Shown here one piece after another: positions 1 to 64,000 of a stretch of DNA of 64,000 bases. Both the position numbers and the translations under genes were made by a program. Within the stretch, counting starts at the first letter, position 1; each line of letters begins with the position of its first letter. Below the pieces are notes generated by a model that worked only from the letters and a program-made list of their open reading frames with translations, was not told the DNA's origin and ran no database searches. Origin of the DNA: Sporosarcina koreensis (lineage in GTDB: Bacteria > Bacillota > Bacilli > Bacillales_A > Planococcaceae); contig NZ_LQYA01000203.1 in the NCBI RefSeq assembly GCF_001531445.1, positions 1-64,000 of the forward strand. Direction: 5' to 3'.

Positions 1-1449
1 AGCCAGGATACATCGCTTGTTCAACACCGCATTGTCGAGCATCTCGTAGCGCATCACGGCAATCTGTGTGTCGTGGCGGATGACGATCAATCAATCTATA
101 CATGGCGCGGTGCGGATCCCGCTTATTTGTTGAACTTCAAACATGTTTATCCGGACGCGAAATTGCTCAGGATGGAACAGAATTACCGTTCTTCCAAAGA
201 GATTGTCGAAACTGCAGCCAAATTCATTACACGTAATAAGGAAAGATATAGCAAAGAAATGCGGACCGACAACGAGAAAACCGGTCCGATTATTATGAAG
301 CAATTCGAAGATCCGAAACGATTATTGGAATATGTCACTTACGAATTGTTGGATGAGCAAAACTTGGATGAAGTCGCCGTTTTATTCAGAAATAACGCTT
401 CGTCCACGATATATGTCAACGAACTCCATCGAAGGGGAATCCCTTTCTATATGAAAGACGCGGATGATAAATTCTTTTCTCATTGGGTCGTTGAAGATAT
501 TTTGAATTTCATGCGGCTAAGCTTCAATGTGGAACGGAAAGACATCTTAGCGAAAATTATTATGAAAATGAATTTATTCATCTCTAGGGATATGCTCTCC
601 CAGTTCATGAATAAAACGACTTCTGGAAATGTTTTTGAGGCATTCGTTCGAACCGTGCAATTGAAAGGCAGTCAAATTGAAAAGCTGGACAATTGCATTG
701 AAATCTATAACAAAATACCCGATATGCGGCCAGCTCAAATCATTCGGATGATCCGCTATGAGCTGGAATATGAGGAAGCATTGAAAAGCCGGGCTGCAAA
801 ATTCGGCTATCGGATCGACCACCTTCTCGGTATCCTCGATACGCTTGAAGGAATCGCTTCACAGGTGCGGACGATGGTCGATTTCGCGAATCGTTTAAAG
901 GAATTGGAGCAGGCGGTGCAGCAGGCGAAAATCAATCCCCCTGCAAATGCATTGACATTATCAACTTTCCATAGTGCCAAAGGGTTGGAATTCAGGCGTG
1001 TGTTCATGATTGATTTAGTAAAAGGAATCATCCCTTCCGAAGAGGACGAAACTGACCCGATGTTGCTCGAGGAAGCAAGACGTTTGTTCTACGTCGGAAT
1101 GACAAGGGCAAAAGAACGGTTGGAATTGCTTTCGTATCGGGAAGCGAATGGGAAGTCCAAAGAAGATTCAAGATTCTTGAATGAAGTGCGGGGGATATTG
1201 ATGAAGCCAGAAGCACGGAAAACAGAGAAAGTAAAGAAAGCGGACTTGTCGACGTTGCCGGATCCGGATGGCATTAGTGATAGACATGCATTATCCATCG
1301 GGATGCACATCCTGCACCGGGTATTTGGCAAGGGCATCATCAACGGTATCAGTGATGAAGAAATTCGGATCCAATTCGGCGAGACCGAAAAGCGGCTATC
1401 ACTCGAAACGATTCTTTCACGTCGTCTGTTGAAAAAGGTGGAGTTATGA
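1..1449 (+). CDS. UvrD/PcrA-like superfamily 1 DNA helicase, 5' partial
   Basis: C-terminal 482 residues of an ATP-dependent 3'-5' DNA helicase of the UvrD/Rep/PcrA superfamily; the frame is open to the left edge, so the N-terminal half with the Walker A motif lies outside. Visible motifs are DDDQSIYTWRGAD (about residue 26), NYRSS (about 61), TFHSAKGLEF (about 321) and VGMTRAKERL (about 365), the nucleotide- and DNA-contacting motifs of the family. The C-terminus carries a PcrA-like HRVFGKGII segment. It likely acts in DNA repair or recombination; the exact orthologue (for example YjcD) cannot be settled from this part. Its stop overlaps the next gene by 4 bp, which implies translational coupling. 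Confidence 0.9.
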   Translation, partial: SQDTSLVQHRIVEHLVAHHGNLCVVADDDQSIYTWRGADPAYLLNFKHVYPDAKLLRMEQNYRSSKEIVETAAKFITRNKERYSKEMRTDNEKTGPIIMKQFEDPKRLLEYVTYELLDEQNLDEVAVLFRNNASSTIYVNELHRRGIPFYMKDADDKFFSHWVVEDILNFMRLSFNVERKDILAKIIMKMNLFISRDMLSQFMNKTTSGNVFEAFVRTVQLKGSQIEKLDNCIEIYNKIPDMRPAQIIRMIRYELEYEEALKSRAAKFGYRIDHLLGILDTLEGIASQVRTMVDFANRLKELEQAVQQAKINPPANALTLSTFHSAKGLEFRRVFMIDLVKGIIPSEEDETDPMLLEEARRLFYVGMTRAKERLELLSYREANGKSKEDSRFLNEVRGILMKPEARKTEKVKKADLSTLPDPDGISDRHALSIGMHILHRVFGKGIINGISDEEIRIQFGETEKRLSLETILSRRLLKKVEL

Positions 1450-1823
1450 AGCAAGCCATCTTTGTCGGGATCGCTGGGGCGCTTGGTGCCATTTGCCGTG
1501 TAGGAATCGGAAGGCTGTTTGAAGGGACGTCTGGGTTTCCGTTTGGGACATTGACTGCGAATTTAGCCGGAACATTTTTTCTCTGCCTTCTCAGTGCAGG
1601 CGTCATTCAACGGCTTATAGCTGATAAACAGCTTCAAACTGCAGTCACAACAGGATTTTTAGGCTCTTTTACAACGTTTTCCGCGTTCAGCATAGAGACG
1701 GTGAATCTATTTCAAAACGGGCAAATAATGCTCGCTATCCTTTACTTTGCAATTAGCATCACTGGAGGTCTGGTGATCGGCCGATTCGGCTATCAAATTG
1801 GCCATAGGATGGTGAAGGCATGA
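1446..1823 (+). CDS. crcB1: Fluoride channel subunit FluC/CrcB, first copy
   Basis: A 125-residue, four-helix membrane protein of the CrcB/FluC family, which exports fluoride as a dual-topology dimer. The family segment GSFTTFSAFSIE is present at about residues 77-88, and the N-terminal GALGAICRVGIGRLF segment matches the first helix. The start ATG overlaps the helicase stop by 4 bp and has an AAGGTGG ribosome binding site. It overlaps the second copy by 4 bp, so the two are probably made together as an obligate heterodimer, as is known for paired FluC genes in many Bacillales. No fluoride riboswitch is visible upstream because the helicase gene fills that space. Confidence 0.93.
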   Translation: MKQAIFVGIAGALGAICRVGIGRLFEGTSGFPFGTLTANLAGTFFLCLLSAGVIQRLIADKQLQTAVTTGFLGSFTTFSAFSIETVNLFQNGQIMLAILYFAISITGGLVIGRFGYQIGHRMVKA

Positions 1824-2179
1824 CAGTAGCGGAAGTGGTTGTCATCGGATTAGGGGGCTTCATCGGGGCAATTGTCCGTTTTTTCATCTCCGCACGGATG
1901 AATAAAGAGGAAGGCGTGCCACTCGGGACAATGACCGCCAATTTGACAGGGGCTTTGCTCATTGGTTTCCTAATTGGACTGGATTTGCCAACGCTATGGA
2001 CGGTCTTTCTTGTGTCCGGCATATTAGGTTCGCTTACGACATTTTCGACGTTGATGAAAGAGTTGCTTCAGTTATGGGGAAGTGGCAGGAGAAAGGAATC
2101 GTTGCTATATAGCCTATTGACTTTCGTTTTAGGAGTCATTTTGGCTTTCGCGGGTTATGTTATCGGTCAATTATGCTAA
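1820..2179 (+). CDS. crcB2: Fluoride channel subunit FluC/CrcB, second copy
   Basis: A 119-residue membrane protein paralogous to the preceding gene, with the same GSLTTFSTLMKE motif at about residue 70 and four predicted membrane helices. Paired FluC subunits usually adopt opposite membrane orientations and form one fluoride channel. Start and stop of the pair overlap by ATGA, supporting coupled translation. No terminator is obvious directly after the stop; the catalase begins 73 bp downstream with its own ribosome binding site. Confidence 0.93.
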   Translation: MTVAEVVVIGLGGFIGAIVRFFISARMNKEEGVPLGTMTANLTGALLIGFLIGLDLPTLWTVFLVSGILGSLTTFSTLMKELLQLWGSGRRKESLLYSLLTFVLGVILAFAGYVIGQLC

Positions 2180-2252
2180 TTTGCTGTTTGTTTGGGGAAT
2201 CTCTTGGCGGGAATAGAGTAGGAGACTACTGAAACCGAATGGAGGAAATGAA

Positions 2253-4319
2253 ATGGATAAAAACCATTCCGTAGATGCGAACAGCAAACATGAACAATTG
2301 GAACATTATCGCACACTCGACAAAGGAAAGAAATTGACGACGAATCAAGGACTGAAAGTTTCGGAGGATGAACATTCATTAAAAGCCGGATATCGGGGAC
2401 CGACCCTAATGGAAGACTTCCATTTCCGTGAGAAGATGACTCATTTTGACCATGAGCGGATTCCCGAGCGAGTCGTTCATGCAAGAGGATACGCGGCACA
2501 TGGGGAATTCGAATTGTATGAGTCGATGAAAAAGTATACGAAGGCGGCTTTCTTACAGGAAGCAGGATCGAAGACCCCAGTTTTCACACGGTTTTCTACA
2601 GTGGCAGGAAGTCGCGGATCTGGGGAAACGGTGCGGGACGTTCGTGGTTTTGCCGTGAAGTTTTATACGGAAGAAGGGAACTACGACCTTGTCGGGAATA
2701 ACATCCCTGTGTTCTTCATCCAGGATGCCATCAAATTTCCGGATCTTATTCATGCTGTCAAACCTGAGCCGCATAATGAAATGCCGCAAGCCGCTTCTGC
2801 GCACGATACATTTTGGGATTTCGTTGCAAACAATCAGGAATCCGCACATATGATCATGTGGCATATGTCCGACCGAACGATTCCGCGAAGCTTCCGGATG
2901 ATGGAAGGCTTTGGCGTGCATACGTTCCGTTTCATCAATGAAGAGGGAATTGCACACTTTGTGAAATTCCATTGGAAACCGAAACTTGGGGTGCACTCAT
3001 TAGTTTGGGATGAAGCCCAGAAGATTAACGGTAAAGATCCCGATTTCCATCGGAGGGACTTATACGAAGCGATCGAAAACGGGGATTTTGTCGAATTTGA
3101 ATTAGGTGTTCAGATGATTGAAGAGAAAGACGAGTTCATGTTCGACTTTGATATTTTAGATCCGACGAAGATATGGCCGGAAGAGCAAGTGCCTGTTAAA
3201 CTCATTGGTAAGATGACGTTGAACAGGAATGTGGACAATGTATTTGCGGAAACCGAGCAAGTCGCATTCCATCCGGGCAATGTCGTACCGGGCATCGATT
3301 TCACGAACGATCCTTTATTGCAAGGACGATTGTTTTCGTATACGGATACACAGCTGATCAGATTGGGCGGGCCGAATTTCCACGAACTCCCGATCAATCG
3401 TCCTGTATGTCCATTCCACAATAACCAACGGGACGGATACGGCAGGCAGACGATCAATGTCGGACAAGTGAGCTACCATAAAAATTCGTTAGCGGACAAT
3501 ACACCTTCAGTTTCATCAGATGTGGAAGGCGGCTATGCCCACTATCAAGAAAAAGTTGAAGGGCGAAAGATACAGGCACGCAGCGAATCATTCGCGGACC
3601 ATTTTTCACAGGCGAAACTTTTCTGGAACAGTATGTCGATAACTGAGAAGAAGCATATTGTCGATGCCTTCAGTTTTGAAGTCGGCAAGGTGAAAAGCAT
3701 AAGTGTCAGACAGCAAGTCGTAGATATGTTTGCCAATGTGGATGTCGGGCTGGCAACAGCGGTTGCTGAAGCTGTCGGAGTTGAATTTCCAACGGAAGCC
3801 AGTGAATCACCAGTCACGGAATCATCCCCTGCCTTGAGTCAACTGACGACTGCCCAGCTTCCGGACACCCGCAGAGTGGCAATCCTGATCGGAAGCGGAT
3901 TTGATGGGGAAGAGGTGGAATCGTTTGTCTCTTCATGTTTGAATGCGGGAATGATTGTCGACCTCGTCGGAGAAAAATTTGGTGTCCGGTACGGTGAAAA
4001 TGATTTGGCGGTTGAAATCGATGAAACCTTTTTGACTGTCCACCCGACGTTATACGACGCGCTTTATGTAGTTGGTGGAGAAGCAGACAATAAGAAGAAG
4101 TTCACGATGGATATAGCCGATTTTATCAATGAAGCTTTTAAGCATTACAAGACGATCGGCATCGCCTCCACAGGAAAAGAATTTTTCGAGGCGTCTAATG
4201 CGGAAATAGGGCCAGGCATCATTACGGGCGATGAGAACGGCGCAATTGCAGATCGCTTTGTGAATGCTGTTGCAGCACATCGTCATTGGAACCGAAAAGT
4301 ATATGGTTGGGAAGAATAA
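2253..4319 (+). CDS. katE: Large-subunit monofunctional haem catalase (HPII type)
   Basis: A 688-residue clade-2 catalase that dismutates hydrogen peroxide in the cytoplasm; the length fits large-subunit enzymes (about 680-750), not small-subunit ones (about 480). The distal-side histidine lies in RVVHARGYAAHG (about residue 77), the conserved asparagine in NNIPVFFIQD (about 150), and the proximal haem tyrosine in FSYTDTQ (about 362). Residues from about 535 onward form the flavodoxin/DJ-1-like C-terminal domain typical of this clade. The ATG has a GGAGGAAATGAA leader. It is a single-gene unit ended by a strong terminator. No PerR or sigma-B site was confidently recognised. Confidence 0.95.
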   Translation: MDKNHSVDANSKHEQLEHYRTLDKGKKLTTNQGLKVSEDEHSLKAGYRGPTLMEDFHFREKMTHFDHERIPERVVHARGYAAHGEFELYESMKKYTKAAFLQEAGSKTPVFTRFSTVAGSRGSGETVRDVRGFAVKFYTEEGNYDLVGNNIPVFFIQDAIKFPDLIHAVKPEPHNEMPQAASAHDTFWDFVANNQESAHMIMWHMSDRTIPRSFRMMEGFGVHTFRFINEEGIAHFVKFHWKPKLGVHSLVWDEAQKINGKDPDFHRRDLYEAIENGDFVEFELGVQMIEEKDEFMFDFDILDPTKIWPEEQVPVKLIGKMTLNRNVDNVFAETEQVAFHPGNVVPGIDFTNDPLLQGRLFSYTDTQLIRLGGPNFHELPINRPVCPFHNNQRDGYGRQTINVGQVSYHKNSLADNTPSVSSDVEGGYAHYQEKVEGRKIQARSESFADHFSQAKLFWNSMSITEKKHIVDAFSFEVGKVKSISVRQQVVDMFANVDVGLATAVAEAVGVEFPTEASESPVTESSPALSQLTTAQLPDTRRVAILIGSGFDGEEVESFVSSCLNAGMIVDLVGEKFGVRYGENDLAVEIDETFLTVHPTLYDALYVVGGEADNKKKFTMDIADFINEAFKHYKTIGIASTGKEFFEASNAEIGPGIITGDENGAIADRFVNAVAAHRHWNRKVYGWEE

Positions 4320-4328
4320 ATTATCAAT

Positions 4329-4369
4329 CTGTCATACCTGTGTAAGCGAACAGGTATGGCAGTTTTTTG
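4329..4369 (+). terminator. Rho-independent terminator of katE
   Basis: An 11-bp stem (GTCATACCTGT at 4331-4341 with ACAGGTATGGC at 4350-4360) is followed by a run of T at 4363-4368, immediately after the catalase stop codon. Confidence 0.85.
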
Positions 4370-4465
4370 ATTTGCTGTTTAAAATCGGCGGAAAGACTGT
4401 TGACTTATTCTGATAGGCTGGTAATATACTAACATAATCATTAAACATTACTAACAAAATACGTA

Positions 4466-4672
4466 ACGGAGAGTCGACTTAGTAATCCTGTTGTGGGCAG
4501 CAAAAAGAGACTGAATGGACAATGCAAATTCAGGCAGCAACAGGCATGAAGTACACCGACGTTTTTCTCCGGTTGAAATGAAGTGGACGACGGGTTTTCC
4601 TGTCGTCAATCAGGGTGGTATCGCGGAGAGCTCCTTCGTCCCTTATCCAAGGGATAGAAGGGGTTTTTTGTG
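4466..4672 (+). promoter_or_regulatory. T-box riboswitch, Tyr (UAC) specifier, controlling the NhaC-family transporter
   Basis: The leader of the next gene has the hallmarks of a T-box. A loop-E-like AGTAAT (4481-4486) faces CATGAA (4545-4550) across a closed stem CCTGTTG (4487-4493)/CAACAGG (4538-4544). Directly after GAA comes the triplet UAC at 4552-4554, a tyrosine codon, in the specifier position. The T-box sequence AGGGTGGTATCGCGG is at 4612-4626. A terminator hairpin ending in six T follows at about 4632-4668. Uncharged tRNA-Tyr should stabilise the antiterminator, so the gene is expected to be induced by tyrosine limitation. The motif is seen directly; the amino-acid assignment is inferred from the specifier position. 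Confidence 0.9.
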
Positions 4673-4701
4673 TTTATGATAAATAGTAGGAGGAGTTCTT
4701 T

Positions 4702-6081
4702 ATGTTTCAAATAAAAGCGATTCATTCGCCAGCGTTTTGGGAGTCAGTTCTGCTTGTCTTCGGTATCGTGGCGATGATTAGTGTCAGTATAATAAAATTC
4801 GAGGCGGTCCCTCATTTACCGATCCTGTTTTCAATTCTTTTGTTGATCGGGTACGGCCTTCTGAAAAGGATCCCTTTCAAAAAACTCGAAAAGGGATTGG
4901 TCGAAGGGGCGGGCGCGGGTATGGCGGCAGTCTTCCTCTTCTTCTTTATCGGCATTCTCATTAGCAGCTGGATGATGAGTGGGACAATTCCTTCATTAAT
5001 TTACGCAGGCTTTCATTTGATTACTCCGACTTTCTTTTTTGCGATTGTCTTCGCCGTAACGGCTATCGTTGGTGTCTCGATCGGAAGCTCCCTCACAACT
5101 GTGGCGACCGTAGGTGTGGCGTTCATTGGCATGGCCAGTGTGCTTGAGCTATCCCTTCCGATTGCAGCGGGTGCTATCGTTTCGGGTGCATTTTTTGGCG
5201 ATAAAATGTCGCCGTTGTCGGATACGACGAATCTTGCATCCTCAATCGTGGGGGTCGATCTGTTCGAGCATATCCGCAATATGGGGTGGACTACGATTCC
5301 TGCATTCGTCTTGTCATTTGTTTTGTTTGGCGCATTATCGCCGGATGTGACAATCGGGAAGTTCGATAAGATTGCACTGTTTCAAGAAACGTTGCTGGAT
5401 ACGGGAATGATCCATTGGTATACGGTCATTCCACTGGTCGCCCTATTTGTCTTGACGATTGCAAAGGTGCCCGCTCTTCTTACATTGGCAATCAGCTCAG
5501 CAGTGGCGGTTCTCCTTTCATTTCTCCATCAAAGCATTGGATTTTCGAAAGTGTTAGGGGTTTTGTTTAGCGGGTATGTCTCCACGACTGGTGTAGAGGA
5601 CATTGATGCTTTGCTGACGCGTGGCGGTATGGAAAGTATGATGTTCACAGTCGCTTTAGTGCTATTGGCGCTCAGCATGGGTGGATTGCTGTTTACCTTA
5701 GGAATTGTCCAAAGTTTGCTGGCGCAGATTGAAATGCTTTTGAAGAAAGTATCGTCGGTCATTATGGCTTCAGCAATGACAGCGATTGGCATAAACGTTT
5801 TGATCGGTGAACAATATTTATCGATTTTATTGACAGGGCAAGCGTTCCAAACACAATACGAGAAAGTTGGCCTGGCGAATAAAAACCTGAGCCGTGTCAT
5901 GGAAGATGCAGGAACCGTTGTAAATCCGCTCATTCCGTGGAGTGTATGCGGCATTTTCATTACGAACGTATTGGGCGTTTCGACGATCGACTATTTGCCG
6001 TTCGCATTCTTTTGCCTGTTATCTCCTATTTTGACGATTCTGTTCGGATATGTGGGCAAGACGTTGACACGCACGACTTGA
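4702..6081 (+). CDS. NhaC-family Na+/H+ antiporter-like transporter, T-box controlled (probable tyrosine transporter)
   Basis: A 459-residue polytopic membrane protein with about 11-12 hydrophobic segments, of the NhaC family (YheL-like). The ATG is preceded by AGGAGGAG. Family members are often annotated as Na+/H+ or malate/lactate antiporters, but control by a tyrosine-type T-box suggests that this one imports tyrosine or a related amino acid in symport or antiport with cations. The region around residues 110-180 is rich in Gly, Ser and Thr (GVSIGSSLTTVATVG, GAFFGDKMSPLSDTTNLA), as is typical of the ion-translocating part. It forms a single-gene unit between the T-box and a terminator. Confidence 0.85.
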   Translation: MFQIKAIHSPAFWESVLLVFGIVAMISVSIIKFEAVPHLPILFSILLLIGYGLLKRIPFKKLEKGLVEGAGAGMAAVFLFFFIGILISSWMMSGTIPSLIYAGFHLITPTFFFAIVFAVTAIVGVSIGSSLTTVATVGVAFIGMASVLELSLPIAAGAIVSGAFFGDKMSPLSDTTNLASSIVGVDLFEHIRNMGWTTIPAFVLSFVLFGALSPDVTIGKFDKIALFQETLLDTGMIHWYTVIPLVALFVLTIAKVPALLTLAISSAVAVLLSFLHQSIGFSKVLGVLFSGYVSTTGVEDIDALLTRGGMESMMFTVALVLLALSMGGLLFTLGIVQSLLAQIEMLLKKVSSVIMASAMTAIGINVLIGEQYLSILLTGQAFQTQYEKVGLANKNLSRVMEDAGTVVNPLIPWSVCGIFITNVLGVSTIDYLPFAFFCLLSPILTILFGYVGKTLTRTT

Positions 6082-6090
6082 GAAAGAGAA

Positions 6091-6119
6091 ACACCGAGGA
6101 CCGGTCTCCTCGGTGTTTT
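6091..6119. terminator. Bidirectional terminator between convergent genes
   Basis: The inverted repeat ACACCGAGGA (6091-6100)/TCCTCGGTGT (6107-6116) is followed by T on the plus strand and preceded by an A-rich stretch. It can end transcription of the transporter and of the convergent bpsB. Confidence 0.8.
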
Positions 6120-6120
6120 G

Positions 6121-6654
6121 TCATTTATTCAACTGAAATTCTTCGGTGTAATTCGTAGCATTCCGAAGTGCTTGTTCCTCTGCCGGAATCCGAACAGTCA
6201 TCATCCAAATATTGAGGACTGAAAAGAGGAATGCGGTGAAAATAGCATTGAATAATAACGGGAGTACGAGCAGCTCTGTTGCGACAATAATATAATTCGG
6301 GTGACGAAGCCATTTGTATGGACCTTTTCGGACGACTTGTGCATTTGGAAGGACAATAATTTTCGTGTTCCAAAACTTTCCTAAGGAAGCTAGACACCAA
6401 ATCCGCAAAATTTGTGCAGCCAAAAAGATCCCTAACCAGATCGGCCATATGGAGGAAAGCGTTCGATGAAAAAATAAAATTTCCGTAATGAGCGCAATGA
6501 AAAAGAACACATGCATGGCAACCATATATGGATAATGGGATGCGCCTGCTTCAAAAGCACCTTGGCTTTTCATCCATTTTTCGTTTCGCTTTGCGATCAT
6601 TAATTCGATGATCCGCTGTAATACGACGATGGAAAGGACAATGCCGATGATCAT
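6121..6654 (-). CDS. bpsB: Isoprenylcysteine carboxyl methyltransferase family protein, alkylpyrone methyltransferase BpsB
   Basis: A 177-residue membrane methyltransferase of the ICMT family (YpbQ-like). The family motif RKGPYKWLRHPNYI lies about two thirds along, where the S-adenosylmethionine-binding part is expected, and several hydrophobic helices flank it. In Bacillus subtilis the equivalent gene follows the type III polyketide synthase and O-methylates its alkylpyrone products; the same order here supports that role. The ATG at 6654 is chosen because TGAGG lies 8 nt upstream; a GTG nine bases earlier would overlap that site. The gene begins just after the bpsA stop, so the two are coupled. 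Confidence 0.85.
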   Translation of the reverse strand: MIIGIVLSIVVLQRIIELMIAKRNEKWMKSQGAFEAGASHYPYMVAMHVFFFIALITEILFFHRTLSSIWPIWLGIFLAAQILRIWCLASLGKFWNTKIIVLPNAQVVRKGPYKWLRHPNYIIVATELLVLPLLFNAIFTAFLFSVLNIWMMTVRIPAEEQALRNATNYTEEFQLNK

Positions 6655-6664
6655 TTCTGACACC

Positions 6665-7744
6665 TCAATCCCATTTCAGCAATAGCAATTCACCGCAAAA
6701 TCCTGGCCCAAGCGCAGCCATCAATCCGTAATCGCCAGTGGATAGTTCCATCTCCATGAATTGCTTGAGAACATATAACACAGTCGGGGAGGACATATTG
6801 CCGTGATTCCGCAGCACATCTCTCGAAATATCGGTTTTCGAACTGTCGAAACCTAGTGAATCCTCATACGCCGTCAATACTTTTTTACCGCCAGGATGGG
6901 CAACAAAATGGGTGATATCGTCTTTGCTCAGATTATAGGAATCGAGGAATTCATGCACGAACGGACCAAGCCAATTGGTAATAATCGATGGGATGCTTTT
7001 CGAAAAGATGACATGTAGCCCGTTGTTTTTAATATTCCACCCCATGACATCCTCGGAGTCGGGCATCCATTTTGACGTCGTGCCGATGATGGATGGGACA
7101 GTGGTGTTCGTTGTAATTTCAGATTGGTCACCTGCAATGAGCGCGCAAGCGACACCATCGGAGAACAAGGACACTCCAACGAGATTGCTTTTCGAGTAAT
7201 CATCCTTTTGGAATGTCAAACTGCAAAGCTCGATGGATAGCACTAACACATTAGCTTTTGGGAAGGCTTTGCAATATTCGAATGCGCGGCTCACTCCCGC
7301 CGCCCCGCCAGCGCAGCCTAATCCCCATATCGGAATCCGCTTCACATCATCGCGGAAAGGAAGCCTATTCATGATGCGGGCTTCTATGCTTGGCGTAGCA
7401 ATGCCAGAGCTTGAGATGAAGAAAATGGCGTCGATCTCAGAAGGATCGACTGCGTCGGTCAACGTGCTGGATTGCTGCAAGCATGCTTGTACAGCTTGCA
7501 CGCCAAAATCGATGGCATGCCGAATGTATAAGTCATTCCGCTCTTCAAAATCATGCGGTTGGCCATACCACTCGAGTGGCATGCAAACATCCCGCTTTTC
7601 AATATCGCCGTTTTGAAAGACTTTCAAAAGCCGTTCGATATCTTTGAACTTACGGCTGAAAAGCGAGCGGGTCAATTCAACTGCTTCCGCTTGCTTCACC
7701 TCATAGGGCGGCAGGACGGTGCTAACGGAAAGGATTTTTGGCAT
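6665..7744 (-). CDS. bpsA: Type III polyketide synthase (chalcone/stilbene synthase family)
   Basis: A 359-residue ketosynthase-like enzyme that extends fatty acyl-CoA starters with malonyl-CoA, giving alkylpyrones. The Cys-His-Asn triad is visible: Cys144 in GLGCAGG, His283 in VAHPGG and Asn316 in HGNMSSP. Length and motifs fit the family. The ATG has a strong GGAGG. It is the first gene of a two-gene operon with the ICMT-family methyltransferase, the same arrangement as Bacillus subtilis bpsA-bpsB. The product is probably a membrane-associated methylated polyketide, an inference from the family. Confidence 0.93.
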   Translation of the reverse strand: MPKILSVSTVLPPYEVKQAEAVELTRSLFSRKFKDIERLLKVFQNGDIEKRDVCMPLEWYGQPHDFEERNDLYIRHAIDFGVQAVQACLQQSSTLTDAVDPSEIDAIFFISSSGIATPSIEARIMNRLPFRDDVKRIPIWGLGCAGGAAGVSRAFEYCKAFPKANVLVLSIELCSLTFQKDDYSKSNLVGVSLFSDGVACALIAGDQSEITTNTTVPSIIGTTSKWMPDSEDVMGWNIKNNGLHVIFSKSIPSIITNWLGPFVHEFLDSYNLSKDDITHFVAHPGGKKVLTAYEDSLGFDSSKTDISRDVLRNHGNMSSPTVLYVLKQFMEMELSTGDYGLMAALGPGFCGELLLLKWD

Positions 7745-7873
7745 AGATAGACCTCCGATTAGTTTATCATTCTGTTACCTTTGCAAACAGTTCCTAAACA
7801 TCGTTGAATTGTCTTTGGATGAAAAATGGCAGGTGGAATTATAGTAGTTTATGAAGAGTAGGAATCGAATATG

Positions 7874-7897
7874 AAAGCCCGGCAAAAGAGCGGGCTT
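7874..7897 (-). terminator. Probable terminator of the YaiI/YqxD-family gene
   Basis: AGCCCG (7876-7881)/CGGGCT (7891-7896) forms a stem directly at the end of the minus-strand gene, but the following T tract is short, so efficiency is uncertain. Confidence 0.45.
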
Positions 7898-8346
7898 CAA
7901 TCGGTTGGAGAAAGTAGTAGTTTGCATAAATGACGGAACTTCTCTTTAAACTTTTCATTGCTTTCTTTCGAGCGTTTTTTAGGACCGCGAAGACGCCCGC
8001 CCGCCATTCTGATTTTCTGTGCGGCATGTCTTGCGAATAAAAGCTGATCAATATTTTCATTTGTGTACAGTCTGCCGTTCTGATCAATCGGATGTCCTTG
8101 CTTCGCCAGGACCATGGCGGCTAGTCCATAATCCTGCGTTACGACGATATCCCCTTTTTGAACTTTATTGACAAGAACGAAATCGACAGCATCAGCACCT
8201 TTGGAAACGATGATCGTCTCCGCCCCTTCACGATGCATTTCATGGGCTGTATCGCAAATGAGCGTGCAGGGCAGATTGAATTGCTTTGCGATGGAAATCG
8301 TTTCATTGACGACTGGACAGCCATCTGCATCCACAAAAATCATCAT
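7897..8346 (-). CDS. YaiI/YqxD family protein (UPF0178, DUF188)
   Basis: A 149-residue protein with the family N-terminus FVDADGCPV, a PIN-like nuclease signature with early aspartates, plus VTQDYGLAAM and a basic GGRLRGPKKR segment. The family is widespread and conserved, but its biochemical role is unestablished; a nuclease activity is only suggested by the fold. It is a single gene transcribed divergently from the next small gene. Confidence 0.88.
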   Translation of the reverse strand: MMIFVDADGCPVVNETISIAKQFNLPCTLICDTAHEMHREGAETIIVSKGADAVDFVLVNKVQKGDIVVTQDYGLAAMVLAKQGHPIDQNGRLYTNENIDQLLFARHAAQKIRMAGGRLRGPKKRSKESNEKFKEKFRHLCKLLLSPTD

Positions 8347-8500
8347 GATTGTCTTGACCTCTTTTCAATTGGAGTATGAAAGCGATTTTCTATCATCATA
8401 CTATACATGAATCGATGCCTCACTATATCATATTCATTCGTTTTGTTTTCATTCAAAAAGGGTATGTGAGTGTAAATGTGGATAAAGGAGCGGGGTAGGC

Positions 8501-8734
8501 ATGAAAAAGGAAGAAGAAGGAAAGATGACAATCGAGGAGTCTGAACGATACGGCCGAGCGATAAACGCGCGGAATGCGGCTGTTGATAGGAATCAAGTAT
8601 ATGAAGAGGAAGCAATCATACCAGCCGATCAACTTCCACCTCCATTGAGCGAGGATGAAATCAAAAAACGTGTCGGTGAAACGAACTATAAGTATGCAAA
8701 TGGCGATAACGTCATTAACTCCATAAATAGTTAA
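8501..8734 (+). CDS. Small hypothetical protein, 77 aa
   Basis: A highly charged, hydrophilic 77-residue protein with no membrane segment or cysteine and a proline-rich LPPPLSEDEIKKR stretch in the middle. The AAAGGAGCGGGG ribosome binding site upstream of the ATG and the strong terminator right after the stop support a real gene. I do not recognise a family. It is divergent from the UPF0178 gene and convergent with the DUF4097 gene. Confidence 0.7.
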   Translation: MKKEEEGKMTIEESERYGRAINARNAAVDRNQVYEEEAIIPADQLPPPLSEDEIKKRVGETNYKYANGDNVINSINS

Positions 8735-8762
8735 AGAGGGCGGAGAAACGCCCTCTTTTTGT
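8735..8762 (+). terminator. Terminator of the 77-aa gene
   Basis: AGAGGGCG (8735-8742)/CGCCCTCT (8749-8756), a 6-nt loop and a T tract. It lies immediately before a 20-21 bp periodic repeat array. Confidence 0.85.
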
Positions 8763-8780
8763 GTCTTTTAGCAGATATCA

Positions 8781-8858
8781 GATATCGATTGAATTTATAT
8801 CGATATCTATTGAATATGAGAGTTATCTATCGAATAGCTGGAGTTATCGATTGAATCC
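8781..8858. repeat. Phased intergenic repeat array A (four units, 20-21 bp period)
   Basis: Four degenerate copies of a 12-bp core TATC(G/T)AT(T/C)GAAT start at 8783, 8804, 8824 and 8845, spacings of 21, 20 and 21 bp. The array fills the space between a terminator and the 3' end of the convergent DUF4097 gene. Core sequence differs from the other arrays in the window, but the period is the same. Confidence 0.7.
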
Positions 8859-8889
8859 GTTCATTTATCACCAAAAAGGGACTTATGAA

Positions 8890-9921
8890 TCATCTCACCG
8901 TTATTCTTCCGTTATCCGATTTCAACCGGATTTGATGCAATTCCGCGCCAAAGCGGCTGCGGGTATTGCGATCACCGTAAATGTCAATTCGTCCATGTCC
9001 GGTTTTTGCAAGGATGGTTGCATTGGTCGCTTTATGTGTTGTCGTGATTTCAATGCTTCCGTTATCCGTTTGGAAATCGATATTTCGATCCAAATGTTCC
9101 CCGGTGAGTACGATCCGGCCATTGTCTGTAATGGCTGTCAACTCTCCATCGACTTGGTCGAACTCGAGGCGTCCATTATCTGATTCAGCATAGATGGAAT
9201 CTGCTTCGACATGTCTCAGCGTCACCCGGCCATTATCCGTTTTTGCCTTCAGACGATCTGTTTGCACTTTTGATATTTCAATCCGCCCGTTATCTGTCTC
9301 TGTTTCAAGCGTAGTAGCCGCAAGTTCAGCCAATTCGATCCGTCCGTTATCCGTGCGGCATTCGATTTGTTTCACAATCAATTTTTCGGCGTTGATCCGC
9401 CCATTATCTGATTTCATGGAAATGGATTGATACAATTTCTTTGGAATGAACACGTTCAATGCCACACCCTTCGTATTGAAATTGAATAAGAATAGCCAAT
9501 GCACTTTGTTTTTCAATTTGACCCTGAGCGTATCCCCGATAACTTCTGCGGTCAACTCCAGTTTTTCTCTTGACCCCGTCAATTCGACTCTCGTGTCAGC
9601 AGTATTGGAAGGTAGGACGGTGAGAGCCCCGTGCTGTACGTCGATATCCACTTTAGTAAAACTATCATCTTGGATCGTGATTACTTCACTCATCGGACTC
9701 ACACTCATGTCAGCAGTTTCCTTGAATGGATAAGCTTCCAATAACTCAGACGCAATTTTTGCTGGCGAACCAAGCGAAGCTGCAATTTCCTCTTCCGCTT
9801 TTCCATCTTCGCGGCCATCTGAGAAATATTCGCGGATGTCTTGGAGAATATCGTTTCTTTCATCTACAGGCAAACGTTTCAAAGCGTGTTCAAGTTCATT
9901 GATAAATTGATTTTCAGTCAT
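8890..9921 (-). CDS. HAAS-domain (DUF1700) protein with C-terminal DUF4097 beta-helix repeats
   Basis: A 343-residue protein. Residues 1 to about 70 form a HAAS/DUF1700 domain (ELEHALKRLP...ILQDIREYFSDG...AEEEIAASLGSP), commonly encoded next to PadR regulators. From about residue 165 the sequence is built of nine repeats of about 20 residues around the motif (S/T)DNGR(I/V/L), the DUF4097 pattern, probably a right-handed beta-helix. One unit has TGHGR and another TDNGS. No clear membrane helix links the two parts, unlike many HAAS proteins. It is co-transcribed with padR (8 bp overlap). Function is not established; such modules are linked to envelope-stress sensing in other Bacillales, which is inference. 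Confidence 0.85.
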   Translation of the reverse strand: MTENQFINELEHALKRLPVDERNDILQDIREYFSDGREDGKAEEEIAASLGSPAKIASELLEAYPFKETADMSVSPMSEVITIQDDSFTKVDIDVQHGALTVLPSNTADTRVELTGSREKLELTAEVIGDTLRVKLKNKVHWLFLFNFNTKGVALNVFIPKKLYQSISMKSDNGRINAEKLIVKQIECRTDNGRIELAELAATTLETETDNGRIEISKVQTDRLKAKTDNGRVTLRHVEADSIYAESDNGRLEFDQVDGELTAITDNGRIVLTGEHLDRNIDFQTDNGSIEITTTHKATNATILAKTGHGRIDIYGDRNTRSRFGAELHQIRLKSDNGRITVR

Positions 9922-10237
9922 GGCGAACGCCCTCCTCGATTAATTTATTTACACCTTCCGTGAAACTACGCCATTCATCCAGTTGCTCGTGCAAATACTC
10001 ACGCCCGGCATCCGTCAATTTGTAATATTTACGAGGAGGCCCTTCGGTTGATTCCTGTAAATAGGTCGTGAAATAGCCTTCTTTCGTCAATCGGCGCAAC
10101 AGCGGATAAACGGATCCTTCAGAAATGGATATTTGGTCGGAAATTTTCTGGACCAGTTCATAGCCGTAGCGATCTTGTTTATCCAACAAAACAAGGACAC
10201 ATAAATTTAAAACGCCCTTTTTGAATTGAATATTCAC
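9914..10237 (-). CDS. PadR-family transcriptional regulator
   Basis: A 107-residue winged-helix protein: KKGVLNLCVLVLLDKQDRYGYEL, then a recognition segment containing SEGSVYPLLRRL, then the family hallmark PPRKYYKLTDAGREYL. The GTG at 10237 is preferred because AGGAGGGG lies 6 nt upstream; a TTG one codon earlier would be too close. It probably represses its own operon. It overlaps the HAAS/DUF4097 gene by 8 bp, and a sigma-A-like promoter lies upstream. Confidence 0.92.
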   Translation of the reverse strand: MNIQFKKGVLNLCVLVLLDKQDRYGYELVQKISDQISISEGSVYPLLRRLTKEGYFTTYLQESTEGPPRKYYKLTDAGREYLHEQLDEWRSFTEGVNKLIEEGVRHD

Positions 10238-10290
10238 CAACTACCCCTCCTTTTTCAGTACTGCACATAGAATACTACTGTGTTAAGAGT

Positions 10291-10319
10291 AATATATCAT
10301 ATGGTATTATTCATTGCAA
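10291..10319 (-). promoter_or_regulatory. Sigma-A-like promoter of the padR operon
   Basis: On the minus strand TTGCAA (10314-10319) is separated by 17 bp from TATATT (10291-10296). Between this and the gene lies an imperfect inverted repeat CAGTA...TACTG (about 10256-10280), a candidate autoregulatory PadR operator. Confidence 0.55.
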
Positions 10320-10391
10320 GGTACTGTAGAAAATATTATGTCTGAAACTTTTCCATCGTTCGGACGTATATAGCGTATGGAGGTGTTCGTC

Positions 10392-10847
10392 TTGTTCGGA
10401 AGAAAAAAGTCGCAAGCAGAAGGACCAGATAAAAGCTATTTCAACGTTGGCATCATCTCGGTCAATGAACTGAACGATGACCAGTATGAAACGTGGTCCG
10501 ATGAATTGATGGATGCAGCTGACAATGTCGGGTCCACATCTTCATTGATACAGGCCAGTTGGGATGAAAAGCAATTGAAGATTCTTATAAACCGTTTTCC
10601 GGAAGTGGAAATGAATAAAACGATTTTCATGATAAATGAAATCATCCATGAGGAAATTGAAAAGGAAATCAAACAGCTCGAGCAACAGCATAAATGGAAA
10701 AAGTTCTTTAATACGATTCCGCTTACGGATTATATTGATGCGGAAGATCGGGTCGTTATGGACGCAAGTAGGACGCTTTTCTGCACGAACGATTTGCAGG
10801 AATCGGCTAGATTTCTCAAGGAACAGGCTCGAAAGACAGACATCTAA
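10392..10847 (+). CDS. Hypothetical cytosolic protein, 151 aa
   Basis: A 151-residue acidic protein beginning MFGRKKS, with a central predicted helix (NEIIHEEIEKEIKQLEQQHKW), no signal peptide and no membrane segment. I do not recognise a family. The TTG at 10392 is preferred as start because GGAGGTG at 10379-10385 lies 6 nt upstream, whereas the in-frame ATG at 10377 overlaps that site. It is followed 16 bp later by a small membrane protein gene. Confidence 0.7.
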   Translation: MFGRKKSQAEGPDKSYFNVGIISVNELNDDQYETWSDELMDAADNVGSTSSLIQASWDEKQLKILINRFPEVEMNKTIFMINEIIHEEIEKEIKQLEQQHKWKKFFNTIPLTDYIDAEDRVVMDASRTLFCTNDLQESARFLKEQARKTDI

Positions 10848-10863
10848 GTGAGGAGGAAATAGT

Positions 10864-11019
10864 ATGGAAGGAAGCTATTTTGTAGGATGGGGAACACTAG
10901 CATTAATCAACGCTGGAATCGCGCAGGGCAAAAATAGAAGCGGACTGAATTGGTTTTTATTATCATTGCTACTAGGCCCTTTTGCGACATTTTGCCTAGT
11001 CATTGCCGATAAAAGATAA
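10864..11019 (+). CDS. Small membrane protein, 51 aa
   Basis: A 51-residue ORF with a consensus GAGGAGG site 7 nt upstream of ATG. It has an N-terminal moderately hydrophobic stretch, a short NRSGLNW turn and a strongly hydrophobic helix (FLLSLLLGPFATFCLVI) ending in ADKR. Short proteins of this shape, RSGLNWF-LLGP-type, occur widely in Bacilli without known function. It is probably co-transcribed with the preceding 151-aa gene. Confidence 0.72.
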   Translation: MEGSYFVGWGTLALINAGIAQGKNRSGLNWFLLSLLLGPFATFCLVIADKR

Positions 11020-11091
11020 TTCTTTAAAAAATGCTGACATATGGTAAACTATTTCTGTACTCGAAATAAATAGCTATTGGGGGAAACGGAA

Positions 11092-12468
11092 ATGGCAGAA
11101 GTGAAAATAATCTTTGCAAATGATGAATTGATTAGCGGAAATGAAGCGCGGAAAAATTTCGTTGCACAGCAGAAGGCTGGCCATTGCTCAGTCTTGATCG
11201 AAGACATGCATTACATCGTCATCAAAGAAGCTGAAAAGGCAAATTTGGAAAAGGTCCGTTCGACGGCAGGGGACATTGCGCGTGATTTGGCAGCGCAAAA
11301 AGTGGACAAGGCGACTGTACAGGAAGGCGTCTTAGGGAAGGCTTTCGTCAGCTTGGATAACGAGGAAGTGTACACAGCCTTTGCGGAAGGATGGGAGCTC
11401 GGTTCCTATCAATTCCTATCCTATAAATCAGAAGCGGAGCGATTCAATACGGAATTGCGAGTTGATGAAAGCAATTTGCAAGCAGCTGTTCAATCGGGTA
11501 AAATCCGTGCAGCAGCAACAGCTTTCTCTCGTGACTTGATGAATGAATTATCGGACGTCCTGAACCCGGAAACGTACCCGGAAGTATTGAAGAAAAAGTT
11601 CGAAGGGAAAGCCGTCGAAATTACTGTACACGGCAAAGAGCAGCTTGAAGAGATGGAAATGAATGGTCTTTTGGCAGTTAACCGTGGCAGTAAATACAGG
11701 CCATCATTCGTGGAGATCCGTTATGAAGGTGATGCGTCCAAACCGCTTGTAGCGCTCGTCGGAAAAGGCGTTACATTCGATACAGGCGGAATCAGCCTGA
11801 AAAGCGGCAAAGATTTGAGCAGCATGCGTATGGACATGGGTGGTTCTGCGGCAGTTGCAGGAGCAATGCAGCTGCTCGTCGATTCACAGGCGAAAGTGAA
11901 TGTTGTCGCTTTGATTCCGATGGTTGAAAACACACCGGATGCACATTCCGTATTCCCTGGTGAAGTGATCCGTTATAAAAACGGGAAAACCGTCCAAGTG
12001 GGCAATACAGACGCAGAAGGACGTCTCATCTTGGCGGACGCACTTATCCGTGCTGGTGAGCTAAATGCGGAATACATCGTCGATATCGCAACACTTACAG
12101 GCGCTATCGTAAATGCACTAGGTTCAGAAATCGGCGGTGTCTTCGGCGATGAAGAACTATCATTCGTCATGAAAAAAGTAGGCGACCATAATGGTGATTT
12201 CGTATGGCCGATGCCATTGGTTGAAGCGTACGACAAGTCATTGGCAAGTGATTATGCAGATATGAACAATATCAGCTCACTGAATTTTGCCGGCTCCATT
12301 ACAGCAGGCTTGTTCCTACGCCGCTTCGTGCCAGAAAACAGCAAATGGCTTCACGTCGACATGGCTGGGATGATGAGCAAGTCAAGTGCCTCAGGCTATT
12401 ATACAAAATCAGCAACAGGCTACGGCGCAAGACTATTGGCTGACTACACTGTGGAAATTTCAAAATAA
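11092..12468 (+). CDS. pepA: Leucyl aminopeptidase, M17 family
   Basis: A 458-residue cytosolic metallo-aminopeptidase that removes N-terminal residues from peptides. The M17 signatures are present: GKGVTFDTGGISLK (metal-binding lysine and aspartate) and NTDAEGRLILADAL (metal ligands and the catalytic arginine). An N-terminal domain of about 150 residues precedes the catalytic domain, which is normal for the family. ATG 11092 is chosen because of GGGGGAAA just upstream; the in-frame TTG at 11077 lies in front of that site. It is a single gene ended by a long hairpin terminator. Confidence 0.94.
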   Translation: MAEVKIIFANDELISGNEARKNFVAQQKAGHCSVLIEDMHYIVIKEAEKANLEKVRSTAGDIARDLAAQKVDKATVQEGVLGKAFVSLDNEEVYTAFAEGWELGSYQFLSYKSEAERFNTELRVDESNLQAAVQSGKIRAAATAFSRDLMNELSDVLNPETYPEVLKKKFEGKAVEITVHGKEQLEEMEMNGLLAVNRGSKYRPSFVEIRYEGDASKPLVALVGKGVTFDTGGISLKSGKDLSSMRMDMGGSAAVAGAMQLLVDSQAKVNVVALIPMVENTPDAHSVFPGEVIRYKNGKTVQVGNTDAEGRLILADALIRAGELNAEYIVDIATLTGAIVNALGSEIGGVFGDEELSFVMKKVGDHNGDFVWPMPLVEAYDKSLASDYADMNNISSLNFAGSITAGLFLRRFVPENSKWLHVDMAGMMSKSSASGYYTKSATGYGARLLADYTVEISK

Positions 12469-12483
12469 AATAGACGAAACAAT

Positions 12484-12520
12484 AAGAGGATATATGTCAG
12501 AAAAGCATATATCCTCTTTA
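12484..12520 (+). terminator. Terminator of pepA
   Basis: A 13-bp stem AAGAGGATATATG (12484-12496)/CATATATCCTCTT (12506-12518) lies just after the stop; the T tract is short. Confidence 0.75.
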
Positions 12521-12672
12521 CTAATGCATATAGTTTTATTTTCAGTTATTGTAAAAATAGTTTGGTATGTATAGAATAAAAGGAAATGTCTGTTTTTACT
12601 GAGAGTTCAAATGCTGGCCAGTTAAAGAAAAAAGAATGAATGGGTGTTTTCGAGAATAACGGGGGGATTAAA

Positions 12673-13149
12673 ATGTCAGGAACGACAATACAAAATAAGA
12701 CTATTAAAGAGCTTGATGAAGTAAGGTTAGTAGGTTTTCGAGTTTTGTGTTCTGGGGACCAATATGTAGCTGAAATACCCAAAGCGTCATTAAAGTTAAG
12801 CAAGCGTATAAGCGAAATTAAACACGTTGTTAATGCGATTGAACAATTTGGTGCATTTGTTGTGGAAACTCGAACTGCTGACGAAGATGGATATTGGGTT
12901 TGCGTCGAAGTGGAAAAATACGAGGATATCCCCACTGATATGGTGACTCTGACTATTCCACCTCAAAAATATGCTGTTTATAGACATCAAGGTTCTAATT
13001 ACAAAATAATGGATTCATACCAGGACTTACATAAGTGGATTGAAGAAAACAACTATGTAAGGTTGAAAAATAAATGGCATATAGAAAAATTTTATGATTG
13101 GAAGGATACCGAAAAATTAGATGTTGAGTTGTTAGACACGATTGAGTAA
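12673..13149 (+). CDS. GyrI-like/effector-binding domain protein
   Basis: A 158-residue stand-alone protein of the GyrI-like (AraC effector-binding) superfamily: EVRLVGFRVLC at the start, GYWVCVEVEKYEDIPTDMVTLTIPPQKYAVYRHQG in the centre (broken here only by description) and a C-terminal amphipathic helix. No DNA-binding domain is present. Such proteins bind hydrophobic small molecules, and some hydrolyse them. ATG 12673 has a GGGGGG site. It opens the accessory region and is richer in A+T than pepA. A second GyrI-like protein is encoded at about 20.7 kb. Confidence 0.75.
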   Translation: MSGTTIQNKTIKELDEVRLVGFRVLCSGDQYVAEIPKASLKLSKRISEIKHVVNAIEQFGAFVVETRTADEDGYWVCVEVEKYEDIPTDMVTLTIPPQKYAVYRHQGSNYKIMDSYQDLHKWIEENNYVRLKNKWHIEKFYDWKDTEKLDVELLDTIE

Positions 13150-13196
13150 ATTGTTCAGCTTCATGATAGTTAGAGTTCATATGGGAGAGAAAAGCT

Positions 13197-14138
13197 ATGG
13201 ACCAAAAAATACTTAAGTTACTTAACCAATTATATCCAGTGGACATTAGGAAAGTTGAAGCAGTAACGAATGAAATGTACCGCTGTACTGCTAAACATGA
13301 TACTTATTTCGCAAGGATCACCAACTATAAAACCTATGAAGAACAGCTTGAAGAAGTTACTTATACAAACTTCTTATATGAAGAAGGACTGGGAGTATCA
13401 CCAACAATATTTTCTAGAGATGAGAAGGCAGTGGAAAAAATAACACTTGGCAACAAAGAAGTGTTGACCGTTCTATACAAAGCAGCGCCAGGTATCCATT
13501 TACCAAGAGAGCAGTGGAACGCCGATGTATTAAAAGAAGTTGGCCGCCAAATCGGTAGATTACATCGTTATTCGAGTAAATTTGAAGAGATATATCCTAT
13601 AAATTATATTAACGATTGGCATGAGAATGAAGAATATGCTTTTCTCAAATATATCCCTAAAGAAGAAAGTGTCATTAGGGGAATTGCGGAAGAGGTTTTA
13701 TCGACGGTTAAGGGATTGCCGAAAAACCGCTCGAATTACGGATTGCTACACGGAGATTTATGGTTGGAAAACGTATTGGTTGATAGTAATTCGAAGTTGA
13801 CGATCGTTGATTTTCAAGATTGTGAGAAAAATTATTACATTTTTGATTTGGCAGTTCCGATATACAGCGCTATTGAGTATTCGTTCGTAGGAGGAGGCAA
13901 CATAGTTGAATACGGACGCGACATTACAGAAGCAATCATTGTAGGATACCAGGAGGAACATGGCCTTCCCCTTGAAATGTTAGAACAACTACCCTTGTTT
14001 ATAAAGTTAAAGGAAGTATTCGAATACAGCTTGATGCATATGTACTGGAATAAAGAAAAGTTAACGGAAGAGCAGATTCGAATCATGAACCATTATAGGA
14101 TGAGGATTGAACGAAATCATTCGCTTCTAGATATATAA
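13197..14138 (+). CDS. Phosphotransferase of the APH/homoserine kinase-like family
   Basis: A 313-residue kinase-like protein. The Brenner motif LLHGDLWLENVLV (about residues 182-194) carries the catalytic aspartate, and IVDFQDCEKNYYIFDLA about 20 residues on carries the metal-binding aspartate. Family members phosphorylate aminoglycosides, amino alcohols or homoserine; the substrate here cannot be inferred. The start ATG has a GGGAGAGAAA leader. It is probably a single-gene unit in the accessory region; its 3' end abuts a decayed Nudix gene. Confidence 0.85.
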   Translation: MDQKILKLLNQLYPVDIRKVEAVTNEMYRCTAKHDTYFARITNYKTYEEQLEEVTYTNFLYEEGLGVSPTIFSRDEKAVEKITLGNKEVLTVLYKAAPGIHLPREQWNADVLKEVGRQIGRLHRYSSKFEEIYPINYINDWHENEEYAFLKYIPKEESVIRGIAEEVLSTVKGLPKNRSNYGLLHGDLWLENVLVDSNSKLTIVDFQDCEKNYYIFDLAVPIYSAIEYSFVGGGNIVEYGRDITEAIIVGYQEEHGLPLEMLEQLPLFIKLKEVFEYSLMHMYWNKEKLTEEQIRIMNHYRMRIERNHSLLDI

Positions 14139-14373
14139 CACAGTATGGAAATGATGAACGGAATATTCTTGTAGCCGGTCACAGATGTACTATGAGAGGT
14201 TGGGAAATGCCAGGTGGAATCGTTAAGAAGGCGAGTCTTTGAAAGATGCAGCGATAAGGGAAACGAAAGAGGAGTCGGGAATTGAAATAGAAGTTCTTAA
14301 ATTGTCGGCTAAGGATGATGTAAAGACAGGATTGCCCTTCCATATACAATGCCCCTTTCATTGGATCAACTGA
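14139..14373 (+). pseudogene. Nudix hydrolase remnant, truncated and frameshifted
   Basis: Read in two frames, this stretch encodes a Nudix fragment. The first frame gives DERNILVAGHRCTMRGWEMPGGIV, of which the key part is GWEMPGG. After about 14218 a one-base shift is needed to continue with EGESLKDAAIRETKEESGI. Together these rebuild the Nudix box G-x5-E-x7-R-E-x2-E-E-x-G. There is no start codon with a ribosome binding site, the N-terminal strands are missing and the C-terminal half stops early at TGA 14371-14373. It is a dead gene, or a sequencing error in the unlikely case that the ends were also misread. Confidence 0.7.
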
Positions 14374-14487
14374 TTTTGTTCATAGTGTTCAGCCAAACTT
14401 CAGCAATATGAATTTTTACAGTGAATCCGTATAATTCTTCCAGACTTATTCGTTATACATATGAAAGATATAAAAGGGGGCTATACT

Positions 14488-15417
14488 TTGGATGAACAGA
14501 AAATTAATCAGGTCATTGAGCTTTCACGGGAATTTCAGAAAGAATTCGAAACTGTCATTGCTGATTTGGGGGAAGGATTATGGAACTATTGTCGCTATTT
14601 AACGGGATCTCCTTGGGATGGTGAGGATCTATATCAGGAAACGATGTTAAAGACGATGGGAAGCTTATATCAACGTTGGCATGTTACAAACCTCAAATCA
14701 TATCTTTATCGAATTGCGACAAATACTTGGATTGACCATTATCGCAAAGAAAAGCGAATCATCGGAACGTTGTCTGAAGAGGACATACCTACGGCAGATT
14801 TTACTGATAATCTTGATCTTGAAGAGGCACTGGAACAACTATTTTACCTTTTCACGCCAAGGCAGACTGCTGTCTTTTTGTTGAAGGAGATTTTCCAATT
14901 CAACGCAGCCGAAGTGGCAAGTATAGTGAAAACAACACCTGGTGCTGTGTATGCTACAACAAGAAGGATGAAGGAAAAGTTGAAAGATAAGCCGGAGAGG
15001 TTAACGTCGAAAACAAAACCTATTGAGAGTGAAAATCAAGTCATCCAGACTTATTTGAAAGCATTAACGCATGGCGATGTGGAAGGGCTTCTTGAATTGT
15101 TTAGTGACCAGCCGCATTATGAAGCTTCCCTTGGATTTCTGGAGACAACGAAGGATGAAATTAGAAATGGGTCGATGCAATTTGGATTGCCGAGACACAA
15201 AGTGGAGCAATATATTCTTTGGGGCAGGCCAGTCATTGTCGTGTTAGCGGAATCGAAAAATGGGTTACTCATTCATGATATTCAGTATCAAGAGGTTGAA
15301 AACGGGAAAATTGTACTGAGCAGAAGTTACTTTTTCAGGAAAGAGTTTATATTTGCCGCATCAAAGGAGTTAGGCTTTACTCCACAGCTCAATAAACCGC
15401 CACTGAATTGGGAGTAA
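14488..15417 (+). CDS. ECF-type RNA polymerase sigma factor with C-terminal SnoaL-like domain
   Basis: A 309-residue sigma-70 family protein. Sigma region 2 is seen as WDGEDLYQETMLKTM...SYLYRIATNTWIDHYRKEKR, and region 4 as FTPRQTAVFLLKEIFQFNAAEVASIVKTTPGAV. From about residue 185 a SnoaL/NTF2-like domain follows (VIQTYLKALTHGDVEGLLELF), as in the SigJ-like ECF groups that lack a membrane anti-sigma factor. The TTG at 14488 is preferred because AAGGGGG at 14474-14480 lies 7 nt upstream; the in-frame ATG at 14461 precedes that site. No anti-sigma gene is adjacent, so control probably lies in the fused domain. Confidence 0.82.
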   Translation: MDEQKINQVIELSREFQKEFETVIADLGEGLWNYCRYLTGSPWDGEDLYQETMLKTMGSLYQRWHVTNLKSYLYRIATNTWIDHYRKEKRIIGTLSEEDIPTADFTDNLDLEEALEQLFYLFTPRQTAVFLLKEIFQFNAAEVASIVKTTPGAVYATTRRMKEKLKDKPERLTSKTKPIESENQVIQTYLKALTHGDVEGLLELFSDQPHYEASLGFLETTKDEIRNGSMQFGLPRHKVEQYILWGRPVIVVLAESKNGLLIHDIQYQEVENGKIVLSRSYFFRKEFIFAASKELGFTPQLNKPPLNWE

Positions 15418-15467
15418 AAGAAATTATTGTTGAACTGGTTGTAAGGAAAAGTACCACACTTGCAAGA

Positions 15468-15508
15468 AAAAAGGGCGCGCTAATGAAAATGAAAACGTGC
15501 CCTTTGTA
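15468..15508. terminator. Terminator, mainly for the minus-strand acetyltransferase
   Basis: AAAGGGCGCG (15470-15479)/CGTGCCCTTT (15496-15505) forms a stem. Read on the minus strand it ends in a T-rich tract, so it serves the gene at 15523-16407; it may also stop plus-strand transcripts. Confidence 0.65.
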
Positions 15509-15522
15509 GTGGCTATTTATGT

Positions 15523-16407
15523 TTAAAACTCAGCAACAATTGGGAACTTGATTTGAAGGCTTGCAAAATCAATGTCACCTCTCGCCATAAGAAAAACAAC
15601 ATCTTCATATTCAACAGTAGAAAACTCATCGTCAAATAAATCTGGAGAGAAGTATAGATTTACCTCATTAAAAGGAAAAGGTATCACAGAAAATATTTGT
15701 TCAAGTGTCGGTAATTCCGGTCCAATGATGTCGTACAGTCTTAAGGTCCCTTCATCTACTTCGAAAATGACGATGACATTTAAGTCAGACGAGAAGTAGA
15801 CCATTTCAAGCAAGGTCGGATTGTACATATTCAAATAAAAAGATGGCGCGTAGGCCAATGGATAAAATCGTAATGTTGTAGGTGAATTATTCTTAAACGC
15901 CCACTGTATTTTTTGCAAATCATTTGGATCAAAAATATTTAGTCTTTTTAAGCTTGTTCTCCATTTTTTAGGTGAATGGAGATATTTCTTTATAAAATAA
16001 TGCTCCTTGATTACATTAAATTCATACTTCGTATACAGCTCTGGGTTTGAAGTCATTAGAAATGAAGATTCATAGTGCGTGTCAATATACTCCAATGCAC
16101 TATGCATTAAAGATTTCATCAGTCCTTTACCCCGATAGTCAGGATCTGTCATAACAGACTGGATTCCAGCTGCTTGTATCTTTTCACCGTTAATCATCAA
16201 GGGCATCTCAAATACGGAAACATTTGAGACAGCCATTTCCCCATTGAAAAAGGTAAAAGGAACATAAGTAGGATCCCAAAAACCCCTCGCATAAAAGTCT
16301 TTGAAAGTATCAACTTTAATCCCAAACACCTTATCAAACAAAGGATAAAGTCGCTCACGTAATTCATTGTTTTCTGCGTATTTCTTTTTTAATGTTAACT
16401 GATTCAA
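15523..16407 (-). CDS. GNAT-family N-acetyltransferase (Eis-like)
   Basis: A 294-residue GNAT protein. The acetyl-CoA-binding part is IQSVMTDPDYRGKGLMKSLMHSALEY, with the pyrophosphate-binding RGKGL loop. The long C-terminal half (FYPLAYAPSFYLNMYNP onward) is typical of Eis-like two-domain acetyltransferases. I place the start at TTG 16407 because GGGAGGA lies about 10 nt upstream. An in-frame ATG at 16482 would add 25 residues that look unlike the family. Substrate is unknown. Confidence 0.8.
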   Translation of the reverse strand: MNQLTLKKKYAENNELRERLYPLFDKVFGIKVDTFKDFYARGFWDPTYVPFTFFNGEMAVSNVSVFEMPLMINGEKIQAAGIQSVMTDPDYRGKGLMKSLMHSALEYIDTHYESSFLMTSNPELYTKYEFNVIKEHYFIKKYLHSPKKWRTSLKRLNIFDPNDLQKIQWAFKNNSPTTLRFYPLAYAPSFYLNMYNPTLLEMVYFSSDLNVIVIFEVDEGTLRLYDIIGPELPTLEQIFSVIPFPFNEVNLYFSPDLFDDEFSTVEYEDVVFLMARGDIDFASLQIKFPIVAEF

Positions 16408-16556
16408 TTTATAGTATCCTCCCAAATTGTTTAATCTTATGGTTGGATTGTAAATGTCGGCATATGTAGACCTCCCTTTCATTTTAGTTTAATATAGAAT
16501 TTACCATTGTCAATAAATTCTAAAGGGATTGCAAATTGTGTTTGGAGTGTGATCTG

Positions 16557-17819
16557 ATGGAAGCTCTAAGATTAAAACTAGAAGGATATATCCACGAATA
16601 TCTAAAGTTATGGGACTTTTACGGAGTTATTCAAGTGGTCAACAAAGGGGTAGTGCTTTTTGAAAATGCATATGGCTATGCAAGTATCGAGTTCGGGATA
16701 AAGAATAAAATAAGCTCGCGTTTTTCCATCGCTTCCATGTCAAAACAGTTTACTGCTTTTGCGATTATGCTTCTTCATGATAAGAAAATGCTGGATATCG
16801 ATAAACCTGCAAATTACTACCTCCCTTCGGATATGCAGATTGACGAATCGATCACTATCCACCATTTATTATCACATACTTCCGGTTTACATAATTTCAC
16901 GAACTTCGAAAATGACTTTTTTGCTGGTTACAACAGAATGAATTATTCACGAAACCAATTTTTCCAGTTATATATTAATAAAAAACCTACAAAGTCGCCG
17001 GGAACTGTATTTGATTATAATAACGCCAACTATAATTTGCTTGCGTGGATCATTGAAAATGTTTCAGGAGAAACATATGATGATTTTCTACGAAACCATA
17101 TTTTCCAACCTTTACATATGATGAACAGCGATGTTGATGATGGTTGTAAACCGATTGATAACAGATCATGTAATTACGTAAAAGATTTTGATGCAACTAT
17201 CATAAGCCCGTATTTTAATGAAAAATTTAGCATTGGTGCAGGTGCGATCATTACAAACTGTGAGGACTTGTACAAATGGTATACCTGTTTGCGGGACCAG
17301 AAACTACTTTCCGAGAAAGTGTATGCTAGGTTTTTTAGCGTGAACCAAAGCAATTACTGCTATGGACTGGAGCATCATCATATTTATGGTACAGACAAGT
17401 ATTCCCATGGAGGGGATCACCTCGGAATCAGTACGTATATGCAAAGTTTTTTTGAGGAAGATATTTGTATCGTCATTCTTTCCAATAATGAGGCGATAAA
17501 TCAGTATAGACTGGGCAATGGAATTTCAGATATTCTCCATCAGGTTGAAGTAGCTGCTCCGACAAAACATAAAGAGCTTCCAATTGATGAAAGTCAGCTT
17601 CAAAAATATTGCGGAACATACTTGAAAGATAAAATTGTAATAGAATTCCTGAACGGTAAATTATACTTTACGAGATTCTCCGGCAATCTCCATATTGAGA
17701 TCTACCCAGTAGGTGAGGGGAGATTTGTTCGAAGATATTTTGATCAAATCCATCCTTATAGTATTGGGGAGAACGAAAAAGGCGAATTGTCGTTTTTCGG
17801 ATATATAAAGGAAACGTAA
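16557..17819 (+). CDS. Serine beta-lactamase-like hydrolase (class C/PBP-like)
   Basis: A 420-residue protein of the beta-lactamase/D-Ala-D-Ala carboxypeptidase superfamily. The nucleophile motif SMSK (Ser60-x-x-Lys63), the YNN motif (Tyr154) and a C-terminal HGG triad are all present. No signal peptide is evident, so it is probably an intracellular esterase or peptidase rather than a secreted beta-lactamase. The last about 90 residues form a beta-rich extra domain. The start ATG 16557 follows TGGAGTG; an in-frame TTG 21 bp earlier is less likely. It is a single-gene unit in the accessory region. Confidence 0.87.
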   Translation: MEALRLKLEGYIHEYLKLWDFYGVIQVVNKGVVLFENAYGYASIEFGIKNKISSRFSIASMSKQFTAFAIMLLHDKKMLDIDKPANYYLPSDMQIDESITIHHLLSHTSGLHNFTNFENDFFAGYNRMNYSRNQFFQLYINKKPTKSPGTVFDYNNANYNLLAWIIENVSGETYDDFLRNHIFQPLHMMNSDVDDGCKPIDNRSCNYVKDFDATIISPYFNEKFSIGAGAIITNCEDLYKWYTCLRDQKLLSEKVYARFFSVNQSNYCYGLEHHHIYGTDKYSHGGDHLGISTYMQSFFEEDICIVILSNNEAINQYRLGNGISDILHQVEVAAPTKHKELPIDESQLQKYCGTYLKDKIVIEFLNGKLYFTRFSGNLHIEIYPVGEGRFVRRYFDQIHPYSIGENEKGELSFFGYIKET

Positions 17820-17846
17820 AACTGAAAATGTAATGGGGAAATAATG

Positions 17847-18698
17847 ATGAATAATGAAACAGCCAAAGAGATTAGAAAAAGTTTAACGGCTGATTGTACG
17901 AAGTGCTTTGGACTTTGCTGCACCGCGCTTACGATTGTTGCATCGAGCGATTTCTCGATTAATAAGCCTGCAGGTAGCCCTTGTGCTAATTTACAATCCA
18001 ATTATGGTTGCCGAATTCATAGTAACTTACGAGAAAGCGGTTTTAAAGGCTGCACAGTGTTTGACTGTTTAGGTGCCGGGCAATTTGTTTCCCAAGTTAC
18101 TTTCAAAGGTCAAAGTTGGCGGCGTAATCCCGAAACAGCAGATAAAATGTTCCGAGTGTTTCCGATCATGGAACAAATACATGAAATGATTGCGTATACG
18201 GCAGAAGCCTTGTCGTATGACATACCCCGTGTTTTGTCAGAACAATTGAGTGTCCAGTTAATAGAATTGCAGAACTTAACAATGCTTGATGCTGATCAAT
18301 TATTATCTCTTGATTTAGTGATGTACAGATTTAAGTTGAATAAATTGCTTACAGAAACAAGCGAGTATATTCGACAAATATTAATTGCAACGTTGCCTAC
18401 ATCTAAAAATGCCAAGAACTATAATCAAGAAAGAACCGACTGGATTGGCAAAAAGTTAAATGGCAAAGATTTAAGGGCAACAAATTTTAGGGGAGCCTAT
18501 TTGATTGCTGTTGATCTGAGAAATGCAGATTTACGGGGTGTTGATTTTATTGGGACTGATTTGCGTGACGCTGATGTAAGAGGAGCAAATTTATCTACAA
18601 GTATGTTTTTAACTCAAATGCAACTCAACTCAGCGAAAGGTGATGAAAAGACTTCATTGCCGACTCATATTCAAAAACCATCCCATTGGATGAATTGA
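17847..18698 (+). CDS. Pentapeptide-repeat protein with N-terminal cysteine cluster
   Basis: A protein of about 283-284 residues (ATG at 17844 or 17847, both within reach of GGGGAAATA). The N-terminus has a C-x2-C-x3-CC cluster, then further cysteines (SPCAN, YGCRIH, KGCTVFDC), a layout like metal-chelating YkgJ-type zinc/iron clusters. After a helical middle section the last about 75 residues are pentapeptide repeats: LNGKDLRATNFRGAYLIAVD (first four units), continuing to ADVRGANLS. Pentapeptide folds can mimic DNA and protect topoisomerases, but only about ten units are present, so the role is unclear. Confidence 0.8.
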   Translation: MNNETAKEIRKSLTADCTKCFGLCCTALTIVASSDFSINKPAGSPCANLQSNYGCRIHSNLRESGFKGCTVFDCLGAGQFVSQVTFKGQSWRRNPETADKMFRVFPIMEQIHEMIAYTAEALSYDIPRVLSEQLSVQLIELQNLTMLDADQLLSLDLVMYRFKLNKLLTETSEYIRQILIATLPTSKNAKNYNQERTDWIGKKLNGKDLRATNFRGAYLIAVDLRNADLRGVDFIGTDLRDADVRGANLSTSMFLTQMQLNSAKGDEKTSLPTHIQKPSHWMN

Positions 18699-18737
18699 TA
18701 GGGCGAATTTAATGTTCAATGGCAAGGAGGAACTTAT

Positions 18738-19253
18738 TTGAAAGTAAGGCTGTCGGAGTATGATGGAAATTGGGTTCAAATGTTCAATAATGAAGCTATA
18801 TTTTTAAGAGGAGTATTCGGGGAGGAAATCATCAAATTTGAACATTTCGGAAGTACTTCTGTTCCGGGCATAAAGGCAAAGCCTGTCATTGATATGATGT
18901 GTTTCGTGAAAGACATTGAGAAAATCGATACGTTTAATGGCCGGATGCATTCACTTGGATATGACGTTGCAGGTGAATGGGGAATTGAAGGTCGGCGGTT
19001 ATTTCGTAAGGGCGGGGAAAACAGAACTCATCACATTCATGTTTATGAGCAGGGCAACCCGCATATCCAAAGACACTTGATATTGCGGGATTATTTGAGA
19101 ACTCATCCCGACGAAGTTGAACGTTATACATATTTGAAAGAAGAATTGGCTCAAAAATATGATGACACAGCTTTTTATAGCAAAGCAAAAAAGCCATTCG
19201 TGAAGGAGTTGGAACAGCGGGCGTTGAATTGGTATGAAAGCCAAGAAAAATAA
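18738..19253 (+). CDS. GrpB family protein (UPF0157, nucleotidyltransferase fold)
   Basis: A 171-residue protein of the GrpB/UPF0157 family: FEHFGSTSVPGIKAKPVIDMM near residue 37 is the nucleotidyltransferase-like signature, and HIHVYEQGNPH and LILRDYLRTHP are family motifs further on. The start TTG has GGAGG 8 nt upstream. The fold is related to nucleotidyltransferases, but the substrate is unknown. It lies 21 bp before a Nudix gene. Confidence 0.88.
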   Translation: MKVRLSEYDGNWVQMFNNEAIFLRGVFGEEIIKFEHFGSTSVPGIKAKPVIDMMCFVKDIEKIDTFNGRMHSLGYDVAGEWGIEGRRLFRKGGENRTHHIHVYEQGNPHIQRHLILRDYLRTHPDEVERYTYLKEELAQKYDDTAFYSKAKKPFVKELEQRALNWYESQEK

Positions 19254-19274
19254 CGAAAGACTGGAGGGGTTCTA

Positions 19275-19835
19275 GTGGAATTTTGGGATATATACGATAA
19301 GAACCGAATAAAAACTGGAAGGATGCACGAGCGGGGAACCCCCATTCCTGACGGAGATTATCATTTGGTCGTCTCAATTTGGATTATTAATAGTAGACAA
19401 GAAATACTGTTAGCCAAAAGGCATCCGGAGAAGCTTTATCCAAACATGTGGGAATGCCCTGGTGGATCTGCTTTAGCGGGAGAAAACAGTCTGGAAGCTG
19501 CATTGAGGGAAGTAAAAGAAGAAATCGGGATTGACCTATCGAGTTGCAATGGAGAACTAATGAAAAGTGAAAGGCGCATGCATAATTTCCGTGATGTCTG
19601 GTTATTTACTCATGATTTTTCAATTGAAGACACTGTGCTTCAGCCAGAAGAGGTAATTGATGCTAAATGGGTTACTATACTGGAACTGGAAAGTCTGTTT
19701 AATGAAGGTGTTGTTGTTCCTTCTCTAAGATATTATAAAAGTTTTTTCTTTGAATGTGTTCAGCGACAGCGATTAAACCGAATAGGTTATATTGCAGTTT
19801 ATCAGAGACCACTGGTCATACACTGTGTAAATTAA
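19275..19835 (+). CDS. Nudix hydrolase
   Basis: A 186-residue Nudix protein. The N-terminus EFWDIYDKNRIKTGR resembles isopentenyl-diphosphate isomerase-like Nudix enzymes. The Nudix box runs through GGSALAGENSLEAALREVKEEIGI (given here only as its Gly-Gly start and REVKEEIG end) with all catalytic Glu/Arg present. The GTG start has GGAGGGG upstream. The last about 35 residues, rich in Arg and Tyr, extend beyond the usual end of the domain and may reflect a lost stop codon. It is an intact counterpart to the decayed Nudix gene 5 kb upstream. Confidence 0.85.
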   Translation: MEFWDIYDKNRIKTGRMHERGTPIPDGDYHLVVSIWIINSRQEILLAKRHPEKLYPNMWECPGGSALAGENSLEAALREVKEEIGIDLSSCNGELMKSERRMHNFRDVWLFTHDFSIEDTVLQPEEVIDAKWVTILELESLFNEGVVVPSLRYYKSFFFECVQRQRLNRIGYIAVYQRPLVIHCVN

Positions 19836-19885
19836 TTATATATCCCTGCGACTCACCAGCAAACAGGAGATGTTGACGATGAAAC

Positions 19886-20620
19886 ATGAAACAAAATAAA
19901 TACGACGATCCAAATTTCTTTTCTGCCTATGAACAAATGTCTCGATCCGTGAAGGGGCTTGAGGCTGCAGGAGAATGGCATATTTTAAAGGAGCTTATAC
20001 CAGATGTAAAAGATAAAACTGTACTCGATTTAGGTTGTGGTTTTGGGTGGCATTGTCGATATGCCCGTGAACAGCACGCAAATCTTGTGGTAGGTGTAGA
20101 TATATCTGAAAAAATGATTCAAAGAGCGGTTGAAATGACCGAAGATCCGTTAATTTCATACATTCATTCATCAATAGAAGACATTGATTTTCAAGACTCC
20201 CAATTTGACGTGGTAATCAGCTCGCTTGCGTTTCACTATCTCAAATCGTTTAACTCCATCAGTAAAAGAGTTTATGATTACTTAAAACCCGGTGGAAGCT
20301 TTGTTTTTTCTGTTGAACATCCCATTTTCACTTCTCGAAAAGAGCAAGATTGGGTTTATGATAACCAAAGGAACCGTCTGCATTGGCCGGTTGATAATTA
20401 TCAAAAAGAAGGAGTGCGTGAAACGTTGTTCTTAAATGAGAACGTTACAAAATACCATCGCACGGTTTCAACATATATAAATGACTTGATTGATGCAGGA
20501 TTTATGATAAGAGTAGTCAAGGAATCGTTTCCATCATTTGAAAAGTTGAAAAGTAATCCTGAAATGGAAGATGAGAACCGGAGACCTATGTTTTTAATGA
20601 TCTCTGCAGAAAAGAACTGA
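19886..20620 (+). CDS. Class I SAM-dependent methyltransferase
   Basis: A 244-residue methyltransferase. Motif I VLDLGCGFGWH (about residues 47-57) and the acidic VGVDISEKMI strand bind S-adenosylmethionine; FDVVISSLAFHYL is motif IV. The C-terminal section KYHRTVSTYINDLIDAGF is typical of small-molecule methyltransferases. Substrate is unknown. The ATG at 19886 is used; a competing ATG 7 nt earlier opens only a six-codon ORF that overlaps the true start. Confidence 0.86.
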   Translation: MKQNKYDDPNFFSAYEQMSRSVKGLEAAGEWHILKELIPDVKDKTVLDLGCGFGWHCRYAREQHANLVVGVDISEKMIQRAVEMTEDPLISYIHSSIEDIDFQDSQFDVVISSLAFHYLKSFNSISKRVYDYLKPGGSFVFSVEHPIFTSRKEQDWVYDNQRNRLHWPVDNYQKEGVRETLFLNENVTKYHRTVSTYINDLIDAGFMIRVVKESFPSFEKLKSNPEMEDENRRPMFLMISAEKN

Positions 20621-20703
20621 ACATGCCTTACATCCTAAAAGGATATTGAAAGGTTGTTCGCTGACCTGTTAACTAAAATACGAAAATAGAAAGGAGTTTT
20701 TTT

Positions 20704-21204
20704 ATGCAACATTTTCGGTATGAAATTGTGGAGATACCTGCCTATCGAGGAATGGGAATAAAGTGGAATGGAGCGTACACAGAAATTAATTCTTTGAAAG
20801 AATTTATTACGACAATGAGCAGTAGAGTAGGGGAGTTGGAATATGCAATCAATCCAAAAGTGCAATTAGGACTCTCATATCATCTTATGCCAGATGGGTT
20901 TGTACATTATTCTGTGTGTGAGGTTAGCGAAGAACAACAGCTACCTGAGGGGATGGTAGAAATAAATGTACCGAAAATGACCTACTTAATGATACACCAC
21001 AAAAAAGATCAAGACATCGGTCAAACTTATGATAAGATCTTTCAATGGCTGAAGGAAAGTGACTATGAGCCATTTAGGGAGTCTAACGTGGAATATTACG
21101 ATCGTTTACCGATAAAACATGAAAGATATCCAAATGATCGCGATGTCAACAATCCGCATTTTGATATCTTAATTCCTATTAGTAAGCGGCTACAAAATAA
21201 ATAA
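20704..21204 (+). CDS. GyrI-like/effector-binding domain protein
   Basis: A 166-residue stand-alone effector-binding (GyrI-like) protein: YEIVEIPAYRGMGIKW at the N-terminus and VEINVPKMTYLMIHHKK in the centre match the family. There is no helix-turn-helix. It is a different subfamily from the protein at 12.67 kb. The ATG follows AAAGGAG. A role in binding or hydrolysing toxic small molecules is possible, by analogy only. Confidence 0.75.
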   Translation: MQHFRYEIVEIPAYRGMGIKWNGAYTEINSLKEFITTMSSRVGELEYAINPKVQLGLSYHLMPDGFVHYSVCEVSEEQQLPEGMVEINVPKMTYLMIHHKKDQDIGQTYDKIFQWLKESDYEPFRESNVEYYDRLPIKHERYPNDRDVNNPHFDILIPISKRLQNK

Positions 21205-21328
21205 TCTGTTATTTTTAATTGTTGGACACTGTGGACTGTGACTGAATAAATACTTCATGCACTTGGCATCGTCTGCGCATTAATTTCAAAATGAAATGTT
21301 GATTAGGGAACCAATGGAGGACAGTAAT

Positions 21329-21874
21329 ATGATCAATAACCTAATAAGTGACAGAATTAGTATTCGGGAAATGGAAGAAAGCGATTGGATAGAAGTTCAC
21401 AAATATGGCTCACTGGAAAAGGTTTGTCAGTTTCAGCCTTGGGGCCCAAATTCAGAGCAGGATTCCAAGGATTTTGTGAAGCAAGTTCTCATAGATGCAA
21501 AAAGAGAACCGAGGAGCCGATTCGTCTTTGCCGTAATTGTAAAGGAAAGTGGGGGAATGATTGGTGCAGGTGAACTTACTATTCGAGATTATACCAATAG
21601 GGCCGGTGAGATAGGCTATATAGTAAATCCCCAATATTGGGGGAAAGGATTCGCAACAGAAGTAGCGAAACTGTTACTTGCATATGGCTTTACTGATTTA
21701 AAACTCCATCGTATTTTTGCGACTTGTGACCCGAGAAATGTTGGGTCATTAAGGGTGCTAGAGAAAATAGGAATGAGTAAGGAAGGTAGGATGCGTGAGG
21801 ACTTATTACTAAGAGACGGCTGGCGGGATTCGCTTTTGTACAGCATCTTAGAGCATGAGTGGGGTAGGAGATAA
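21329..21874 (+). CDS. GNAT-family acetyltransferase (RimJ/RimL type)
   Basis: A 181-residue RimJ/RimL-type GNAT protein. The motif GEIGYIVNPQYWGKGFATE provides the acetyl-CoA loop, and HRIFATCDPRNVGSLRVLEKIGM is the conserved C-terminal half. The ATG at 21329 is preferred because ATGGAGGAC lies 9 nt upstream; an ATG at 21296 would precede it. It may acetylate a small amine or a protein N-terminus; the target is unknown. Confidence 0.86.
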   Translation: MINNLISDRISIREMEESDWIEVHKYGSLEKVCQFQPWGPNSEQDSKDFVKQVLIDAKREPRSRFVFAVIVKESGGMIGAGELTIRDYTNRAGEIGYIVNPQYWGKGFATEVAKLLLAYGFTDLKLHRIFATCDPRNVGSLRVLEKIGMSKEGRMREDLLLRDGWRDSLLYSILEHEWGRR

Positions 21875-21968
21875 AAAGACTTTTGAGGTTTTGTGGCGGT
21901 GTAAAATAGAAATAGTCTATTTAGATAAAAAATATGAGTATAAATAATTCGCATTGAGAGGACTTATT

Positions 21969-22316
21969 ATGGAGCATTTAACGTTTCAAGCGTTGCAAAA
22001 TTATTTGGCATTAAAATACAAAGAAGGTCGTACTTCATCAGGGTTATTCATGAAATTAGTAGAAGAAATAGGGGAAGTAGCAGAGGTTTTAAACCAGTTG
22101 GAAGGACGAAAATCAATTACATCGGATATTTCCCTGGAACAAGAGTTAGTTGATGTAATCCATTACGCGGTAGCCATTGCAAGTATAAATCAAATTGATT
22201 TGTCAAAAGCAATACTAGAAAAAGACAAGCAAGCCGCAGTGAAATATAATCAATCTCCGAATTTGGAAGAGTTTATGGCCATCGGAAACATGATGTCATC
22301 ACAGGAAATACAGTAA
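21969..22316 (+). CDS. MazG-like nucleotide pyrophosphohydrolase
   Basis: A 115-residue all-alpha protein with the MazG metal-binding pattern: LFMKLVEEIGEVAEVL (E-x2-E) at about residue 27 and LEQELVDVIHYAVAIA (E-x2-D) at about residue 61. Single-domain proteins of this kind hydrolyse non-canonical or stress-related nucleoside triphosphates. The ATG at 21969 has GAGAGG upstream; a TTG 15 bp earlier is less likely. Confidence 0.85.
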   Translation: MEHLTFQALQNYLALKYKEGRTSSGLFMKLVEEIGEVAEVLNQLEGRKSITSDISLEQELVDVIHYAVAIASINQIDLSKAILEKDKQAAVKYNQSPNLEEFMAIGNMMSSQEIQ

Positions 22317-22396
22317 AACTCCTGTTTTTGAAATTTTATAAATGCGTAAAAGTAAGTTATAATATGAGAAAGAAATGCTTTGGGAGGTGACTTTAA

Positions 22397-22654
22397 ATGA
22401 AATGGGAAGATGTACGTCAAGCATTTCCGGAACAATGGGTTTTGATTGAAGCTGTACAAGCTTATACGAATGAGGATAGTGAACGAATTTTGGAAGATGT
22501 TACACCTTTAGATAGATATTCTAATTCCCCAGATGCAATGAAAGCATATCAAGAACTTCATGGTGAGAATCCGACTCGCGAGTTGTATGTTCTTCATACA
22601 AAACGTAAGAATCCGAATATTATTGAGAAAAAGTGTGTAGGTGTGAGGCGATAG
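22397..22654 (+). CDS. Hypothetical protein, 85 aa, upstream of the aspartyl protease-like gene
   Basis: An 85-residue soluble protein starting MKWEDVRQAFPEQWVLIEA, with GGGAGGTGA before the ATG. The middle holds LYVLHTKRKNP near the end. I cannot name a family. Its stop overlaps the GTG of the protease-like gene by one base, so the two are translationally coupled and likely act together. Confidence 0.75.
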   Translation: MKWEDVRQAFPEQWVLIEAVQAYTNEDSERILEDVTPLDRYSNSPDAMKAYQELHGENPTRELYVLHTKRKNPNIIEKKCVGVRR

Positions 22655-23036
22655 TGAAAAGGTTGATCATTGATGATGGGCTATTACTTACTACGATAGA
22701 ATTAACATATAAAGGACAGGCGTTATTGCTGGAGCGTGTTCTGGTTGACACAGGTTCTGGAGGAACGATTATTTCAGCGGATTTAGCAGAGTCGATAGGT
22801 ATAATTGCAGAAGAAGATGATATGATATACCGAATTAGTGGCGTCGGAGGTTCAGAGTTTGTCTTTACTAAAAAGTTGATTCAATTAAAATTGGACAAAC
22901 CGAAACAAGTAATTTTCCATTGGAGATCGGAGCAATGAACTATGGCTTTGATTTAGATGGCATTATTGGACTGGATTTATTACAGCAAATTAAAGCTATA
23001 ATTAACATTGATAAACTAACAATAGAGTTCAATTAA
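22654..23036 (+). pseudogene. Retropepsin-like aspartyl protease gene with a frameshift
   Basis: The first frame encodes a clan AA aspartyl protease: LVDTGSGGTIIS carries the catalytic Asp-Thr-Gly at about residue 31. It runs in frame to a TGA at 22936-22938. If one base is missing in the T run near 22915, translation continues as FPLEIGAMNYGFDLDGIIGLDLL to a TAA at 23034-23036. That continuation holds the GIIGLDLL flap/dimer part expected after the catalytic domain. The gene is therefore frameshifted at its C-terminal third. A sequencing error in the homopolymer is the alternative. It is coupled to the 85-aa gene. Confidence 0.75.
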
Positions 23037-23037
23037 A

Positions 23038-23078
23038 AGGCAAGTATAGTTGATTACTCTGTACTTGCCTTCCAGTGG
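23038..23078. terminator. Terminator after the aspartyl protease gene
   Basis: AAGGCAAGTATAG/CTGTACTTGCCTT forms a long stem just past the stop, at the junction with the convergent lipoprotein gene. T tracts are short on both sides. Confidence 0.55.
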
Positions 23079-23100
23079 ATTGTTGGAGTAAGTATACTAT

Positions 23101-23664
23101 CTACTTAATAAACTTCTCAATCTCATCCTTATGATCGTCTACTAACTTATCCAATAACTGATTTATTTTTTTGTCGAATTCTTCTACATCATCGACTTCA
23201 ACTGATTCAAATGACTGCCCAAGCTTCTCTTCAATGTAAGCAACCATATATGCGCTTATTTCATTCATTATTTCGTAATGTTTAACGATGTACTCTTCTG
23301 GATTCATATTAAGCTTTTTAGCCTGCGATTCTGGAAATTGACGCAATTCTTTTGCCATTTCACTGTCATCGTCCTTTGGATAAAGCTCAACGGCTGAACT
23401 TTTTGTTTCTTGAATTTCCTGTAGCTTGTCGGACACATCGAGATTCAGTCTCTTTGCCTCCTGTACGGCTAATGTCGCTTTTATCATCCCATCAAGATTG
23501 TCTAACACTTGATCATCCGCATATAGAAACCTCAGCTCACCAACTGTAATTTCTTCCCCTCTGACAATAGCCGCAACATCATCATCTTCATACTTTGAAA
23601 TGGAATTACATCCAGCCAAGAACATCAAACAGCTAAGAAACATGACGCGCGCAAATCTTTTCAA
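23101..23664 (-). CDS. Lipoprotein with SurA-N/peptidyl-prolyl isomerase-like helical domain
   Basis: A 187-residue lipoprotein. A short basic start (KRFARV) leads to a hydrophobic stretch and the lipobox LAGC, followed by an acidic helical domain. The segment VRGEEITVGELRFLY resembles the SurA N-terminal chaperone fold of Bacillus lipoproteins, but no catalytic PPIase domain follows. TTG 23664 is chosen because AAAGGGG lies 8 nt upstream. It is probably anchored in the outer leaflet of the membrane. Function is unknown. Confidence 0.75.
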   Translation of the reverse strand: MKRFARVMFLSCLMFLAGCNSISKYEDDDVAAIVRGEEITVGELRFLYADDQVLDNLDGMIKATLAVQEAKRLNLDVSDKLQEIQETKSSAVELYPKDDDSEMAKELRQFPESQAKKLNMNPEEYIVKHYEIMNEISAYMVAYIEEKLGQSFESVEVDDVEEFDKKINQLLDKLVDDHKDEIEKFIK

Positions 23665-23700
23665 GTATCCCACCCCTTTGTTTACATGAACATTTCCCTT

Positions 23701-24657
23701 TCATTCACAAACAACGACTTGTCGTTCGAACGTTCCTTTTTTCGCTACACAGCGGTCGACAATCGTGAAGCCAGCTTCCATAATCATATGATCCATCGGT
23801 TCAATCGTGACAACTATGAGTCTGGAAGTAATCCGTCTGGCATCCTTTAAAATGTCCTGTTGTCCATCTGTGGTGATATGTGTAAACAGATTGTACGGCA
23901 TATCGATTATGGCGGCGTCATATGTATCCGTCACTTCGGAAATAGGGCCTTTAACAACTTCCCCCTCCAACCCGAAGTGGGCGAGGTTCTTCCTGGAGCC
24001 GAGGCAGACGAGAGGGTTGATGTCCCTGCCGACAATGTCGATGCCCATCGAGCGCGCTTCGACCAAGACAGTTCCGATTCCGCAGCAAGGATCTATCGCT
24101 CGGATGCCTTCTGGATGCGGTACGGCGATGTTCGCGACAGCTCGTGCAACACGAGTGCTCAATGCTGTGGAGTACATATGAGGCTTTTGCATATGGAATC
24201 GCCAGATCGGCTCGCTTTCCTGAACAATGCCGAAATGCCAAACTTCATCCAGTAAGACGACTCCAAAGGTAACTTCTGGTTCAAGGAGATCGGCTTCTCC
24301 TTGAATCACTTCACCGATTTCCCGCTCGATTGAACGCCTATCTGGATGATGAAGTTTAGCTGTCGCATTGAGCGCAATCGAATTTAAGCAAGTCACTCTG
24401 AATGACTTATGTGTGACGAGCTCGGATGCTTGCCCTTTTATTTCATTCAAGTCGTTTCCGGAGAATAAAACTTCCAGACGCTCTTTCATGAAAGGACTTC
24501 TGCTCGGATCAATTTTCACGTTGCTCTTTATGACGTTCGAGGGGCTGTCAAAGCCGAAAAAGGCCCTCATTTCCAATCGACATAGATCATGTTCGTCTTT
24601 TTGCCTTACATATGTGTAGATGAATTCCTTGTTTTCAACTTCAAATGCTTGCTTCAA
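23701..24657 (-). CDS. RNA methyltransferase, UPF0020/TRM11-like
   Basis: A 318-residue protein. The C-terminal Rossmann methyltransferase domain has AIDPCCGIGTVLVEA (S-adenosylmethionine binding) and DMPYNL in place of the usual (D/N)PPY catalytic motif. The N-terminal half is not a clear THUMP domain. The family methylates guanines in tRNA or rRNA. TTG start overlaps the preceding gene's stop by 4 bp (TTGA) and has GAGG upstream, so the two are an operon. Confidence 0.82.
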   Translation of the reverse strand: MKQAFEVENKEFIYTYVRQKDEHDLCRLEMRAFFGFDSPSNVIKSNVKIDPSRSPFMKERLEVLFSGNDLNEIKGQASELVTHKSFRVTCLNSIALNATAKLHHPDRRSIEREIGEVIQGEADLLEPEVTFGVVLLDEVWHFGIVQESEPIWRFHMQKPHMYSTALSTRVARAVANIAVPHPEGIRAIDPCCGIGTVLVEARSMGIDIVGRDINPLVCLGSRKNLAHFGLEGEVVKGPISEVTDTYDAAIIDMPYNLFTHITTDGQQDILKDARRITSRLIVVTIEPMDHMIMEAGFTIVDRCVAKKGTFERQVVVCE

Positions 24658-25214
24658 TTGGCTGCCTCGATTGCTTCAAGCAATTTGAAAATGAACCGGT
24701 AGACGAGATCCATCGCATCTTTTATTGCCATGTCTTTATGGAAGCCTTCCAATTGGTCGAGCGGTATATTGATATCCCATAGTCCGTCTTGGTCGGAAAA
24801 CATAGCACTATATGTTGCTGAACCGACATTAGCAGCCAAATATTCCTTCAAGAAAGCACTCCATTTTTTCTGCACTTTCAAACCGAAGAGGACAGTAGTC
24901 GTTTCAAAAACATCATCCATTTCTAAAGCGATCCCATCGACACCGATTGTTTCGAATGCAGTTGATTCAACAAACAAAAATTCATCAGCATGTTTGGTGA
25001 AATAAGAGACTGGTTCATTCATGAATGATACCGATTCACCTTTGATCACTTCTTCTGTTTCTTTCAAGCATCTTTCAATGACTGGAAAGCTCCATTCTTT
25101 ATTGTTAATTTCAGCATTTTCCTCAATCAATTCTTGTTTGACTGCGTACTCTTTTTCAATTGGAAACAATGCTTCATTTTCAGCGACGATTCGTGCAATT
25201 TTATCTTTCAACAT
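24654..25214 (-). CDS. Hypothetical protein, 186 aa, coupled to the RNA methyltransferase
   Basis: A 186-residue acidic soluble protein with a long N-terminal helix and a C-terminal AMDLVYRFIFKLLEAI helix; I do not recognise a family. ATG 25214 is preferred, with AAAGGAG 8 nt upstream; the GTG nine bases earlier overlaps that site. It overlaps the RNA methyltransferase by 4 bp, so a role connected with RNA modification is possible, though the sequence gives no direct support. Confidence 0.75.
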   Translation of the reverse strand: MLKDKIARIVAENEALFPIEKEYAVKQELIEENAEINNKEWSFPVIERCLKETEEVIKGESVSFMNEPVSYFTKHADEFLFVESTAFETIGVDGIALEMDDVFETTTVLFGLKVQKKWSAFLKEYLAANVGSATYSAMFSDQDGLWDINIPLDQLEGFHKDMAIKDAMDLVYRFIFKLLEAIEAAN

Positions 25215-25270
25215 CGAAGACACTCCTTTTCATTCACCAGTATACATCACTTCACAGCCCTTATGCCGGA

Positions 25271-26173
25271 TTATTCATCCGGATACCAAGGATTCAAATG
25301 GATGAGGACTTCATCCACATCTACATGTTCATTAATGATCAAATCCCGGATTTCACTTGAGATATCATGACCTTCTTGGATCGTCAATGTTCCGGAAATG
25401 CCGATCCGTAAGTCGACAAGGACATAATGACCATGCTCTCTTGCGCGCAGACGGTCGATTCTTTTCACTTCAGGAACCGTACGAACCAGCGCCGCGAATT
25501 CCCGGAGACGGTCTTCTGACACGTTCTTTTCCATTAGGATATCCATCGCCTCTATCCCGATTTCATAAGCTAGTCTGAGGACAAGCACCGAGACTATCAC
25601 GCCTGCAAACGGATCTCCATACGACAAGAGGGGAATATGATAGGCATCACCGATCAATGCCAAGCCGATGCCGACAACAGCGGCAAGGGAAGCGTAGACA
25701 TCTGCGAGATGGTCGTATGCCGTAGCTATTAATCCTTTACTGTTCACTTTTTTTCCTATGCGCATCGTGTATAGATAGAGTGCCTGCTTCCAAACAAGGG
25801 AGATGATAGCGGTGATTAATGCAATCACGCTCGCTTTCGCCGGCTCCTCGAAAAATGTTTTAACAGCTTCATAACCGATATAAATGGCGGCGATTCCTAA
25901 AATGATTGCAACGAGACCTGATCCGATGACCTCTGCTTTGCCATGCCCGTATGGATGGTCGTCATCAGCGGGGCGCTGTGAAAACCGCATGGACGTAAGG
26001 GCAGCTGCAGAAGCGACTACGTCCCCGGCGTTATGAAAGCCGTCTGCGAGCAGCACGGGGCTGTTGAAAAGGACACCAACGAGAATTTTCAAGACAGTTA
26101 ATACAATATTGCTCATCAGACTGATCCAAATCGCAAAGACTGAAGCGATGGAATGGTTTTGATTAGTTGTCAT
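25271..26173 (-). CDS. Cation diffusion facilitator family metal exporter
   Basis: A 300-residue CDF transporter with six predicted membrane helices and a cytosolic C-terminal domain. The two intramembrane metal-site motifs are DGFHNAGD and DHLAD (H/D-x3-D type), and the family cap HPYGHGK is present. It exports divalent cations (Zn, Co, Fe or Mn) in exchange for protons; the specificity is not readable. GGAGGCATAATAA precedes the ATG. A hairpin with a T-rich tail lies in its leader (26205-26245). Confidence 0.9.
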   Translation of the reverse strand: MTTNQNHSIASVFAIWISLMSNIVLTVLKILVGVLFNSPVLLADGFHNAGDVVASAAALTSMRFSQRPADDDHPYGHGKAEVIGSGLVAIILGIAAIYIGYEAVKTFFEEPAKASVIALITAIISLVWKQALYLYTMRIGKKVNSKGLIATAYDHLADVYASLAAVVGIGLALIGDAYHIPLLSYGDPFAGVIVSVLVLRLAYEIGIEAMDILMEKNVSEDRLREFAALVRTVPEVKRIDRLRAREHGHYVLVDLRIGISGTLTIQEGHDISSEIRDLIINEHVDVDEVLIHLNPWYPDE

Positions 26174-26204
26174 TTATTATGCCTCCATACTGATTTTCCC
26201 CGGG

Positions 26205-26245
26205 GAAAGAAAAACCCCTGACATATTGTTGTCAAGGGTTTTGGG
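26205..26245 (-). promoter_or_regulatory. Hairpin with U-rich tail in the leader of the CDF gene
   Basis: On the minus strand AAACCCTTGACA pairs with TGTCAGGGGTTT (26212-26243), followed by TTTCTTT. This is terminator-like and lies about 40 nt upstream of the start codon, so it may act as an attenuator. No known metal riboswitch consensus was recognised. Confidence 0.45.
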
Positions 26246-26383
26246 AAATATAATCTATAATTGCGCCTGTTATTGAGTTTTATCATCGTCATCACTCTTT
26301 TTTTCGTCAATGTATCAAGCATAGCATTACTTCATTATGCGGGCAAGGAATTGCTGATGATTTGCAGCTGTTTTCGAATTTCA

Positions 26384-26438
26384 TTGCAATAGCAAATGGG
26401 ATTAATTATAATACAATAAAGTGAATAAAAATACATAA
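26384..26438 (+). promoter_or_regulatory. Sigma-A promoter and ArgR (ARG) box of argH
   Basis: TTGCAA (26384-26389) and TATAAT (26407-26412) are 17 bp apart. Directly downstream, GTGAATAAAAATACATAA (26421-26438) closely matches the Bacillus ARG box consensus CATGAATAAAAATKCAAK and would overlap the transcription start region. Arginine-dependent repression by ArgR/AhrC is expected. Confidence 0.75.
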
Positions 26439-26455
26439 AGAGAGGTTGATCATAT

Positions 26456-27784
26456 ATGAAACTTTGGGGTGGACGTTTTACGAGTCGTGCAGATGAAATT
26501 ATGGAGCAGTTCAATACTTCATTGCCAGTTGACTATAGATTGTATAAAGAAGATATTGCGGGGAGCTTAGCCCACGTCAAGATGCTGGTCCAATGTGGTC
26601 TGCTGTCGTCGGCGGAGGGGGAGTTGCTCGTTCAAGGGCTTACTTCCATTCTGCATGATATCGACAATGGAGACCTGGTCATCGAAGGGGATTACGAAGA
26701 CATCCATTCCTTTGTGGAGATGCATCTGACGGAAAGAATCGGAGAAACGGGGAAGAAGCTCCACACGGCACGCAGCCGAAACGACCAAGTGGCTGTCGAC
26801 ATGCGCCTCTATGCAAAGAATAAAGCGGTCGAGGTGATGGACGGGCTTCAAACGCTGATTGATTCCTTGCATGTAAAAGCAGCAGTGAATAACGTCATCA
26901 TGCCTGGATATACGCATTTACAGCGAGCGCAAGTCGTTACATTCGGCCATCATCTAGGTGCGTATGAGCAGATGTTCAAGCGTGATAAAAAACGCGTCGG
27001 CAATGCACTCGAGCTGCTCGATGAAAATCCTTTAGGCTGTGGAGCGCTTGCTGGAACTACTCATGCGATCGACCGTGATATTACGACATCGCTGTTGGGG
27101 TTTGCAAAACCGGTTGATAATTTCTTGGATGGTGTGAGCGACAGAGATTACATGCTGGAGCTCATGTCCGATTTCTCGATCATCATGATGCATTTGAGCC
27201 GTTTGAGCGAAGAGATGATTTTATGGAGCAGCCAAGAGTTCAAATTCATAACGATGGCAGATGCATATTCTACGGGAAGCAGCATCATGCCGCAGAAGAA
27301 AAATCCGGATGCGGCGGAGTTGATCCGTGGGAAAACCGGAAGAGTGTACGGCTCCTTATTTGCTTTATTGACGACATTGAAAGGGTTGCCGCTGACGTAT
27401 AATAAGGATATGCAGGAGGATAAAGAGCAATTTTTCGACGCACTCGATACGGTCCTTGATTGTATGGAAATCATGTCGAAGATGATCGACACATTGCAAG
27501 TGAATGCCGACAATATGAAAGCGGCCATCAAAGCCGGCTTCTTGAATGCGACCGAAGTGGCTGATTACTTGGTGGCAAAAGGCACCCCATTCCGCGACGC
27601 GCATGAAATCGTCGGGAAAATCATTATTTATTGCGAAGCGGAGAAAAAGGCGATTGAAGATTTGACAGTACAGGAGCTTGCAAAGTTCAGCGAGAAAATT
27701 GCGGATGATATTTACGACTATATCGACTATGAAAATATATTGACGAAAGGGAATAAGGGAATAATGAGGGAAGTGGGCAAGTAA
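26456..27784 (+). CDS. argH: Argininosuccinate lyase
   Basis: A 442-residue enzyme that cleaves argininosuccinate to arginine and fumarate in the last step of arginine biosynthesis. The fumarase/aspartase signature GSSIMPQKKNPD is at about residues 280-291, and the HTARSRNDQV substrate-binding segment at about 102. It is slightly shorter than the usual 455-465. AGAGAGG lies before the ATG. argG, its usual partner in Bacillus, is not adjacent; argH stands alone behind its own ARG box, 4.4 kb from argCJBD. Confidence 0.96.
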   Translation: MKLWGGRFTSRADEIMEQFNTSLPVDYRLYKEDIAGSLAHVKMLVQCGLLSSAEGELLVQGLTSILHDIDNGDLVIEGDYEDIHSFVEMHLTERIGETGKKLHTARSRNDQVAVDMRLYAKNKAVEVMDGLQTLIDSLHVKAAVNNVIMPGYTHLQRAQVVTFGHHLGAYEQMFKRDKKRVGNALELLDENPLGCGALAGTTHAIDRDITTSLLGFAKPVDNFLDGVSDRDYMLELMSDFSIIMMHLSRLSEEMILWSSQEFKFITMADAYSTGSSIMPQKKNPDAAELIRGKTGRVYGSLFALLTTLKGLPLTYNKDMQEDKEQFFDALDTVLDCMEIMSKMIDTLQVNADNMKAAIKAGFLNATEVADYLVAKGTPFRDAHEIVGKIIIYCEAEKKAIEDLTVQELAKFSEKIADDIYDYIDYENILTKGNKGIMREVGK

Positions 27785-27803
27785 GCTAATGCCGGGAAGC
27801 CAA

Positions 27804-27920
27804 GCGCTCATAAAAGGCGGTTTCGCGCTCATAAAAACCATTTCGCGCTCATAAACATCGGCCGCGCGCTCATAAAACTGAATACGCGCTCATAAACAGC
27901 ATTTTTGCGCTCATAAACCA
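27804..27920. repeat. Phased intergenic repeat array B (six units)
   Basis: Six copies of GCGCTCATAAA start at 27804, 27825, 27845, 27866, 27886 and 27907, spacings of 21, 20, 21, 20 and 21 bp. The 9-10 bp between cores is not conserved. The array lies between the argH stop and the shared terminator with the convergent YndJ gene. Confidence 0.85.
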
Positions 27921-27951
27921 GAAAGCCAGAGGAAATTCCCTCTGGCTTTTG
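27921..27951. terminator. Bidirectional terminator between argH and the YndJ gene
   Basis: AAAGCCAGAGG (27922-27932)/CCTCTGGCTTT (27939-27949) with T on the right and A-rich sequence on the left can end both convergent transcripts. Confidence 0.82.
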
Positions 27952-29514
27952 TCATGCCTTACGGATTCTATATTCAATCGTCAAAAACAGTATCGAAAAA
28001 AACCACATTTCATGCTTCGCGGTCATTGCCCCATCCTCCACTTCGCACACGACGAAATTTTCCTCCAGAGGCAGTTTGAAATATCTTCCAAACTTTGAAG
28101 TCAAATAGATTCCAGCGTCTGAAGTCGGATCGGTTTTCCTGCTCGTTAACTGTAAGGCATCGCCGATTTCACGAAGTTCCAATATGCCAGTCATCATAGA
28201 AAAGGGGAGCGGCAATGCGATGTTCATGAATTCCTTGTCAGTGGGAGATCTATGGTGGGAATAAAGGGCAATGAATGCATAGCGCTTGCCGACCTTCCGA
28301 ATCCATGCGCGGACAGCATGTCTGCCATCTGAATCAGGCGAAAGAGTAATAATGTCTCCTGTCATTTCCACTTCATTTCGATGGAGCGGCAAGTTAATCT
28401 GCTCGGTTTTCCTGCTGATGAATGAATAAAAGAATGCAAAAGGCTTAAACCATCGATGCCAGTTGACAGTAGCGAACAGCCGGTAATCGATCGTGTTTTC
28501 GTAAAAGTCCACTATACATGGAGAAACTTTGCTAACTCCATATAGTCTCATATCATCTACAAGGCCCCTATGCATTCCGGAAGTACCAAGCTGTTCGACA
28601 CGCTGTTTTCCTCGTACCCGGCTAATTGGGAAATCCGGTTCCTTATAGTTGGAATCAGGAACAGATAATGCCCATCCTGCAATTCCGAACAATGCAAAGA
28701 TGATGCAATTCAAGATGCCATGAAAACGGAGCATGAATTCTATCGTAATGGAAGTAAGACCAAAACCGTTTCCGAGTACGTAAAGGAGCGAGAACATAAT
28801 CGTCAGACCGAGAGATGTAAATGAAGTGACGACAAGCCACTTCTGCGTTCGTTTCGGATAGGAAGCTCGCCAAGCAATCGCGATCATCCCAGTTAATCCG
28901 ACGATGTAAAGAAGAACAGAAAACAATTCAATCCATCGTGAAAATGTAATGCCGATTGCCACAACCATCGGCGCGGCCAATATTAGAATGCTGAATAACG
29001 GAAAGGACCGCGGCTTATGCAGTCTTCCAAGAAGTCCGATGAAAATAGGTAAAAGGAATGCGGAGTAATGGAAATGAATGCCTGTCAGCCACGTCAATAA
29101 CGGGGTGAAACCTGTATCGATATCCGCAACGTAGGCAAAGTACCACCCGCCGCCGAGCACTATGTACATCCTCCCAAGATCGATTGAAAACTCTTCGATA
29201 TTTGTAAATCCACGGCGTAGAAACCTAGACAATCCATATAGTGCGATGAATACAGTGAACGCCAAATAGATGATTGCAGGAATTACGGACCATTCGGGTG
29301 AAAATACTTGAATGATAGCAATCGAAACATAAGCGGGAAGTGCAAAATAATAATAGCGCTTGGAAAACCAATCCCCGCGATTCATGACAAACCGAAGAGC
29401 TACTGGCACATAGACAATTTGCGCAATTGTCAGCAGTAAAAAGGGCCAAGGGTCTTTGCTAAAAACAGCAATAATTATAAACAATAGAAAGTGTATTAGT
29501 ACAAACTTACGCAT
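27952..29514 (-). CDS. yndJ: YndJ-like integral membrane protein
   Basis: A protein of about 520 residues with about ten hydrophobic segments in the N-terminal 300, then a soluble C-terminal part of about 200 residues ending near SKFGRYFKLPLEENFVV. It resembles Bacillus subtilis YndJ, whose function is unknown. ATG 29514 is chosen because AAGGGGAG lies upstream; it overlaps the DUF4166 stop by 8 bp. It is the last gene of a three-gene operon with the DUF4166 and SRPBCC/DoxX-like genes. Confidence 0.78.
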   Translation of the reverse strand: MRKFVLIHFLLFIIIAVFSKDPWPFLLLTIAQIVYVPVALRFVMNRGDWFSKRYYYFALPAYVSIAIIQVFSPEWSVIPAIIYLAFTVFIALYGLSRFLRRGFTNIEEFSIDLGRMYIVLGGGWYFAYVADIDTGFTPLLTWLTGIHFHYSAFLLPIFIGLLGRLHKPRSFPLFSILILAAPMVVAIGITFSRWIELFSVLLYIVGLTGMIAIAWRASYPKRTQKWLVVTSFTSLGLTIMFSLLYVLGNGFGLTSITIEFMLRFHGILNCIIFALFGIAGWALSVPDSNYKEPDFPISRVRGKQRVEQLGTSGMHRGLVDDMRLYGVSKVSPCIVDFYENTIDYRLFATVNWHRWFKPFAFFYSFISRKTEQINLPLHRNEVEMTGDIITLSPDSDGRHAVRAWIRKVGKRYAFIALYSHHRSPTDKEFMNIALPLPFSMMTGILELREIGDALQLTSRKTDPTSDAGIYLTSKFGRYFKLPLEENFVVCEVEDGAMTAKHEMWFFSILFLTIEYRIRKA

Positions 29515-30127
29515 TTTGCACAAACTCCCCTTCATAGGAAAACACATGTCCAATCAGTGGATTTCGCACACTTACATTTATACAGAAAACGCCATTCACT
29601 TCATCGTAGCGTTCTGCAACCGTTGCAAGTCCTTGAAAGAGTTTCGGCAGCGGCACTTCAGTTTTTCCGAGAACGAGACGTTGATTCAACGAATGGATTG
29701 TCAGCGAGCCATCGTCTGCAACGGCGAATGCTAAATCGGAATAGACAAGAGGAGGCTCCCCGAGATAATCTTTTATGACGAGGCGTGTTTCATCCAAACT
29801 CATCAACGCATTGAAATAACGCTTTGTCGAACCGAAATGAAAGATGCGCTCCCAATGGATTTGGCTCTCGCCATTCGGTCCGATTCGAGATACGTTCTTA
29901 ATTGAAAAAGGAATGTTCTTTCCACGTTCCGGGAAAAGAAGTTTCCAGTTGACGCCGAGCGTGAAGAGGGGATAGAGCCACTTTGGACCGCCTTTGATTT
30001 CCTTCATCGTTCCCGTCGCTTCAAAAACACTGCCATCTGCAAGGTCATAACGCTTTTGCAGCATCGGATGCAGCCGTTCGAAATCTTCACCGAGAACCTT
30101 TCTATAAATGGTCACGTAAACATTCAC
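29507..30127 (-). CDS. DUF4166 domain protein
   Basis: A 206-residue soluble protein of the DUF4166 family: TIYRKVLGEDFERLHPMLQ at the N-terminus, then a beta-rich body (HWERIFHFGSTKRYFNALM). Its role is unknown; in other Bacillales it is found with YndJ-like and DoxX-like genes. The GTG at 30127 overlaps the upstream stop (GTGA) and has AAAAGG upstream, so translation is coupled. The neighbouring membrane proteins suggest a membrane-lipid or envelope process, an inference. Confidence 0.75.
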   Translation of the reverse strand: MNVYVTIYRKVLGEDFERLHPMLQKRYDLADGSVFEATGTMKEIKGGPKWLYPLFTLGVNWKLLFPERGKNIPFSIKNVSRIGPNGESQIHWERIFHFGSTKRYFNALMSLDETRLVIKDYLGEPPLVYSDLAFAVADDGSLTIHSLNQRLVLGKTEVPLPKLFQGLATVAERYDEVNGVFCINVSVRNPLIGHVFSYEGEFVQNA

Positions 30128-31020
30128 CTTTTCCTTTTGCAACGTTTTGCCGTCGGGACGTCTTTACTCGTACAATAACCGATAAGAGAAAGAACAAACA
30201 ATGCCAAATTGAATGTGACCGGGTTGAAAGGGTGGATAGCCGCTTCAGGCGCAGCAATGAGCGCTGCAATAGTGAGTAGTGGAAATACTGCTACCTGCAA
30301 GGCGAATATATGCTTTTTTCTCCTATATATAAGCCAGAGAACCCCGAACAGCACTTCAGCGATTCCAATGAAGATCATCAATGTTTCGGTCGCATCAAAT
30401 GGAATCGTATTCGCCAGCATCCTTATTTCCTCGGGATGCTTCCCGATGATTTTCGGCACCAACCCATGATAGATCCAAATGAATGCAAATAGGATGGAAA
30501 GCCCATATGTCGTAAAAAAGCGGAAGTATTGGGAACGGGGGGCTTCCCCTTTTTCAAGCCATCTTTTCAGCACATCGAAACTGAGTGCGGTGCCCCATCC
30601 AATAAGCGGGCGGAAGACGAATGCATCAAACATATTTCCAAGCTTTCCAAAATTAACATCATAATCATATTGGGTGAGGAAAGTTGTCCCTTTTTTATTA
30701 GGTATATATTTCCAATATCCTCTCCCTTCTTTAATCGGCGAAAACCATTGATTTGTTCCAAATTGGAGGGAAGAGGAGCGGGTGCCATCTTTTTTATTCA
30801 GCGTCCCCGTACTTTTCCCCCAGCCTTCAACGGTGAGAAGGGGTGTAACGCTTCGTTTGTATGTAAACATTTGCGGTTCATCGTCTTTTTTCGGCAAATA
30901 AGTTATGGATGAAAACCGCAAATCCCATTGCGAATGCAAGTTCGGATTTTGAGATGCATTCCATAGCTCATCTATACCTGATTCAATTTCGATTTCAACG
31001 TAAATCGGCTTTTTTTTCAT
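30124..31020 (-). CDS. SRPBCC (START-like) domain fused to a DoxX-like membrane domain
   Basis: A 298-residue protein. Residues 1 to about 145 form a SRPBCC/polyketide-cyclase-like ligand-binding domain (EIESGIDELWNASQNPNLHSQWD). Residues from about 165 contain four hydrophobic helices of DoxX-like type (GLSILFAFIWIYHGLVPKI and following). The fusion gives a soluble hydrophobic-ligand binder anchored at the membrane. It is the first gene of the operon with DUF4166 and YndJ; stop and next start overlap. Substrate is unknown. Confidence 0.78.
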   Translation of the reverse strand: MKKKPIYVEIEIESGIDELWNASQNPNLHSQWDLRFSSITYLPKKDDEPQMFTYKRSVTPLLTVEGWGKSTGTLNKKDGTRSSSLQFGTNQWFSPIKEGRGYWKYIPNKKGTTFLTQYDYDVNFGKLGNMFDAFVFRPLIGWGTALSFDVLKRWLEKGEAPRSQYFRFFTTYGLSILFAFIWIYHGLVPKIIGKHPEEIRMLANTIPFDATETLMIFIGIAEVLFGVLWLIYRRKKHIFALQVAVFPLLTIAALIAAPEAAIHPFNPVTFNLALFVLSLIGYCTSKDVPTAKRCKRKR

Positions 31021-31172
31021 AAAATGTCACCTCATTAGTACGACGATACGCAGTACGGAATGTTTCGTTTTGCTAATGGATCATTTTCTAAGTTTTATCG
31101 TTCATTTCCCCGGGTATATGATTATTTCGTGACTTATGACTTATGCTGTTTGTATGTTTCCATCAACTTAAA

Positions 31173-31202
31173 AAGAAAAAAGGAGCCGCTAAGCTCCTTT
31201 TT
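31173..31202 (-). terminator. Terminator of fabI
   Basis: AAAAGGAGC...GCTCCTTTT forms a stem with A and T runs on both sides, at the 3' end of the minus-strand fabI. Confidence 0.8.
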
Positions 31203-31982
31203 TCATCCCATTATATTGTAGCCACCGTCGACGTAAATAATTTCGCCAGTTACACCGCTTGAAAGATCGCTTAACATCGCAATTGACATCTTCGCGACTT
31301 CCTCATTTGTAATATTGCGTTTCAATGGAGCTTTTTCTTCGATCTGCCCCAAAATCGTGTTGAAGGAAGGAACGCCTTTTGCGGAAAGGGTACGGACTGC
31401 GCCTGCTGAAATTGCATTGACGCGGATCGCTTCTTTCCCTAAATCATTTGCCAAGTAGCGGACAGACGCTTCAAGCGCAGCCTTCGCAACACCCATGACA
31501 TTATAGCCGTCAAGTACCCGTTCAGCACCTAAATAGCTCATCGTGATGATCGAGCCGCCTTCCGTCATGAAACGGCGCGCTTCCCTTGCAGTCGCTACCA
31601 GTGAATACGAGCTTGAATCTTGCGCGAATGCATAACCGCTTCTCGTTGTATTTACAAAATCATTCTTCAAGTCTTCAGCATGCGCAAAGGCGATCGAGTG
31701 AACGATGCCGTGGATTGTTCCGAGCGTTTCACCAATTTGAGTAAATGCATGCTGAATACTTTCATCTTCATTCACATCACATTGGACAATCATTTTCGGT
31801 TCAAGTCCATTGCTTTCCAAAGCTTTCTCGAGCTTGGCAAGAGAACGTTCCTTACGATACGTGAAAATCACATTCGCACCGACTTCAAAAAGAGTCTTCG
31901 CTACGCCCCATGCGATACTTCGCTCATTCGCCACACCCATTACGACAATGTTTTTCCCTTTAAGTTTCAATAAATCTTCCAT
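31203..31982 (-). CDS. fabI: Enoyl-[acyl-carrier-protein] reductase (NADH/NADPH), FabI type
   Basis: A 259-residue short-chain dehydrogenase that reduces trans-2-enoyl-ACP in fatty-acid elongation. The nucleotide-binding start MGVANERSIAWG and the catalytic Y-x6-K (YNVMGVAK) are intact, as is typical for FabI rather than FabL. ATG 31982 is preceded by GAGGAGG; earlier in-frame codons have no site. It is a single gene with a FapR operator in its promoter region and a terminator at its end. Confidence 0.95.
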   Translation of the reverse strand: MEDLLKLKGKNIVVMGVANERSIAWGVAKTLFEVGANVIFTYRKERSLAKLEKALESNGLEPKMIVQCDVNEDESIQHAFTQIGETLGTIHGIVHSIAFAHAEDLKNDFVNTTRSGYAFAQDSSSYSLVATAREARRFMTEGGSIITMSYLGAERVLDGYNVMGVAKAALEASVRYLANDLGKEAIRVNAISAGAVRTLSAKGVPSFNTILGQIEEKAPLKRNITNEEVAKMSIAMLSDLSSGVTGEIIYVDGGYNIMG

Positions 31983-32020
31983 AGTGACCTCCTCAATCGG
32001 TAGAAAACTATCACCTAATA

Positions 32021-32037
32021 TTAGTACCTGATAATAA
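32021..32037 (-). promoter_or_regulatory. FapR operator upstream of fabI
   Basis: TTAGTACCTGATAATAA matches the FapR consensus TTAGTACCTRRTACTAA at all but one position. FapR represses lipid-synthesis genes and is released by malonyl-CoA, so fabI here should be a FapR target. Confidence 0.8.
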
Positions 32038-32083
32038 CAATAGTATAGCATATTCTCCTCTAATTCAAAACTCCAATTCTGTG

Positions 32084-32152
32084 TGTATGAATAAAACTTG
32101 TTATAAAATTTATATTAATACAGTTGACTTTATATTTATGCATACGTATACT
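32084..32152 (+). promoter_or_regulatory. Promoter and ARG-box-like sites of the argCJBD operon
   Basis: TTGACT (32124-32129) and TATACT (32147-32152) are spaced 17 bp. GTATGAATAAAACTTG (32085-32100) upstream and TTTATATTTATGCATA within the spacer (inverted) both resemble the ArgR/AhrC box. Two spaced boxes around the promoter match the known arrangement for argC repression in Bacillus. The individual boxes are weaker than the one at argH. Confidence 0.55.
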
Positions 32153-32179
32153 AATTTTAACGATAAAAGGGGTGGGGAC

Positions 32180-33214
32180 ATGAAGATAGGAATCATCGGT
32201 GCTTCAGGCTATGGCGGGCTTGAATTGATCCGTTTGCTGCATAATCATCCGGAAGTGGAACAACTCGATTTATACACATCATCAGATGAAGGGACATCGT
32301 TTTCCGCCAAGTATCCACATGTATCCAACTTGTATGATCAACCTCTTCTCAAGATCGATCATGCGCAGTTGAAAAACTATGATGTCCTATTTGCCAGTAC
32401 GCCAGCTGGGGTGACGAGCCGCTTGCTGCCATCGCTCATTGGCAGTGGTCCGAAGTTGATCGATTTGTCAGGAGATTTCCGGCTGAAGGATGCCTCGGAA
32501 TACGAACGCTGGTACAAAAAAAATCCTGCACCAGCAGAAGCCGTGCAGCAAAGCGCATACGGATTGACGGAATGGAATTCAGAAGAAATCCGGAACGCAC
32601 AGCTCATCGCGAACCCCGGCTGCTATCCGACTGCGGTGCTCCTTTCTTTATTGCCATTACTAAAAGAAAGACTGATAGATTCATCAGCGCTTATCATCGA
32701 TGCGAAAAGCGGCGTATCGGGAGCCGGGAATACACCAGGTCCGATGACGCATTTCAGTGAGACGAATGAAAACTTCTCCATTTATAAAATCCATGAACAT
32801 CAGCATATCCCTGAAATCGAACAGGGTATGGAACTGTTTGGCGGTCAAAAGTCGCCGGTGACGTTTACAACACATCTCGTCCCGATGACGAGGGGCATCA
32901 TGGCGACAAGTTATGCACCTGTCAATGCCGGCGTTACGGAAGAACAGCTTGTCAGCTGCTTGCAGGAAACATACGCAGGACGGCCTTTTGTAAGGATCAT
33001 GAAAGAATCGGCAAAGTTTTGCACGAAGCAAGTTGCCGGCTCGAATTACTGTGATATTCATGTGAAAGTGGATCCGAGAACGAATCGGGCAACAATCGTC
33101 GCGGTCATTGATAATTTGGTGAAAGGGGCTGCCGGCCAGGCGGTCCAAAATATGAATGTGCAATTCGGCTTGGATGAAACGACAGGTTTGACGCAAGTCC
33201 CGTTATTTATTTAA
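32180..33214 (+). CDS. argC: N-acetyl-gamma-glutamyl-phosphate reductase
   Basis: A 344-residue NADPH-dependent enzyme, third step of arginine biosynthesis. The N-terminal GIIGASGYGGLELIRLL is the nucleotide-binding loop, and Cys in NPGCYPTAVLLSLLPLL is the active-site nucleophile. ATG 32180 has GGGGTGGGG upstream; the longer ORF starting at 32081 lies in the promoter region and is rejected. It is the first gene of argCJBD, with argJ 15 bp downstream. Confidence 0.96.
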   Translation: MKIGIIGASGYGGLELIRLLHNHPEVEQLDLYTSSDEGTSFSAKYPHVSNLYDQPLLKIDHAQLKNYDVLFASTPAGVTSRLLPSLIGSGPKLIDLSGDFRLKDASEYERWYKKNPAPAEAVQQSAYGLTEWNSEEIRNAQLIANPGCYPTAVLLSLLPLLKERLIDSSALIIDAKSGVSGAGNTPGPMTHFSETNENFSIYKIHEHQHIPEIEQGMELFGGQKSPVTFTTHLVPMTRGIMATSYAPVNAGVTEEQLVSCLQETYAGRPFVRIMKESAKFCTKQVAGSNYCDIHVKVDPRTNRATIVAVIDNLVKGAAGQAVQNMNVQFGLDETTGLTQVPLFI

Positions 33215-33229
33215 AGAGGAGGAATTGGT

Positions 33230-34456
33230 ATGGCGGTAGCTGTTCAACATTTGAAACGAGTTTCAGGAAAAAATATTGCAACACCGAAAGGATTTAAAGC
33301 GGTCGGCATCCATTGTGGACTGAAGCATAAGAAATACGATTTGGCGGTTTTGCTTAGTGAAGTGCCTGCGAGTGTGGCGGGGGTTTTCACGACAAACGCC
33401 ATCCAAGCGGCTCCTCTTATAGTAACTAAGGAAGTGGTGCAGCAAACCGGTCATATGCAAGCGGTCATCATCAATTCAGGCAACGCGAATGCATGCACTG
33501 GGAAACAGGGCATGATAGATGCGCTAGTGATGCAAGAGAAAACGGCTGAGCGTTTCGGCATCGCTTCGAACTTGGTCGGAGTAGCGTCAACAGGCGTCAT
33601 CGGTGAGAAAATGAATATGGAGCCTTTGTTGAAAGGGATCGGGCAGCTGAAGCCGACGAGCACTCTTGAAGGGTCCATCCAGTTTTCACAAGCGATCTTG
33701 ACGACAGATACCGTCACGAAAAATACGACATACCGGACGGAAGTGGATGGCAAGGAGGTCATCATCGCGGGGACGGCGAAAGGTTCCGGAATGATTGAAC
33801 CGAATATGGCAACGATGCTTGGCTTCATAACGACTGATGCCAACATCCAATCAGGTTATTTGCAGGAAGCGTTGAAATCGGTAACAGATGTGACGTTCAA
33901 TTCGATTACAGTCGACGGGGATACGTCGACAAACGACATGGTGCTCGTGCTGGCAAATGGAATGGCGGGCAATCAATCATTATCTCCCGCCCATCCAGAC
34001 TGGGACTCCTTCATCCAAACATTGCATGCGGTCGCTCAAGACCTTGCAAAAATGATAGCAAAAGACGGGGAAGGGGCGACGAAACTCATTGAAGTGGAAG
34101 TGGATGGCGCGATGACGGATGCTGAAGCGAGAAAAATCGCCAAGACGGTCGTTGGGTCTCCGCTTGTGAAAACGGCAGTGTTCGGCTGCGACGCGAACTG
34201 GGGGAGGGTCATTGCGGCGGTCGGTTATAGCGGTGCGTCTGTCGATCCGTTAGGGATCACGATTAAAATTGGTGACACGACAGTCGTAACGGACGGTGAG
34301 CCGGTAAACTTTTCGGAAGAGGAGCTGCTTCTTTATTTAAAACAGCCGGAAGTGAAAATCTTTGTCGGGTTGAATAAAGGAAGCGGTAACGGAATAGCAT
34401 GGGGGTGCGATTTGACATATGACTACGTCCAAATCAATGCTTCCTACCGATCATAA
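33230..34456 (+). CDS. argJ: Bifunctional glutamate N-acetyltransferase/amino-acid acetyltransferase
   Basis: A 408-residue ArgJ that recycles the acetyl group from N-acetylornithine to glutamate and can also use acetyl-CoA. The autoproteolytic site is at the threonine of EPNMATMLGFITTDA (about residue 199), and KGSGMI precedes it. It is self-cleaved into two subunits in the family. AGAGGAGG lies before the ATG. It overlaps argB by 38 bp. Confidence 0.96.
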   Translation: MAVAVQHLKRVSGKNIATPKGFKAVGIHCGLKHKKYDLAVLLSEVPASVAGVFTTNAIQAAPLIVTKEVVQQTGHMQAVIINSGNANACTGKQGMIDALVMQEKTAERFGIASNLVGVASTGVIGEKMNMEPLLKGIGQLKPTSTLEGSIQFSQAILTTDTVTKNTTYRTEVDGKEVIIAGTAKGSGMIEPNMATMLGFITTDANIQSGYLQEALKSVTDVTFNSITVDGDTSTNDMVLVLANGMAGNQSLSPAHPDWDSFIQTLHAVAQDLAKMIAKDGEGATKLIEVEVDGAMTDAEARKIAKTVVGSPLVKTAVFGCDANWGRVIAAVGYSGASVDPLGITIKIGDTTVVTDGEPVNFSEEELLLYLKQPEVKIFVGLNKGSGNGIAWGCDLTYDYVQINASYRS

Positions 34457-35198
34457 GCGGATCGTCATTAAGCTTGGAGGAAGCATGCTAGAAGGGTTGC
34501 AAAGCGGCTTTTTTAAGAAATTCCACGAAATGCAAAGTGAGGGCAAGAAAATCGTCATCGTCCATGGCGGTGGGCCTTCCATCAATGCAGCGTTACGAAA
34601 AAATGCCATTGAGTCGAACATCGACAATGGCATCCGGGTCACTTGCGAAAAGTCCATCGGCATTGTAAAGGATGTGCTGATCAGCGAAGTGAATCTATCA
34701 CTCGTACATCAGTTGAATCGTGCAGGCATCGATGCTATTGGACTGAGCGGATTCGACGGCAAGCTATTGACGTGTACATTGCTGGATGAAGACCGATATG
34801 GATTCGTCGGTGACATACAGCATGTGAATGATAGTCTGCTTGAGAAGTTACTAGCCGCCGGAATCGTCCCTGTCGTTTCTTGTATTGGAGCAACGGATTG
34901 CGGCAAGCCGCTCAATATAAATGCCGATACAGTCGCTAGCAAAGTAGCCCTTGCGATTCAAGCGGAAAGCCTTCTGTTTGTGACAGATACACCGGGAATC
35001 AAAATCAGAAATGAAATTCAAACAGCTGTCTCCCCAGTTGATATAGGATATTGGATAGCAACAGGGGATATATATGGCGGAATGATACCGAAAGTGCATG
35101 CCGCTATTGACTGCTTGGAAGCCGGCGTGCCGTCCGTCCAAATTGCTGATCAGCATTTAGGAGGAACAACAATCGGATTTGAGGAGGTATTCAGTTGA
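34419..35198 (+). CDS. argB: Acetylglutamate kinase
   Basis: A 259-residue amino-acid kinase that phosphorylates N-acetylglutamate. IKLGGSML and VIVHGGGPSINAAL are the ATP- and substrate-binding motifs, and NINADTVASKVA is conserved further on. The ATG at 34419 has GGGGGTG upstream, inside the argJ coding region, giving a 38-bp overlap in another frame. No ATG nearer the argJ stop has a good ribosome binding site. Confidence 0.95.
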   Translation: MTTSKSMLPTDHKRIVIKLGGSMLEGLQSGFFKKFHEMQSEGKKIVIVHGGGPSINAALRKNAIESNIDNGIRVTCEKSIGIVKDVLISEVNLSLVHQLNRAGIDAIGLSGFDGKLLTCTLLDEDRYGFVGDIQHVNDSLLEKLLAAGIVPVVSCIGATDCGKPLNINADTVASKVALAIQAESLLFVTDTPGIKIRNEIQTAVSPVDIGYWIATGDIYGGMIPKVHAAIDCLEAGVPSVQIADQHLGGTTIGFEEVFS

Positions 35199-36340
35199 GT
35201 GCTTTATTCAACAATTATGCACGGCGTCCTGTGCATCTCGTAAAAGGCGAGGGGACGGTCGTGGAAGATGCGGACGGTAAGACGTACCTCGATTTCACAA
35301 GCGGCATTGCTGTCGTCAGCCTCGGTCATGCGCATCCCGCAATCGTCAAGGCGATACAGATACAAAGCGAAAAGCTTTGGCATGTATCGAATTTATTTAA
35401 GAGTCCGGGGCAGGAAAAGCTCGCCGCCTCTCTACTAAAAGACACGCACTTTTCCCATGGTTTCTTCTGCAATAGCGGAGCAGAAGCGAATGAAGCGGCG
35501 ATCAAGCTCGCGAGAAAGCATACGGGCAAATCGACCATCATTACGTTCTACCAATCATTCCATGGCCGTACATTCGGGGCGATGTCAGCGACGGGTCAAG
35601 AGAAGATCAAGCAAGGATTCGGTCCGATGCTTGAAACGTTCAAGACGGTGCCATTCAATGATTCTGCAAAATTGGAAGCCGCTATCGACGACGACGTGGC
35701 CGCCATTATGCTGGAAGTAATTCAAGGAGAAGGGGGCATCCACACCGTTGCACCCGAATTTGCTTCGGTCATTACAGACATTTGCCAGTCGAAAGGGATT
35801 CTATGCATTGTCGATGAAGTGCAGACGGGTATCGGACGGACCGGCACCCGTTATGCATACGAGCATGCGGAGGTAAAACCGGATATTCTAACACTGGCAA
35901 AAGGATTGGGAGGGGGCTTCCCGATTGGAGCGATGCTCGGAACGGCCGATCTATTCGATGCATTCGGACCTGGGAGCCACGGCACTACATTCGGCGGTAA
36001 CCCGCTCGCTGTGGCGGTTGCGCAAACTGTCGTAGACCATGTTTTTGAGGAAGGGTTCTTGAAGGAGGTCAGCGGCAAATCCGATGCTTTGTTTAGGAAG
36101 TTGAAGGAGAACCTGCCGACTGAACGATTTGAAGTGCGCGGGCAAGGATTGCTCATCGGCATTGATTGCAAGGAAGACGTCGCACCTTTCATCCGCCAGG
36201 CGGAAGAAGGGGGGCTGCTCATCGTACAAGCGGGTTCCAACGTGATCCGTTTGCTGCCGCCGTTAACTGTGACTGAGCAGGAAATTGATCAGGCGGTTGA
36301 TATCCTGACATCGATTTTGCTTGTACCGACGACTGTATAA
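35195..36340 (+). CDS. argD: Acetylornithine transaminase
   Basis: A 381-residue class III PLP aminotransferase that makes N-acetylornithine. DEVQTGIGRTG holds the cofactor-binding aspartate, and LAKGLGGGFPIGAM the Schiff-base lysine at about residue 235. The TTG start overlaps the argB stop by 4 bp with GGAGG upstream. It ends the argCJBD operon; carAB and argF, which often follow in Bacillus, are absent here. Confidence 0.95.
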   Translation: MSALFNNYARRPVHLVKGEGTVVEDADGKTYLDFTSGIAVVSLGHAHPAIVKAIQIQSEKLWHVSNLFKSPGQEKLAASLLKDTHFSHGFFCNSGAEANEAAIKLARKHTGKSTIITFYQSFHGRTFGAMSATGQEKIKQGFGPMLETFKTVPFNDSAKLEAAIDDDVAAIMLEVIQGEGGIHTVAPEFASVITDICQSKGILCIVDEVQTGIGRTGTRYAYEHAEVKPDILTLAKGLGGGFPIGAMLGTADLFDAFGPGSHGTTFGGNPLAVAVAQTVVDHVFEEGFLKEVSGKSDALFRKLKENLPTERFEVRGQGLLIGIDCKEDVAPFIRQAEEGGLLIVQAGSNVIRLLPPLTVTEQEIDQAVDILTSILLVPTTV

Positions 36341-36347
36341 TCTAAAC

Positions 36348-36386
36348 AAAACGGATCTCACAGAACTAGGGAGATCCGTTTTTTCA
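36348..36386 (+). terminator. Terminator of argCJBD
   Basis: AAACGGATCTC (36349-36359)/GAGATCCGTTT (36371-36381) is followed by a T tract. A phased repeat array begins about 50 bp further on. Confidence 0.85.
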
Positions 36387-36432
36387 ATGATTGTTTCTTA
36401 AACTTCGAATGAGTAAATAGTCCCGAAAAGAG

Positions 36433-36540
36433 CATAACTAGTCTCAACTCGTCAAGATTACGCCAAAACTGCCTCGAACTCGCGCGTAACTCTCCTAGAT
36501 TGCGCCAAAACGCCACCAAACTCTCGCAAAACTGTCCGAC
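36433..36540. repeat. Phased intergenic repeat array C (10-11 bp period)
   Basis: An AACT-type tetranucleotide recurs at 36436, 36446, 36467, 36477, 36488, 36509, 36519 and 36530, with degenerate AGAT at the two missing phases (about 36456 and 36497). The spacing is 10-11 bp, exactly half that of the other arrays, with CTCG/GCGC sequence between. It fills the intergenic space between the argD terminator and the MFS gene. Confidence 0.65.
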
Positions 36541-36614
36541 CACATCACATCTTTAGAAAGAATGCCTACTATGATATGCTCATATAGCATTTATCACGAA
36601 AGGGAGACGACCAG

Positions 36615-37841
36615 ATGAAGCTAAAGGAAACAGATAGGTCCACAAAGAAACTCAACTTCGAGAAAAAAACTTGGTTATTGATTATCGGCATCATTTTTAT
36701 CGCATCAACACTGCGTTCCCCTTTAACTTCAGTGGGACCGATTATCGGTCCTATACGGGATGGGCTGGGAATGTCGAATGTGCTGGCGGGCTTCTTGACG
36801 ACAATTCCTCTTTTGGCATTCGCCTTTATATCACCGTTTGCTCCTAAGCTCTCAAAAAGATTCGGCATGGAACTGACTCTATTCCTATCTCTATGTTTAT
36901 TGACGGTCGGTATTTTAATCCGCTCAGCTGGTTCCATTTTCTTTTTGGTCGCTGGCACTTTCCTTATCGGTGTCGCCATCGCATTCGGAAATGTTTTATT
37001 GCCAGCCTTGTTGAAACTGAGCTTTCCATTACATATCGGATTAATGACAGGAATCTACTCGGTCGCTATGAACATTTCAGCGACGACTGCTTCGGGAATT
37101 AGCGCACCGATTGTGATCAATACAGAATTCGGTTGGCAAGGCGCGTTAGGGATTTGGGCTGCCTTATCCATGCTGGCGTTGTTATTATGGTTGCCGCAGC
37201 TGAAAAACAATGTATCCTTGCAACCGCAATTGGAAAAATCATTGGGGGATAAATCCGTTTCCTTATTGCGTTCGCCAATTGCTTGGGCGGTTACGTTTTT
37301 CATGGGCTTGCAGTCTTTGCTATTTTACTGTACAGCTGCATGGCTGCCCGAAATACTCGTATCTGATGGAATGACAGCCGAGAAAGCCGGCTGGATGTTT
37401 TCCCTTTTACAATTATCGCAATTACCGATGACGTTCATCATTCCGATACTAGCAGGCAGATTGAAAGATCAGCGAATAATCGTTATCGGAATAGCGGCAT
37501 TGTACTTGATCGGCTATGGTGGAGTTCTTGCCGGAGGAACATCGTGGATTCCGTTATGGATGATTTTAATCGGCATTGCCGGCGGCGCCTCCTTTGGATT
37601 GGCTATGATGTTTTTCACACTACGAACGGTGACACATACAGAAGCCGCGGAATTATCAGGCATGGCCCAATCGTCAGGCTATCTACTAGCAGCTGTCGGA
37701 CCTGTGCTGTTTGGATTTCTTCATGACATCACGGATTCATGGAAAAGTCCGTTGTTGATATTTATGATAGGTTCACTGCTCTTCCTGATTTGTGGATTGA
37801 AGGCAGGGCGAGATGAAAAAGTTGTTCTGTTAAAAAATTAA
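36615..37841 (+). CDS. MFS transporter, CynX/NimT (YycB-like) family
   Basis: A 408-residue, 12-helix major facilitator. The N-terminal RSPLTSVGPIIGPIRDGLGMS segment and overall length match the CynX/NimT group (cyanate or nitroimidazole permeases, YycB). AAGGGAG lies before the ATG. It is a single gene; the substrate is not predictable. Confidence 0.87.
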   Translation: MKLKETDRSTKKLNFEKKTWLLIIGIIFIASTLRSPLTSVGPIIGPIRDGLGMSNVLAGFLTTIPLLAFAFISPFAPKLSKRFGMELTLFLSLCLLTVGILIRSAGSIFFLVAGTFLIGVAIAFGNVLLPALLKLSFPLHIGLMTGIYSVAMNISATTASGISAPIVINTEFGWQGALGIWAALSMLALLLWLPQLKNNVSLQPQLEKSLGDKSVSLLRSPIAWAVTFFMGLQSLLFYCTAAWLPEILVSDGMTAEKAGWMFSLLQLSQLPMTFIIPILAGRLKDQRIIVIGIAALYLIGYGGVLAGGTSWIPLWMILIGIAGGASFGLAMMFFTLRTVTHTEAAELSGMAQSSGYLLAAVGPVLFGFLHDITDSWKSPLLIFMIGSLLFLICGLKAGRDEKVVLLKN

Positions 37842-37904
37842 TGTAACTTTTACCAATGTGCTCCGTCTAATTCATTGAATACCTGTAAGAAGGAGAGAGA
37901 GAAA

Positions 37905-38876
37905 ATGAAAAAAATTGGAGCAGTAGCACTAACCGCATTATTGGCAGGAAGCGCGTGGACACCTTTTGCAGTTCAGGCAAATGAGGACGTGATTCAGATG
38001 GAAAGTGAAGAGGTCAAGGATGCTTCGGATTTCATGCGAGCGACTGGCGTTATTACTAACATCGAAAACAGGGATAACGATCTGATGGTAACTGTCGAAA
38101 ATGAAGAAGGGCTCATCACGATTTTCCGTATCCAAGACAAGACGCTTCTATTCAATAGCGGTACTACAGAAGAAATTCAACCGGCCGACTTGAAAAAGGA
38201 TATGAAAGTGGAAGCATATTACGATAAAAACAAGCCAATGATCTTGATTTATCCAGCACAAATTACACCGGAACTATTCTTCGTCATCGATGAAGAAAAA
38301 CCGGGCAGCGTCAAAGTCGGTAAGTTCGATGAAGATTTCCTCAGCTTGGACAAGGAATTGAAATTGAACATTGGAGAAGAAACGACAATCGTTAACCAAC
38401 AAGGAGAAAAAATTAACAAGGGCGATTTATCAGGTAAGGAATTGGCAGTGTTTTATTCGATTACAACAAGAAGTCTGCCTCCACAAACACCTCCAGATAA
38501 AATCGTCGCGCTTGATCCATTGACAGATGAGGGTACAAACGAGGAGGAGGGTGAGGAAACTCCAGAAATCCCAGAAACTCAGGACATTCCGAATTCCGTT
38601 GTGAAGATGATCGCAAACGACCATTACATGAAAGATGGCGTCAAGATGATTCCTTTACGCAAAGTAGCGGAAGAACTCGGCTATACTGTAGTATCTCAAC
38701 CAAAAGTGAACGGAGCTATTCTGACAAAGGAAAATCGCTCATTCACAATTACGCGTGGCGAATTGACGTACGGTTTCAATAAGAGCTTACAGAAGTTTGA
38801 AGCAGCTCCGGAATTACATGAATGGAACAAAACCTATGTATCCGAAGACTTCCTAAAAGCATTGCTTGGTGAATAA
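37905..38876 (+). CDS. Secreted protein with C-terminal copper-amine-oxidase-like stalk domain
   Basis: A 323-residue exported protein. A signal peptide (KKIGAVALTALLAGSAWTPF, cleavage after AVQA near residue 25) leads to two beta-rich segments, an acidic linker (EEEGEETPEIPE) and, from about residue 240, the copper amine oxidase N-terminal domain pattern MKDGVKMIPLRKVAEELGYTV. That domain is a wall- or surface-associated stalk in many Firmicutes and does not bind copper on its own. ATG 37905 has AAGGAGAGAG upstream; the ORF extension to 37875 is rejected. Confidence 0.82.
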   Translation: MKKIGAVALTALLAGSAWTPFAVQANEDVIQMESEEVKDASDFMRATGVITNIENRDNDLMVTVENEEGLITIFRIQDKTLLFNSGTTEEIQPADLKKDMKVEAYYDKNKPMILIYPAQITPELFFVIDEEKPGSVKVGKFDEDFLSLDKELKLNIGEETTIVNQQGEKINKGDLSGKELAVFYSITTRSLPPQTPPDKIVALDPLTDEGTNEEEGEETPEIPETQDIPNSVVKMIANDHYMKDGVKMIPLRKVAEELGYTVVSQPKVNGAILTKENRSFTITRGELTYGFNKSLQKFEAAPELHEWNKTYVSEDFLKALLGE

Positions 38877-38892
38877 TAAGTAAATGAATCGA

Positions 38893-38942
38893 AGTCTGAA
38901 ACGATGGGACCGTCTTGACGGACGGCGTTTCAGACTTTTTTC
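38893..38942 (+). terminator. Terminator of the stalk-domain gene
   Basis: AGTCTGAAAC (38893-38902)/GTTTCAGACT (38927-38936) with an inner hairpin and a T run. Confidence 0.85.
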
Positions 38943-39016
38943 TATGAGCTAAATAGCGAACAATCACCAATTACTTCCCATACACTATACAAAGGATGCC
39001 AAGGGTGTGGTGACGA

Positions 39017-39313
39017 ATGAACGATCAATTTCAGCAAGGGGCAAACAAAGCGTATTCCATTAGCGATCTGTTAAAAGGGAAAGATCTTGAAATTGTAGCG
39101 GCCTCCCTTCTGCTAGTAGGAAAACTGAAAGTGGAATCTGTCCAGTTGTTCAGAGGCCAGCCTGTCGTAGCAGTCACATTGCTTGGCCAATTCAAATCGG
39201 CTTCTAATGATAATGAAAAAGGAAATGTGATGGCGGAATTTCTAGAACAGAATGGCGATATAACTTTAGATGAAGTGTTTGAAGGGATACGTAGACAAAT
39301 GTATAAGAAATAG
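39017..39313 (+). CDS. Hypothetical protein, 98 aa
   Basis: A 98-residue soluble protein with a helical N-terminus (ISDLLKGKDLEIVAASLLLVGKL, here given in part), a central beta segment (VVAVTLLGQF) and a charged C-terminus. I do not recognise a named family. GGGTGTGGTGACG precedes the ATG. It lies 12 bp before a 40-aa membrane peptide gene, so they form an operon. Confidence 0.75.
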   Translation: MNDQFQQGANKAYSISDLLKGKDLEIVAASLLLVGKLKVESVQLFRGQPVVAVTLLGQFKSASNDNEKGNVMAEFLEQNGDITLDEVFEGIRRQMYKK

Positions 39314-39325
39314 GAGGAGAAGAGG

Positions 39326-39448
39326 TTGTTCGGCAACACAGAATTTGACGCGGGGAAATTCATTAATATAGTATTGCTGCTCGTCTTTTTGCTACTTCTC
39401 ATTTTCGGATCGACAAAACTGGATGAACTTATATCAGATGTACCGTGA
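39326..39448 (+). CDS. Single-pass membrane peptide, 40 aa
   Basis: A 40-residue ORF: MFGNTEFDAGKF, one hydrophobic helix (INIVLLLVFLLLLIF) and GSTKLDELISDVP. The TTG start has TAGGAGGAG 9-10 nt upstream. No database family can be named. Its position directly after the 98-aa gene suggests co-expression. Confidence 0.68.
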   Translation: MFGNTEFDAGKFINIVLLLVFLLLLIFGSTKLDELISDVP

Positions 39449-39495
39449 AAAACTGCCCAGTCCAAAATGGCAGTTTATTTTCGATGGAATTTATG

Positions 39496-39524
39496 TTGCA
39501 AATGCAATAAAATTAAACTATGTT
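39496..39524 (+). promoter_or_regulatory. Promoter of the marR-paiA-paiB operon
   Basis: TTGCAA (39496-39501) and TATGTT (39519-39524) are 17 bp apart. Just downstream, TGCAAACAAAAATTTGTGCA (39532-39551) is an imperfect dyad that could be the MarR operator. Confidence 0.5.
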
Positions 39525-39563
39525 TGATCTATGCAAACAAAAATTTGTGCAAGGAGTAAACAT

Positions 39564-40016
39564 ATGAAGGAAATTCTGCGTGAAATTGGAATGATAGCAA
39601 GGGCCTTGGATTCTATTAGTAACCTCGAATTCAAAGAATATGAACTTACAAAAGGGCAGTATTTATATCTTGTGCGAATATATGAAAATCCAGGAATTAT
39701 TCAAGAGAAGGTAGCTGAGATGATAAAAGTTGACAGAACAACAGCATCTCGTGCGATAAAAAAGCTTGAAAGCAATGGCTTTATAGAAAAGAAAGAGGAT
39801 AAACTGAACAAAAAAATAAAAAAGCTCTATCCTACGGAGAAAGGAAAAAACATTTATCCTATTATACTAAGAGAACATGATCATTCCAATGAAGTTGCGC
39901 TCAAAGGATTTTCGCAAAAAGAGGAAGAAGATATTTATAATCTACTTCAAAGAATACGAATAAATATAGAAAAAGACTGGGAGTTTGTGAAAAAAGGAAA
40001 CAAGAGAGAATATTGA
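39564..40016 (+). CDS. MarR-family transcriptional regulator
   Basis: A 150-residue winged-helix regulator: LTKGQYLYLVRIYENPGIIQ, then the recognition helix VDRTTASRAIKKLES and the wing GFIEKKEDKLNKKIKKLYPTE. AGGAG lies 8 nt before ATG 39564. It is the first gene of an operon with paiA and paiB and probably controls it. In Bacillus subtilis paiAB has no adjacent marR gene to my knowledge, so polyamine or a related amine may be the ligand; this is inference. Confidence 0.87.
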   Translation: MKEILREIGMIARALDSISNLEFKEYELTKGQYLYLVRIYENPGIIQEKVAEMIKVDRTTASRAIKKLESNGFIEKKEDKLNKKIKKLYPTEKGKNIYPIILREHDHSNEVALKGFSQKEEEDIYNLLQRIRINIEKDWEFVKKGNKREY

Positions 40017-40559
<543 letters not shown>

Positions 40560-40578
40560 TTTTGGAAGGTGGATTGCT

Positions 40579-41262
40579 ATGTTTATTCCCAAGTATTTTA
40601 AGGTCTCTGATGTTGAAGAAGTTTGGGATTTCATTCAGGAAAACTCATTTGGCACCCTTGTCACGACAGAAAAGGGGAAACCGATTGCGACTCATTTGCC
40701 TTTGCAGTTACTAAAAGACGGAGAAGCTTTCTATATTACGGGGCATATGGCGTATGCAAATCCGCAATGGAAAACGTTTGAGGAAAATGAAAATGTGCTT
40801 GTGCTTTTTCAAGGGCCGCACGCTTATATCTCCTCCTCTTGGTATAACCATGAAAATGTCCCGACTTGGAATTACCAAGCGATTCATGTATATGGACGAG
40901 CTTCTGTGATGAGTGAGGAAGAATTGGAAAAAGAGCTTGCCTTATTACTACGAAAATATGAGCGGCATAGAGAGAGTGCTGTTTTGTGGGAGACACTTTC
41001 TCCTCAAACTAAAAATCAAATTAAAGGAATTGTTGGGTTTAGCATTAGGATACAAGAAATACAAGCCGCCTATAAACTTAGCCAAAATCGAAAGGAAGCA
41101 GACTATAAAAACATTATCGATAAGCTGAATGAGGAAGAGGATTTCAATTCTCATGAGATGGCGGAAGTGATGAAGAATAATAGAAGGTTCTGGAAATGTG
41201 TGGAAAAAAGCTGCCCCGTCCAACAGGGCAGCCTCCTTTTTATTAGGATAAGCGTTCTTTAA
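40579..41262 (+). CDS. paiB: PaiB, FMN-binding regulator/amine-related protein with extended C-terminus
   Basis: A 227-residue protein closely resembling Bacillus subtilis PaiB (about 207 aa): FIPKYFKVSDVEEVWDFIQE, GKPIATHLPL, HAYISSSWYNHENVPTWNYQ and QAAYKLSQNRKEADY are conserved. The FMN-binding split-barrel fold is typical. After MAEVMKNN the reading frame runs about 20 residues further, through the terminator hairpin, to a TAA at 41260-41262. It therefore overlaps the convergent nspC by 20 bp. The extension probably arose by loss of the original stop. AAGGTGG precedes the ATG. Confidence 0.9.
   Translation: MFIPKYFKVSDVEEVWDFIQENSFGTLVTTEKGKPIATHLPLQLLKDGEAFYITGHMAYANPQWKTFEENENVLVLFQGPHAYISSSWYNHENVPTWNYQAIHVYGRASVMSEEELEKELALLLRKYERHRESAVLWETLSPQTKNQIKGIVGFSIRIQEIQAAYKLSQNRKEADYKNIIDKLNEEEDFNSHEMAEVMKNNRRFWKCVEKSCPVQQGSLLFIRISVL
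41209..41242. terminator. Shared terminator hairpin between paiB and the polyamine operon
   Basis: GCTGCCC (41210-41216)/GGGCAGC (41226-41232) with A run on the left and T run on the right. On the minus strand it directly follows nspC and ends in six T; on the plus strand it lies inside the paiB coding sequence. Confidence 0.82.
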
Positions 41263-42385
41263 AGTCCTCGTAGCCGAATTCCTTGATCACTTTCGGACCA
41301 TCTGCAACTGTATTCAACACGATTGCAGGCAATTCCATGCCGTTGAACGTATTGTTTTTCACCATGGAGTAATGGGCCATATCACAGAAAACAAGCTTAT
41401 CGCCAGCTGTCAGTGGCTGATCGAATGAATAGTCGCCAATGACATCACCCGCTAGGCATGTAGGTCCGCCAAAACGATATGTTATGGCTTTCTCATTAGG
41501 CATACCAGCACCGACGATTTCAGGTCGATACGGCATTTCCAAAACGTCAGGCATATGGCACGAAGCCGAAGTATCCAAAATGGCAATCGGCATCCCGTTA
41601 TGCATCGTATCAAGCACAGTCGTAACGAGGAAGCCGGTGTTCAGTGCAATTGCTTCGCCGGGTTCCAAATAGACGTCTAGTCCATACTTTTCTTTCATGA
41701 ACAGGATGGATTCGATCAGTGTTTCAATATCATAATCGGGACGTGTAATATGATGGCCACCGCCGAAATTGATCCACTTCATGTCTTTCAAATACTTGCC
41801 AAACTTTTCGTCGACAACTTGTATGGTCCTTGCAAGGGTATCAGAGTTCTGCTCGCACATCGTATGGAAATGCAAGCCGCTTATTCCTTCCAGCTCATCT
41901 GGTTCGAAGTTCTCAAGCGTTACACCGAAACGTGAAAAGGTGAAGCACGGGTTATACATATCGACTTCAATCTCCGAGTACTCGGGATTGATCCGGATAC
42001 CGCATTCAATATGCTTCGGATAGTTTTTCACTTTGTCCCTGAAACGTCTCCATTGATCGAACGAGTTGAAGACGAGGTGATCGGAATACGAGAGGATTTC
42101 ATCAAAATCAGCTTCTGCATAAGCAGGGGAGTACGTGTGCACTTCTTTCCCCATTTCTTCAAATCCCAATTTCGCCTCCAATAAACCGCTTGAAGTCACC
42201 CCGTTCAAATACTGTCCGATAAGTGGATAGACTGAAAACATCGAAAAACCTTTTTGGGCCAATAAAATTTTGCAACCAGTCCGGTCAATAACCGACTTCA
42301 GTAATTCCAAGTTTTTGATCAACAGCCCTTCATCGACGACATAGGAAGGGGAGGGGACTGCATGTGGATCAAAATTCAATTTCAT
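41243..42385 (-). CDS. nspC: Carboxynorspermidine/carboxyspermidine decarboxylase
   Basis: A 380-residue PLP enzyme of the alanine-racemase fold (group IV decarboxylases). LLAQKGFSMF carries the Schiff-base lysine near residue 43, HFHTMCEQNSD and INFGGGHHITRPDYD are conserved NspC motifs, and DTSASCHMPDVLEMPYRPEI follows. It decarboxylates carboxyspermidine or carboxynorspermidine to spermidine or norspermidine. TAGGAGG lies upstream of the ATG. It is the last gene of the six-gene operon, 16 bp after its synthase partner. Confidence 0.93.
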   Translation of the reverse strand: MKLNFDPHAVPSPSYVVDEGLLIKNLELLKSVIDRTGCKILLAQKGFSMFSVYPLIGQYLNGVTSSGLLEAKLGFEEMGKEVHTYSPAYAEADFDEILSYSDHLVFNSFDQWRRFRDKVKNYPKHIECGIRINPEYSEIEVDMYNPCFTFSRFGVTLENFEPDELEGISGLHFHTMCEQNSDTLARTIQVVDEKFGKYLKDMKWINFGGGHHITRPDYDIETLIESILFMKEKYGLDVYLEPGEAIALNTGFLVTTVLDTMHNGMPIAILDTSASCHMPDVLEMPYRPEIVGAGMPNEKAITYRFGGPTCLAGDVIGDYSFDQPLTAGDKLVFCDMAHYSMVKNNTFNGMELPAIVLNTVADGPKVIKEFGYEDFKERLS

Positions 42386-42401
42386 TTACTGCAACCTCCT
42401 A

Positions 42402-43601
42402 TCAATCGATCAACTCTGGGTTGAAATCTTCCTGCCAAGGCAGACCGTATTCATTCAATGCTTCCATAAACGGATCTGGATTGAACTCTTCAACGTTATA
42501 CACGCCAGGTTTTTTCCATTCGCCTTTCAGGAATAGCATCGCGCCGATCATCGCAGGCACGCCAGTCGTGTACGAAATCGCTTGGGAACCTACTTCGCGA
42601 TAGCACTCTTGGTGATCGGATACATTATAGACATAATACTTTTTCTCTTCGCCGTCTTTTGTGCCTTGGAAAATACAACCGATATTCGTTTTTCCTTTTG
42701 TGCGCGGTCCGAGGGAAGCAGGGTCAGGAAGAACCGCTTTCAGGAATTGCAATGGAACGATTTCCTGTCCTTCGAAGTTGATCGGCTCAATTGAAGTCAT
42801 GCCGACATTTTCAAGCACTTTCAAATGCGTCAAGTATTTTTCCGAGAATGTCATCCAGAAACGGATTTTCTTGATGCCTTTAATGTTTTGTGCAAGTGAC
42901 TCCAACTCTTCGTGATAGAGAAGATAAACATCTTTAGGACCGATTTCAGGTAGATCGTATACGCGTTTTTCGGAAAGTGGCGGAGTTTCGATGAACTCGC
43001 CGTTTTCCCAGTAGCGGCCGTTTGCCGTGATTTCACGGATGTTGATCTCCGGGTTGAAGTTCGTTGCGAATGGATAGCCGTGGTCACCAGCATTTGCATC
43101 CACAATATCGATCGTATGGATTTCATCGAAATAATGCTTTTGTGCATACGCAGAGAAGACGCCAGTTACGCCTGGGTCGAAGCCGCAGCCTAGGATTGCA
43201 GTCAAGCCTGCTTGCTCGAACTTCTCGCGATACGCCCATTGCCATTTATATTCGAATTTCGCCGTGTCGAGAGGCTCATAGTTTGCTGTATCCAAATAGT
43301 GGACGCCTGTTGCAAGGCACGCATCCATAATCGTCAAGTCCTGGTACGGCAATGCAACGTTAATGACGATGTTCGGTTTGAAGCTGTTGATCAGTTCAAC
43401 CAATTCATCTACATTGTCCGCGTCGACTTGCGCCGTCTGGATTTTCGTTCGGCCGCCGTCGAGCTTTTCCTTCAATGCATCACATTTCGATTTTGTACGG
43501 CTGGCGATGCAAATTTCTTCAAACACGTCAGGTACTTGTACACATTTATGCACAACTACACTTGCTACTCCACCTGCTCCAATGATTAACGCTTTACCCA
43601 A
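42402..43601 (-). CDS. Carboxynorspermidine/carboxyspermidine dehydrogenase (saccharopine dehydrogenase family)
   Basis: A 399-residue NAD(P)-dependent enzyme. It starts with the Rossmann loop IIGAGGVASVVVHKC, and LGCGFDPGVTGVFSAYA and HQECYREVGSQAISYTTGVP are typical of the carboxynorspermidine synthase group. It condenses aspartate beta-semialdehyde with putrescine or diaminopropane and reduces the imine. Pairing with nspC supports this over saccharopine metabolism. It starts 24 bp after speB. Confidence 0.92.
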   Translation of the reverse strand: MGKALIIGAGGVASVVVHKCVQVPDVFEEICIASRTKSKCDALKEKLDGGRTKIQTAQVDADNVDELVELINSFKPNIVINVALPYQDLTIMDACLATGVHYLDTANYEPLDTAKFEYKWQWAYREKFEQAGLTAILGCGFDPGVTGVFSAYAQKHYFDEIHTIDIVDANAGDHGYPFATNFNPEINIREITANGRYWENGEFIETPPLSEKRVYDLPEIGPKDVYLLYHEELESLAQNIKGIKKIRFWMTFSEKYLTHLKVLENVGMTSIEPINFEGQEIVPLQFLKAVLPDPASLGPRTKGKTNIGCIFQGTKDGEEKKYYVYNVSDHQECYREVGSQAISYTTGVPAMIGAMLFLKGEWKKPGVYNVEEFNPDPFMEALNEYGLPWQEDFNPELID

Positions 43602-43625
43602 TCAAAACACCACCCAGTATGATTT

Positions 43626-44477
43626 TTAAGAATGTATTGCCAATAAAAGTTCGCGAAGCACTTTACAAGCAACCGCTGTCGATACTCCGCTTTGATCATA
43701 AATCGGTGACAGCTCATTGACATCGCAGCCGACAATATTAAGGCCGCTTACTGTCAAAATCGCTTGCAATAATTCCATGAAACTGACACCGCCAGCTTCA
43801 GGCGTTCCCGTGCCAGGGAAGACGGAAGGGTCCAATACATCCAAGTCGATCGTTAAATACACCGGTTTCCCTTGTAATCTTTCAACGACCTCTTCTAGTC
43901 CATTAAAATTGAATTTATTCGTGAATACACGATCTTTGCCCCATTGGAACTCGCTCCGATCTCCGGAACGGATGCCGAATTGGAAAATCCGGTCGTCTCC
44001 GAGGATATCCCATACACGATGAATGACTGTTGCGTGCGATAGTTTCTCGTCGAGGTAATGATCACGCAAATCCGCATGGGCATCGAATTGAATAATATGC
44101 AAATCAGGATATTGATCAGCGACAGCACGGACGGATCCGAGCGTCACTAAATGTTCTCCGCCAATCATGCAAGGAATTTTGCCGTCCTGCACGACTTTAC
44201 GCGTATACTCCTCGATTTGGCCTAAAGCTCTTTCCGTGTTACCAAAGCTTAACTCAAGGTCTCCTCCGTCATAAACGGGTAAGTCCTCTAAATCTTTATC
44301 CTGATAAGGACTATACGTCTCGATTCCGAAAGATTCGCCGCGCATCACTTTGCTTGCGAATCTTGTACCCGGACGGAATGACGTCGTCGAATCGAAAGGG
44401 GCGCCGAAAACGACGATGCCTGATTCGTCATATTCATTGTCACATCCGATGAACGTTTCGATATTTTTATTCAACAT
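43626..44477 (-). CDS. speB: Agmatinase (or N1-aminopropylagmatine ureohydrolase)
   Basis: A 283-residue ureohydrolase with the dimanganese motifs GGEHLV, DAHADLRD and DLDVLDPSVFPGTGTPE. It converts agmatine to putrescine and urea; in Thermus-type pathways a homologue acts on N1-aminopropylagmatine. It overlaps the speE stop region by 11 bp, so the two are coupled. Confidence 0.92.
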   Translation of the reverse strand: MLNKNIETFIGCDNEYDESGIVVFGAPFDSTTSFRPGTRFASKVMRGESFGIETYSPYQDKDLEDLPVYDGGDLELSFGNTERALGQIEEYTRKVVQDGKIPCMIGGEHLVTLGSVRAVADQYPDLHIIQFDAHADLRDHYLDEKLSHATVIHRVWDILGDDRIFQFGIRSGDRSEFQWGKDRVFTNKFNFNGLEEVVERLQGKPVYLTIDLDVLDPSVFPGTGTPEAGGVSFMELLQAILTVSGLNIVGCDVNELSPIYDQSGVSTAVACKVLRELLLAIHS

Positions 44478-45318
44478 CTTTCAATTGCTCCTTTACGTAG
44501 TTCGGCAATGCAAATGAGCCGATGTGGATGTCGGTGTTGTAATACTTTGTTTGCAAGCCGAGCTGATTCCAAGCATCTGCGTCCAAATCCTTGATCGGAT
44601 CATATTTTTTCGAGGCGAAACCGAATAGCCAATGACCTGAAGGATACGTCGGAATGTGTAATTGATACACTTCGCACACTGGGAAGAACCCGATAATCCG
44701 CTTATGCGCACGCTGCATACCAAGAGCGTCTTCCTCATAAAAAGGACTTTCATGTTGATTGACAAGAATGCCTTCTTCATTCAGCGCCTTATAGCAGTTG
44801 CCGTAAAACTCCCTTGTGAAAAGGCCTTCTCCCGGTCCGAATGGATCTGTCGAATCAACGATGATCAAATCATATTCATCATTTCGTGAACGGACGAATT
44901 TCAGACCGTCCTCGAAATGGAGATGTACACGTGGATCATCGAGTTTACTTGCCGTTTGAGGGAGGTACTCCCGACAGACATCAACGACCATCTCATCGAT
45001 CTCGACCATATCAATATGCTCGATCGAATCATATTTCGTCAGTTCACGGATCGTACCGCCATCACCGGCACCGATGACGAGCACTTTCTTAATGCGGGGA
45101 TTCGTCGCCATCGGTACGTGTGTGATCATGTCATGATAAATGAATTCATCCTTTTCAGTAACCATGACGTATCCGTCTAACGTAAGAACACGGCCGAATT
45201 CAGCAGTTTGCAGTACATCGATTTTCTGGAAATCGCTTTTTCCTGTGTAGAGATGTTCAATGACTCTCATCGAAAATTGGACATTCGGTGAATGATTTTC
45301 CACAAACCATAAGTTCAT
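44467..45318 (-). CDS. speE: Spermidine synthase (polyamine aminopropyltransferase)
   Basis: A 283-residue aminopropyltransferase: LTLDGYVMVTEKDEFIYHDM, VIGAGDGGTIREL (decarboxylated S-adenosylmethionine binding) and VDSTDPFGPGEGLF (acceptor site). It transfers the aminopropyl group to putrescine or possibly agmatine. Its start overlaps the speA stop by 4 bp. The pathway partners speD, speA and speB all lie in the same operon. Confidence 0.94.
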   Translation of the reverse strand: MNLWFVENHSPNVQFSMRVIEHLYTGKSDFQKIDVLQTAEFGRVLTLDGYVMVTEKDEFIYHDMITHVPMATNPRIKKVLVIGAGDGGTIRELTKYDSIEHIDMVEIDEMVVDVCREYLPQTASKLDDPRVHLHFEDGLKFVRSRNDEYDLIIVDSTDPFGPGEGLFTREFYGNCYKALNEEGILVNQHESPFYEEDALGMQRAHKRIIGFFPVCEVYQLHIPTYPSGHWLFGFASKKYDPIKDLDADAWNQLGLQTKYYNTDIHIGSFALPNYVKEQLKDVE

Positions 45319-46775
45319 TGCTCGGCCTCCTTCAACACATTGATATATTCAATTTTGCTATCTTCTGTACCTGTCATGAAGCTCCCTTTGTCTTTACAGT
45401 ATTGAATATATTCCAAAATCTCGGGAGTGATCCGTTCACCTGGTGCGACAATTGGTATGCCGGGCGGATAAGCCATGACGAACTCACTCGCGATACGGCC
45501 AGCGCTTTCATTGATCGGAAGCGTCTCCTTCGGTGCATAGAACGCTTTTTGAGGCGTATAGACGACCTGAGGAGTGATATACTCGTGATCGAACAAGCCG
45601 CTTTTATCCTGACTATAGCGTCTCTTAATCTCAGCAAGGGCAGAGACGAGCCGTTCGAGATCCAAACGGCGGTCTCCGACTGATATGTACGCCAGAATGT
45701 TCCCGATGTCCCCGAACTCGATTTGGATGTCATATTCATCCCGCAGAATGTCATACACTTCAACGCCCGCCAATCCTAACTCCAGTGTGTGGACGGATAG
45801 CTTTGTCGTATCAAAATCATAAATCGTATCACCGTTTTTCAATTCCTCCGAAAAAGCGTAGTAACCGCCAATCTTATTGATTTCATCTCGGGTATACTGT
45901 GCCATTTCCCCGACTTTCCGGAAGATTTCTTTACCGTTTAGGGCAAGATTTTTCCGTGAAATATCGAGAGAGGAGAGAAGCAGATACGAACCGCTCGTCG
46001 TTTGCGTCAAATTGATGATTTGCCTCGTATATCCTTCGCTCACCTCATTGTTGATCAAAAGCAATGAGCTTTGGGTCAAGGAACCGCCGGATTTATGCAT
46101 GCTCACTGAAGCCATATCTGCACCGACTGACATTGCGGAAGCGGGCAGGTCATCACTGAAATAAAAATGTGTCCCATGCGCCTCGTCAACAAGAACGAGC
46201 ATTCCGTGGCGATGGGCAAGATCTGTAATCGCCTGCATATTTGAACAGATTCCATAATACGTCGGATTGTTGATCAAAATCGCTTTCGCATCAGGATGCT
46301 CAAGGATTGTTTTTTCCACTTCCTTCACGGACATGCCTAAAGGAATTCCTAGTTCATTGTTCACGCCTGGATTAACATAGACAGGAATAGCTCCGCTCAG
46401 AATCAAAGCATTGATGGCGCTGCGGTGTACATTGCGGGGCATAATGATCTTTTCGCCCGCTTTGCATGCCGTCATCACCATCGCTTGTACGGCAGAAGTC
46501 GTTCCATTCACCATGAAGAAGGCATGCTTCGCTCCGAAAGCTTCGGCTGCGAGTTCTTCGGCTTCCCGGATGACGGAAACGGGGTGGATCAGGTTATCCA
46601 ACGGTTTCATCGAATTGACGTCTACCGTCATGCAATTCTCACCTAAAAAAGCGGTCAGCTCCTCGTTTCCTCTGCCACGTTTATGGCCGGGGACATCAAA
46701 AGGAACGACCCGCATCTTTTTGTAATTGTTTAGAGCCTCCATGATCGGGGCTTTCTGTTGTGAAAGAATGTCCAA
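45315..46775 (-). CDS. speA: Arginine decarboxylase (aspartate aminotransferase fold, SpeA type)
   Basis: A 486-residue PLP decarboxylase of the Orn/Lys/Arg family. VVPFDVPGHKRGRG is the N-terminal signature, VDEAHGTHFYF holds the cofactor-binding aspartate, and SMHKSGGSLTQSS the Schiff-base lysine. Arginine is the likely substrate because speB follows. TTG 46775 is preferred, with GAGAGG 6 nt upstream and 10 bp after the speD stop. A longer in-frame reading to 46823 would overlap speD and lacks a site. Confidence 0.92.
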   Translation of the reverse strand: MDILSQQKAPIMEALNNYKKMRVVPFDVPGHKRGRGNEELTAFLGENCMTVDVNSMKPLDNLIHPVSVIREAEELAAEAFGAKHAFFMVNGTTSAVQAMVMTACKAGEKIIMPRNVHRSAINALILSGAIPVYVNPGVNNELGIPLGMSVKEVEKTILEHPDAKAILINNPTYYGICSNMQAITDLAHRHGMLVLVDEAHGTHFYFSDDLPASAMSVGADMASVSMHKSGGSLTQSSLLLINNEVSEGYTRQIINLTQTTSGSYLLLSSLDISRKNLALNGKEIFRKVGEMAQYTRDEINKIGGYYAFSEELKNGDTIYDFDTTKLSVHTLELGLAGVEVYDILRDEYDIQIEFGDIGNILAYISVGDRRLDLERLVSALAEIKRRYSQDKSGLFDHEYITPQVVYTPQKAFYAPKETLPINESAGRIASEFVMAYPPGIPIVAPGERITPEILEYIQYCKDKGSFMTGTEDSKIEYINVLKEAEQ

Positions 46776-46785
46776 CACCGTCCTC

Positions 46786-47598
46786 TCACTCTTCGTATAT
46801 ATTGGAACCGCTGAAAATTTCAATCATCTCTTTACGTAAGTTGTTTGTAATATTTAGCCTTTCTTTCGGAGGTATTTCATATACATCCGTGTTGAAAAGG
46901 TAATTTTGTAAATTGATGTCTTTGATCAGCAGTTTTGTATGAAAGATATTTGATTGATATACATTGACATCGATAGCATCATATTTTTGCAACGTCTCAC
47001 TGTCGATGTAGTCTTGGATTGACGTCATTTTATGGTCCATAAATAACTTCTTCCCTTTATCATCACGGGTAAAACCGCGTACGCGGTAATCAGTCGTGAT
47101 AATATCCGAATCGAAGCTGCCAATCAGATAATCCAAAGCGTTCAGTGGCGAAATTTCACCACATGTTGACACTTCGATATCGACACGGAAAGTGGCGATC
47201 GAATTATCCGGGTGATATTCAGGGTACGTATGGACGGTGACATGGCTTTTATCCAAATGGCCAACAACCGAATCTCGGGTCTTCAAAATCTCGATTTCCC
47301 CGCGATTGCAGGATTCATCGATCAATGCTACTGGCAGTGTTTCCTCAGTTATAAGGATTGTGACACTTGCACCTTGCGGATCATAATCCTGTTTGCTCAC
47401 GTTCAACACATGTGCTCCAATGATTTCCGTAACATGATAAAGAATGTTCGTCAATCGTTCAGAGTTATACTGCTCATCGATATAGGCAATATAATCTTTT
47501 TGTTCCCGCTCACTTTTTGCATAGCTCACATCATAGATGTTGAAGCTAAGTGTTTTGGTGAGGTTGTTAAAGCCGTATAACTTCAGCTTATTTTCCAA
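46786..47598 (-). CDS. speD: S-adenosylmethionine decarboxylase proenzyme (E. coli type)
   Basis: A 270-residue pyruvoyl enzyme of the longer proteobacterial class (about 264 aa), not the short 120-aa class found in Bacillus subtilis. KLKLYGFNNLTKTLSFNIYD, the self-cleavage serine in LDKSHVTVHTYPE (about residue 112), ADIEVSTCG-like VDIEVSTCGEISPL and TTDYRVRGFTRD are all conserved. TTG 47598 has AAAGGAGGG 9 nt upstream. A 325-residue reading extends through the leader repeat and is rejected. It heads the polyamine operon. Confidence 0.94.
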   Translation of the reverse strand: MENKLKLYGFNNLTKTLSFNIYDVSYAKSEREQKDYIAYIDEQYNSERLTNILYHVTEIIGAHVLNVSKQDYDPQGASVTILITEETLPVALIDESCNRGEIEILKTRDSVVGHLDKSHVTVHTYPEYHPDNSIATFRVDIEVSTCGEISPLNALDYLIGSFDSDIITTDYRVRGFTRDDKGKKLFMDHKMTSIQDYIDSETLQKYDAIDVNVYQSNIFHTKLLIKDINLQNYLFNTDVYEIPPKERLNITNNLRKEMIEIFSGSNIYEE

Positions 47599-47637
47599 CC
47601 CGAATATCCCTCCTTTATTCGACAAAATCGACAAAAT

Positions 47638-47757
47638 CCAGCTCCGGGCGCTAGCTGCTCGGGTCATAAGTCGAAGCGGCTGTGTGGCAAAAAGCGCCAC
47701 TTCGCCTCTTCGTCTAATGCCTGTCGCAGCTAAGCAAGCGCCCTCCGCTTTATAGAA
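47638..47757 (-). repeat. Structured repeat element forming the speD leader
   Basis: About 120 bp bounded by GCGGAGGGCGC and GCGCCCGGAGC arms on the minus strand. TAGCTGC near one end pairs with GCAGCTA near the other, enclosing a hairpin GTGGC/GCCAC and a GAAG-type branch. The sequence resembles a family of dispersed intergenic repeats I recall from Planococcaceae and other Bacillales genomes; no second copy is in this window. It is transcribed as almost the whole 5' leader of the polyamine operon. Confidence 0.6.
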
Positions 47758-47767
47758 AATCATTTTA

Positions 47768-47795
47768 ATTATAGAGTAAAAAACTTCCGAGTCAA
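47768..47795 (-). promoter_or_regulatory. Sigma-A promoter of the polyamine operon
   Basis: On the minus strand TTGACT (47790-47795), 16-bp spacer, TATAAT (47768-47773). The predicted start point near 47760 lies at the edge of the repeat element, about 160 nt before speD. Confidence 0.75.
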
Positions 47796-47942
47796 GATAA
47801 TTTATTTCCGTTTTGCGCTCCGTTCAAACAATCTATATAGTAGTAGGTAAATGAAGGGTTCCCTATGCTTTTAACGTTAGTCTATGTTACGTGCAATAGC
47901 AAGCATTTGGACCATTCAGACTCTTGGGAAGGGGATTAAAAA

Positions 47943-48365
47943 ATGTACGAGCAAAAGACTAAAGAAACGGATACAAGTGTCATCGAATTCATCGAAGCGG
48001 TGGATAATCCGAAAAAACGTGAGGACGCTTATCGCTTGTTGGACATCTTTACAGAGACGAGTGGATATGAAGCGAAAATGTGGGGGCCGAGCATCATCGG
48101 TTTCGGATCGTATCATTATGTTTATAAGACGGGACATGAAGGGGACGCGCCGCTCGTTGGCTTTTCACCCCGTAAAGCGAAGGTGAGCCTTTACTTCGCG
48201 CCGGGTGATGATGAAAGGGAAGTGCTTCTCGCTAAATTTGGCAAACATACTACTGGAAAGGCGTGCGTGTACATTAATAAAGTCAACGACATCGATATCG
48301 ATGTATTACAACAGCTCATCAAACAATCCATTACATTCCTTAAAAAAACATATCCGGAAAACTGA
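47943..48365 (+). CDS. DUF1801 domain protein
   Basis: A 140-residue protein of the DUF1801/YdhG-like family: MWGPSIIGFGSYHYVYKTGHEG and KVSLYFAPGD are typical, with GKACVYINKVNDIDIDVL near the end. Function is unknown; the fold is associated with iron-sulphur frataxin-like or antitoxin-like proteins without proof. AAGGGGAT lies before the ATG. It is divergent from the polyamine operon. Confidence 0.85.
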   Translation: MYEQKTKETDTSVIEFIEAVDNPKKREDAYRLLDIFTETSGYEAKMWGPSIIGFGSYHYVYKTGHEGDAPLVGFSPRKAKVSLYFAPGDDEREVLLAKFGKHTTGKACVYINKVNDIDIDVLQQLIKQSITFLKKTYPEN

Positions 48366-48368
48366 TTC

Positions 48369-48410
48369 AGGCGGCTAAACGAGCATATTCGTTCAGCCGC
48401 TTGTTTTGTA
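48369..48410 (+). terminator. Terminator of the DUF1801 gene
   Basis: GCGGCTAAACGA (48371-48382)/TCGTTCAGCCGC (48389-48400) followed by TTGTTTT. Confidence 0.8.
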
Positions 48411-48414
48411 TGCC

Positions 48415-48443
48415 TCATTTTACAGAGCCTCCTCGCATACAAT
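48415..48443 (+). promoter_or_regulatory. Sigma-E-like promoter of prkA
   Basis: CATACAAT at 48436-48443 is an exact mother-cell sigma-E minus-10, with TCATTTT about 14 bp upstream as a degenerate minus-35. The prkA start codon is about 35 bp downstream. Confidence 0.7.
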
Positions 48444-48475
48444 ATTGAAACCAGGCCCTGAATGGAGGGAAACGA

Positions 48476-50371
48476 ATGGATATTTTACGCAAGTTGGAGG
48501 ATTTTCGTGAAGAAGAAAGCAAGCTGAAGTGGGAAGGTACCTTCGCCGAGTATTTAAACATTTTACAAGAACGTAAAGAAGTCGCGCAAACGGCACATTC
48601 AAGAGTGTATGAAATGATCAAAAGCCATGGACAATCGAAAGAAAATGGTTATACAAAGTTCTGCTTTTTTGAAAATGAAATTTACGGTCTCGAGGACACA
48701 ATCGAGCGGCTTGTGACCGAATATTTTCATCCTGCAGCGAAACGTCTGGATGTAAGGAAGAGAATTCTATTGCTTATGGGACCCGTCAGTGGAGGGAAGT
48801 CAACCATTGTCACATTGTTGAAGCATGGATTGGAGCAATATTCGAAGACAGATGAAGGTGCAGTCTATGCCATTAAAGGATGCCCGATGCATGAAGACCC
48901 TTTGCATCTCATCCCGGAATATTTACGTGATGAGTTCTATGAAGAATTCGGCATCCGAATTGAAGGAAGCTTATCCCCATTGAATACGATGCGCCTTGAA
49001 AAAGAATACGATGGACGGATTGAGGATGTGCTCATTGAAAGGATATTCTTTTCAGAAGACAAGCGGGTGGGCATCGGAACATTTACGCCATCCGACCCGA
49101 AATCCCAAGATATCGCAGATTTGACAGGAAGCATCGACTTTTCGACAATTGCCGAATACGGTTCAGAATCAGATCCACGTGCATACCGTTTCGACGGCGA
49201 GCTGAATAAGGCAAATCGCGGGTTAATGGAATTCCAGGAGATGCTGAAACTCGATGAAAAATTCCTATGGCATCTATTGTCGTTAACGCAAGAAGGAAAC
49301 TTCAAAGCGGGCAGATTTGCATTGATCAGTGCGGATGAATTAATAGTCGCCCATACGAATGAAACCGAATATCGGGCATTCATTTCCAATAAAAAGAATG
49401 AAGCGCTCCATTCGAGAATTATCGTTATGCCGATCCCTTATAACTTGAAAGTGAGCCAGGAAGAGAAAATCTATGAAAAGATGATTCGTGAAAGTGATAT
49501 GGCCCATGTTCATATTGCCCCCCACGCCCTTAGGGTCGCTGCAATCTTCTCCGTATTGACACGTTTAAAATTATCGAAAAAGCAAGGAATCGATATTGTG
49601 AAAAAGATGCGGTTATATGATGGTGAAAATGTGGAAGGCTTCAATTCGGCCGATCTGGAAGAGTTGAAAAAAGAATTTCCAAACGAAGGCATGGACGGCA
49701 TTGATCCAAGATATGTCATCAATCGGATTTCTTCCGCAATTATCCGTAAAGAAGTGGATGCTATCAATGCGCTTGATGTACTCCGTTCCTTAAAGGAAGG
49801 ATTGGATCAGCATGCGTCTATTTCTAAGGAAGATAAAGAGGAATACTTAAATTATATTTCTATCGCTCGTAAGGAATTTGATGAAATTGCGAAGAAGGAA
49901 GTGCAGAAGGCATTCGTCTATTCATATGAAGAGTCTGCCCGCACTTTGATGGATAACTACTTGGATAATGTTGAGGCGTTTTGCAATAAACATAAAATGA
50001 AAGATCCTCTCACAGGAGAAGAGATGAATCCTGATGAGAAACTTATGCGATCGATTGAAGAACAGATCGGAATTTCGGAGAATGCGAAAAGGGCTTTCCG
50101 TGAAGAAATCCTTATCCGGATTTCCGCATACGCAAGAAAAGGTAAGAGGTTTGATTACAAATCCCATGAGCGGCTGCGCGAGGCGATCCAGAAGAAGCTA
50201 TTCGCCGATTTGAAGGATGTCGTTAAAATTACAACTTCATCGGCAACACCTGACGAGACGCATTTGAAGAAAGTCAATGAAGTCGTTGCAAGGCTCATCG
50301 ATGAATATGGCTATAATTCCATTTCAGCAAATGAATTATTACGGTACGTCGGCAGTCTATTGAACCGGTAA
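48476..50371 (+). CDS. prkA: PrkA family serine protein kinase/AAA+ protein
   Basis: A 631-residue protein with an N-terminal AAA+ ATPase domain (Walker A GPVSGGKST at about residue 102) and a C-terminal kinase-like PrkA domain. In Bacillus it is needed for efficient sporulation and is made in the mother cell under sigma-E. TGGAGGG lies before the ATG. It is followed by yhbH and spoVR in the same direction, the same association as yeaG-yeaH-ycgB in enterobacteria. Confidence 0.95.
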   Translation: MDILRKLEDFREEESKLKWEGTFAEYLNILQERKEVAQTAHSRVYEMIKSHGQSKENGYTKFCFFENEIYGLEDTIERLVTEYFHPAAKRLDVRKRILLLMGPVSGGKSTIVTLLKHGLEQYSKTDEGAVYAIKGCPMHEDPLHLIPEYLRDEFYEEFGIRIEGSLSPLNTMRLEKEYDGRIEDVLIERIFFSEDKRVGIGTFTPSDPKSQDIADLTGSIDFSTIAEYGSESDPRAYRFDGELNKANRGLMEFQEMLKLDEKFLWHLLSLTQEGNFKAGRFALISADELIVAHTNETEYRAFISNKKNEALHSRIIVMPIPYNLKVSQEEKIYEKMIRESDMAHVHIAPHALRVAAIFSVLTRLKLSKKQGIDIVKKMRLYDGENVEGFNSADLEELKKEFPNEGMDGIDPRYVINRISSAIIRKEVDAINALDVLRSLKEGLDQHASISKEDKEEYLNYISIARKEFDEIAKKEVQKAFVYSYEESARTLMDNYLDNVEAFCNKHKMKDPLTGEEMNPDEKLMRSIEEQIGISENAKRAFREEILIRISAYARKGKRFDYKSHERLREAIQKKLFADLKDVVKITTSSATPDETHLKKVNEVVARLIDEYGYNSISANELLRYVGSLLNR

Positions 50372-50406
50372 TAGGGCGTTCCATATCAATAACCCGCCAG
50401 TCGTTG

Positions 50407-50414
50407 CATATAAT
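50407..50414 (+). promoter_or_regulatory. Possible sigma-E minus-10 upstream of yhbH
   Basis: CATATAAT lies 35 bp before the yhbH ATG, with CATATCAAT about 16 bp upstream. It may provide an internal mother-cell promoter; weaker than the prkA site. Confidence 0.35.
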
Positions 50415-50448
50415 ACAAAAATGAGTGGACTGGAGTAGGTGAATAGAA

Positions 50449-51606
50449 ATGCAGGAAGAGCAGAGCGAATCTTTTGTCGTCTCCCAGGAAAACTGGTCGC
50501 TTCACCGAAAAGGATATCAGGATCAAAAACGTCATTTGGATAAAGTGAAAAAAGCGATCCACAATAATCTGCCCGAATTGATCAGCGAAGAAAGCATCGT
50601 CATGTCGGATGGCAAAGACGTCATCAAAATACCGATACGTTCGTTGGATGAATACAAAATCCGTTATAACCACAATAAGTCGAAGCATGTCGGCCAAGGC
50701 GGCGGGGATAGTCAAGTCGGGGACATTGTAGCAAGCGACGGCAGTCAAAGTGCTGGAAAAGGGAAGCAGGCGGGCGATCAGCCGGGGCAGGATTATTATG
50801 AAGCGGAAGTGTCGATCGCCGAAATCGAAGAGACATTATTCAAAGAGCTTGAATTGCCGGATCTCGAAAAAAGGGAACAGGCGGAAATCACGGAAGAGGA
50901 TATTCAGTTCAATGACATCAGGAAGAAAGGGCTCATTGGAAATATTGATAAAAAGCGGACGATCATCGCGGCGTTCAAGCGGAATGCAATGGAAGGCAAT
51001 GCAGAAATCATGCCAATCTATAATGATGATCTGCGTTTCAAGACGTGGGATGAGGTCGTCAAACCGCAGTCGAAAGCAGTCGTGCTCATGATGATGGACA
51101 CGAGTGCATCGATGGGCACCTTTGAAAAATATATGGCGAGAAGTTTTTATTTCTGGATGACGAAGTTTTTACGGACGAAATATGAAAAAGTGGATATTGA
51201 GTTCATTGCCCATCATACAATCGCGAAAGTCGTATCAGAAGTCGACTTTTTCTCGAAAGGGGAGAGCGGGGGCACGATTTGTTCGACTGCGTATGAAAAA
51301 GCGCTTGAGCTCATTTCCAAAAAATACAGTCCGTCCCGTTATAATATTTATCCATTCCATTTCTCGGATGGAGAAAATATGTCCTCAGACAACGGAAAGT
51401 GTATGTCACTGGTAGAAGAACTTATGGAAGTATCGAATATGTTCGGTTACGGGGAAGTGAATGCGCATAGCCGATATTCGACGTTGATGAATACGTACCA
51501 AAAAATCGAAGATCCGAAATTCCGGCATTATGTACTCAAGGAAAACAAGGACGTGTACTATGCATTGAAAAAGTTTTTCCATAAACGCCTGGAGGAATCC
51601 GTATGA
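50449..51606 (+). CDS. yhbH: YhbH, DUF444/VWA-like sporulation protein
   Basis: A 385-residue DUF444 protein. The C-terminal half has a von Willebrand A-like MIDAS segment [19 protein letters not shown] (about residue 216); the N-terminal region contains a Gly/Gln-rich linker ([11 protein letters not shown]). In Bacillus it is sigma-E-controlled and acts with PrkA. GGAGTAGGTG precedes the ATG. It overlaps spoVR by 4 bp (ATGA). Confidence 0.94.
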
Positions 51607-53006
51607 CGGAGCACAGAACACTACAATACGCCGCGGAGGAAATTACGGAGATTGCCAAAGGGTTCGGCTTGGATTTTTATCCGATGCGCTATGAAATTTG
51701 TCCGGCGGATATCATTTATACTTTCGGCGCGTACGGCATGCCGACACGATTTTCGCATTGGAGCTTCGGCAAACAATTTCATAAGATGAAGCTTCAATAT
51801 GATTTGGGGCTTAGTCAAATCTATGAGCTCGTCATCAATTCCAATCCTTGTTATGCGTTTCTATTGGAAAGCAATACGTTGATACAGAACAAATTGATCA
51901 TTGCCCACGTTCTCGCCCACTGCGATTTTTTCAAAAATAATTCCCGCTTCGCGAATACGAGGCGGGACATGGTCGAAAGCATGACAGCAACGGCCGAACG
52001 GATTGCCGAGTATGAGATGCTTTATGGGAATGAAGAGGTCGAACGCTTCTTGGATTCGGTGCTAGCCATCCAAGAGCATATCGACCCGTCGCTAGTCAGA
52101 TGGCGCCATGGAAATGAAGAAGTGGAACCGGAGGAAGATACGCCAATTGTCCGCAAAACGGTTTACGATGATTTATGGGAAATCGATCATAAGAAGTTAA
52201 GGCCGCCGACGGAAACAAAATGGAAAAAGACGCCTGCTTCACCGGAGAAGGATCTATTGCTTTTCATTTTGGAAAACAGTCGGGAATTGGAAGAATGGCA
52301 AAGAGATATTTTAACGATGATCCGCGAGGAAATGCTTTATTTCTGGCCGCAAATGGAAACGAAGATTATGAATGAAGGCTGGGCAACGTATTGGCATCAG
52401 CGAATTTTAAGGGAAATGGAATTGACAACGGACGAAACGATTGAATTTGCGAAGTTGAACGCGAATGTGATCCAGCCATCTAGGACATCCATCAATCCGT
52501 ACTATTTAGGGCTGAAAATCTTTGAGGACATCGAACAGCGGTATAATCACCCGAATGAAGAGATGCTTGAATTAGGGGTGAAGCCTGGGTCCGGTCGCGA
52601 GAAAATGTTCGAGGTGAGGGAGATGGATTCCGACATTTCCTTCATCCGCAACTATTTGACGAAAGAGCTCGTTCAAAAGGAAGATTTATATGTGTTCGAG
52701 AAAAAAGGGAGCCATTATAAAATATCGGATAAGGAATATCATAATGTGCAAGATCGCCTCATTGCACAGCGTGTAAACGGGGGCTTTCCATATATTGTCG
52801 TGCATGATGGGGATTACGTCAGAAACGGGGAGCTCTACTTAGTGCATAAATACGAAGATACGGAGTTGGATGTGCCGTATTTGGAGAACGTTCTCCCGCA
52901 TATCCATCAACTTTGGGGCCGCATCGTGCATTTGGAGACATATGTGGATAATAAACAAGTGGTGTTTTCATATGATGGAAAGAAGGTTCATCGGAGATTT
53001 GCATAA
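51603..53006 (+). CDS. spoVR: SpoVR family protein (spore cortex)
   Basis: A 467-residue SpoVR protein with the family landmarks [31 protein letters not shown] and [13 protein letters not shown]. It is involved in spore cortex formation. GGAGG precedes the ATG, which overlaps the yhbH stop. It completes a contiguous prkA-yhbH-spoVR operon; in Bacillus subtilis these three genes are in separate places. Confidence 0.95.
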
Positions 53007-53014
53007 GAAGTGAG

Positions 53015-53053
53015 GGGCCGCCACAATGGGATGACGATGTGGCGGTTTTTTTG
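53015..53053 (+). terminator. Terminator of the prkA-yhbH-spoVR operon
   Basis: CCGCCACA (53018-53025)/TGTGGCGG (53038-53045) followed by seven T. Confidence 0.87.
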
Positions 53054-53079
53054 GTGAGTTGACGGCGGGTCTTAAGTCA

Positions 53080-53222
53080 CAAAATGACAATAAAACTCGG
53101 GAAATGATCGATAAAACTCGGGAAATGAACGATAAGTGCTTCAGATTGATCGATAACTGTTTGGAAATGATTGATATCTTTCAGGAAATGATTGATATCT
53201 TTCAGGAAATGATTGATAACTA
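53080..53222. repeat. Phased intergenic repeat array D (seven units)
   Basis: Units with core GGAAATGA(T/A)(C/T)GATA recur with the ATGA (or TTGA) at 53084, 53104, 53125, 53146, 53167, 53188 and 53209, spacings of 20 then 21 bp. Units 5-7 share TATCTTTCAG next to the core and are nearly identical. It follows a terminator directly and precedes the next promoter region. Confidence 0.8.
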
Positions 53223-53331
53223 TCCAACGGACTCTGAAAAAAGTCGAATCTACATAACCTTTCCAAATGCAATTCTATTATTTCGCTATTTACTGTAAAC
53301 TAAAATGAATAATAGTCGAGGGGGATTGCAC

Positions 53332-53841
53332 ATGAGAATCAGAGAAGCGGTGGAAGGCGATGAAGAAGGAATTGCTCGTGTTCACGTGGACAGCTGGAGG
53401 ACAACTTATAAAAATATTGTTCCAGAGTCCTATCTTCAACAAATGTCGTATGAGCAGCGTGCTGAAAATTGGCGCAGAGGTATTGGGAAAAATGCGTTAT
53501 ATGTTGCTGAGGATAAAAATGGTAAGATTGTCGGCTTTGCAACTGGGGGCAAAGAACGGACGGGCAACTATGATGCAGATGGAGAGTTATACGCAATTTA
53601 TTTACTGCATGAAGTTCAAGGCCAGGGAATTGGCAAGAAACTGACACAAGCAATTGCACAAAACCTGAAAACACAAGGATTTACCTCCATGCTCGTATGG
53701 GTGCTTGAACGCAATCCATCAAAAGTATTCTATGAAACACTTGGCGCACAACCAATTGACACGACGATGATCGACATAGGGGGAGAGAAATTCAAGGAGA
53801 TTGCTTATTATTGGGGAAGTATAGAAGCGATAGGGGGATAA
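53332..53841 (+). CDS. GNAT-family N-acetyltransferase
   Basis: A 169-residue GNAT protein: RIREAVEGDEEGIARVHVDSW at the N-terminus, LYAIYLLHEVQGQGIGKKL (acetyl-CoA loop) and WVLERNPSKVFYETLGAQPI. ATG 53332 is chosen for GAGGGGG upstream; the ORF extends to 53305 without a site. It is followed 4 bp later by an alpha/beta hydrolase and then a kinase, a likely operon of small-molecule enzymes. Confidence 0.88.
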   Translation: MRIREAVEGDEEGIARVHVDSWRTTYKNIVPESYLQQMSYEQRAENWRRGIGKNALYVAEDKNGKIVGFATGGKERTGNYDADGELYAIYLLHEVQGQGIGKKLTQAIAQNLKTQGFTSMLVWVLERNPSKVFYETLGAQPIDTTMIDIGGEKFKEIAYYWGSIEAIGG

Positions 53842-53845
53842 GGGA

Positions 53846-54562
53846 GTGATTCTTCATACAAAAGTCCTCGGTGAGGGAGAACCGATAATCTTCTTGCATA
53901 CCGGATTACAAACAGGGGAAACCGATTTCGTATACCAACAAGAGTATTTTCAAAAGGGATATAAAGTTATTCTTCCTGACTTGCGGGCTCATGGTAAATC
54001 AAAAATTGAGCAAATTGATATCCATAGTTACTTTGAAGACACGGCCAATGATTTGTACGAAACAATGCTTCATTTACATATCCAACAGGCTCATATTGTA
54101 GGCTGTTCATTAGGGGCGCTTGTCGGACTGTTATTCGCGAAGAGATTTCCAGAGTTCGTCACGAGCCTATCATTGTCGGGCATCATTCCTCAAAAACCTT
54201 CTAATTGGGATGAATTACGACAAGCTGACATGATAATGCAATACGGGATTCTTGAAAACGATGATGCAATGCAATACTTTGATTCGATTCATCAGTTGGA
54301 CTGGAAAGATTTTTTAACGAAATCATTTGAACAGGATTGGTATCCATTTCATGAAACTGGAAGCATAGAGGAGCTCCAATGCAGAACGCTGCTCATTGTC
54401 GGTGAAGCAAAGGGTCATGAAGTGCAGGGGGCAACGTTTTATCCGGAACAAAACGAGAAAGTCCATATTGCGGTCATTCCATTTGCAGGCCATCTAGTGC
54501 ATAGTGAGCAAGCTGAACTTTACACAAACATACTCGAACTATTCTTTAATGAAAGAAGTTGA
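53846..54562 (+). CDS. Alpha/beta hydrolase
   Basis: A 238-residue alpha/beta-hydrolase. The oxyanion HTG segment (IIFLHTGLQTG) and nucleophile elbow GCSLGALVG (Ser at about residue 93) are present, with DLRAHGKS and the late histidine FAGHLVHSE. Substrate is unknown. The GTG start has AAGGGA upstream. It lies 6 bp before the kinase gene. Confidence 0.86.
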   Translation: MILHTKVLGEGEPIIFLHTGLQTGETDFVYQQEYFQKGYKVILPDLRAHGKSKIEQIDIHSYFEDTANDLYETMLHLHIQQAHIVGCSLGALVGLLFAKRFPEFVTSLSLSGIIPQKPSNWDELRQADMIMQYGILENDDAMQYFDSIHQLDWKDFLTKSFEQDWYPFHETGSIEELQCRTLLIVGEAKGHEVQGATFYPEQNEKVHIAVIPFAGHLVHSEQAELYTNILELFFNERS

Positions 54563-54568
54563 TCCAGA

Positions 54569-55501
54569 ATGAATATACCTGTTTCATTCCAAGAAAAAAT
54601 CGTAAACTGTTTTGGTGAAACGGGGGAGGAGTGGCTGCAGTCACTGGAAGACAACGTAAACAGTATCGCGCATGATTGGGGATTGACACTGGAAAGCCCC
54701 GTCACGAATCTTTCCTATAACTACGTCATTCACGTAATCGATTATAACAGCGACCCGTACATTTTGAAGATAGGCTTGCCAGGATTTGATTTTCAAAATG
54801 AAGTTCGGACATTACAGCTCTACAATGGACAAGGTTGTGCAAAACTACTAAAAGCTGATGCTTCGCGGGGGGCTATGCTGCTTGAAAAGCTTCAACCCGG
54901 AACGATGCTTTGTGCAGAAACAGATGTAGTAGTTGTCATTCAAAACTTCTGCCATGTTTGGAAGGAGATTCGTTGTCCGTTGCCGACTGCTTATGATTTC
55001 CCAACAGTTTTAGACTGGGCGGCCGCATTTCCGAAGTATCAAAGCAATCACCCTAAAAACAACGGCCCAATTCCAAATGAATGGGTCAAGATGGCGGTTG
55101 ACTACTTACATGAGATCCATCAATCGTCAACGGAAATCGGATTACTGCACGGCGATTTACATCATGAAAACATTTTGTTTTCAAACGAGAGAGGCTGGCT
55201 CGCGATTGACCCGAAAGGTGTTGCCGGCAGTCCGTACTTCGACGTCGTTTCATTCCTTATCAATCACCTGTTTACAAAGTCGAATCCCGAAGCATTGTTG
55301 AAGAAGCGAGTGGACCTGCTCAGTGAATCATTGGACTTGAATCGCGAAAAACTATTGAAATCTGCCGTTTCGATGTCGACTTTGTACGCTTGCTGGGGAA
55401 TTGAAGACAAAGACTCTAATTGGGATAAAACATATCAATGTGCAAAATGGTTCAAGGGATTATTAGAAGGAAATTACGCTTGTCATCACTTGGACGATTG
55501 A
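54569..55501 (+). CDS. Aminoglycoside/hydroxyurea phosphotransferase-like kinase
   Basis: A 310-residue kinase of the streptomycin 6-kinase/APH type. LLHGDLHHENILF (catalytic aspartate) and WLAIDPKGVAGSPYFDVVSF (metal-binding aspartate; DPKG is typical of this group) are intact. It may phosphorylate an aminoglycoside or another alcohol; resistance is not proven. It ends an operon of acetyltransferase, hydrolase and kinase and is followed by cotJA. Confidence 0.87.
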   Translation: MNIPVSFQEKIVNCFGETGEEWLQSLEDNVNSIAHDWGLTLESPVTNLSYNYVIHVIDYNSDPYILKIGLPGFDFQNEVRTLQLYNGQGCAKLLKADASRGAMLLEKLQPGTMLCAETDVVVVIQNFCHVWKEIRCPLPTAYDFPTVLDWAAAFPKYQSNHPKNNGPIPNEWVKMAVDYLHEIHQSSTEIGLLHGDLHHENILFSNERGWLAIDPKGVAGSPYFDVVSFLINHLFTKSNPEALLKKRVDLLSESLDLNREKLLKSAVSMSTLYACWGIEDKDSNWDKTYQCAKWFKGLLEGNYACHHLDD

Positions 55502-55502
55502 A

Positions 55503-55528
55503 TCATTTCAAATCCTCCCGCATAACAT
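55503..55528 (+). promoter_or_regulatory. Sigma-E-like promoter of cotJABC
   Basis: TCATTT (55503-55508), 12-bp spacer, CATAACAT (55521-55528), resembling sigma-E sites. cotJ is sigma-E-dependent in Bacillus subtilis. Confidence 0.55.
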
Positions 55529-55548
55529 AGCTTGAGGAGTGATGAGAT

Positions 55549-55767
55549 TTGGAACGACCGTCATACCGGGGAAGCTACGAACCTTACAATTCCCCTCTTG
55601 ACCCGTGTCCGCCCATTAGGGTGAAGACGTTTGTGTTGCCACCTCAACTGTTCATTGGTTTTCAACCGCCAGGACTTCCGCAGTTCACGCCTGAGCAGGC
55701 TCTCCGCCATGGAACACTTTGGCCGATACTTGCCGATGGATTCTCTCGCGAGGAGGGCATTTCGTGA
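55549..55767 (+). CDS. cotJA: Spore coat-associated protein CotJA
   Basis: A 72-residue proline-rich protein with the CotJA signature FIGFQPPGLPQFTPEQALRHGTLWP (shown here as the FQPPGLPQF and GTLWP parts). TTG 55549 has GAGGAG upstream. It is needed with CotJB and CotJC in the inner coat. It overlaps cotJB by 4 bp. Confidence 0.92.
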   Translation: MERPSYRGSYEPYNSPLDPCPPIRVKTFVLPPQLFIGFQPPGLPQFTPEQALRHGTLWPILADGFSREEGIS

Positions 55768-56030
55768 ATGCATTCGAAGAAGAACGTCAAATGATGATCC
55801 GCTTGCAGGAAGCCGATTTTGTCGTTGTCGAACTGACTTTATACACGAATACACATCCGACTGATGAAGAAGCATTGGACCAATGGAGGGAAGCTATTAA
55901 AGAGGCTGCCCGTCTTCGGCGCCAATATGAAAATCGATATGGACCCCTATCGCTCTATTCCATTCCTTCCGAACAGGCTATCGAGGCAGGCTGGCGCTGG
56001 AATCAACCACCGTGGCCATGGCAACGGTGA
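55764..56030 (+). CDS. cotJB: Spore coat protein CotJB
   Basis: An 88-residue protein: LQEADFVVVELTLYTNTHP and the C-terminal WRWNQPPWPWQR are typical of CotJB. GTG 55764 overlaps the cotJA stop (GTGA) and has GAGGAGG upstream; the longer frame to 55719 is rejected. It is the middle gene of cotJABC. Confidence 0.93.
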   Translation: MNAFEEERQMMIRLQEADFVVVELTLYTNTHPTDEEALDQWREAIKEAARLRRQYENRYGPLSLYSIPSEQAIEAGWRWNQPPWPWQR

Positions 56031-56044
56031 AAGGGGGAGATTGA

Positions 56045-56614
56045 ATGTGGGTCTATGAGAAAAAGCTTCTATATCCAGTAGAAGTGAGTACGTGCAATCC
56101 GAAATTGGCGAAGTATATGATGGAGCAATACGGAGGAGCTGACGGCGAGTTGGCTGCGGCTCTGCGCTATATGAATCAGCGGTATACTGTTCCTGATAAA
56201 GTGATCGGTGTGTTGAACGACATTGCCACTGAAGAGTTCTCTCATCTCGAAATGCTGGCAACAATGATTTATAAACTGACAAAGGATGCGTCACCACAGC
56301 AATTGGAAGAGGCCGGTTTAGGAGCGCATTTCGTCAACCACGGCCATGCACTCTTCTATGAAAATGCAGGCGGCGTTCCATTCACATCGACATATTTCCA
56401 AGCGAAAGGCGACCCGATTGCCGATTTATATGAGGATATTGCGGCGGAAGAAAAAGCGCGCGCGACGTATCAATGGCTCATCGACATTTCGGATGACCCG
56501 ACATTGAACGATTCACTCAAATTTCTGCGAGAACGGGAAAATGTCCATTCCTTACGTTTCCGGGAATCCGTTGTGATTTTAAAAGAAGAAAGAGATCGAA
56601 AAAAGATATTCTAG
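56045..56614 (+). CDS. cotJC: CotJC, manganese-catalase-like coat protein
   Basis: A 189-residue ferritin-like protein of the manganese catalase family: GELAAALRYMNQRY, DIATEEFSHLEML and DIAAEEKARATYQWLI hold the carboxylate/histidine metal ligands. It is shorter than full manganese catalases (about 270-300), as CotJC proteins are. AAAGGGGG precedes the ATG. It is the last gene of cotJABC. Confidence 0.94.
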   Translation: MWVYEKKLLYPVEVSTCNPKLAKYMMEQYGGADGELAAALRYMNQRYTVPDKVIGVLNDIATEEFSHLEMLATMIYKLTKDASPQQLEEAGLGAHFVNHGHALFYENAGGVPFTSTYFQAKGDPIADLYEDIAAEEKARATYQWLIDISDDPTLNDSLKFLRERENVHSLRFRESVVILKEERDRKKIF

Positions 56615-56619
56615 AAATA

Positions 56620-56653
56620 AGACCTGTGTCTCTTAGGAGATGCAGGTTTTTCA
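56620..56653 (+). terminator. Terminator of cotJABC
   Basis: ACCTGTGTCTC (56622-56632)/GAGATGCAGGT (56637-56647), G-U pairs tolerated, then five T. Confidence 0.78.
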
Positions 56654-56753
56654 TTTCCAAATAGGGTATTGAATAAGAAACTGAATCCTATTGCCATACT
56701 ATCCGTATGAATAGGAAGTGGCCATAACTAATCGTAAGAGGAAGGTGATCCAG

Positions 56754-57767
56754 ATGAGTCGACAATGGATGTCAGACGATGAGTTCGACAAAATATTTGA
56801 TGAGAAATCAGCTGAAATAAACGAACAACTGGAAAGCGAAATCCTGATTGCCATGATCGGTGACGTGAATGCCGGAAAATCATCGACGATCAATCGTCTA
56901 ATGGGAGACGACGTAGCACAAGTCGGCGCGAAGCCTGGTGAAACACAGGAAATTAAGAAATTTAGTTACAAGGATAAAATCATCTTTGTCGATACTCCGG
57001 GACTGGATGATATCTACAGTGAACATTCCGATGAAACAATGAAATTTTATAAGCAGGCCGATCTGATTTTATTTTTCTTAAATGCTGCGGGGACGGTTTT
57101 GTCCGAAACAGAGCTGAAATCTTTAAAGAGGATTGCGAAGGTGAATAAAGACCTTATTCTTGTTTTAAATAAAATCGATGCCGCTGACGACATACCGAGT
57201 CTCGTGAAGTATGTCCAGGACCATACAGGCTACGAATATCCGGTCACTCCGATTTCTTCACGGACCGGGGAAAATATAGGAATGCTGCAAAAAGAAGTGC
57301 TCACATTATTGGAAGCCAAAAAAAAAGATATTTTAATGGCGGCAAACATGAATGATAAATCAGCAATCGCAAACCGGTGGATCCTCGCTGCAGGAGCATC
57401 CGCTGCCACAATCGGAGCCGTACCGATTCCAGGGTCCGACTTTGTTCCGCTAACCGCATTACAAGTCAGTCTAATGTTGAAGCTATCGACGTTGTACGGA
57501 AAACCGATAACGAAAGACAACGCCAAGGAATTGATCATCGCGACGATTGTCGGAAACATTGGAAAGACGGTTTTCAGGCAAATCGTGAAGTTTGTTCCCG
57601 GAGCAGGCATGGTGGCGGGGGCAAGTGTTGCTGGCGGAATGACGATTGCTTTAGGACATGCCGTCAAATATGCGCATGAAAATGATATAGAACTCACTCC
57701 AAAATCATTAAAACCGATCTATCAAATGTTCTTGAAAAAGACGAATAAAAAAGAAAAAGAAAAATGA
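56754..57767 (+). CDS. GTPase with C-terminal DUF697 membrane-association domain
   Basis: A 337-residue protein. The N-terminal Era/dynamin-like GTPase has G1 GDVNAGKSS (about residue 34), G3 DTPGLDD (about 79) and G4 NKID (about 137). The C-terminal DUF697 part contains two to three hydrophobic segments (GAVPIPGSDFVPL, FVPGAGMVAGASVAGG) and a basic tail. DUF697 GTPases are found at the membrane in other bacteria, with unknown role. ATG 56754 has GAGGAAGGTG upstream; the ORF extends to 56718 without need. Confidence 0.85.
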   Translation: MSRQWMSDDEFDKIFDEKSAEINEQLESEILIAMIGDVNAGKSSTINRLMGDDVAQVGAKPGETQEIKKFSYKDKIIFVDTPGLDDIYSEHSDETMKFYKQADLILFFLNAAGTVLSETELKSLKRIAKVNKDLILVLNKIDAADDIPSLVKYVQDHTGYEYPVTPISSRTGENIGMLQKEVLTLLEAKKKDILMAANMNDKSAIANRWILAAGASAATIGAVPIPGSDFVPLTALQVSLMLKLSTLYGKPITKDNAKELIIATIVGNIGKTVFRQIVKFVPGAGMVAGASVAGGMTIALGHAVKYAHENDIELTPKSLKPIYQMFLKKTNKKEKEK

Positions 57768-58003
57768 AGTGGTTGTAAGCTCGTTAAAAGCTTGATGCTA
57801 TGAGATTATAGCTTTCTTACTTGAGAAAGATAGACGGACATTTTCTATTTTAATCATGAAATAGAATGGTAGACTGGAACTATAACCAGTTAATACCTCT
57901 ATCAATTTTATAAAATATGATTAATAATGTTTGTCGAGGGTATACGTATATGGGATGCATTACTCTCAATTATTTCGTACATCTCAGAGGAGGAAATTTA
58001 TTT

Positions 58004-60865
58004 ATGGGTAACAACCAACCAAAAAAATATCGTAATTTCATGATCGGTGCAGCTTCAGCAGCATTGGTCGCAACAGCAGTAGCACCAGTGGCTAGCGCGG
58101 CAGAGTTTTCCGACGTGAAAGGGAATACGCACGAACCAGCTATTAAAGCATTGGTAGAAACAGGAGTTATCAATGGCTATCCCGACGGTACATTCCAACC
58201 GAATAAAACATTGACTCGTTCTGATGTTGTCAAAATGATGGGTAAATGGCTAGTATCACTAGACTATAAAATCCCGACAGATTACAAGACAAACCCGCGA
58301 TTCAAAGATCTTACATCTAAATCAAATGACGAACTCCTTAAATATGCTGCACTTGTAAAAGACAATGGCGTATTTAACGGTTACGAAGATGGAACACTCG
58401 GAGCAGGAAAAGATATTACACGTGAAAACATGGCGATCGTTCTTGTCAGAGCATACGACGCTATCCATAAAACCGATCTAGTAACACTAGTAAAAGAAAA
58501 AGAATTCAACAAAGATGTAACAGATCTAGCAAAAGCGAAAGCAGAAGCTCGTCCTTACATCGATGTACTAGACTACTTCGATATCACGAACCCGATTGCA
58601 CCGCAATTCAACCCGAAAAACACAACAACACGCGGTCAATTCGCTTCATTCCTCTACAAAACTTCTAATGTAAACGTAGAAGAAGAAGCAGACACAGAAG
58701 CACCAAAACTAGTTTACACTGGCGAAAAAACACTTAACGTTGAATACGGCGCAGACTTTACACTTCCAGTTGTAACTGCAACTGACAACGTTGACGAAAA
58801 AGTCGAAGTCACTTCTGTTATCACAAACGAAGCTGGCGAAAGACTAACTGCCATCGACACAAAAGTCTATGGCACATACAAAGTGACATACAGCGCGGTT
58901 GACGAAGCAGGAAACAACGCTGAGGATTTAGTACTTACGGTTGTCGTTGCAGAGCCAACAAACCTTGAAGTTGCATCCGTTGAAGGAATCAACGCTACAC
59001 AAGTTGAAGTGAAATTCAACCTTCCAGTTGATAAAGCAACTTTGTTTGCAGACGGTAAAAGCGGAGCGTTCAAAGCTAATGTCGTTTCACTAACATCACT
59101 TGACAATGTACGTCCAGGAGCTCTTACAGGCGAGTTGTCAACTGACGGTAAAACGTTGACAATCACAGCGGCTAACGTACTTTCTAAACGTTACGATGTC
59201 GTCATTGACGGTTTGAAATCATACAACGGCAAAAACATTGTGAAGTATGAAGAAATGGTTACAATTGCGGCAGATAAAACGGCACCAACAGTCGTGAAAA
59301 CCGAAAGAACTTCTGCTAGCACATTCAAAGTAACTTTCTCTGAACCTCTTAAATCTCTTGGAGATGTTAGCTATAAACTAGCAAATGGTACAGCTGTTAC
59401 AAGTTCTGCTAAAGGTGTTACAAACAACTTTAAAGCGGGAGCTAAAGAAGTAACATTCACTCTAGGTTCAGACGTTGCTGCTAACCAAGACGTGATTGCT
59501 ACATTCATTGGCACACAAGACCAAGCCGGCAACTTGATCTCACCGAATCCTACTACTGTCACTTTCCAAAAGGGCGACAAAGATGGAGTGAAACCAGTTG
59601 TAACATCTGTTACGCAAACTGGTGCGAAATCTTTTGCAATCAAATTCACTGAGGAGTTACAACAAGGTCCGACTGTAAAAGTTGGTGGCACAACAGCTTC
59701 AAAAGTGGAGAAAGATGCAAATGATCCAACTGTTTACAATGTAACTACTTCAGCTGTTCTTGATGAAGCGAAAACTGTTGAAATCAGTGGATTCATCGAC
59801 CTTAGCGGCGAAGCGGGCGACACAGTTAGCAAAGTGGTAAGCTTTGTTAAGGATAGTAATGCTCCAAAAGTTGCTTCAAGCAAAGTCGTTGCGGATGAAA
59901 CAAACGGAAAAGAATATCTTGAAATTACATTCGACAAGAATGTTGATTTAGGTAATGCTCCTACAGTAGACGGAGTTGGTTCGTATGTTAAAAATTACGT
60001 AACAACACAAGTTACTGCTGAAAATCTTTCCGCTACTACTGTCGAATACAAAAACACTTCAAATAAGAAGGTTGTACGTGTTGAGCTTGATGCATTCCTT
60101 GGTTCTACATTTGATGTAGAAGGTGCAGTTTACACACTTGATTTGACATTTGCAAATATTACAAGCGAATCAGGAGTTATTGCTGACACAGCTAAAGTAA
60201 CGTTTACTCGTGGTAAAGATAACACTCCTGCAAGCGATGCAATCGTTGGGGTAGAATCTGTTGTTCAAGATCCACAAGATAACAACAAGGTAAATGTCAC
60301 ATTTGATAAAGCGGTTGACGGAGCATCTGCGACGACTGCTGCTAATTATCAAATCGATGGTGCAGTAGTTGAATCTGTGAAATTAAATCCTGTTGCAGAT
60401 GGTAAGCAAGTTGCAGTTCTTACATTGAAGCAAGATTCTAATAATTTTACAGGAACTCGCAACATCAACATTGCAAACGTGAAAGCACTAGGTTCAGCTA
60501 AAGTGATGGAGCCTTTCTTCACGAATACTGTATCACTTAAAGAGAATGTTGCACCAACAGTAGCATCTGCTAAATTAGTAGGAACAAATCAAGTGACTCT
60601 TACATTCTCTGAAGCTGTCACTACAACTTCAGGAACTAATGATTTTGACCTTCTAATCGGTGGAGCGACAGTTGCATCTAAAACGGCTGTAACAACTCCA
60701 GCACATACAGACGGAGTTACTACTGTAACATTCACATTGGAAAACAACCTTTCTAATGCTGATTTAGAAAAGACGTTAGAGTTGAAAGTTAAAAACACCC
60801 TAACTATTAAAGACGCTTCTGGAAATAAACTGGCAATACCTGCGAATATCACTATTTCTAGATAA
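58004..60865 (+). CDS. S-layer protein with three SLH domains
   Basis: A 953-residue exported protein. The signal peptide ends ASA at residues 30-32, before AEF. Three SLH repeats follow (AEFSDVKGNTHEPAIKALV near 33, FKDLTSKSNDELLKYAALV near 104, and YIDVLDYFDITNPIAP near 187) and bind pyruvylated wall polymer. From about residue 230 there is an Ig-like (DUF5011-type) domain and several beta-rich Ig-like repeats to the end. It has no cysteine, typical of S-layer proteins. ATG 58004 has GAGGAGG upstream; the 29-residue in-frame extension is in the long leader and is rejected. Confidence 0.93.
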   Translation: MGNNQPKKYRNFMIGAASAALVATAVAPVASAAEFSDVKGNTHEPAIKALVETGVINGYPDGTFQPNKTLTRSDVVKMMGKWLVSLDYKIPTDYKTNPRFKDLTSKSNDELLKYAALVKDNGVFNGYEDGTLGAGKDITRENMAIVLVRAYDAIHKTDLVTLVKEKEFNKDVTDLAKAKAEARPYIDVLDYFDITNPIAPQFNPKNTTTRGQFASFLYKTSNVNVEEEADTEAPKLVYTGEKTLNVEYGADFTLPVVTATDNVDEKVEVTSVITNEAGERLTAIDTKVYGTYKVTYSAVDEAGNNAEDLVLTVVVAEPTNLEVASVEGINATQVEVKFNLPVDKATLFADGKSGAFKANVVSLTSLDNVRPGALTGELSTDGKTLTITAANVLSKRYDVVIDGLKSYNGKNIVKYEEMVTIAADKTAPTVVKTERTSASTFKVTFSEPLKSLGDVSYKLANGTAVTSSAKGVTNNFKAGAKEVTFTLGSDVAANQDVIATFIGTQDQAGNLISPNPTTVTFQKGDKDGVKPVVTSVTQTGAKSFAIKFTEELQQGPTVKVGGTTASKVEKDANDPTVYNVTTSAVLDEAKTVEISGFIDLSGEAGDTVSKVVSFVKDSNAPKVASSKVVADETNGKEYLEITFDKNVDLGNAPTVDGVGSYVKNYVTTQVTAENLSATTVEYKNTSNKKVVRVELDAFLGSTFDVEGAVYTLDLTFANITSESGVIADTAKVTFTRGKDNTPASDAIVGVESVVQDPQDNNKVNVTFDKAVDGASATTAANYQIDGAVVESVKLNPVADGKQVAVLTLKQDSNNFTGTRNINIANVKALGSAKVMEPFFTNTVSLKENVAPTVASAKLVGTNQVTLTFSEAVTTTSGTNDFDLLIGGATVASKTAVTTPAHTDGVTTVTFTLENNLSNADLEKTLELKVKNTLTIKDASGNKLAIPANITISR

Positions 60866-60884
60866 TAGAAACGCATGATACTAC

Positions 60885-60916
60885 GTAAACCCCTTGGTTC
60901 AGCCAAGGGGTTTTCT
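60885..60916 (+). terminator. Terminator of the S-layer gene
   Basis: AAACCCCTTGG (60887-60897)/CCAAGGGGTTTT (60903-60914). Confidence 0.87.
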
Positions 60917-60951
60917 GTATACTAAATTTAAAAGCAAAAGGACTGATCCCA

Positions 60952-61743
60952 ATCAAAATAGGTCTAATCGGAAAAGGAAACCTCGGCACATATCTCTTAC
61001 AAAAAATAAACAAAGAACAACTCCTGCCCAATGTCAAAATCACCGCTATATTAGATGAACGAGAGAAAGCGAGAGTTGAGCTTCCTGCGTGCGCCGATAC
61101 ATACGATTGCCAAGCATTTCATGACATAACTTCATTCTTGCAATCTGACATTGATATCGTAGTCGAATGCTGCAACATCGAAGCGGCAAAAACATATGGA
61201 CTTGGCGTCATCCAAAAGAAGGACTTGATGCTCATCAGTGTTGGAGCGTTCGCCGATTCTTCCTATGGCAAACGTTTAGAACAGGCGGCAGAAGAAAACG
61301 GACATCGAATCTATTTGCCATCCGGTGCGATAGGCGGCTTGGATGTCCTGAAGGCGGCTAAATTGGCAGGCGGGCTTGAGTCCGTCGTGCTTACTACCAG
61401 AAAACCCGCTCACTCTTTAACTGCAGATAAAATTACTGTGGAGCAAACGCTGTTTGAAGGGCCAGCCCGTGACGCGATTGAACAATTCCCTAAAAATGCG
61501 AATGTCGCCATCGTATTGTCGTTGGCGGGTGTTGGAGTAGAGAAGACGCGTGTCCGTATCATTGCCGATCCAGCCATCAAGCAAAACATTCATCATATCA
61601 CGGCAAAGGGTTCTTTCGGCGAATTCGATATGACCATCAAAAACAACCCGTCTCCGGACAATCCGAAGACGAGCCATATAACGGGTTCTAGTATTTTAGC
61701 GGCTCTTGCCAACTTGAATAGTGCAGTTGTAATAGGAACGTAA
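60952..61743 (+). CDS. nadX: L-aspartate dehydrogenase, NadX-like, without an ATG/GTG/TTG start
   Basis: A protein of about 263 residues of the aspartate dehydrogenase family (NAD biosynthesis, iminoaspartate formation). The Rossmann start IKIGLIGKGNLGTYLLQ, VECCNIEAAKTYG, ISVGAFADSS, LPSGAIGGLDVLKAAK and NNPSPDNPKTSHITGSS are all present. The conserved start would be at ATC 60952-60954, 9 nt after AAAAGGA. The frame has no ATG, GTG or TTG before 61138 that gives the nucleotide-binding domain; CTG 60943 is too close to the ribosome binding site. Either a near-cognate start is used or the start codon is mutated. It is convergent with the DUF2935 gene. Confidence 0.8.
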   Translation: MKIGLIGKGNLGTYLLQKINKEQLLPNVKITAILDEREKARVELPACADTYDCQAFHDITSFLQSDIDIVVECCNIEAAKTYGLGVIQKKDLMLISVGAFADSSYGKRLEQAAEENGHRIYLPSGAIGGLDVLKAAKLAGGLESVVLTTRKPAHSLTADKITVEQTLFEGPARDAIEQFPKNANVAIVLSLAGVGVEKTRVRIIADPAIKQNIHHITAKGSFGEFDMTIKNNPSPDNPKTSHITGSSILAALANLNSAVVIGT

Positions 61744-61747
61744 AAGT

Positions 61748-62560
61748 TTAATACCCTTGCACTCTTTCCTTTGCGGGATTGCAGTCAGGATCCGGTGTAC
61801 CTGCCGACTCCGCGAGTTTCAATAAATAGTAACATTCCTCGCGGGCCATATGGTCAGCCATCAGTGGGGTTAAGGCTCCAAGCGTTTCTTTTTTCAATCC
61901 CATTTCTTCTAGTTCATTCAAAAACGTTTTGAAGATGGACATTTCCAAGTAAACGTCGCTATGGAATTTTTCCAATGCAGGGAATTTGGCCACGTTAGTG
62001 CGCAAAAATCCAGTCATTTCAACGGCTTTCAGGTAGAACGCTTCCCAGTCCTTCATGAATATGCTGCTTTTCTTTTTCAGCTGCGTTTCAACACGATCCA
62101 TATTTGCATCAATCGCACCGGCGTGACCTGCTGCGTCTAGCAGCCATATGAGATCATGGTGAAGTGGGTGGACTAGCGGAGGCGTTTCCCCCTTTTCCAA
62201 ATAGGAAAAGAGTCTGATCGCTTCTTCGACTTCATTGACCATATGGTTGATGAAAGATGGAGTCAATGAAATCTTTATGTTCCCGACCAATTGTTCCTTG
62301 ATAATGGCTAGCTTAAACTCGCGGATTGCTTCACTTTCTGTTTTAGAATGACTGACCAATGATAGTAATTCGCTTTGATTTAAAGATTGCTTCGACCGAT
62401 TCAATAATTTATCGAACCGATCAATGAAAGCTGCGGCAGTGTCAATCCAAGCGTTTTGGCCAGGGGCAAGTGAATCGTGAAGGAATCTGCCATGATCCCC
62501 AAGTATTTGAAGCCAAAAATGCAATTCATCCAAAGCTTCTTTCTGAAATGAACTATTCAA
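61748..62560 (-). CDS. DUF2935 domain protein
   Basis: A 270-residue all-helical protein with two DUF2935 halves: EALDELHFWLQILGDHGRFL at the N-terminus and HHDLIWLLDAAGHAGAI, DHMAREECYYLLKLAE further on. The histidine and glutamate pattern is ferritin-like and may bind metal. The family occurs in spore-formers, role unknown. TTG 62560 has GAGGAGGTG upstream; the ORF extends to 62626 without a site. Confidence 0.85.
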   Translation of the reverse strand: MNSSFQKEALDELHFWLQILGDHGRFLHDSLAPGQNAWIDTAAAFIDRFDKLLNRSKQSLNQSELLSLVSHSKTESEAIREFKLAIIKEQLVGNIKISLTPSFINHMVNEVEEAIRLFSYLEKGETPPLVHPLHHDLIWLLDAAGHAGAIDANMDRVETQLKKKSSIFMKDWEAFYLKAVEMTGFLRTNVAKFPALEKFHSDVYLEMSIFKTFLNELEEMGLKKETLGALTPLMADHMAREECYYLLKLAESAGTPDPDCNPAKERVQGY

Positions 62561-62727
62561 AACTTCACCTCCTCGTATACTACTTACCATTCTATGAGAA
62601 AAAAATGGATATATAACAATCTCCAAGGTATTCCACTTGATCCTCGACTATGGTTAAATAGTAGTAGGTCCAGAGATTCCGAATAATAGTGAAAAGTCTG
62701 TGTGTGAAGAGAGTTAGGGGGGATGAA

Positions 62728-63639
62728 ATGGTGAAACAGGTGATTGAACAAGTAACGGATGATCATGTCGTAAAGGCGCTCGAGAAGAATCTTGCCATCA
62801 TCCGATATGATTTGGATCATAAAATTGCTTACGTCAACGATATTTTTGCAAATGCAATGGGGTACTCGAAAGATGAAATGATCGGTGTCCGGCATGACGA
62901 TCTTTGTTTTGATGAATATGTGAAGAGTGCTGAGTATGACAAGTTCTGGCGGGAGTTGCTGCGTGGCATCAGCCAACACGGGAAAATTGAAATGAAAGAT
63001 AAGAATGGTGAGAAAGTATGGCTTGAGGCAACGTATATGCCTGTATTCAGTCATGATGGGAGAAAAGTCATTAGTATTTCCAAAGTTGCCTCAAATATTA
63101 CGAAACGGCAAATGTCTATCACCTCTGTTGTCGAAGAGTTAAGACAGATGTCGGAAGGGTTGACGGAACGCGCGGATATTGGAATGGAACGGAGCAAGGA
63201 GTTGTTAGTAATTATCGAAGATATCGCGGCGATTTCCCATGACAATACGAAAACTCTTGAGAATTTGCAGTTGCATGCCGAAAGCATCCAGCATATCGTG
63301 AAGACGATCAGGGAAATTGCGGCTCAAACAAATTTGCTCGCTTTGAATGCAGCGATTGAAGCCGCGCGGGCGGGGGAGCATGGAAGGGGCTTCGACGTTG
63401 TTGCAAAAGAAGTCCGTAAATTGTCTGCAAATGTGGAGAAGTCGATCGTGGAAGTACGTGAGGGAGTCGAAGCGATCACGACGGAAATCAAAAATATTTC
63501 TAAAGGAACGACGTTGGCCCAGGAAAACGTCGACCGTTGCCAGCAACGGATTGAAATCGCAATGGACGATTTTTTAGCGATCGCTTCATCTGCGTCCGAG
63601 TTGGACAATCAATCGAGGAAAGTATCGAGTATCGTGTAA
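62728..63639 (+). CDS. Soluble PAS-domain chemoreceptor-like protein
   Basis: A 303-residue cytoplasmic methyl-accepting chemotaxis-like protein. Residues about 18-130 form a PAS domain ([30 protein letters not shown], given here as [14 protein letters not shown]). The C-terminal half is a coiled-coil MCP signalling domain with the hairpin tip [24 protein letters not shown] ([10 protein letters not shown] seen). No membrane segment. It may sense redox or oxygen through PAS. ATG 62728 has GGGGGGATGA upstream. Confidence 0.88.
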
Positions 63640-63645
63640 GCATAA

Positions 63646-63683
63646 AACAGGTGAAGGAGCATTTACTCCTTCACCTGTTGTTT
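63646..63683 (+). terminator. Terminator of the PAS-MCP gene
   Basis: AACAGGTGAAGGAG (63646-63659)/CTCCTTCACCTGTT (63666-63679), a 14-bp stem, with T after it. Confidence 0.87.
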
Positions 63684-63699
63684 CATTTATTCTTGCAAG

Positions 63700-63918
63700 G
63701 GCACTATGAATTGCGCAAGGGTCCATTCTTTTGAACAAGGGCTCATTCTTTCCGCTCTAGGGTCCATTCTTTTGAACAAGGACCCATTCTTTCTGCTCCA
63801 AGGTCCATTCTTTTGAACAAGGACCCATTCTTTCTGCTCCAAGGTCCATTCTTTTGAACAAGAGCCCATTCTTTCCACTTCAAGGTCCATTCTTTTGCGC
63901 AACGGCCCATTATTTCCT
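63700..63918. repeat. Phased intergenic repeat array E (at least ten units)
   Basis: CCATTCTT cores start at 63723, 63743, 63764, 63784, 63805, 63825, 63846, 63866, 63887 and 63907: spacings of 20, 21, 20, 21, 20, 21, 20, 21 and 20 bp. Two alternating spacer types (TTTGAACAAG and T(C/T)NGCTCCAA) give a 41-bp higher-order unit. It follows a strong terminator and lies near the right edge. Confidence 0.88.
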
Positions 63919-63928
63919 AAAACCTCAA

Positions 63929-64000
63929 TCAAAGATTCCCCGCGCCAAATGTATCTCCCTCTTCAAGATTGCCAGCTTCAAAACCTCGGTAAAACCATTT
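63929..64000 (-). CDS. Possible C-terminal end of a minus-strand gene
   Basis: A 23-residue open frame runs off the right edge and ends in TGA at 63929-63931 (KWFYRGFEAGN...FGAGNL). If real, array E lies between two convergent genes. The length is too short for certainty. Confidence 0.3.
   Translation of the reverse strand, partial: KWFYRGFEAGNLEEGDTFGAGNL

Follow-up and report, generated by a model that had tools for sequence, protein, structure and literature searches.

Short intergenic arrays in a Sporosarcina genome near S. luteola keep their spacing but not their letters. About 28 core families without a shared grammar all step at 20 or 21 bp, and a G+C alternation of ~10.3 bp runs through core and spacer alike. 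What is new is this observed rule, in which spacing is kept and letters are not; the wrapping mechanism considered below is putative. The G+C phase at each helical turn, shown also by one array (A3) without a 20-bp repeat, is the new element here. Bacterial repeat families are usually defined by sequence, whereas spacing and a bendability-like composition persist here across letter-unrelated families and several genera, a class of element that sequence-based repeat searches can miss entirely. The best reading is that the arrays are selected wrapping sites in non-promoter intergenic DNA, commonest between convergent genes.

A common step with differing cores

The window, a stretch of 64,000 nucleotides, contains all five arrays reported in the preliminary description at the places given there (Table 1). 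That description treated the five as mutually unrelated arrays with one 20-21 bp (or 10-11 bp) period, and two corrections are needed. A1 and A4 are related, with TTATC-type cores on opposite strands and a common end block. A3 has only the 10.25-bp G+C alternation; it is the strongest G+C signal among 585 windows outside detected arrays, and its counterpart is shorter in two relatives. Array length also varies among relatives: A5 has 10-11 cores here, 2-3 in MER9 and one in MER47, and S. luteola MER47 carries 6 units where the window has the degenerate TTATCGTTCATTTCC array.

Table 1. Arrays and end blocks in the window, with the highest autocorrelation lags and the G+C power near one helical turn
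Feature	Positions	Strand	Description	Highest lags	G+C power
A1	8781..8864	+	4-5 units, core TATCKATTGAAT, steps 20-21 bp (21,20,21)	21, 62, 20	near 10 bp, marginal, p=0.051
End block of TTATC-type array A1	8865..8891	+	TTATCACCAAAAAGGGACTTATGAATC; other TTATC arrays have a similar block at this end		
A2	27804..27917	+	6 units, core GCGCTCATAAA, steps 21,20,21,20,21; between argH stop and hairpin terminator	41, 21, 20	10.2 bp, p=0.002
Degenerate TTATCGTTCATTTCC array	31093..31140	+	about 2 units plus end block		
A3	36430..36537	+	GC-rich and A-rich patches alternating per turn (10.25 bp), without 20-bp repeat	42, 31, 63, 11, 21 (all weak)	10.25 bp, power 10.5, p=0.001 (36401-36541); 20-bp power 0.9
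A4 end block	53068..53093	-	TTATTGTCATTTTGTGACTTAAGACC on minus strand		
A4	53082..53219	+	6 units, core GGAAATGATYGATAA, all steps 21; downstream of gene called spoVR here	21, 42, 63	10.55 bp, p=0.001
A5	63697..63918	+	10-11 cores, GGNCCATTCTTT, alternating 20/21 steps, 41-bp higher-order unit	41, 20, 21	10.25 bp, p=0.005

The shared period extends well beyond what had been claimed for the five arrays. Intergenic 7-mer autocorrelation was computed over 10 contigs of the host genome, which total 649 kb and contain 475 intergenic stretches (75.8 kb). It is dominated by lags 20 and 21, with 431 and 293 pairs against 6.2 and 8.1 after shuffling, and by their multiples: 394, 276 and 201 pairs at lags 40, 41 and 42; 258, 32, 48 and 113 at lags 60-63; 273, 20, 101, 42 and 77 at lags 80-84; and 192 at lag 100. 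The off-period maximum between lags 5 and 99 is 21 pairs at lag 34 (shuffled 4.3), with several other lags at 14-17, and the broad range of periods that had been named as counter-evidence was not seen in the host genome by autocorrelation. One further period above 100 bp, at 108 bp (205 pairs), is taken to be a 31+77 satellite on contig C108. A period-blind count of distances between successive 9-mer seeds (at least three copies each, 449 intergenic stretches) assigns 80 to a distance of 20 bp and 90 to one of 21 bp, and no other distance between 9 and 39 occurs more than 4 times; after shuffling, 0 and 2 are left. Steps of 19 and 22 bp are nearly absent (2 and 1, against 170 at 20-21).

The 649-kb sample holds 38 arrays with at least four copies. 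Their first-to-last core distance has a median of 120 bp; array length is mostly 80-250 bp, with one array of about 400. Several contig ends coincide with arrays. Several further genera of the family also have arrays with 20/21-bp steps; lags of 50 and 52 were found there, unlike in the host genome. Within the genus, 6 of 20 Sporosarcina genomes yielded a detected array (40-kb sample each; a seventh, weak one was dropped). Many genomes carry few or no arrays, and array function is therefore not essential to the genus.

Cores and spacers each measure about 9-12 bp. In their letters the core families resemble one another no more than dinucleotide content predicts: the mean best match is 3.98, and dinucleotide-shuffled cores give 3.99±0.05. 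The step is nearly always 20 in the TTTATGCG and GATCATAAA families and nearly always 21 in the TGAYCGATAA, GCGTCCAAA and TATCTATYGAAT families, with single exceptions such as A1; the GCGCTCATAAA and GGTCCATTCTTT families mix the two. Higher-order units of 41 and 42 bp also exist. Among viral contigs, searched with the TTTATGCG pair pattern alone, 65 stretches gave one match each and no chain.

The core present at a given gene end differs from species to species, and some species have no array there. Within a family, core and step are kept between species and spacers diverge: all 32 steps at the spoVR site are 21 (nine species), and all 19 at the argH site are 20 or 21. Across the nine species at spoVR, the core is kept in every unit from first to last, with no step skipped, and with identities of 0.71-1.00 except at the free N (0.39), a figure that is partly by construction because units were chosen by at most two mismatches to the core; non-core positions range from 0.26 to 0.69, with one at 0.91. 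Within 117 arrays, identity is 0.84 over the best 10 positions and 0.44 over the remaining 10, a contrast of 0.41 versus 0.22 for permuted positions.

G+C phase at one helical turn

When each family label is represented by a single array (n=31), the 10-bp G+C harmonic is 6.10, against 3.08±0.53 in permutations, of which 0 of 2000 reached it. The 20-bp harmonic in the same set is 2.94 versus 3.09, and in 6 of the 31 families it equals or exceeds the 10-bp one. The phase is also present in spacers taken alone: 28 of the 31 are positive (p=4.6e-6 by sign test). Spacer phase is 0.308, compared with 0.005 in neighbour-matched control spacers; 85 of 96 arrays exceed their control. Non-array gaps of the host genome show little 10-bp G+C phase. 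Letters are not copied from turn to turn: identity at lags 10 and 11 is 0.289 and 0.277, versus 0.297 and 0.296 expected from G+C phase alone, so composition alone is phased.

Steps that stay at 20-21 bp between species as spacers diverge, together with the G+C phase of the free spacers, support the earlier proposal of selection on helical spacing. The accompanying claim that every core lies on the same face of the helix does not hold in general. Arrays stepping at exactly 20 bp would drift on 10.5-bp DNA, by an estimated 1.8 turns or so over the 20 copies at C180:96536-96916.

Proposed wrapping sites and competing explanations

Arrays occupy 12 of 53 convergent gaps, 18 of 245 tandem gaps and 2 of 80 divergent gaps, small counts that rest on gene calls made in this analysis. 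Each array had been placed beside a Rho-independent terminator, and terminators are visible by eye beside all five; in the larger sample, however, a rough detector of our own found no enrichment of terminator hairpins in tandem gaps (3/18 with an array, 85/227 without) or convergent gaps (8/12 versus 23/41), an outcome that had likewise been named beforehand as counter-evidence. Arrays lie on either side of terminators in the window, and the idea that they are themselves terminator elements was set aside, as hairpins with T-runs were not enriched beside them by the same detector. No recurrent neighbour protein family emerged (4 homologous pairs versus 3.2 expected; 69 neighbours, 687 proteins).

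There is, in our estimate, an even chance that the arrays are DNA stretches selected for bending or wrapping on a putative protein surface. Such wrapping would draw on the observed switch between GC-rich and AT-rich patches once per helical turn, and on a two-turn step of which one turn is letter-conserved within a family and the other letter-free but G+C-phased. A putative wrapping protein, or a small set of them, would contact every second turn and could assemble side by side along the array into a solenoid or loop. In convergent gaps, where transcription from both sides pushes positive supercoils together, arrays may retain or take up torsional stress, mark it, or keep adjoining transcription units apart. 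The letters of a family could be replaced in evolution with the geometry kept because many sequences would satisfy bendability. The pattern suggests that not only the letters of array DNA but also its shape or bendability is read by the cell. If confirmed, the rule would give direct access to the way bacteria may position wrapping or topological sites at gene ends, and the arrays would be a natural set of sequences, independent of letters, on which DNA mechanics could be tested in living cells.

Wrapping alone does not explain the conservation of core letters, so sequence-specific contact would be needed too, and it is difficult to imagine one protein that recognises some 28 unrelated cores. 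Families with a step close to exactly 20 or exactly 21 would have 10.0 and 10.5 bp per turn, respectively, and a single rigid surface would not accommodate both. The marginal A1 signal, the families with a 20-bp harmonic as large or larger, and patchiness within the genus also count against it.

The leading named rival, which we consider unlikely, is that the arrays are strong DNA gyrase sites, this family's counterpart of the enterobacterial BIME; gyrase wraps DNA of phased G/C content and works downstream of transcribed genes. The 10-bp G+C phase, the preference for convergent gaps and the 120-bp median extent of the arrays all agree with it. The E. coli gyrase motif shows a phased 10-bp variation in G/C content, and gyrase is drawn to DNA on the downstream side of transcription units, with enrichment of BIME-2 (PMC6379681). 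Against this rival, gyrase reads flexibility more than letters, and would leave unexplained both the 10-12 bp cores conserved between species and a repeat of two turns rather than one. Practically all bacteria have gyrase, whereas even within the genus the distribution of the arrays is patchy.

It is improbable that the arrays are ordinary sequence-specific sites for several unrelated proteins, spaced at two turns for cooperativity with no wrapping. Per-family core conservation, family-specific periods, the occurrence of both orientations and the end block of the TTATC family would suit such sites, but they predict neither phased G+C in free spacers nor one common step for so many cores, and the near-absence of arrays from divergent (promoter) gaps is at odds with them. 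We also hold little expectation that the arrays are selfish or neutral satellites, in which replication or repair duplicates two-turn units that persist where harmless. Differing copy number between close relatives (A5), 41- and 42-bp higher-order units, rarity in divergent gaps, patchiness and contig ends at arrays are in keeping with satellites. Duplication, however, would copy core and spacer alike, and the satellite reading, like the earlier suggestion of duplication in helical steps, is already weakened by the conserved cores and drifted spacers at the spoVR and argH sites; the 117-array position contrast, the scarcity of 19- and 22-bp steps and the G+C phase kept in spacers point the same way. 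Action as RNA, for example as 3'-UTR protein-binding or structured elements, is very improbable: some arrays do lie between stop codon and terminator (A2) and A5 folds somewhat better than shuffles (9/200 at least as good, either strand), but arrays occur in both orientations (6 forward and 3 reverse in tandem gaps; 64 and 67 for the TTTATGCG pair pattern genome-wide) and on either side of terminators, fold z-scores of the five window arrays on both strands (-1.74 to +2.10) reveal no clear structure, and the window has no Rfam match at gathering score.

Relation to known repeat systems

REP and BIME elements are intergenic and mostly at gene 3' ends, and the arrays, like these elements and gyrase sites, are intergenic and at gene ends. 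REPs are palindromic, hairpin-forming, structured units; the five window arrays are direct repeats without clear structure (A5 in part), which sets them apart. CRISPR repeats are about 23-47 bp long and alternate with unique spacers of roughly 30 bp; the short cores and spacers found here do not fit such arrays.

Eukaryotic satellite DNA keeps its repeat length as letters turn over between species, its unit being set by the nucleosome (about 170 bp). The arrays likewise keep length, with a unit of two helical turns instead. Extending the wrapping reading, it is possible, though doubtful, that they are what satellite chromatin would look like in a bacterium. They would then be wrapping sites on the chromosome set by geometry and not by sequence, perhaps a few hundred per array-rich genome. 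The two-turn step and 10.3-bp G+C phase would be kept and letters replaced between species, because an architectural protein, perhaps with gyrase, would wrap the sites so that positive supercoils are held or absorbed at the meeting points of converging units.

STAR elements of staphylococci resemble the arrays in being intergenic, with a short conserved core, variable locus-specific spacers, variable copy number, patchy abundance among species, a function not known, and a start signature beside the described loci (PMC3532100). They have a single GC-rich 14-bp core, T(G/A/T)TGTTG(G/T)GGCCC(C/A), and spacers of at least 40 bp (40-44 bp at the gapR locus) in the same text, whereas the arrays have about 28 unrelated cores that recur every 20-21 bp, and their G+C phase is 10.3 bp. 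No array core fits the 14-bp consensus by eye, and array spacers of about 9-12 bp fall short of the STAR length, so the arrays were not assigned to STAR as the source defines it.

The parC centromeres bound by ParR also consist of direct repeats, among others of 10-11 bp or 20 bp (pSK41), on which DNA is wrapped into a solenoid, and their sequence varies between plasmid families (PMC9426499). A direct-repeat length of about 10 or 20 bp is common to the arrays and parC, which is a plasmid centromere adjoining parM; the arrays are chromosomal and without a recurrent neighbour protein family, and 38 arrays in 649 kb do not fit a centromere with one or few sites per replicon. A helical-period composition signal of 10-11 bp is described for prokaryotic genomes as a genome-wide statistical trend (PMC3372288, PMC516772, PMC7537859); the signal of the arrays differs from that trend in being local, strong and accompanied by repeated cores.

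The two-turn step in the host genome

The intergenic repeat arrays of the window lie at 8.8 (A1), 27.8 (A2), 36.4 (A3), 53.1 (A4) and 63.7 kb (A5), and all five were read directly. A core is here the set of letters conserved within an array family, a spacer is the free part of the repeat unit, and a step is the distance from core to core. The sample for arrays covers 15% of the host genome, a 649-kb set of 10 contigs that includes the window (two contigs are incomplete), out of 4.34 Mb in 425 contigs.

Repeats of 7-mers in this sample were scored at every lag, the distance between equal 7-mers, against dinucleotide-preserving shuffles. Lags of 20, 21, 40–42, 60–63, 80–84, 100 and 105 bp stand out, while the top count among the remaining lags below 100 is 21 pairs (lag 34), with several at 14–17 against 3–7 in the shuffles. 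In a period-blind count, successive copies of a 9-mer lie 20 bp apart 80 times, 21 bp apart 90 times and at any other distance within 9–39 bp at most 4 times each. The shared two-turn step proposed in the preliminary description is borne out by the autocorrelation of host intergenic DNA, where it is nearly exclusive, at lags 20 and 21 and their multiples. The exception to a strict period rule in this genome is 108 bp, the unit of a satellite that forms the sole other strong intergenic period at lags up to 110 in the 649-kb sample. Coding sequence of the same sample gives 718 pairs at lag 21 against about 390 at neighbouring lags; coding repeats were set aside, as the strongest cases resemble runs of N, with equal counts for lags 20 and 21, or arrays that had been called as genes by mistake.

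An array detector, run without a shuffled control, found 117 arrays overall. Because it admitted steps of 19–22 and 40–42 bp only, its distances are no evidence for the period, which rests on the lag and period-blind counts. In the host sample it returned 38 chains of at least four copies, A3 not among them, which would amount to about 250 arrays per host genome if they are evenly spread. Eleven arrays at ten loci (L096, twice, L108, L122, L214, L235, L240, L250, L251, L253 and L270) were left out by the author's choice before later statistics, as coding coiled coils, AT-simple, outside the family or weak. The core/spacer contrast within arrays used all 117, and the G+C, letter-match and spectrum statistics used the remaining 106. 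Genes were called with simple models of our own, a hexamer model in some analyses and longest frames in others.

At five ends of the host contigs sampled (both ends of C25 and the starts of C10, C60 and C108), a 20–21 bp array either includes the end or lies no more than about 250 bp from it, and one run of N lies inside an array on C3. Since contig ends and the N run fall at arrays, the arrays probably break short-read assemblies.

Positions of individual features in the window and on contigs (C) of the host genome, G000
Feature	Position	Description
End block of TTATC-type arrays	window, 8865–8891; 53068–53093	also in MER47 and at other loci
Longest array of the host sample	G000:C180:96536-96916	outside the window; 20 copies, GTGATCATAAATC, all steps exactly 20 bp
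Inverted pair of arrays	G000:C3:210775 onward	CGCATAAA units, then units in opposite orientation (TTATGCG)
108-bp satellite	G000:C108:16203-16719	31+77
N run inside an array	G000:C3, near 139.4 kb	

Cores, spacers and steps across species

A query with argH, the gene upstream of A2, matched in 61 of 68 genomes, and the downstream DNA was read at the 30 best-match loci. Among these best 30 of 61, some loci carry GCGCTCATAAA arrays, many carry none, and others hold the alternative cores CGCGCCCAAAG, TCGCGCTCAAGGAA, TTATATGATCGGT, TCCAACGA or, in two units only, TTATCCGTCA. The gene upstream of A4 is one that we take, on sight, to be spoVR. At 30 loci read downstream of it, a TGAYCGATAA array is common to nine species; the others include one GCGCTCGTAAACC array, a few other short arrays and many loci with none. 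A given site carries one core in some species and another core in others.

All 32 steps of the nine spoVR arrays are 21 bp, and all 19 steps of three argH arrays are 20 or 21 bp. None of these steps is a multiple, so every unit inside an array was recovered. Identity at core positions, which is partly by construction because units were chosen by at most two core mismatches and by partners at about 20–22 bp or multiples, is 0.71–1.00 between species in the spoVR arrays (free N of the core, 0.39) and 0.76–1.00 in the argH arrays. Outside the core, it falls to 0.26–0.69 in the spoVR arrays (one position at 0.91) and to 0.24–0.62 in the argH arrays. Cores are conserved, and spacers drift with a conserved G+C phase. 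Plain tandem duplication would not give kept cores and steps with drifted spacers.

Between close relatives, unit number also varies. The host is taken to be a Sporosarcina, its FabI being 97% identical to FabI of the S. luteola strains MER47 and MER9; both strains carry six units at the A1 site, and the A5 core is present 10–11 times in the host, 2–3 times in MER9 and once in MER47.

Across genera, 80 named loci around fabI were compared. An excess at lags 20 and 21 is found in Sporosarcina, Bhargavaea, Chryseomicrobium/Tetzosporium and the Lysinibacillus group, and none in the Psychrobacillus set or the single Paenibacillus locus. Cores are GAATCGAACGATTA in one Bhargavaea, GCATGNAGAANAAAC in both Chryseomicrobium and Tetzosporium, CTATCCGTCACTT and TTTTTGATCACTTG in Lysinibacillus, and GCGGGCGAAT in Metasolibacillus. 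In the Lysinibacillus set, 105 of 123 pairs at lag 20 stem from a single locus, L119. The Bacillaceae excess came from one Domibacillus locus resembling coding sequence and was discarded. Exceptions to the strict rule are lag 50 in the Bhargavaea set (157 pairs) and lag 52 in the Lysinibacillus set (472 pairs), each mainly from one locus by per-locus means. Both lags, the latter from the Lysinibacillus/Ureibacillus set, are near five helical turns. One compared record, L066 (NZ_JADHDX010000003.1, titled Arthrobacter beigongshangensis), encodes a FabI 83% identical to the host's and may be mislabelled or contaminated.

With 40 kb sampled per genome, 6 of 20 Sporosarcina genomes have a detected array, and a seventh, weak one was discarded. 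In other genera of the family, nine stretches give a weak signal (24 pairs at lag 21 and 28 at lag 42; 26 at lag 15). Other families, a small sample of 31 stretches of 20 kb, show no signal comparable to the host's: lags 20, 21 and 41 (13, 33 and 45 pairs; shuffled, 5, 8 and 15) exceed the shuffles but not other lags (95 at lag 9, 77 at lag 18). The TTTATGCG pair pattern is found in 9 of 61 genomes, eight of the host genus (the host included) and one of another family with two matches. A phage origin was rejected, as the commonest core, the one core tried, yields no more than single pairs in viral contigs.

G+C phase at one helical turn

Averaged over units, G+C shows two peaks per unit, not one. 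Over the 106 arrays, the 10-bp harmonic reaches 6.61, a value attained by none of 500 permutations of positions (2.90 ± 0.25), and the 20-bp harmonic stays at chance level. Because families may share descent, the most secure figures come from tests that use one array per family. With 31 family labels, which include three members of families missed by the labelling, the 10-bp harmonic is 6.10, which none of 2000 permutations reached (3.08 ± 0.53), and for 25 of the 31 the second harmonic is larger than the first. A histogram of G+C peak periods was set aside because repeats of 20–21 bp necessarily produce a peak near 10.3; the evidence for phase consists of these amplitude tests and of spacer tests.

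The phase fitted to cores predicts the G+C of free spacers, with a mean projection of 0.285 against −0.002 ± 0.020 over 520 spacers and positive values in 85 of 96 arrays. Against control spacers, drawn from intergenic DNA elsewhere and matched for the neighbouring triplets, the projection is 0.308 versus 0.005, and 85 of 96 arrays lie above control. By family, 28 of 31 have a positive spacer phase. At lags 10–11 there is no copying of letters (identity 0.289 and 0.277 versus 0.297 and 0.296 expected from G+C phase alone), and half-unit copies, as an ancestral 10-bp repeat would leave, are not seen in them.

In A3, G+C alternates strongly with a period of 10.25 bp (p = 0.001), and a 20-bp component is absent. 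Of 585 overlapping windows that lie outside detected arrays, A3 ranks first; 17 of these windows reach p ≤ 0.01, some being small arrays that the detector missed. The 10-bp signal of A1 is marginal (p = 0.051). Little of the 10-bp signal is present in non-array gaps, where mean power at 9.5–11 bp is 1.30 in convergent, 1.12 in tandem and 1.04 in divergent gaps, with the rest of the spectrum at 1.04–1.05. A search for 10–11 bp chains, which missed A3 itself, gave three regions (none in shuffles), all within 20–21 bp arrays, so A3-like one-turn arrays are rare.

Placement, candidate systems and the end block

Among gaps of at least 60 bp, by our own gene calls, arrays occupy 12 of 53 convergent, 18 of 245 tandem and 2 of 80 divergent gaps, with 32 of the 38 host arrays placeable (convergent versus tandem, p = 0.002; divergent versus rest, p = 0.039). 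Arrays are rare in divergent gaps. They are free to lie in either orientation: the whole host genome has 64 forward and 67 reverse occurrences of the TTTATGCG pair pattern, and TTATG/CATAA-type arrays in tandem gaps run with transcription in six cases and against it in three.

The best reading of phase and cores is that a protein would wrap the array DNA, making sequence contacts in every second turn and depending on the bendability of the turn between. Because exact-20 and exact-21 arrays need different twists for phase, either twist is set by binding or more than one protein may be involved. ParR on parC is the best known model for the working of such an array; it binds direct repeats, 20 bp in pSK41, with the DNA wrapped into a solenoid (PMC9426499).

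The leading named rival to wrapping by such a protein is that the arrays may be gyrase sites. Phased 10-bp G/C variation is common to the arrays and the E. coli gyrase motif, and the enzyme acts downstream of genes that are transcribed (PMC6379681), but the conserved core letters and the patchy occurrence of arrays speak against it. The preliminary description placed every array beside a terminator; in the host sample, hairpins resembling terminators show no enrichment beside arrays, and a terminator-linked element was rejected. REP/BIME elements and an RNA element were rejected because the window arrays have no clear fold and, for the latter, because both orientations occur; no known RNA family matched in the window. 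REPs have RAYTs as cognate neighbouring genes, and an element of that kind was rejected because neighbours were not recurrent in the sampled 15% of the genome, where 69 of 687 proteins adjoin arrays. CRISPR is excluded by array dimensions. No arrays of this kind were found described in the open-access literature searched, which is not proof of absence.

Mutual match among 28 hand-deduplicated cores is 3.98, with no excess over dinucleotide shuffles (3.99 ± 0.05) and a slight one over mononucleotide shuffles (3.80 ± 0.06), which points to a weak common composition. A hidden consensus of all cores, plausible by eye, was rejected: the excess from automatic clustering (1.86 versus 1.67 ± 0.01) is superseded, and discounted because that set held several representatives of the same families.

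An end block is not evident by eye in the TTTATGCG, CCATTC, CGTCCAAA, GCTCATAA and AACGAGAA families. In the TTATC superfamily, a conserved TTATCGTCATTTCGTGACCTTTGACCT-like block of 25–27 bp closes the arrays, on a side that is constant with respect to the core. This block recalls the start signature of STAR elements, a candidate rejected because core and spacing both differ from those described for STAR (PMC3532100). The strict block pattern is found in 6 of 16 TTATC arrays and in none of the 16 opposite flanks, and a related block is seen by eye in all 16, several of which are orthologues.
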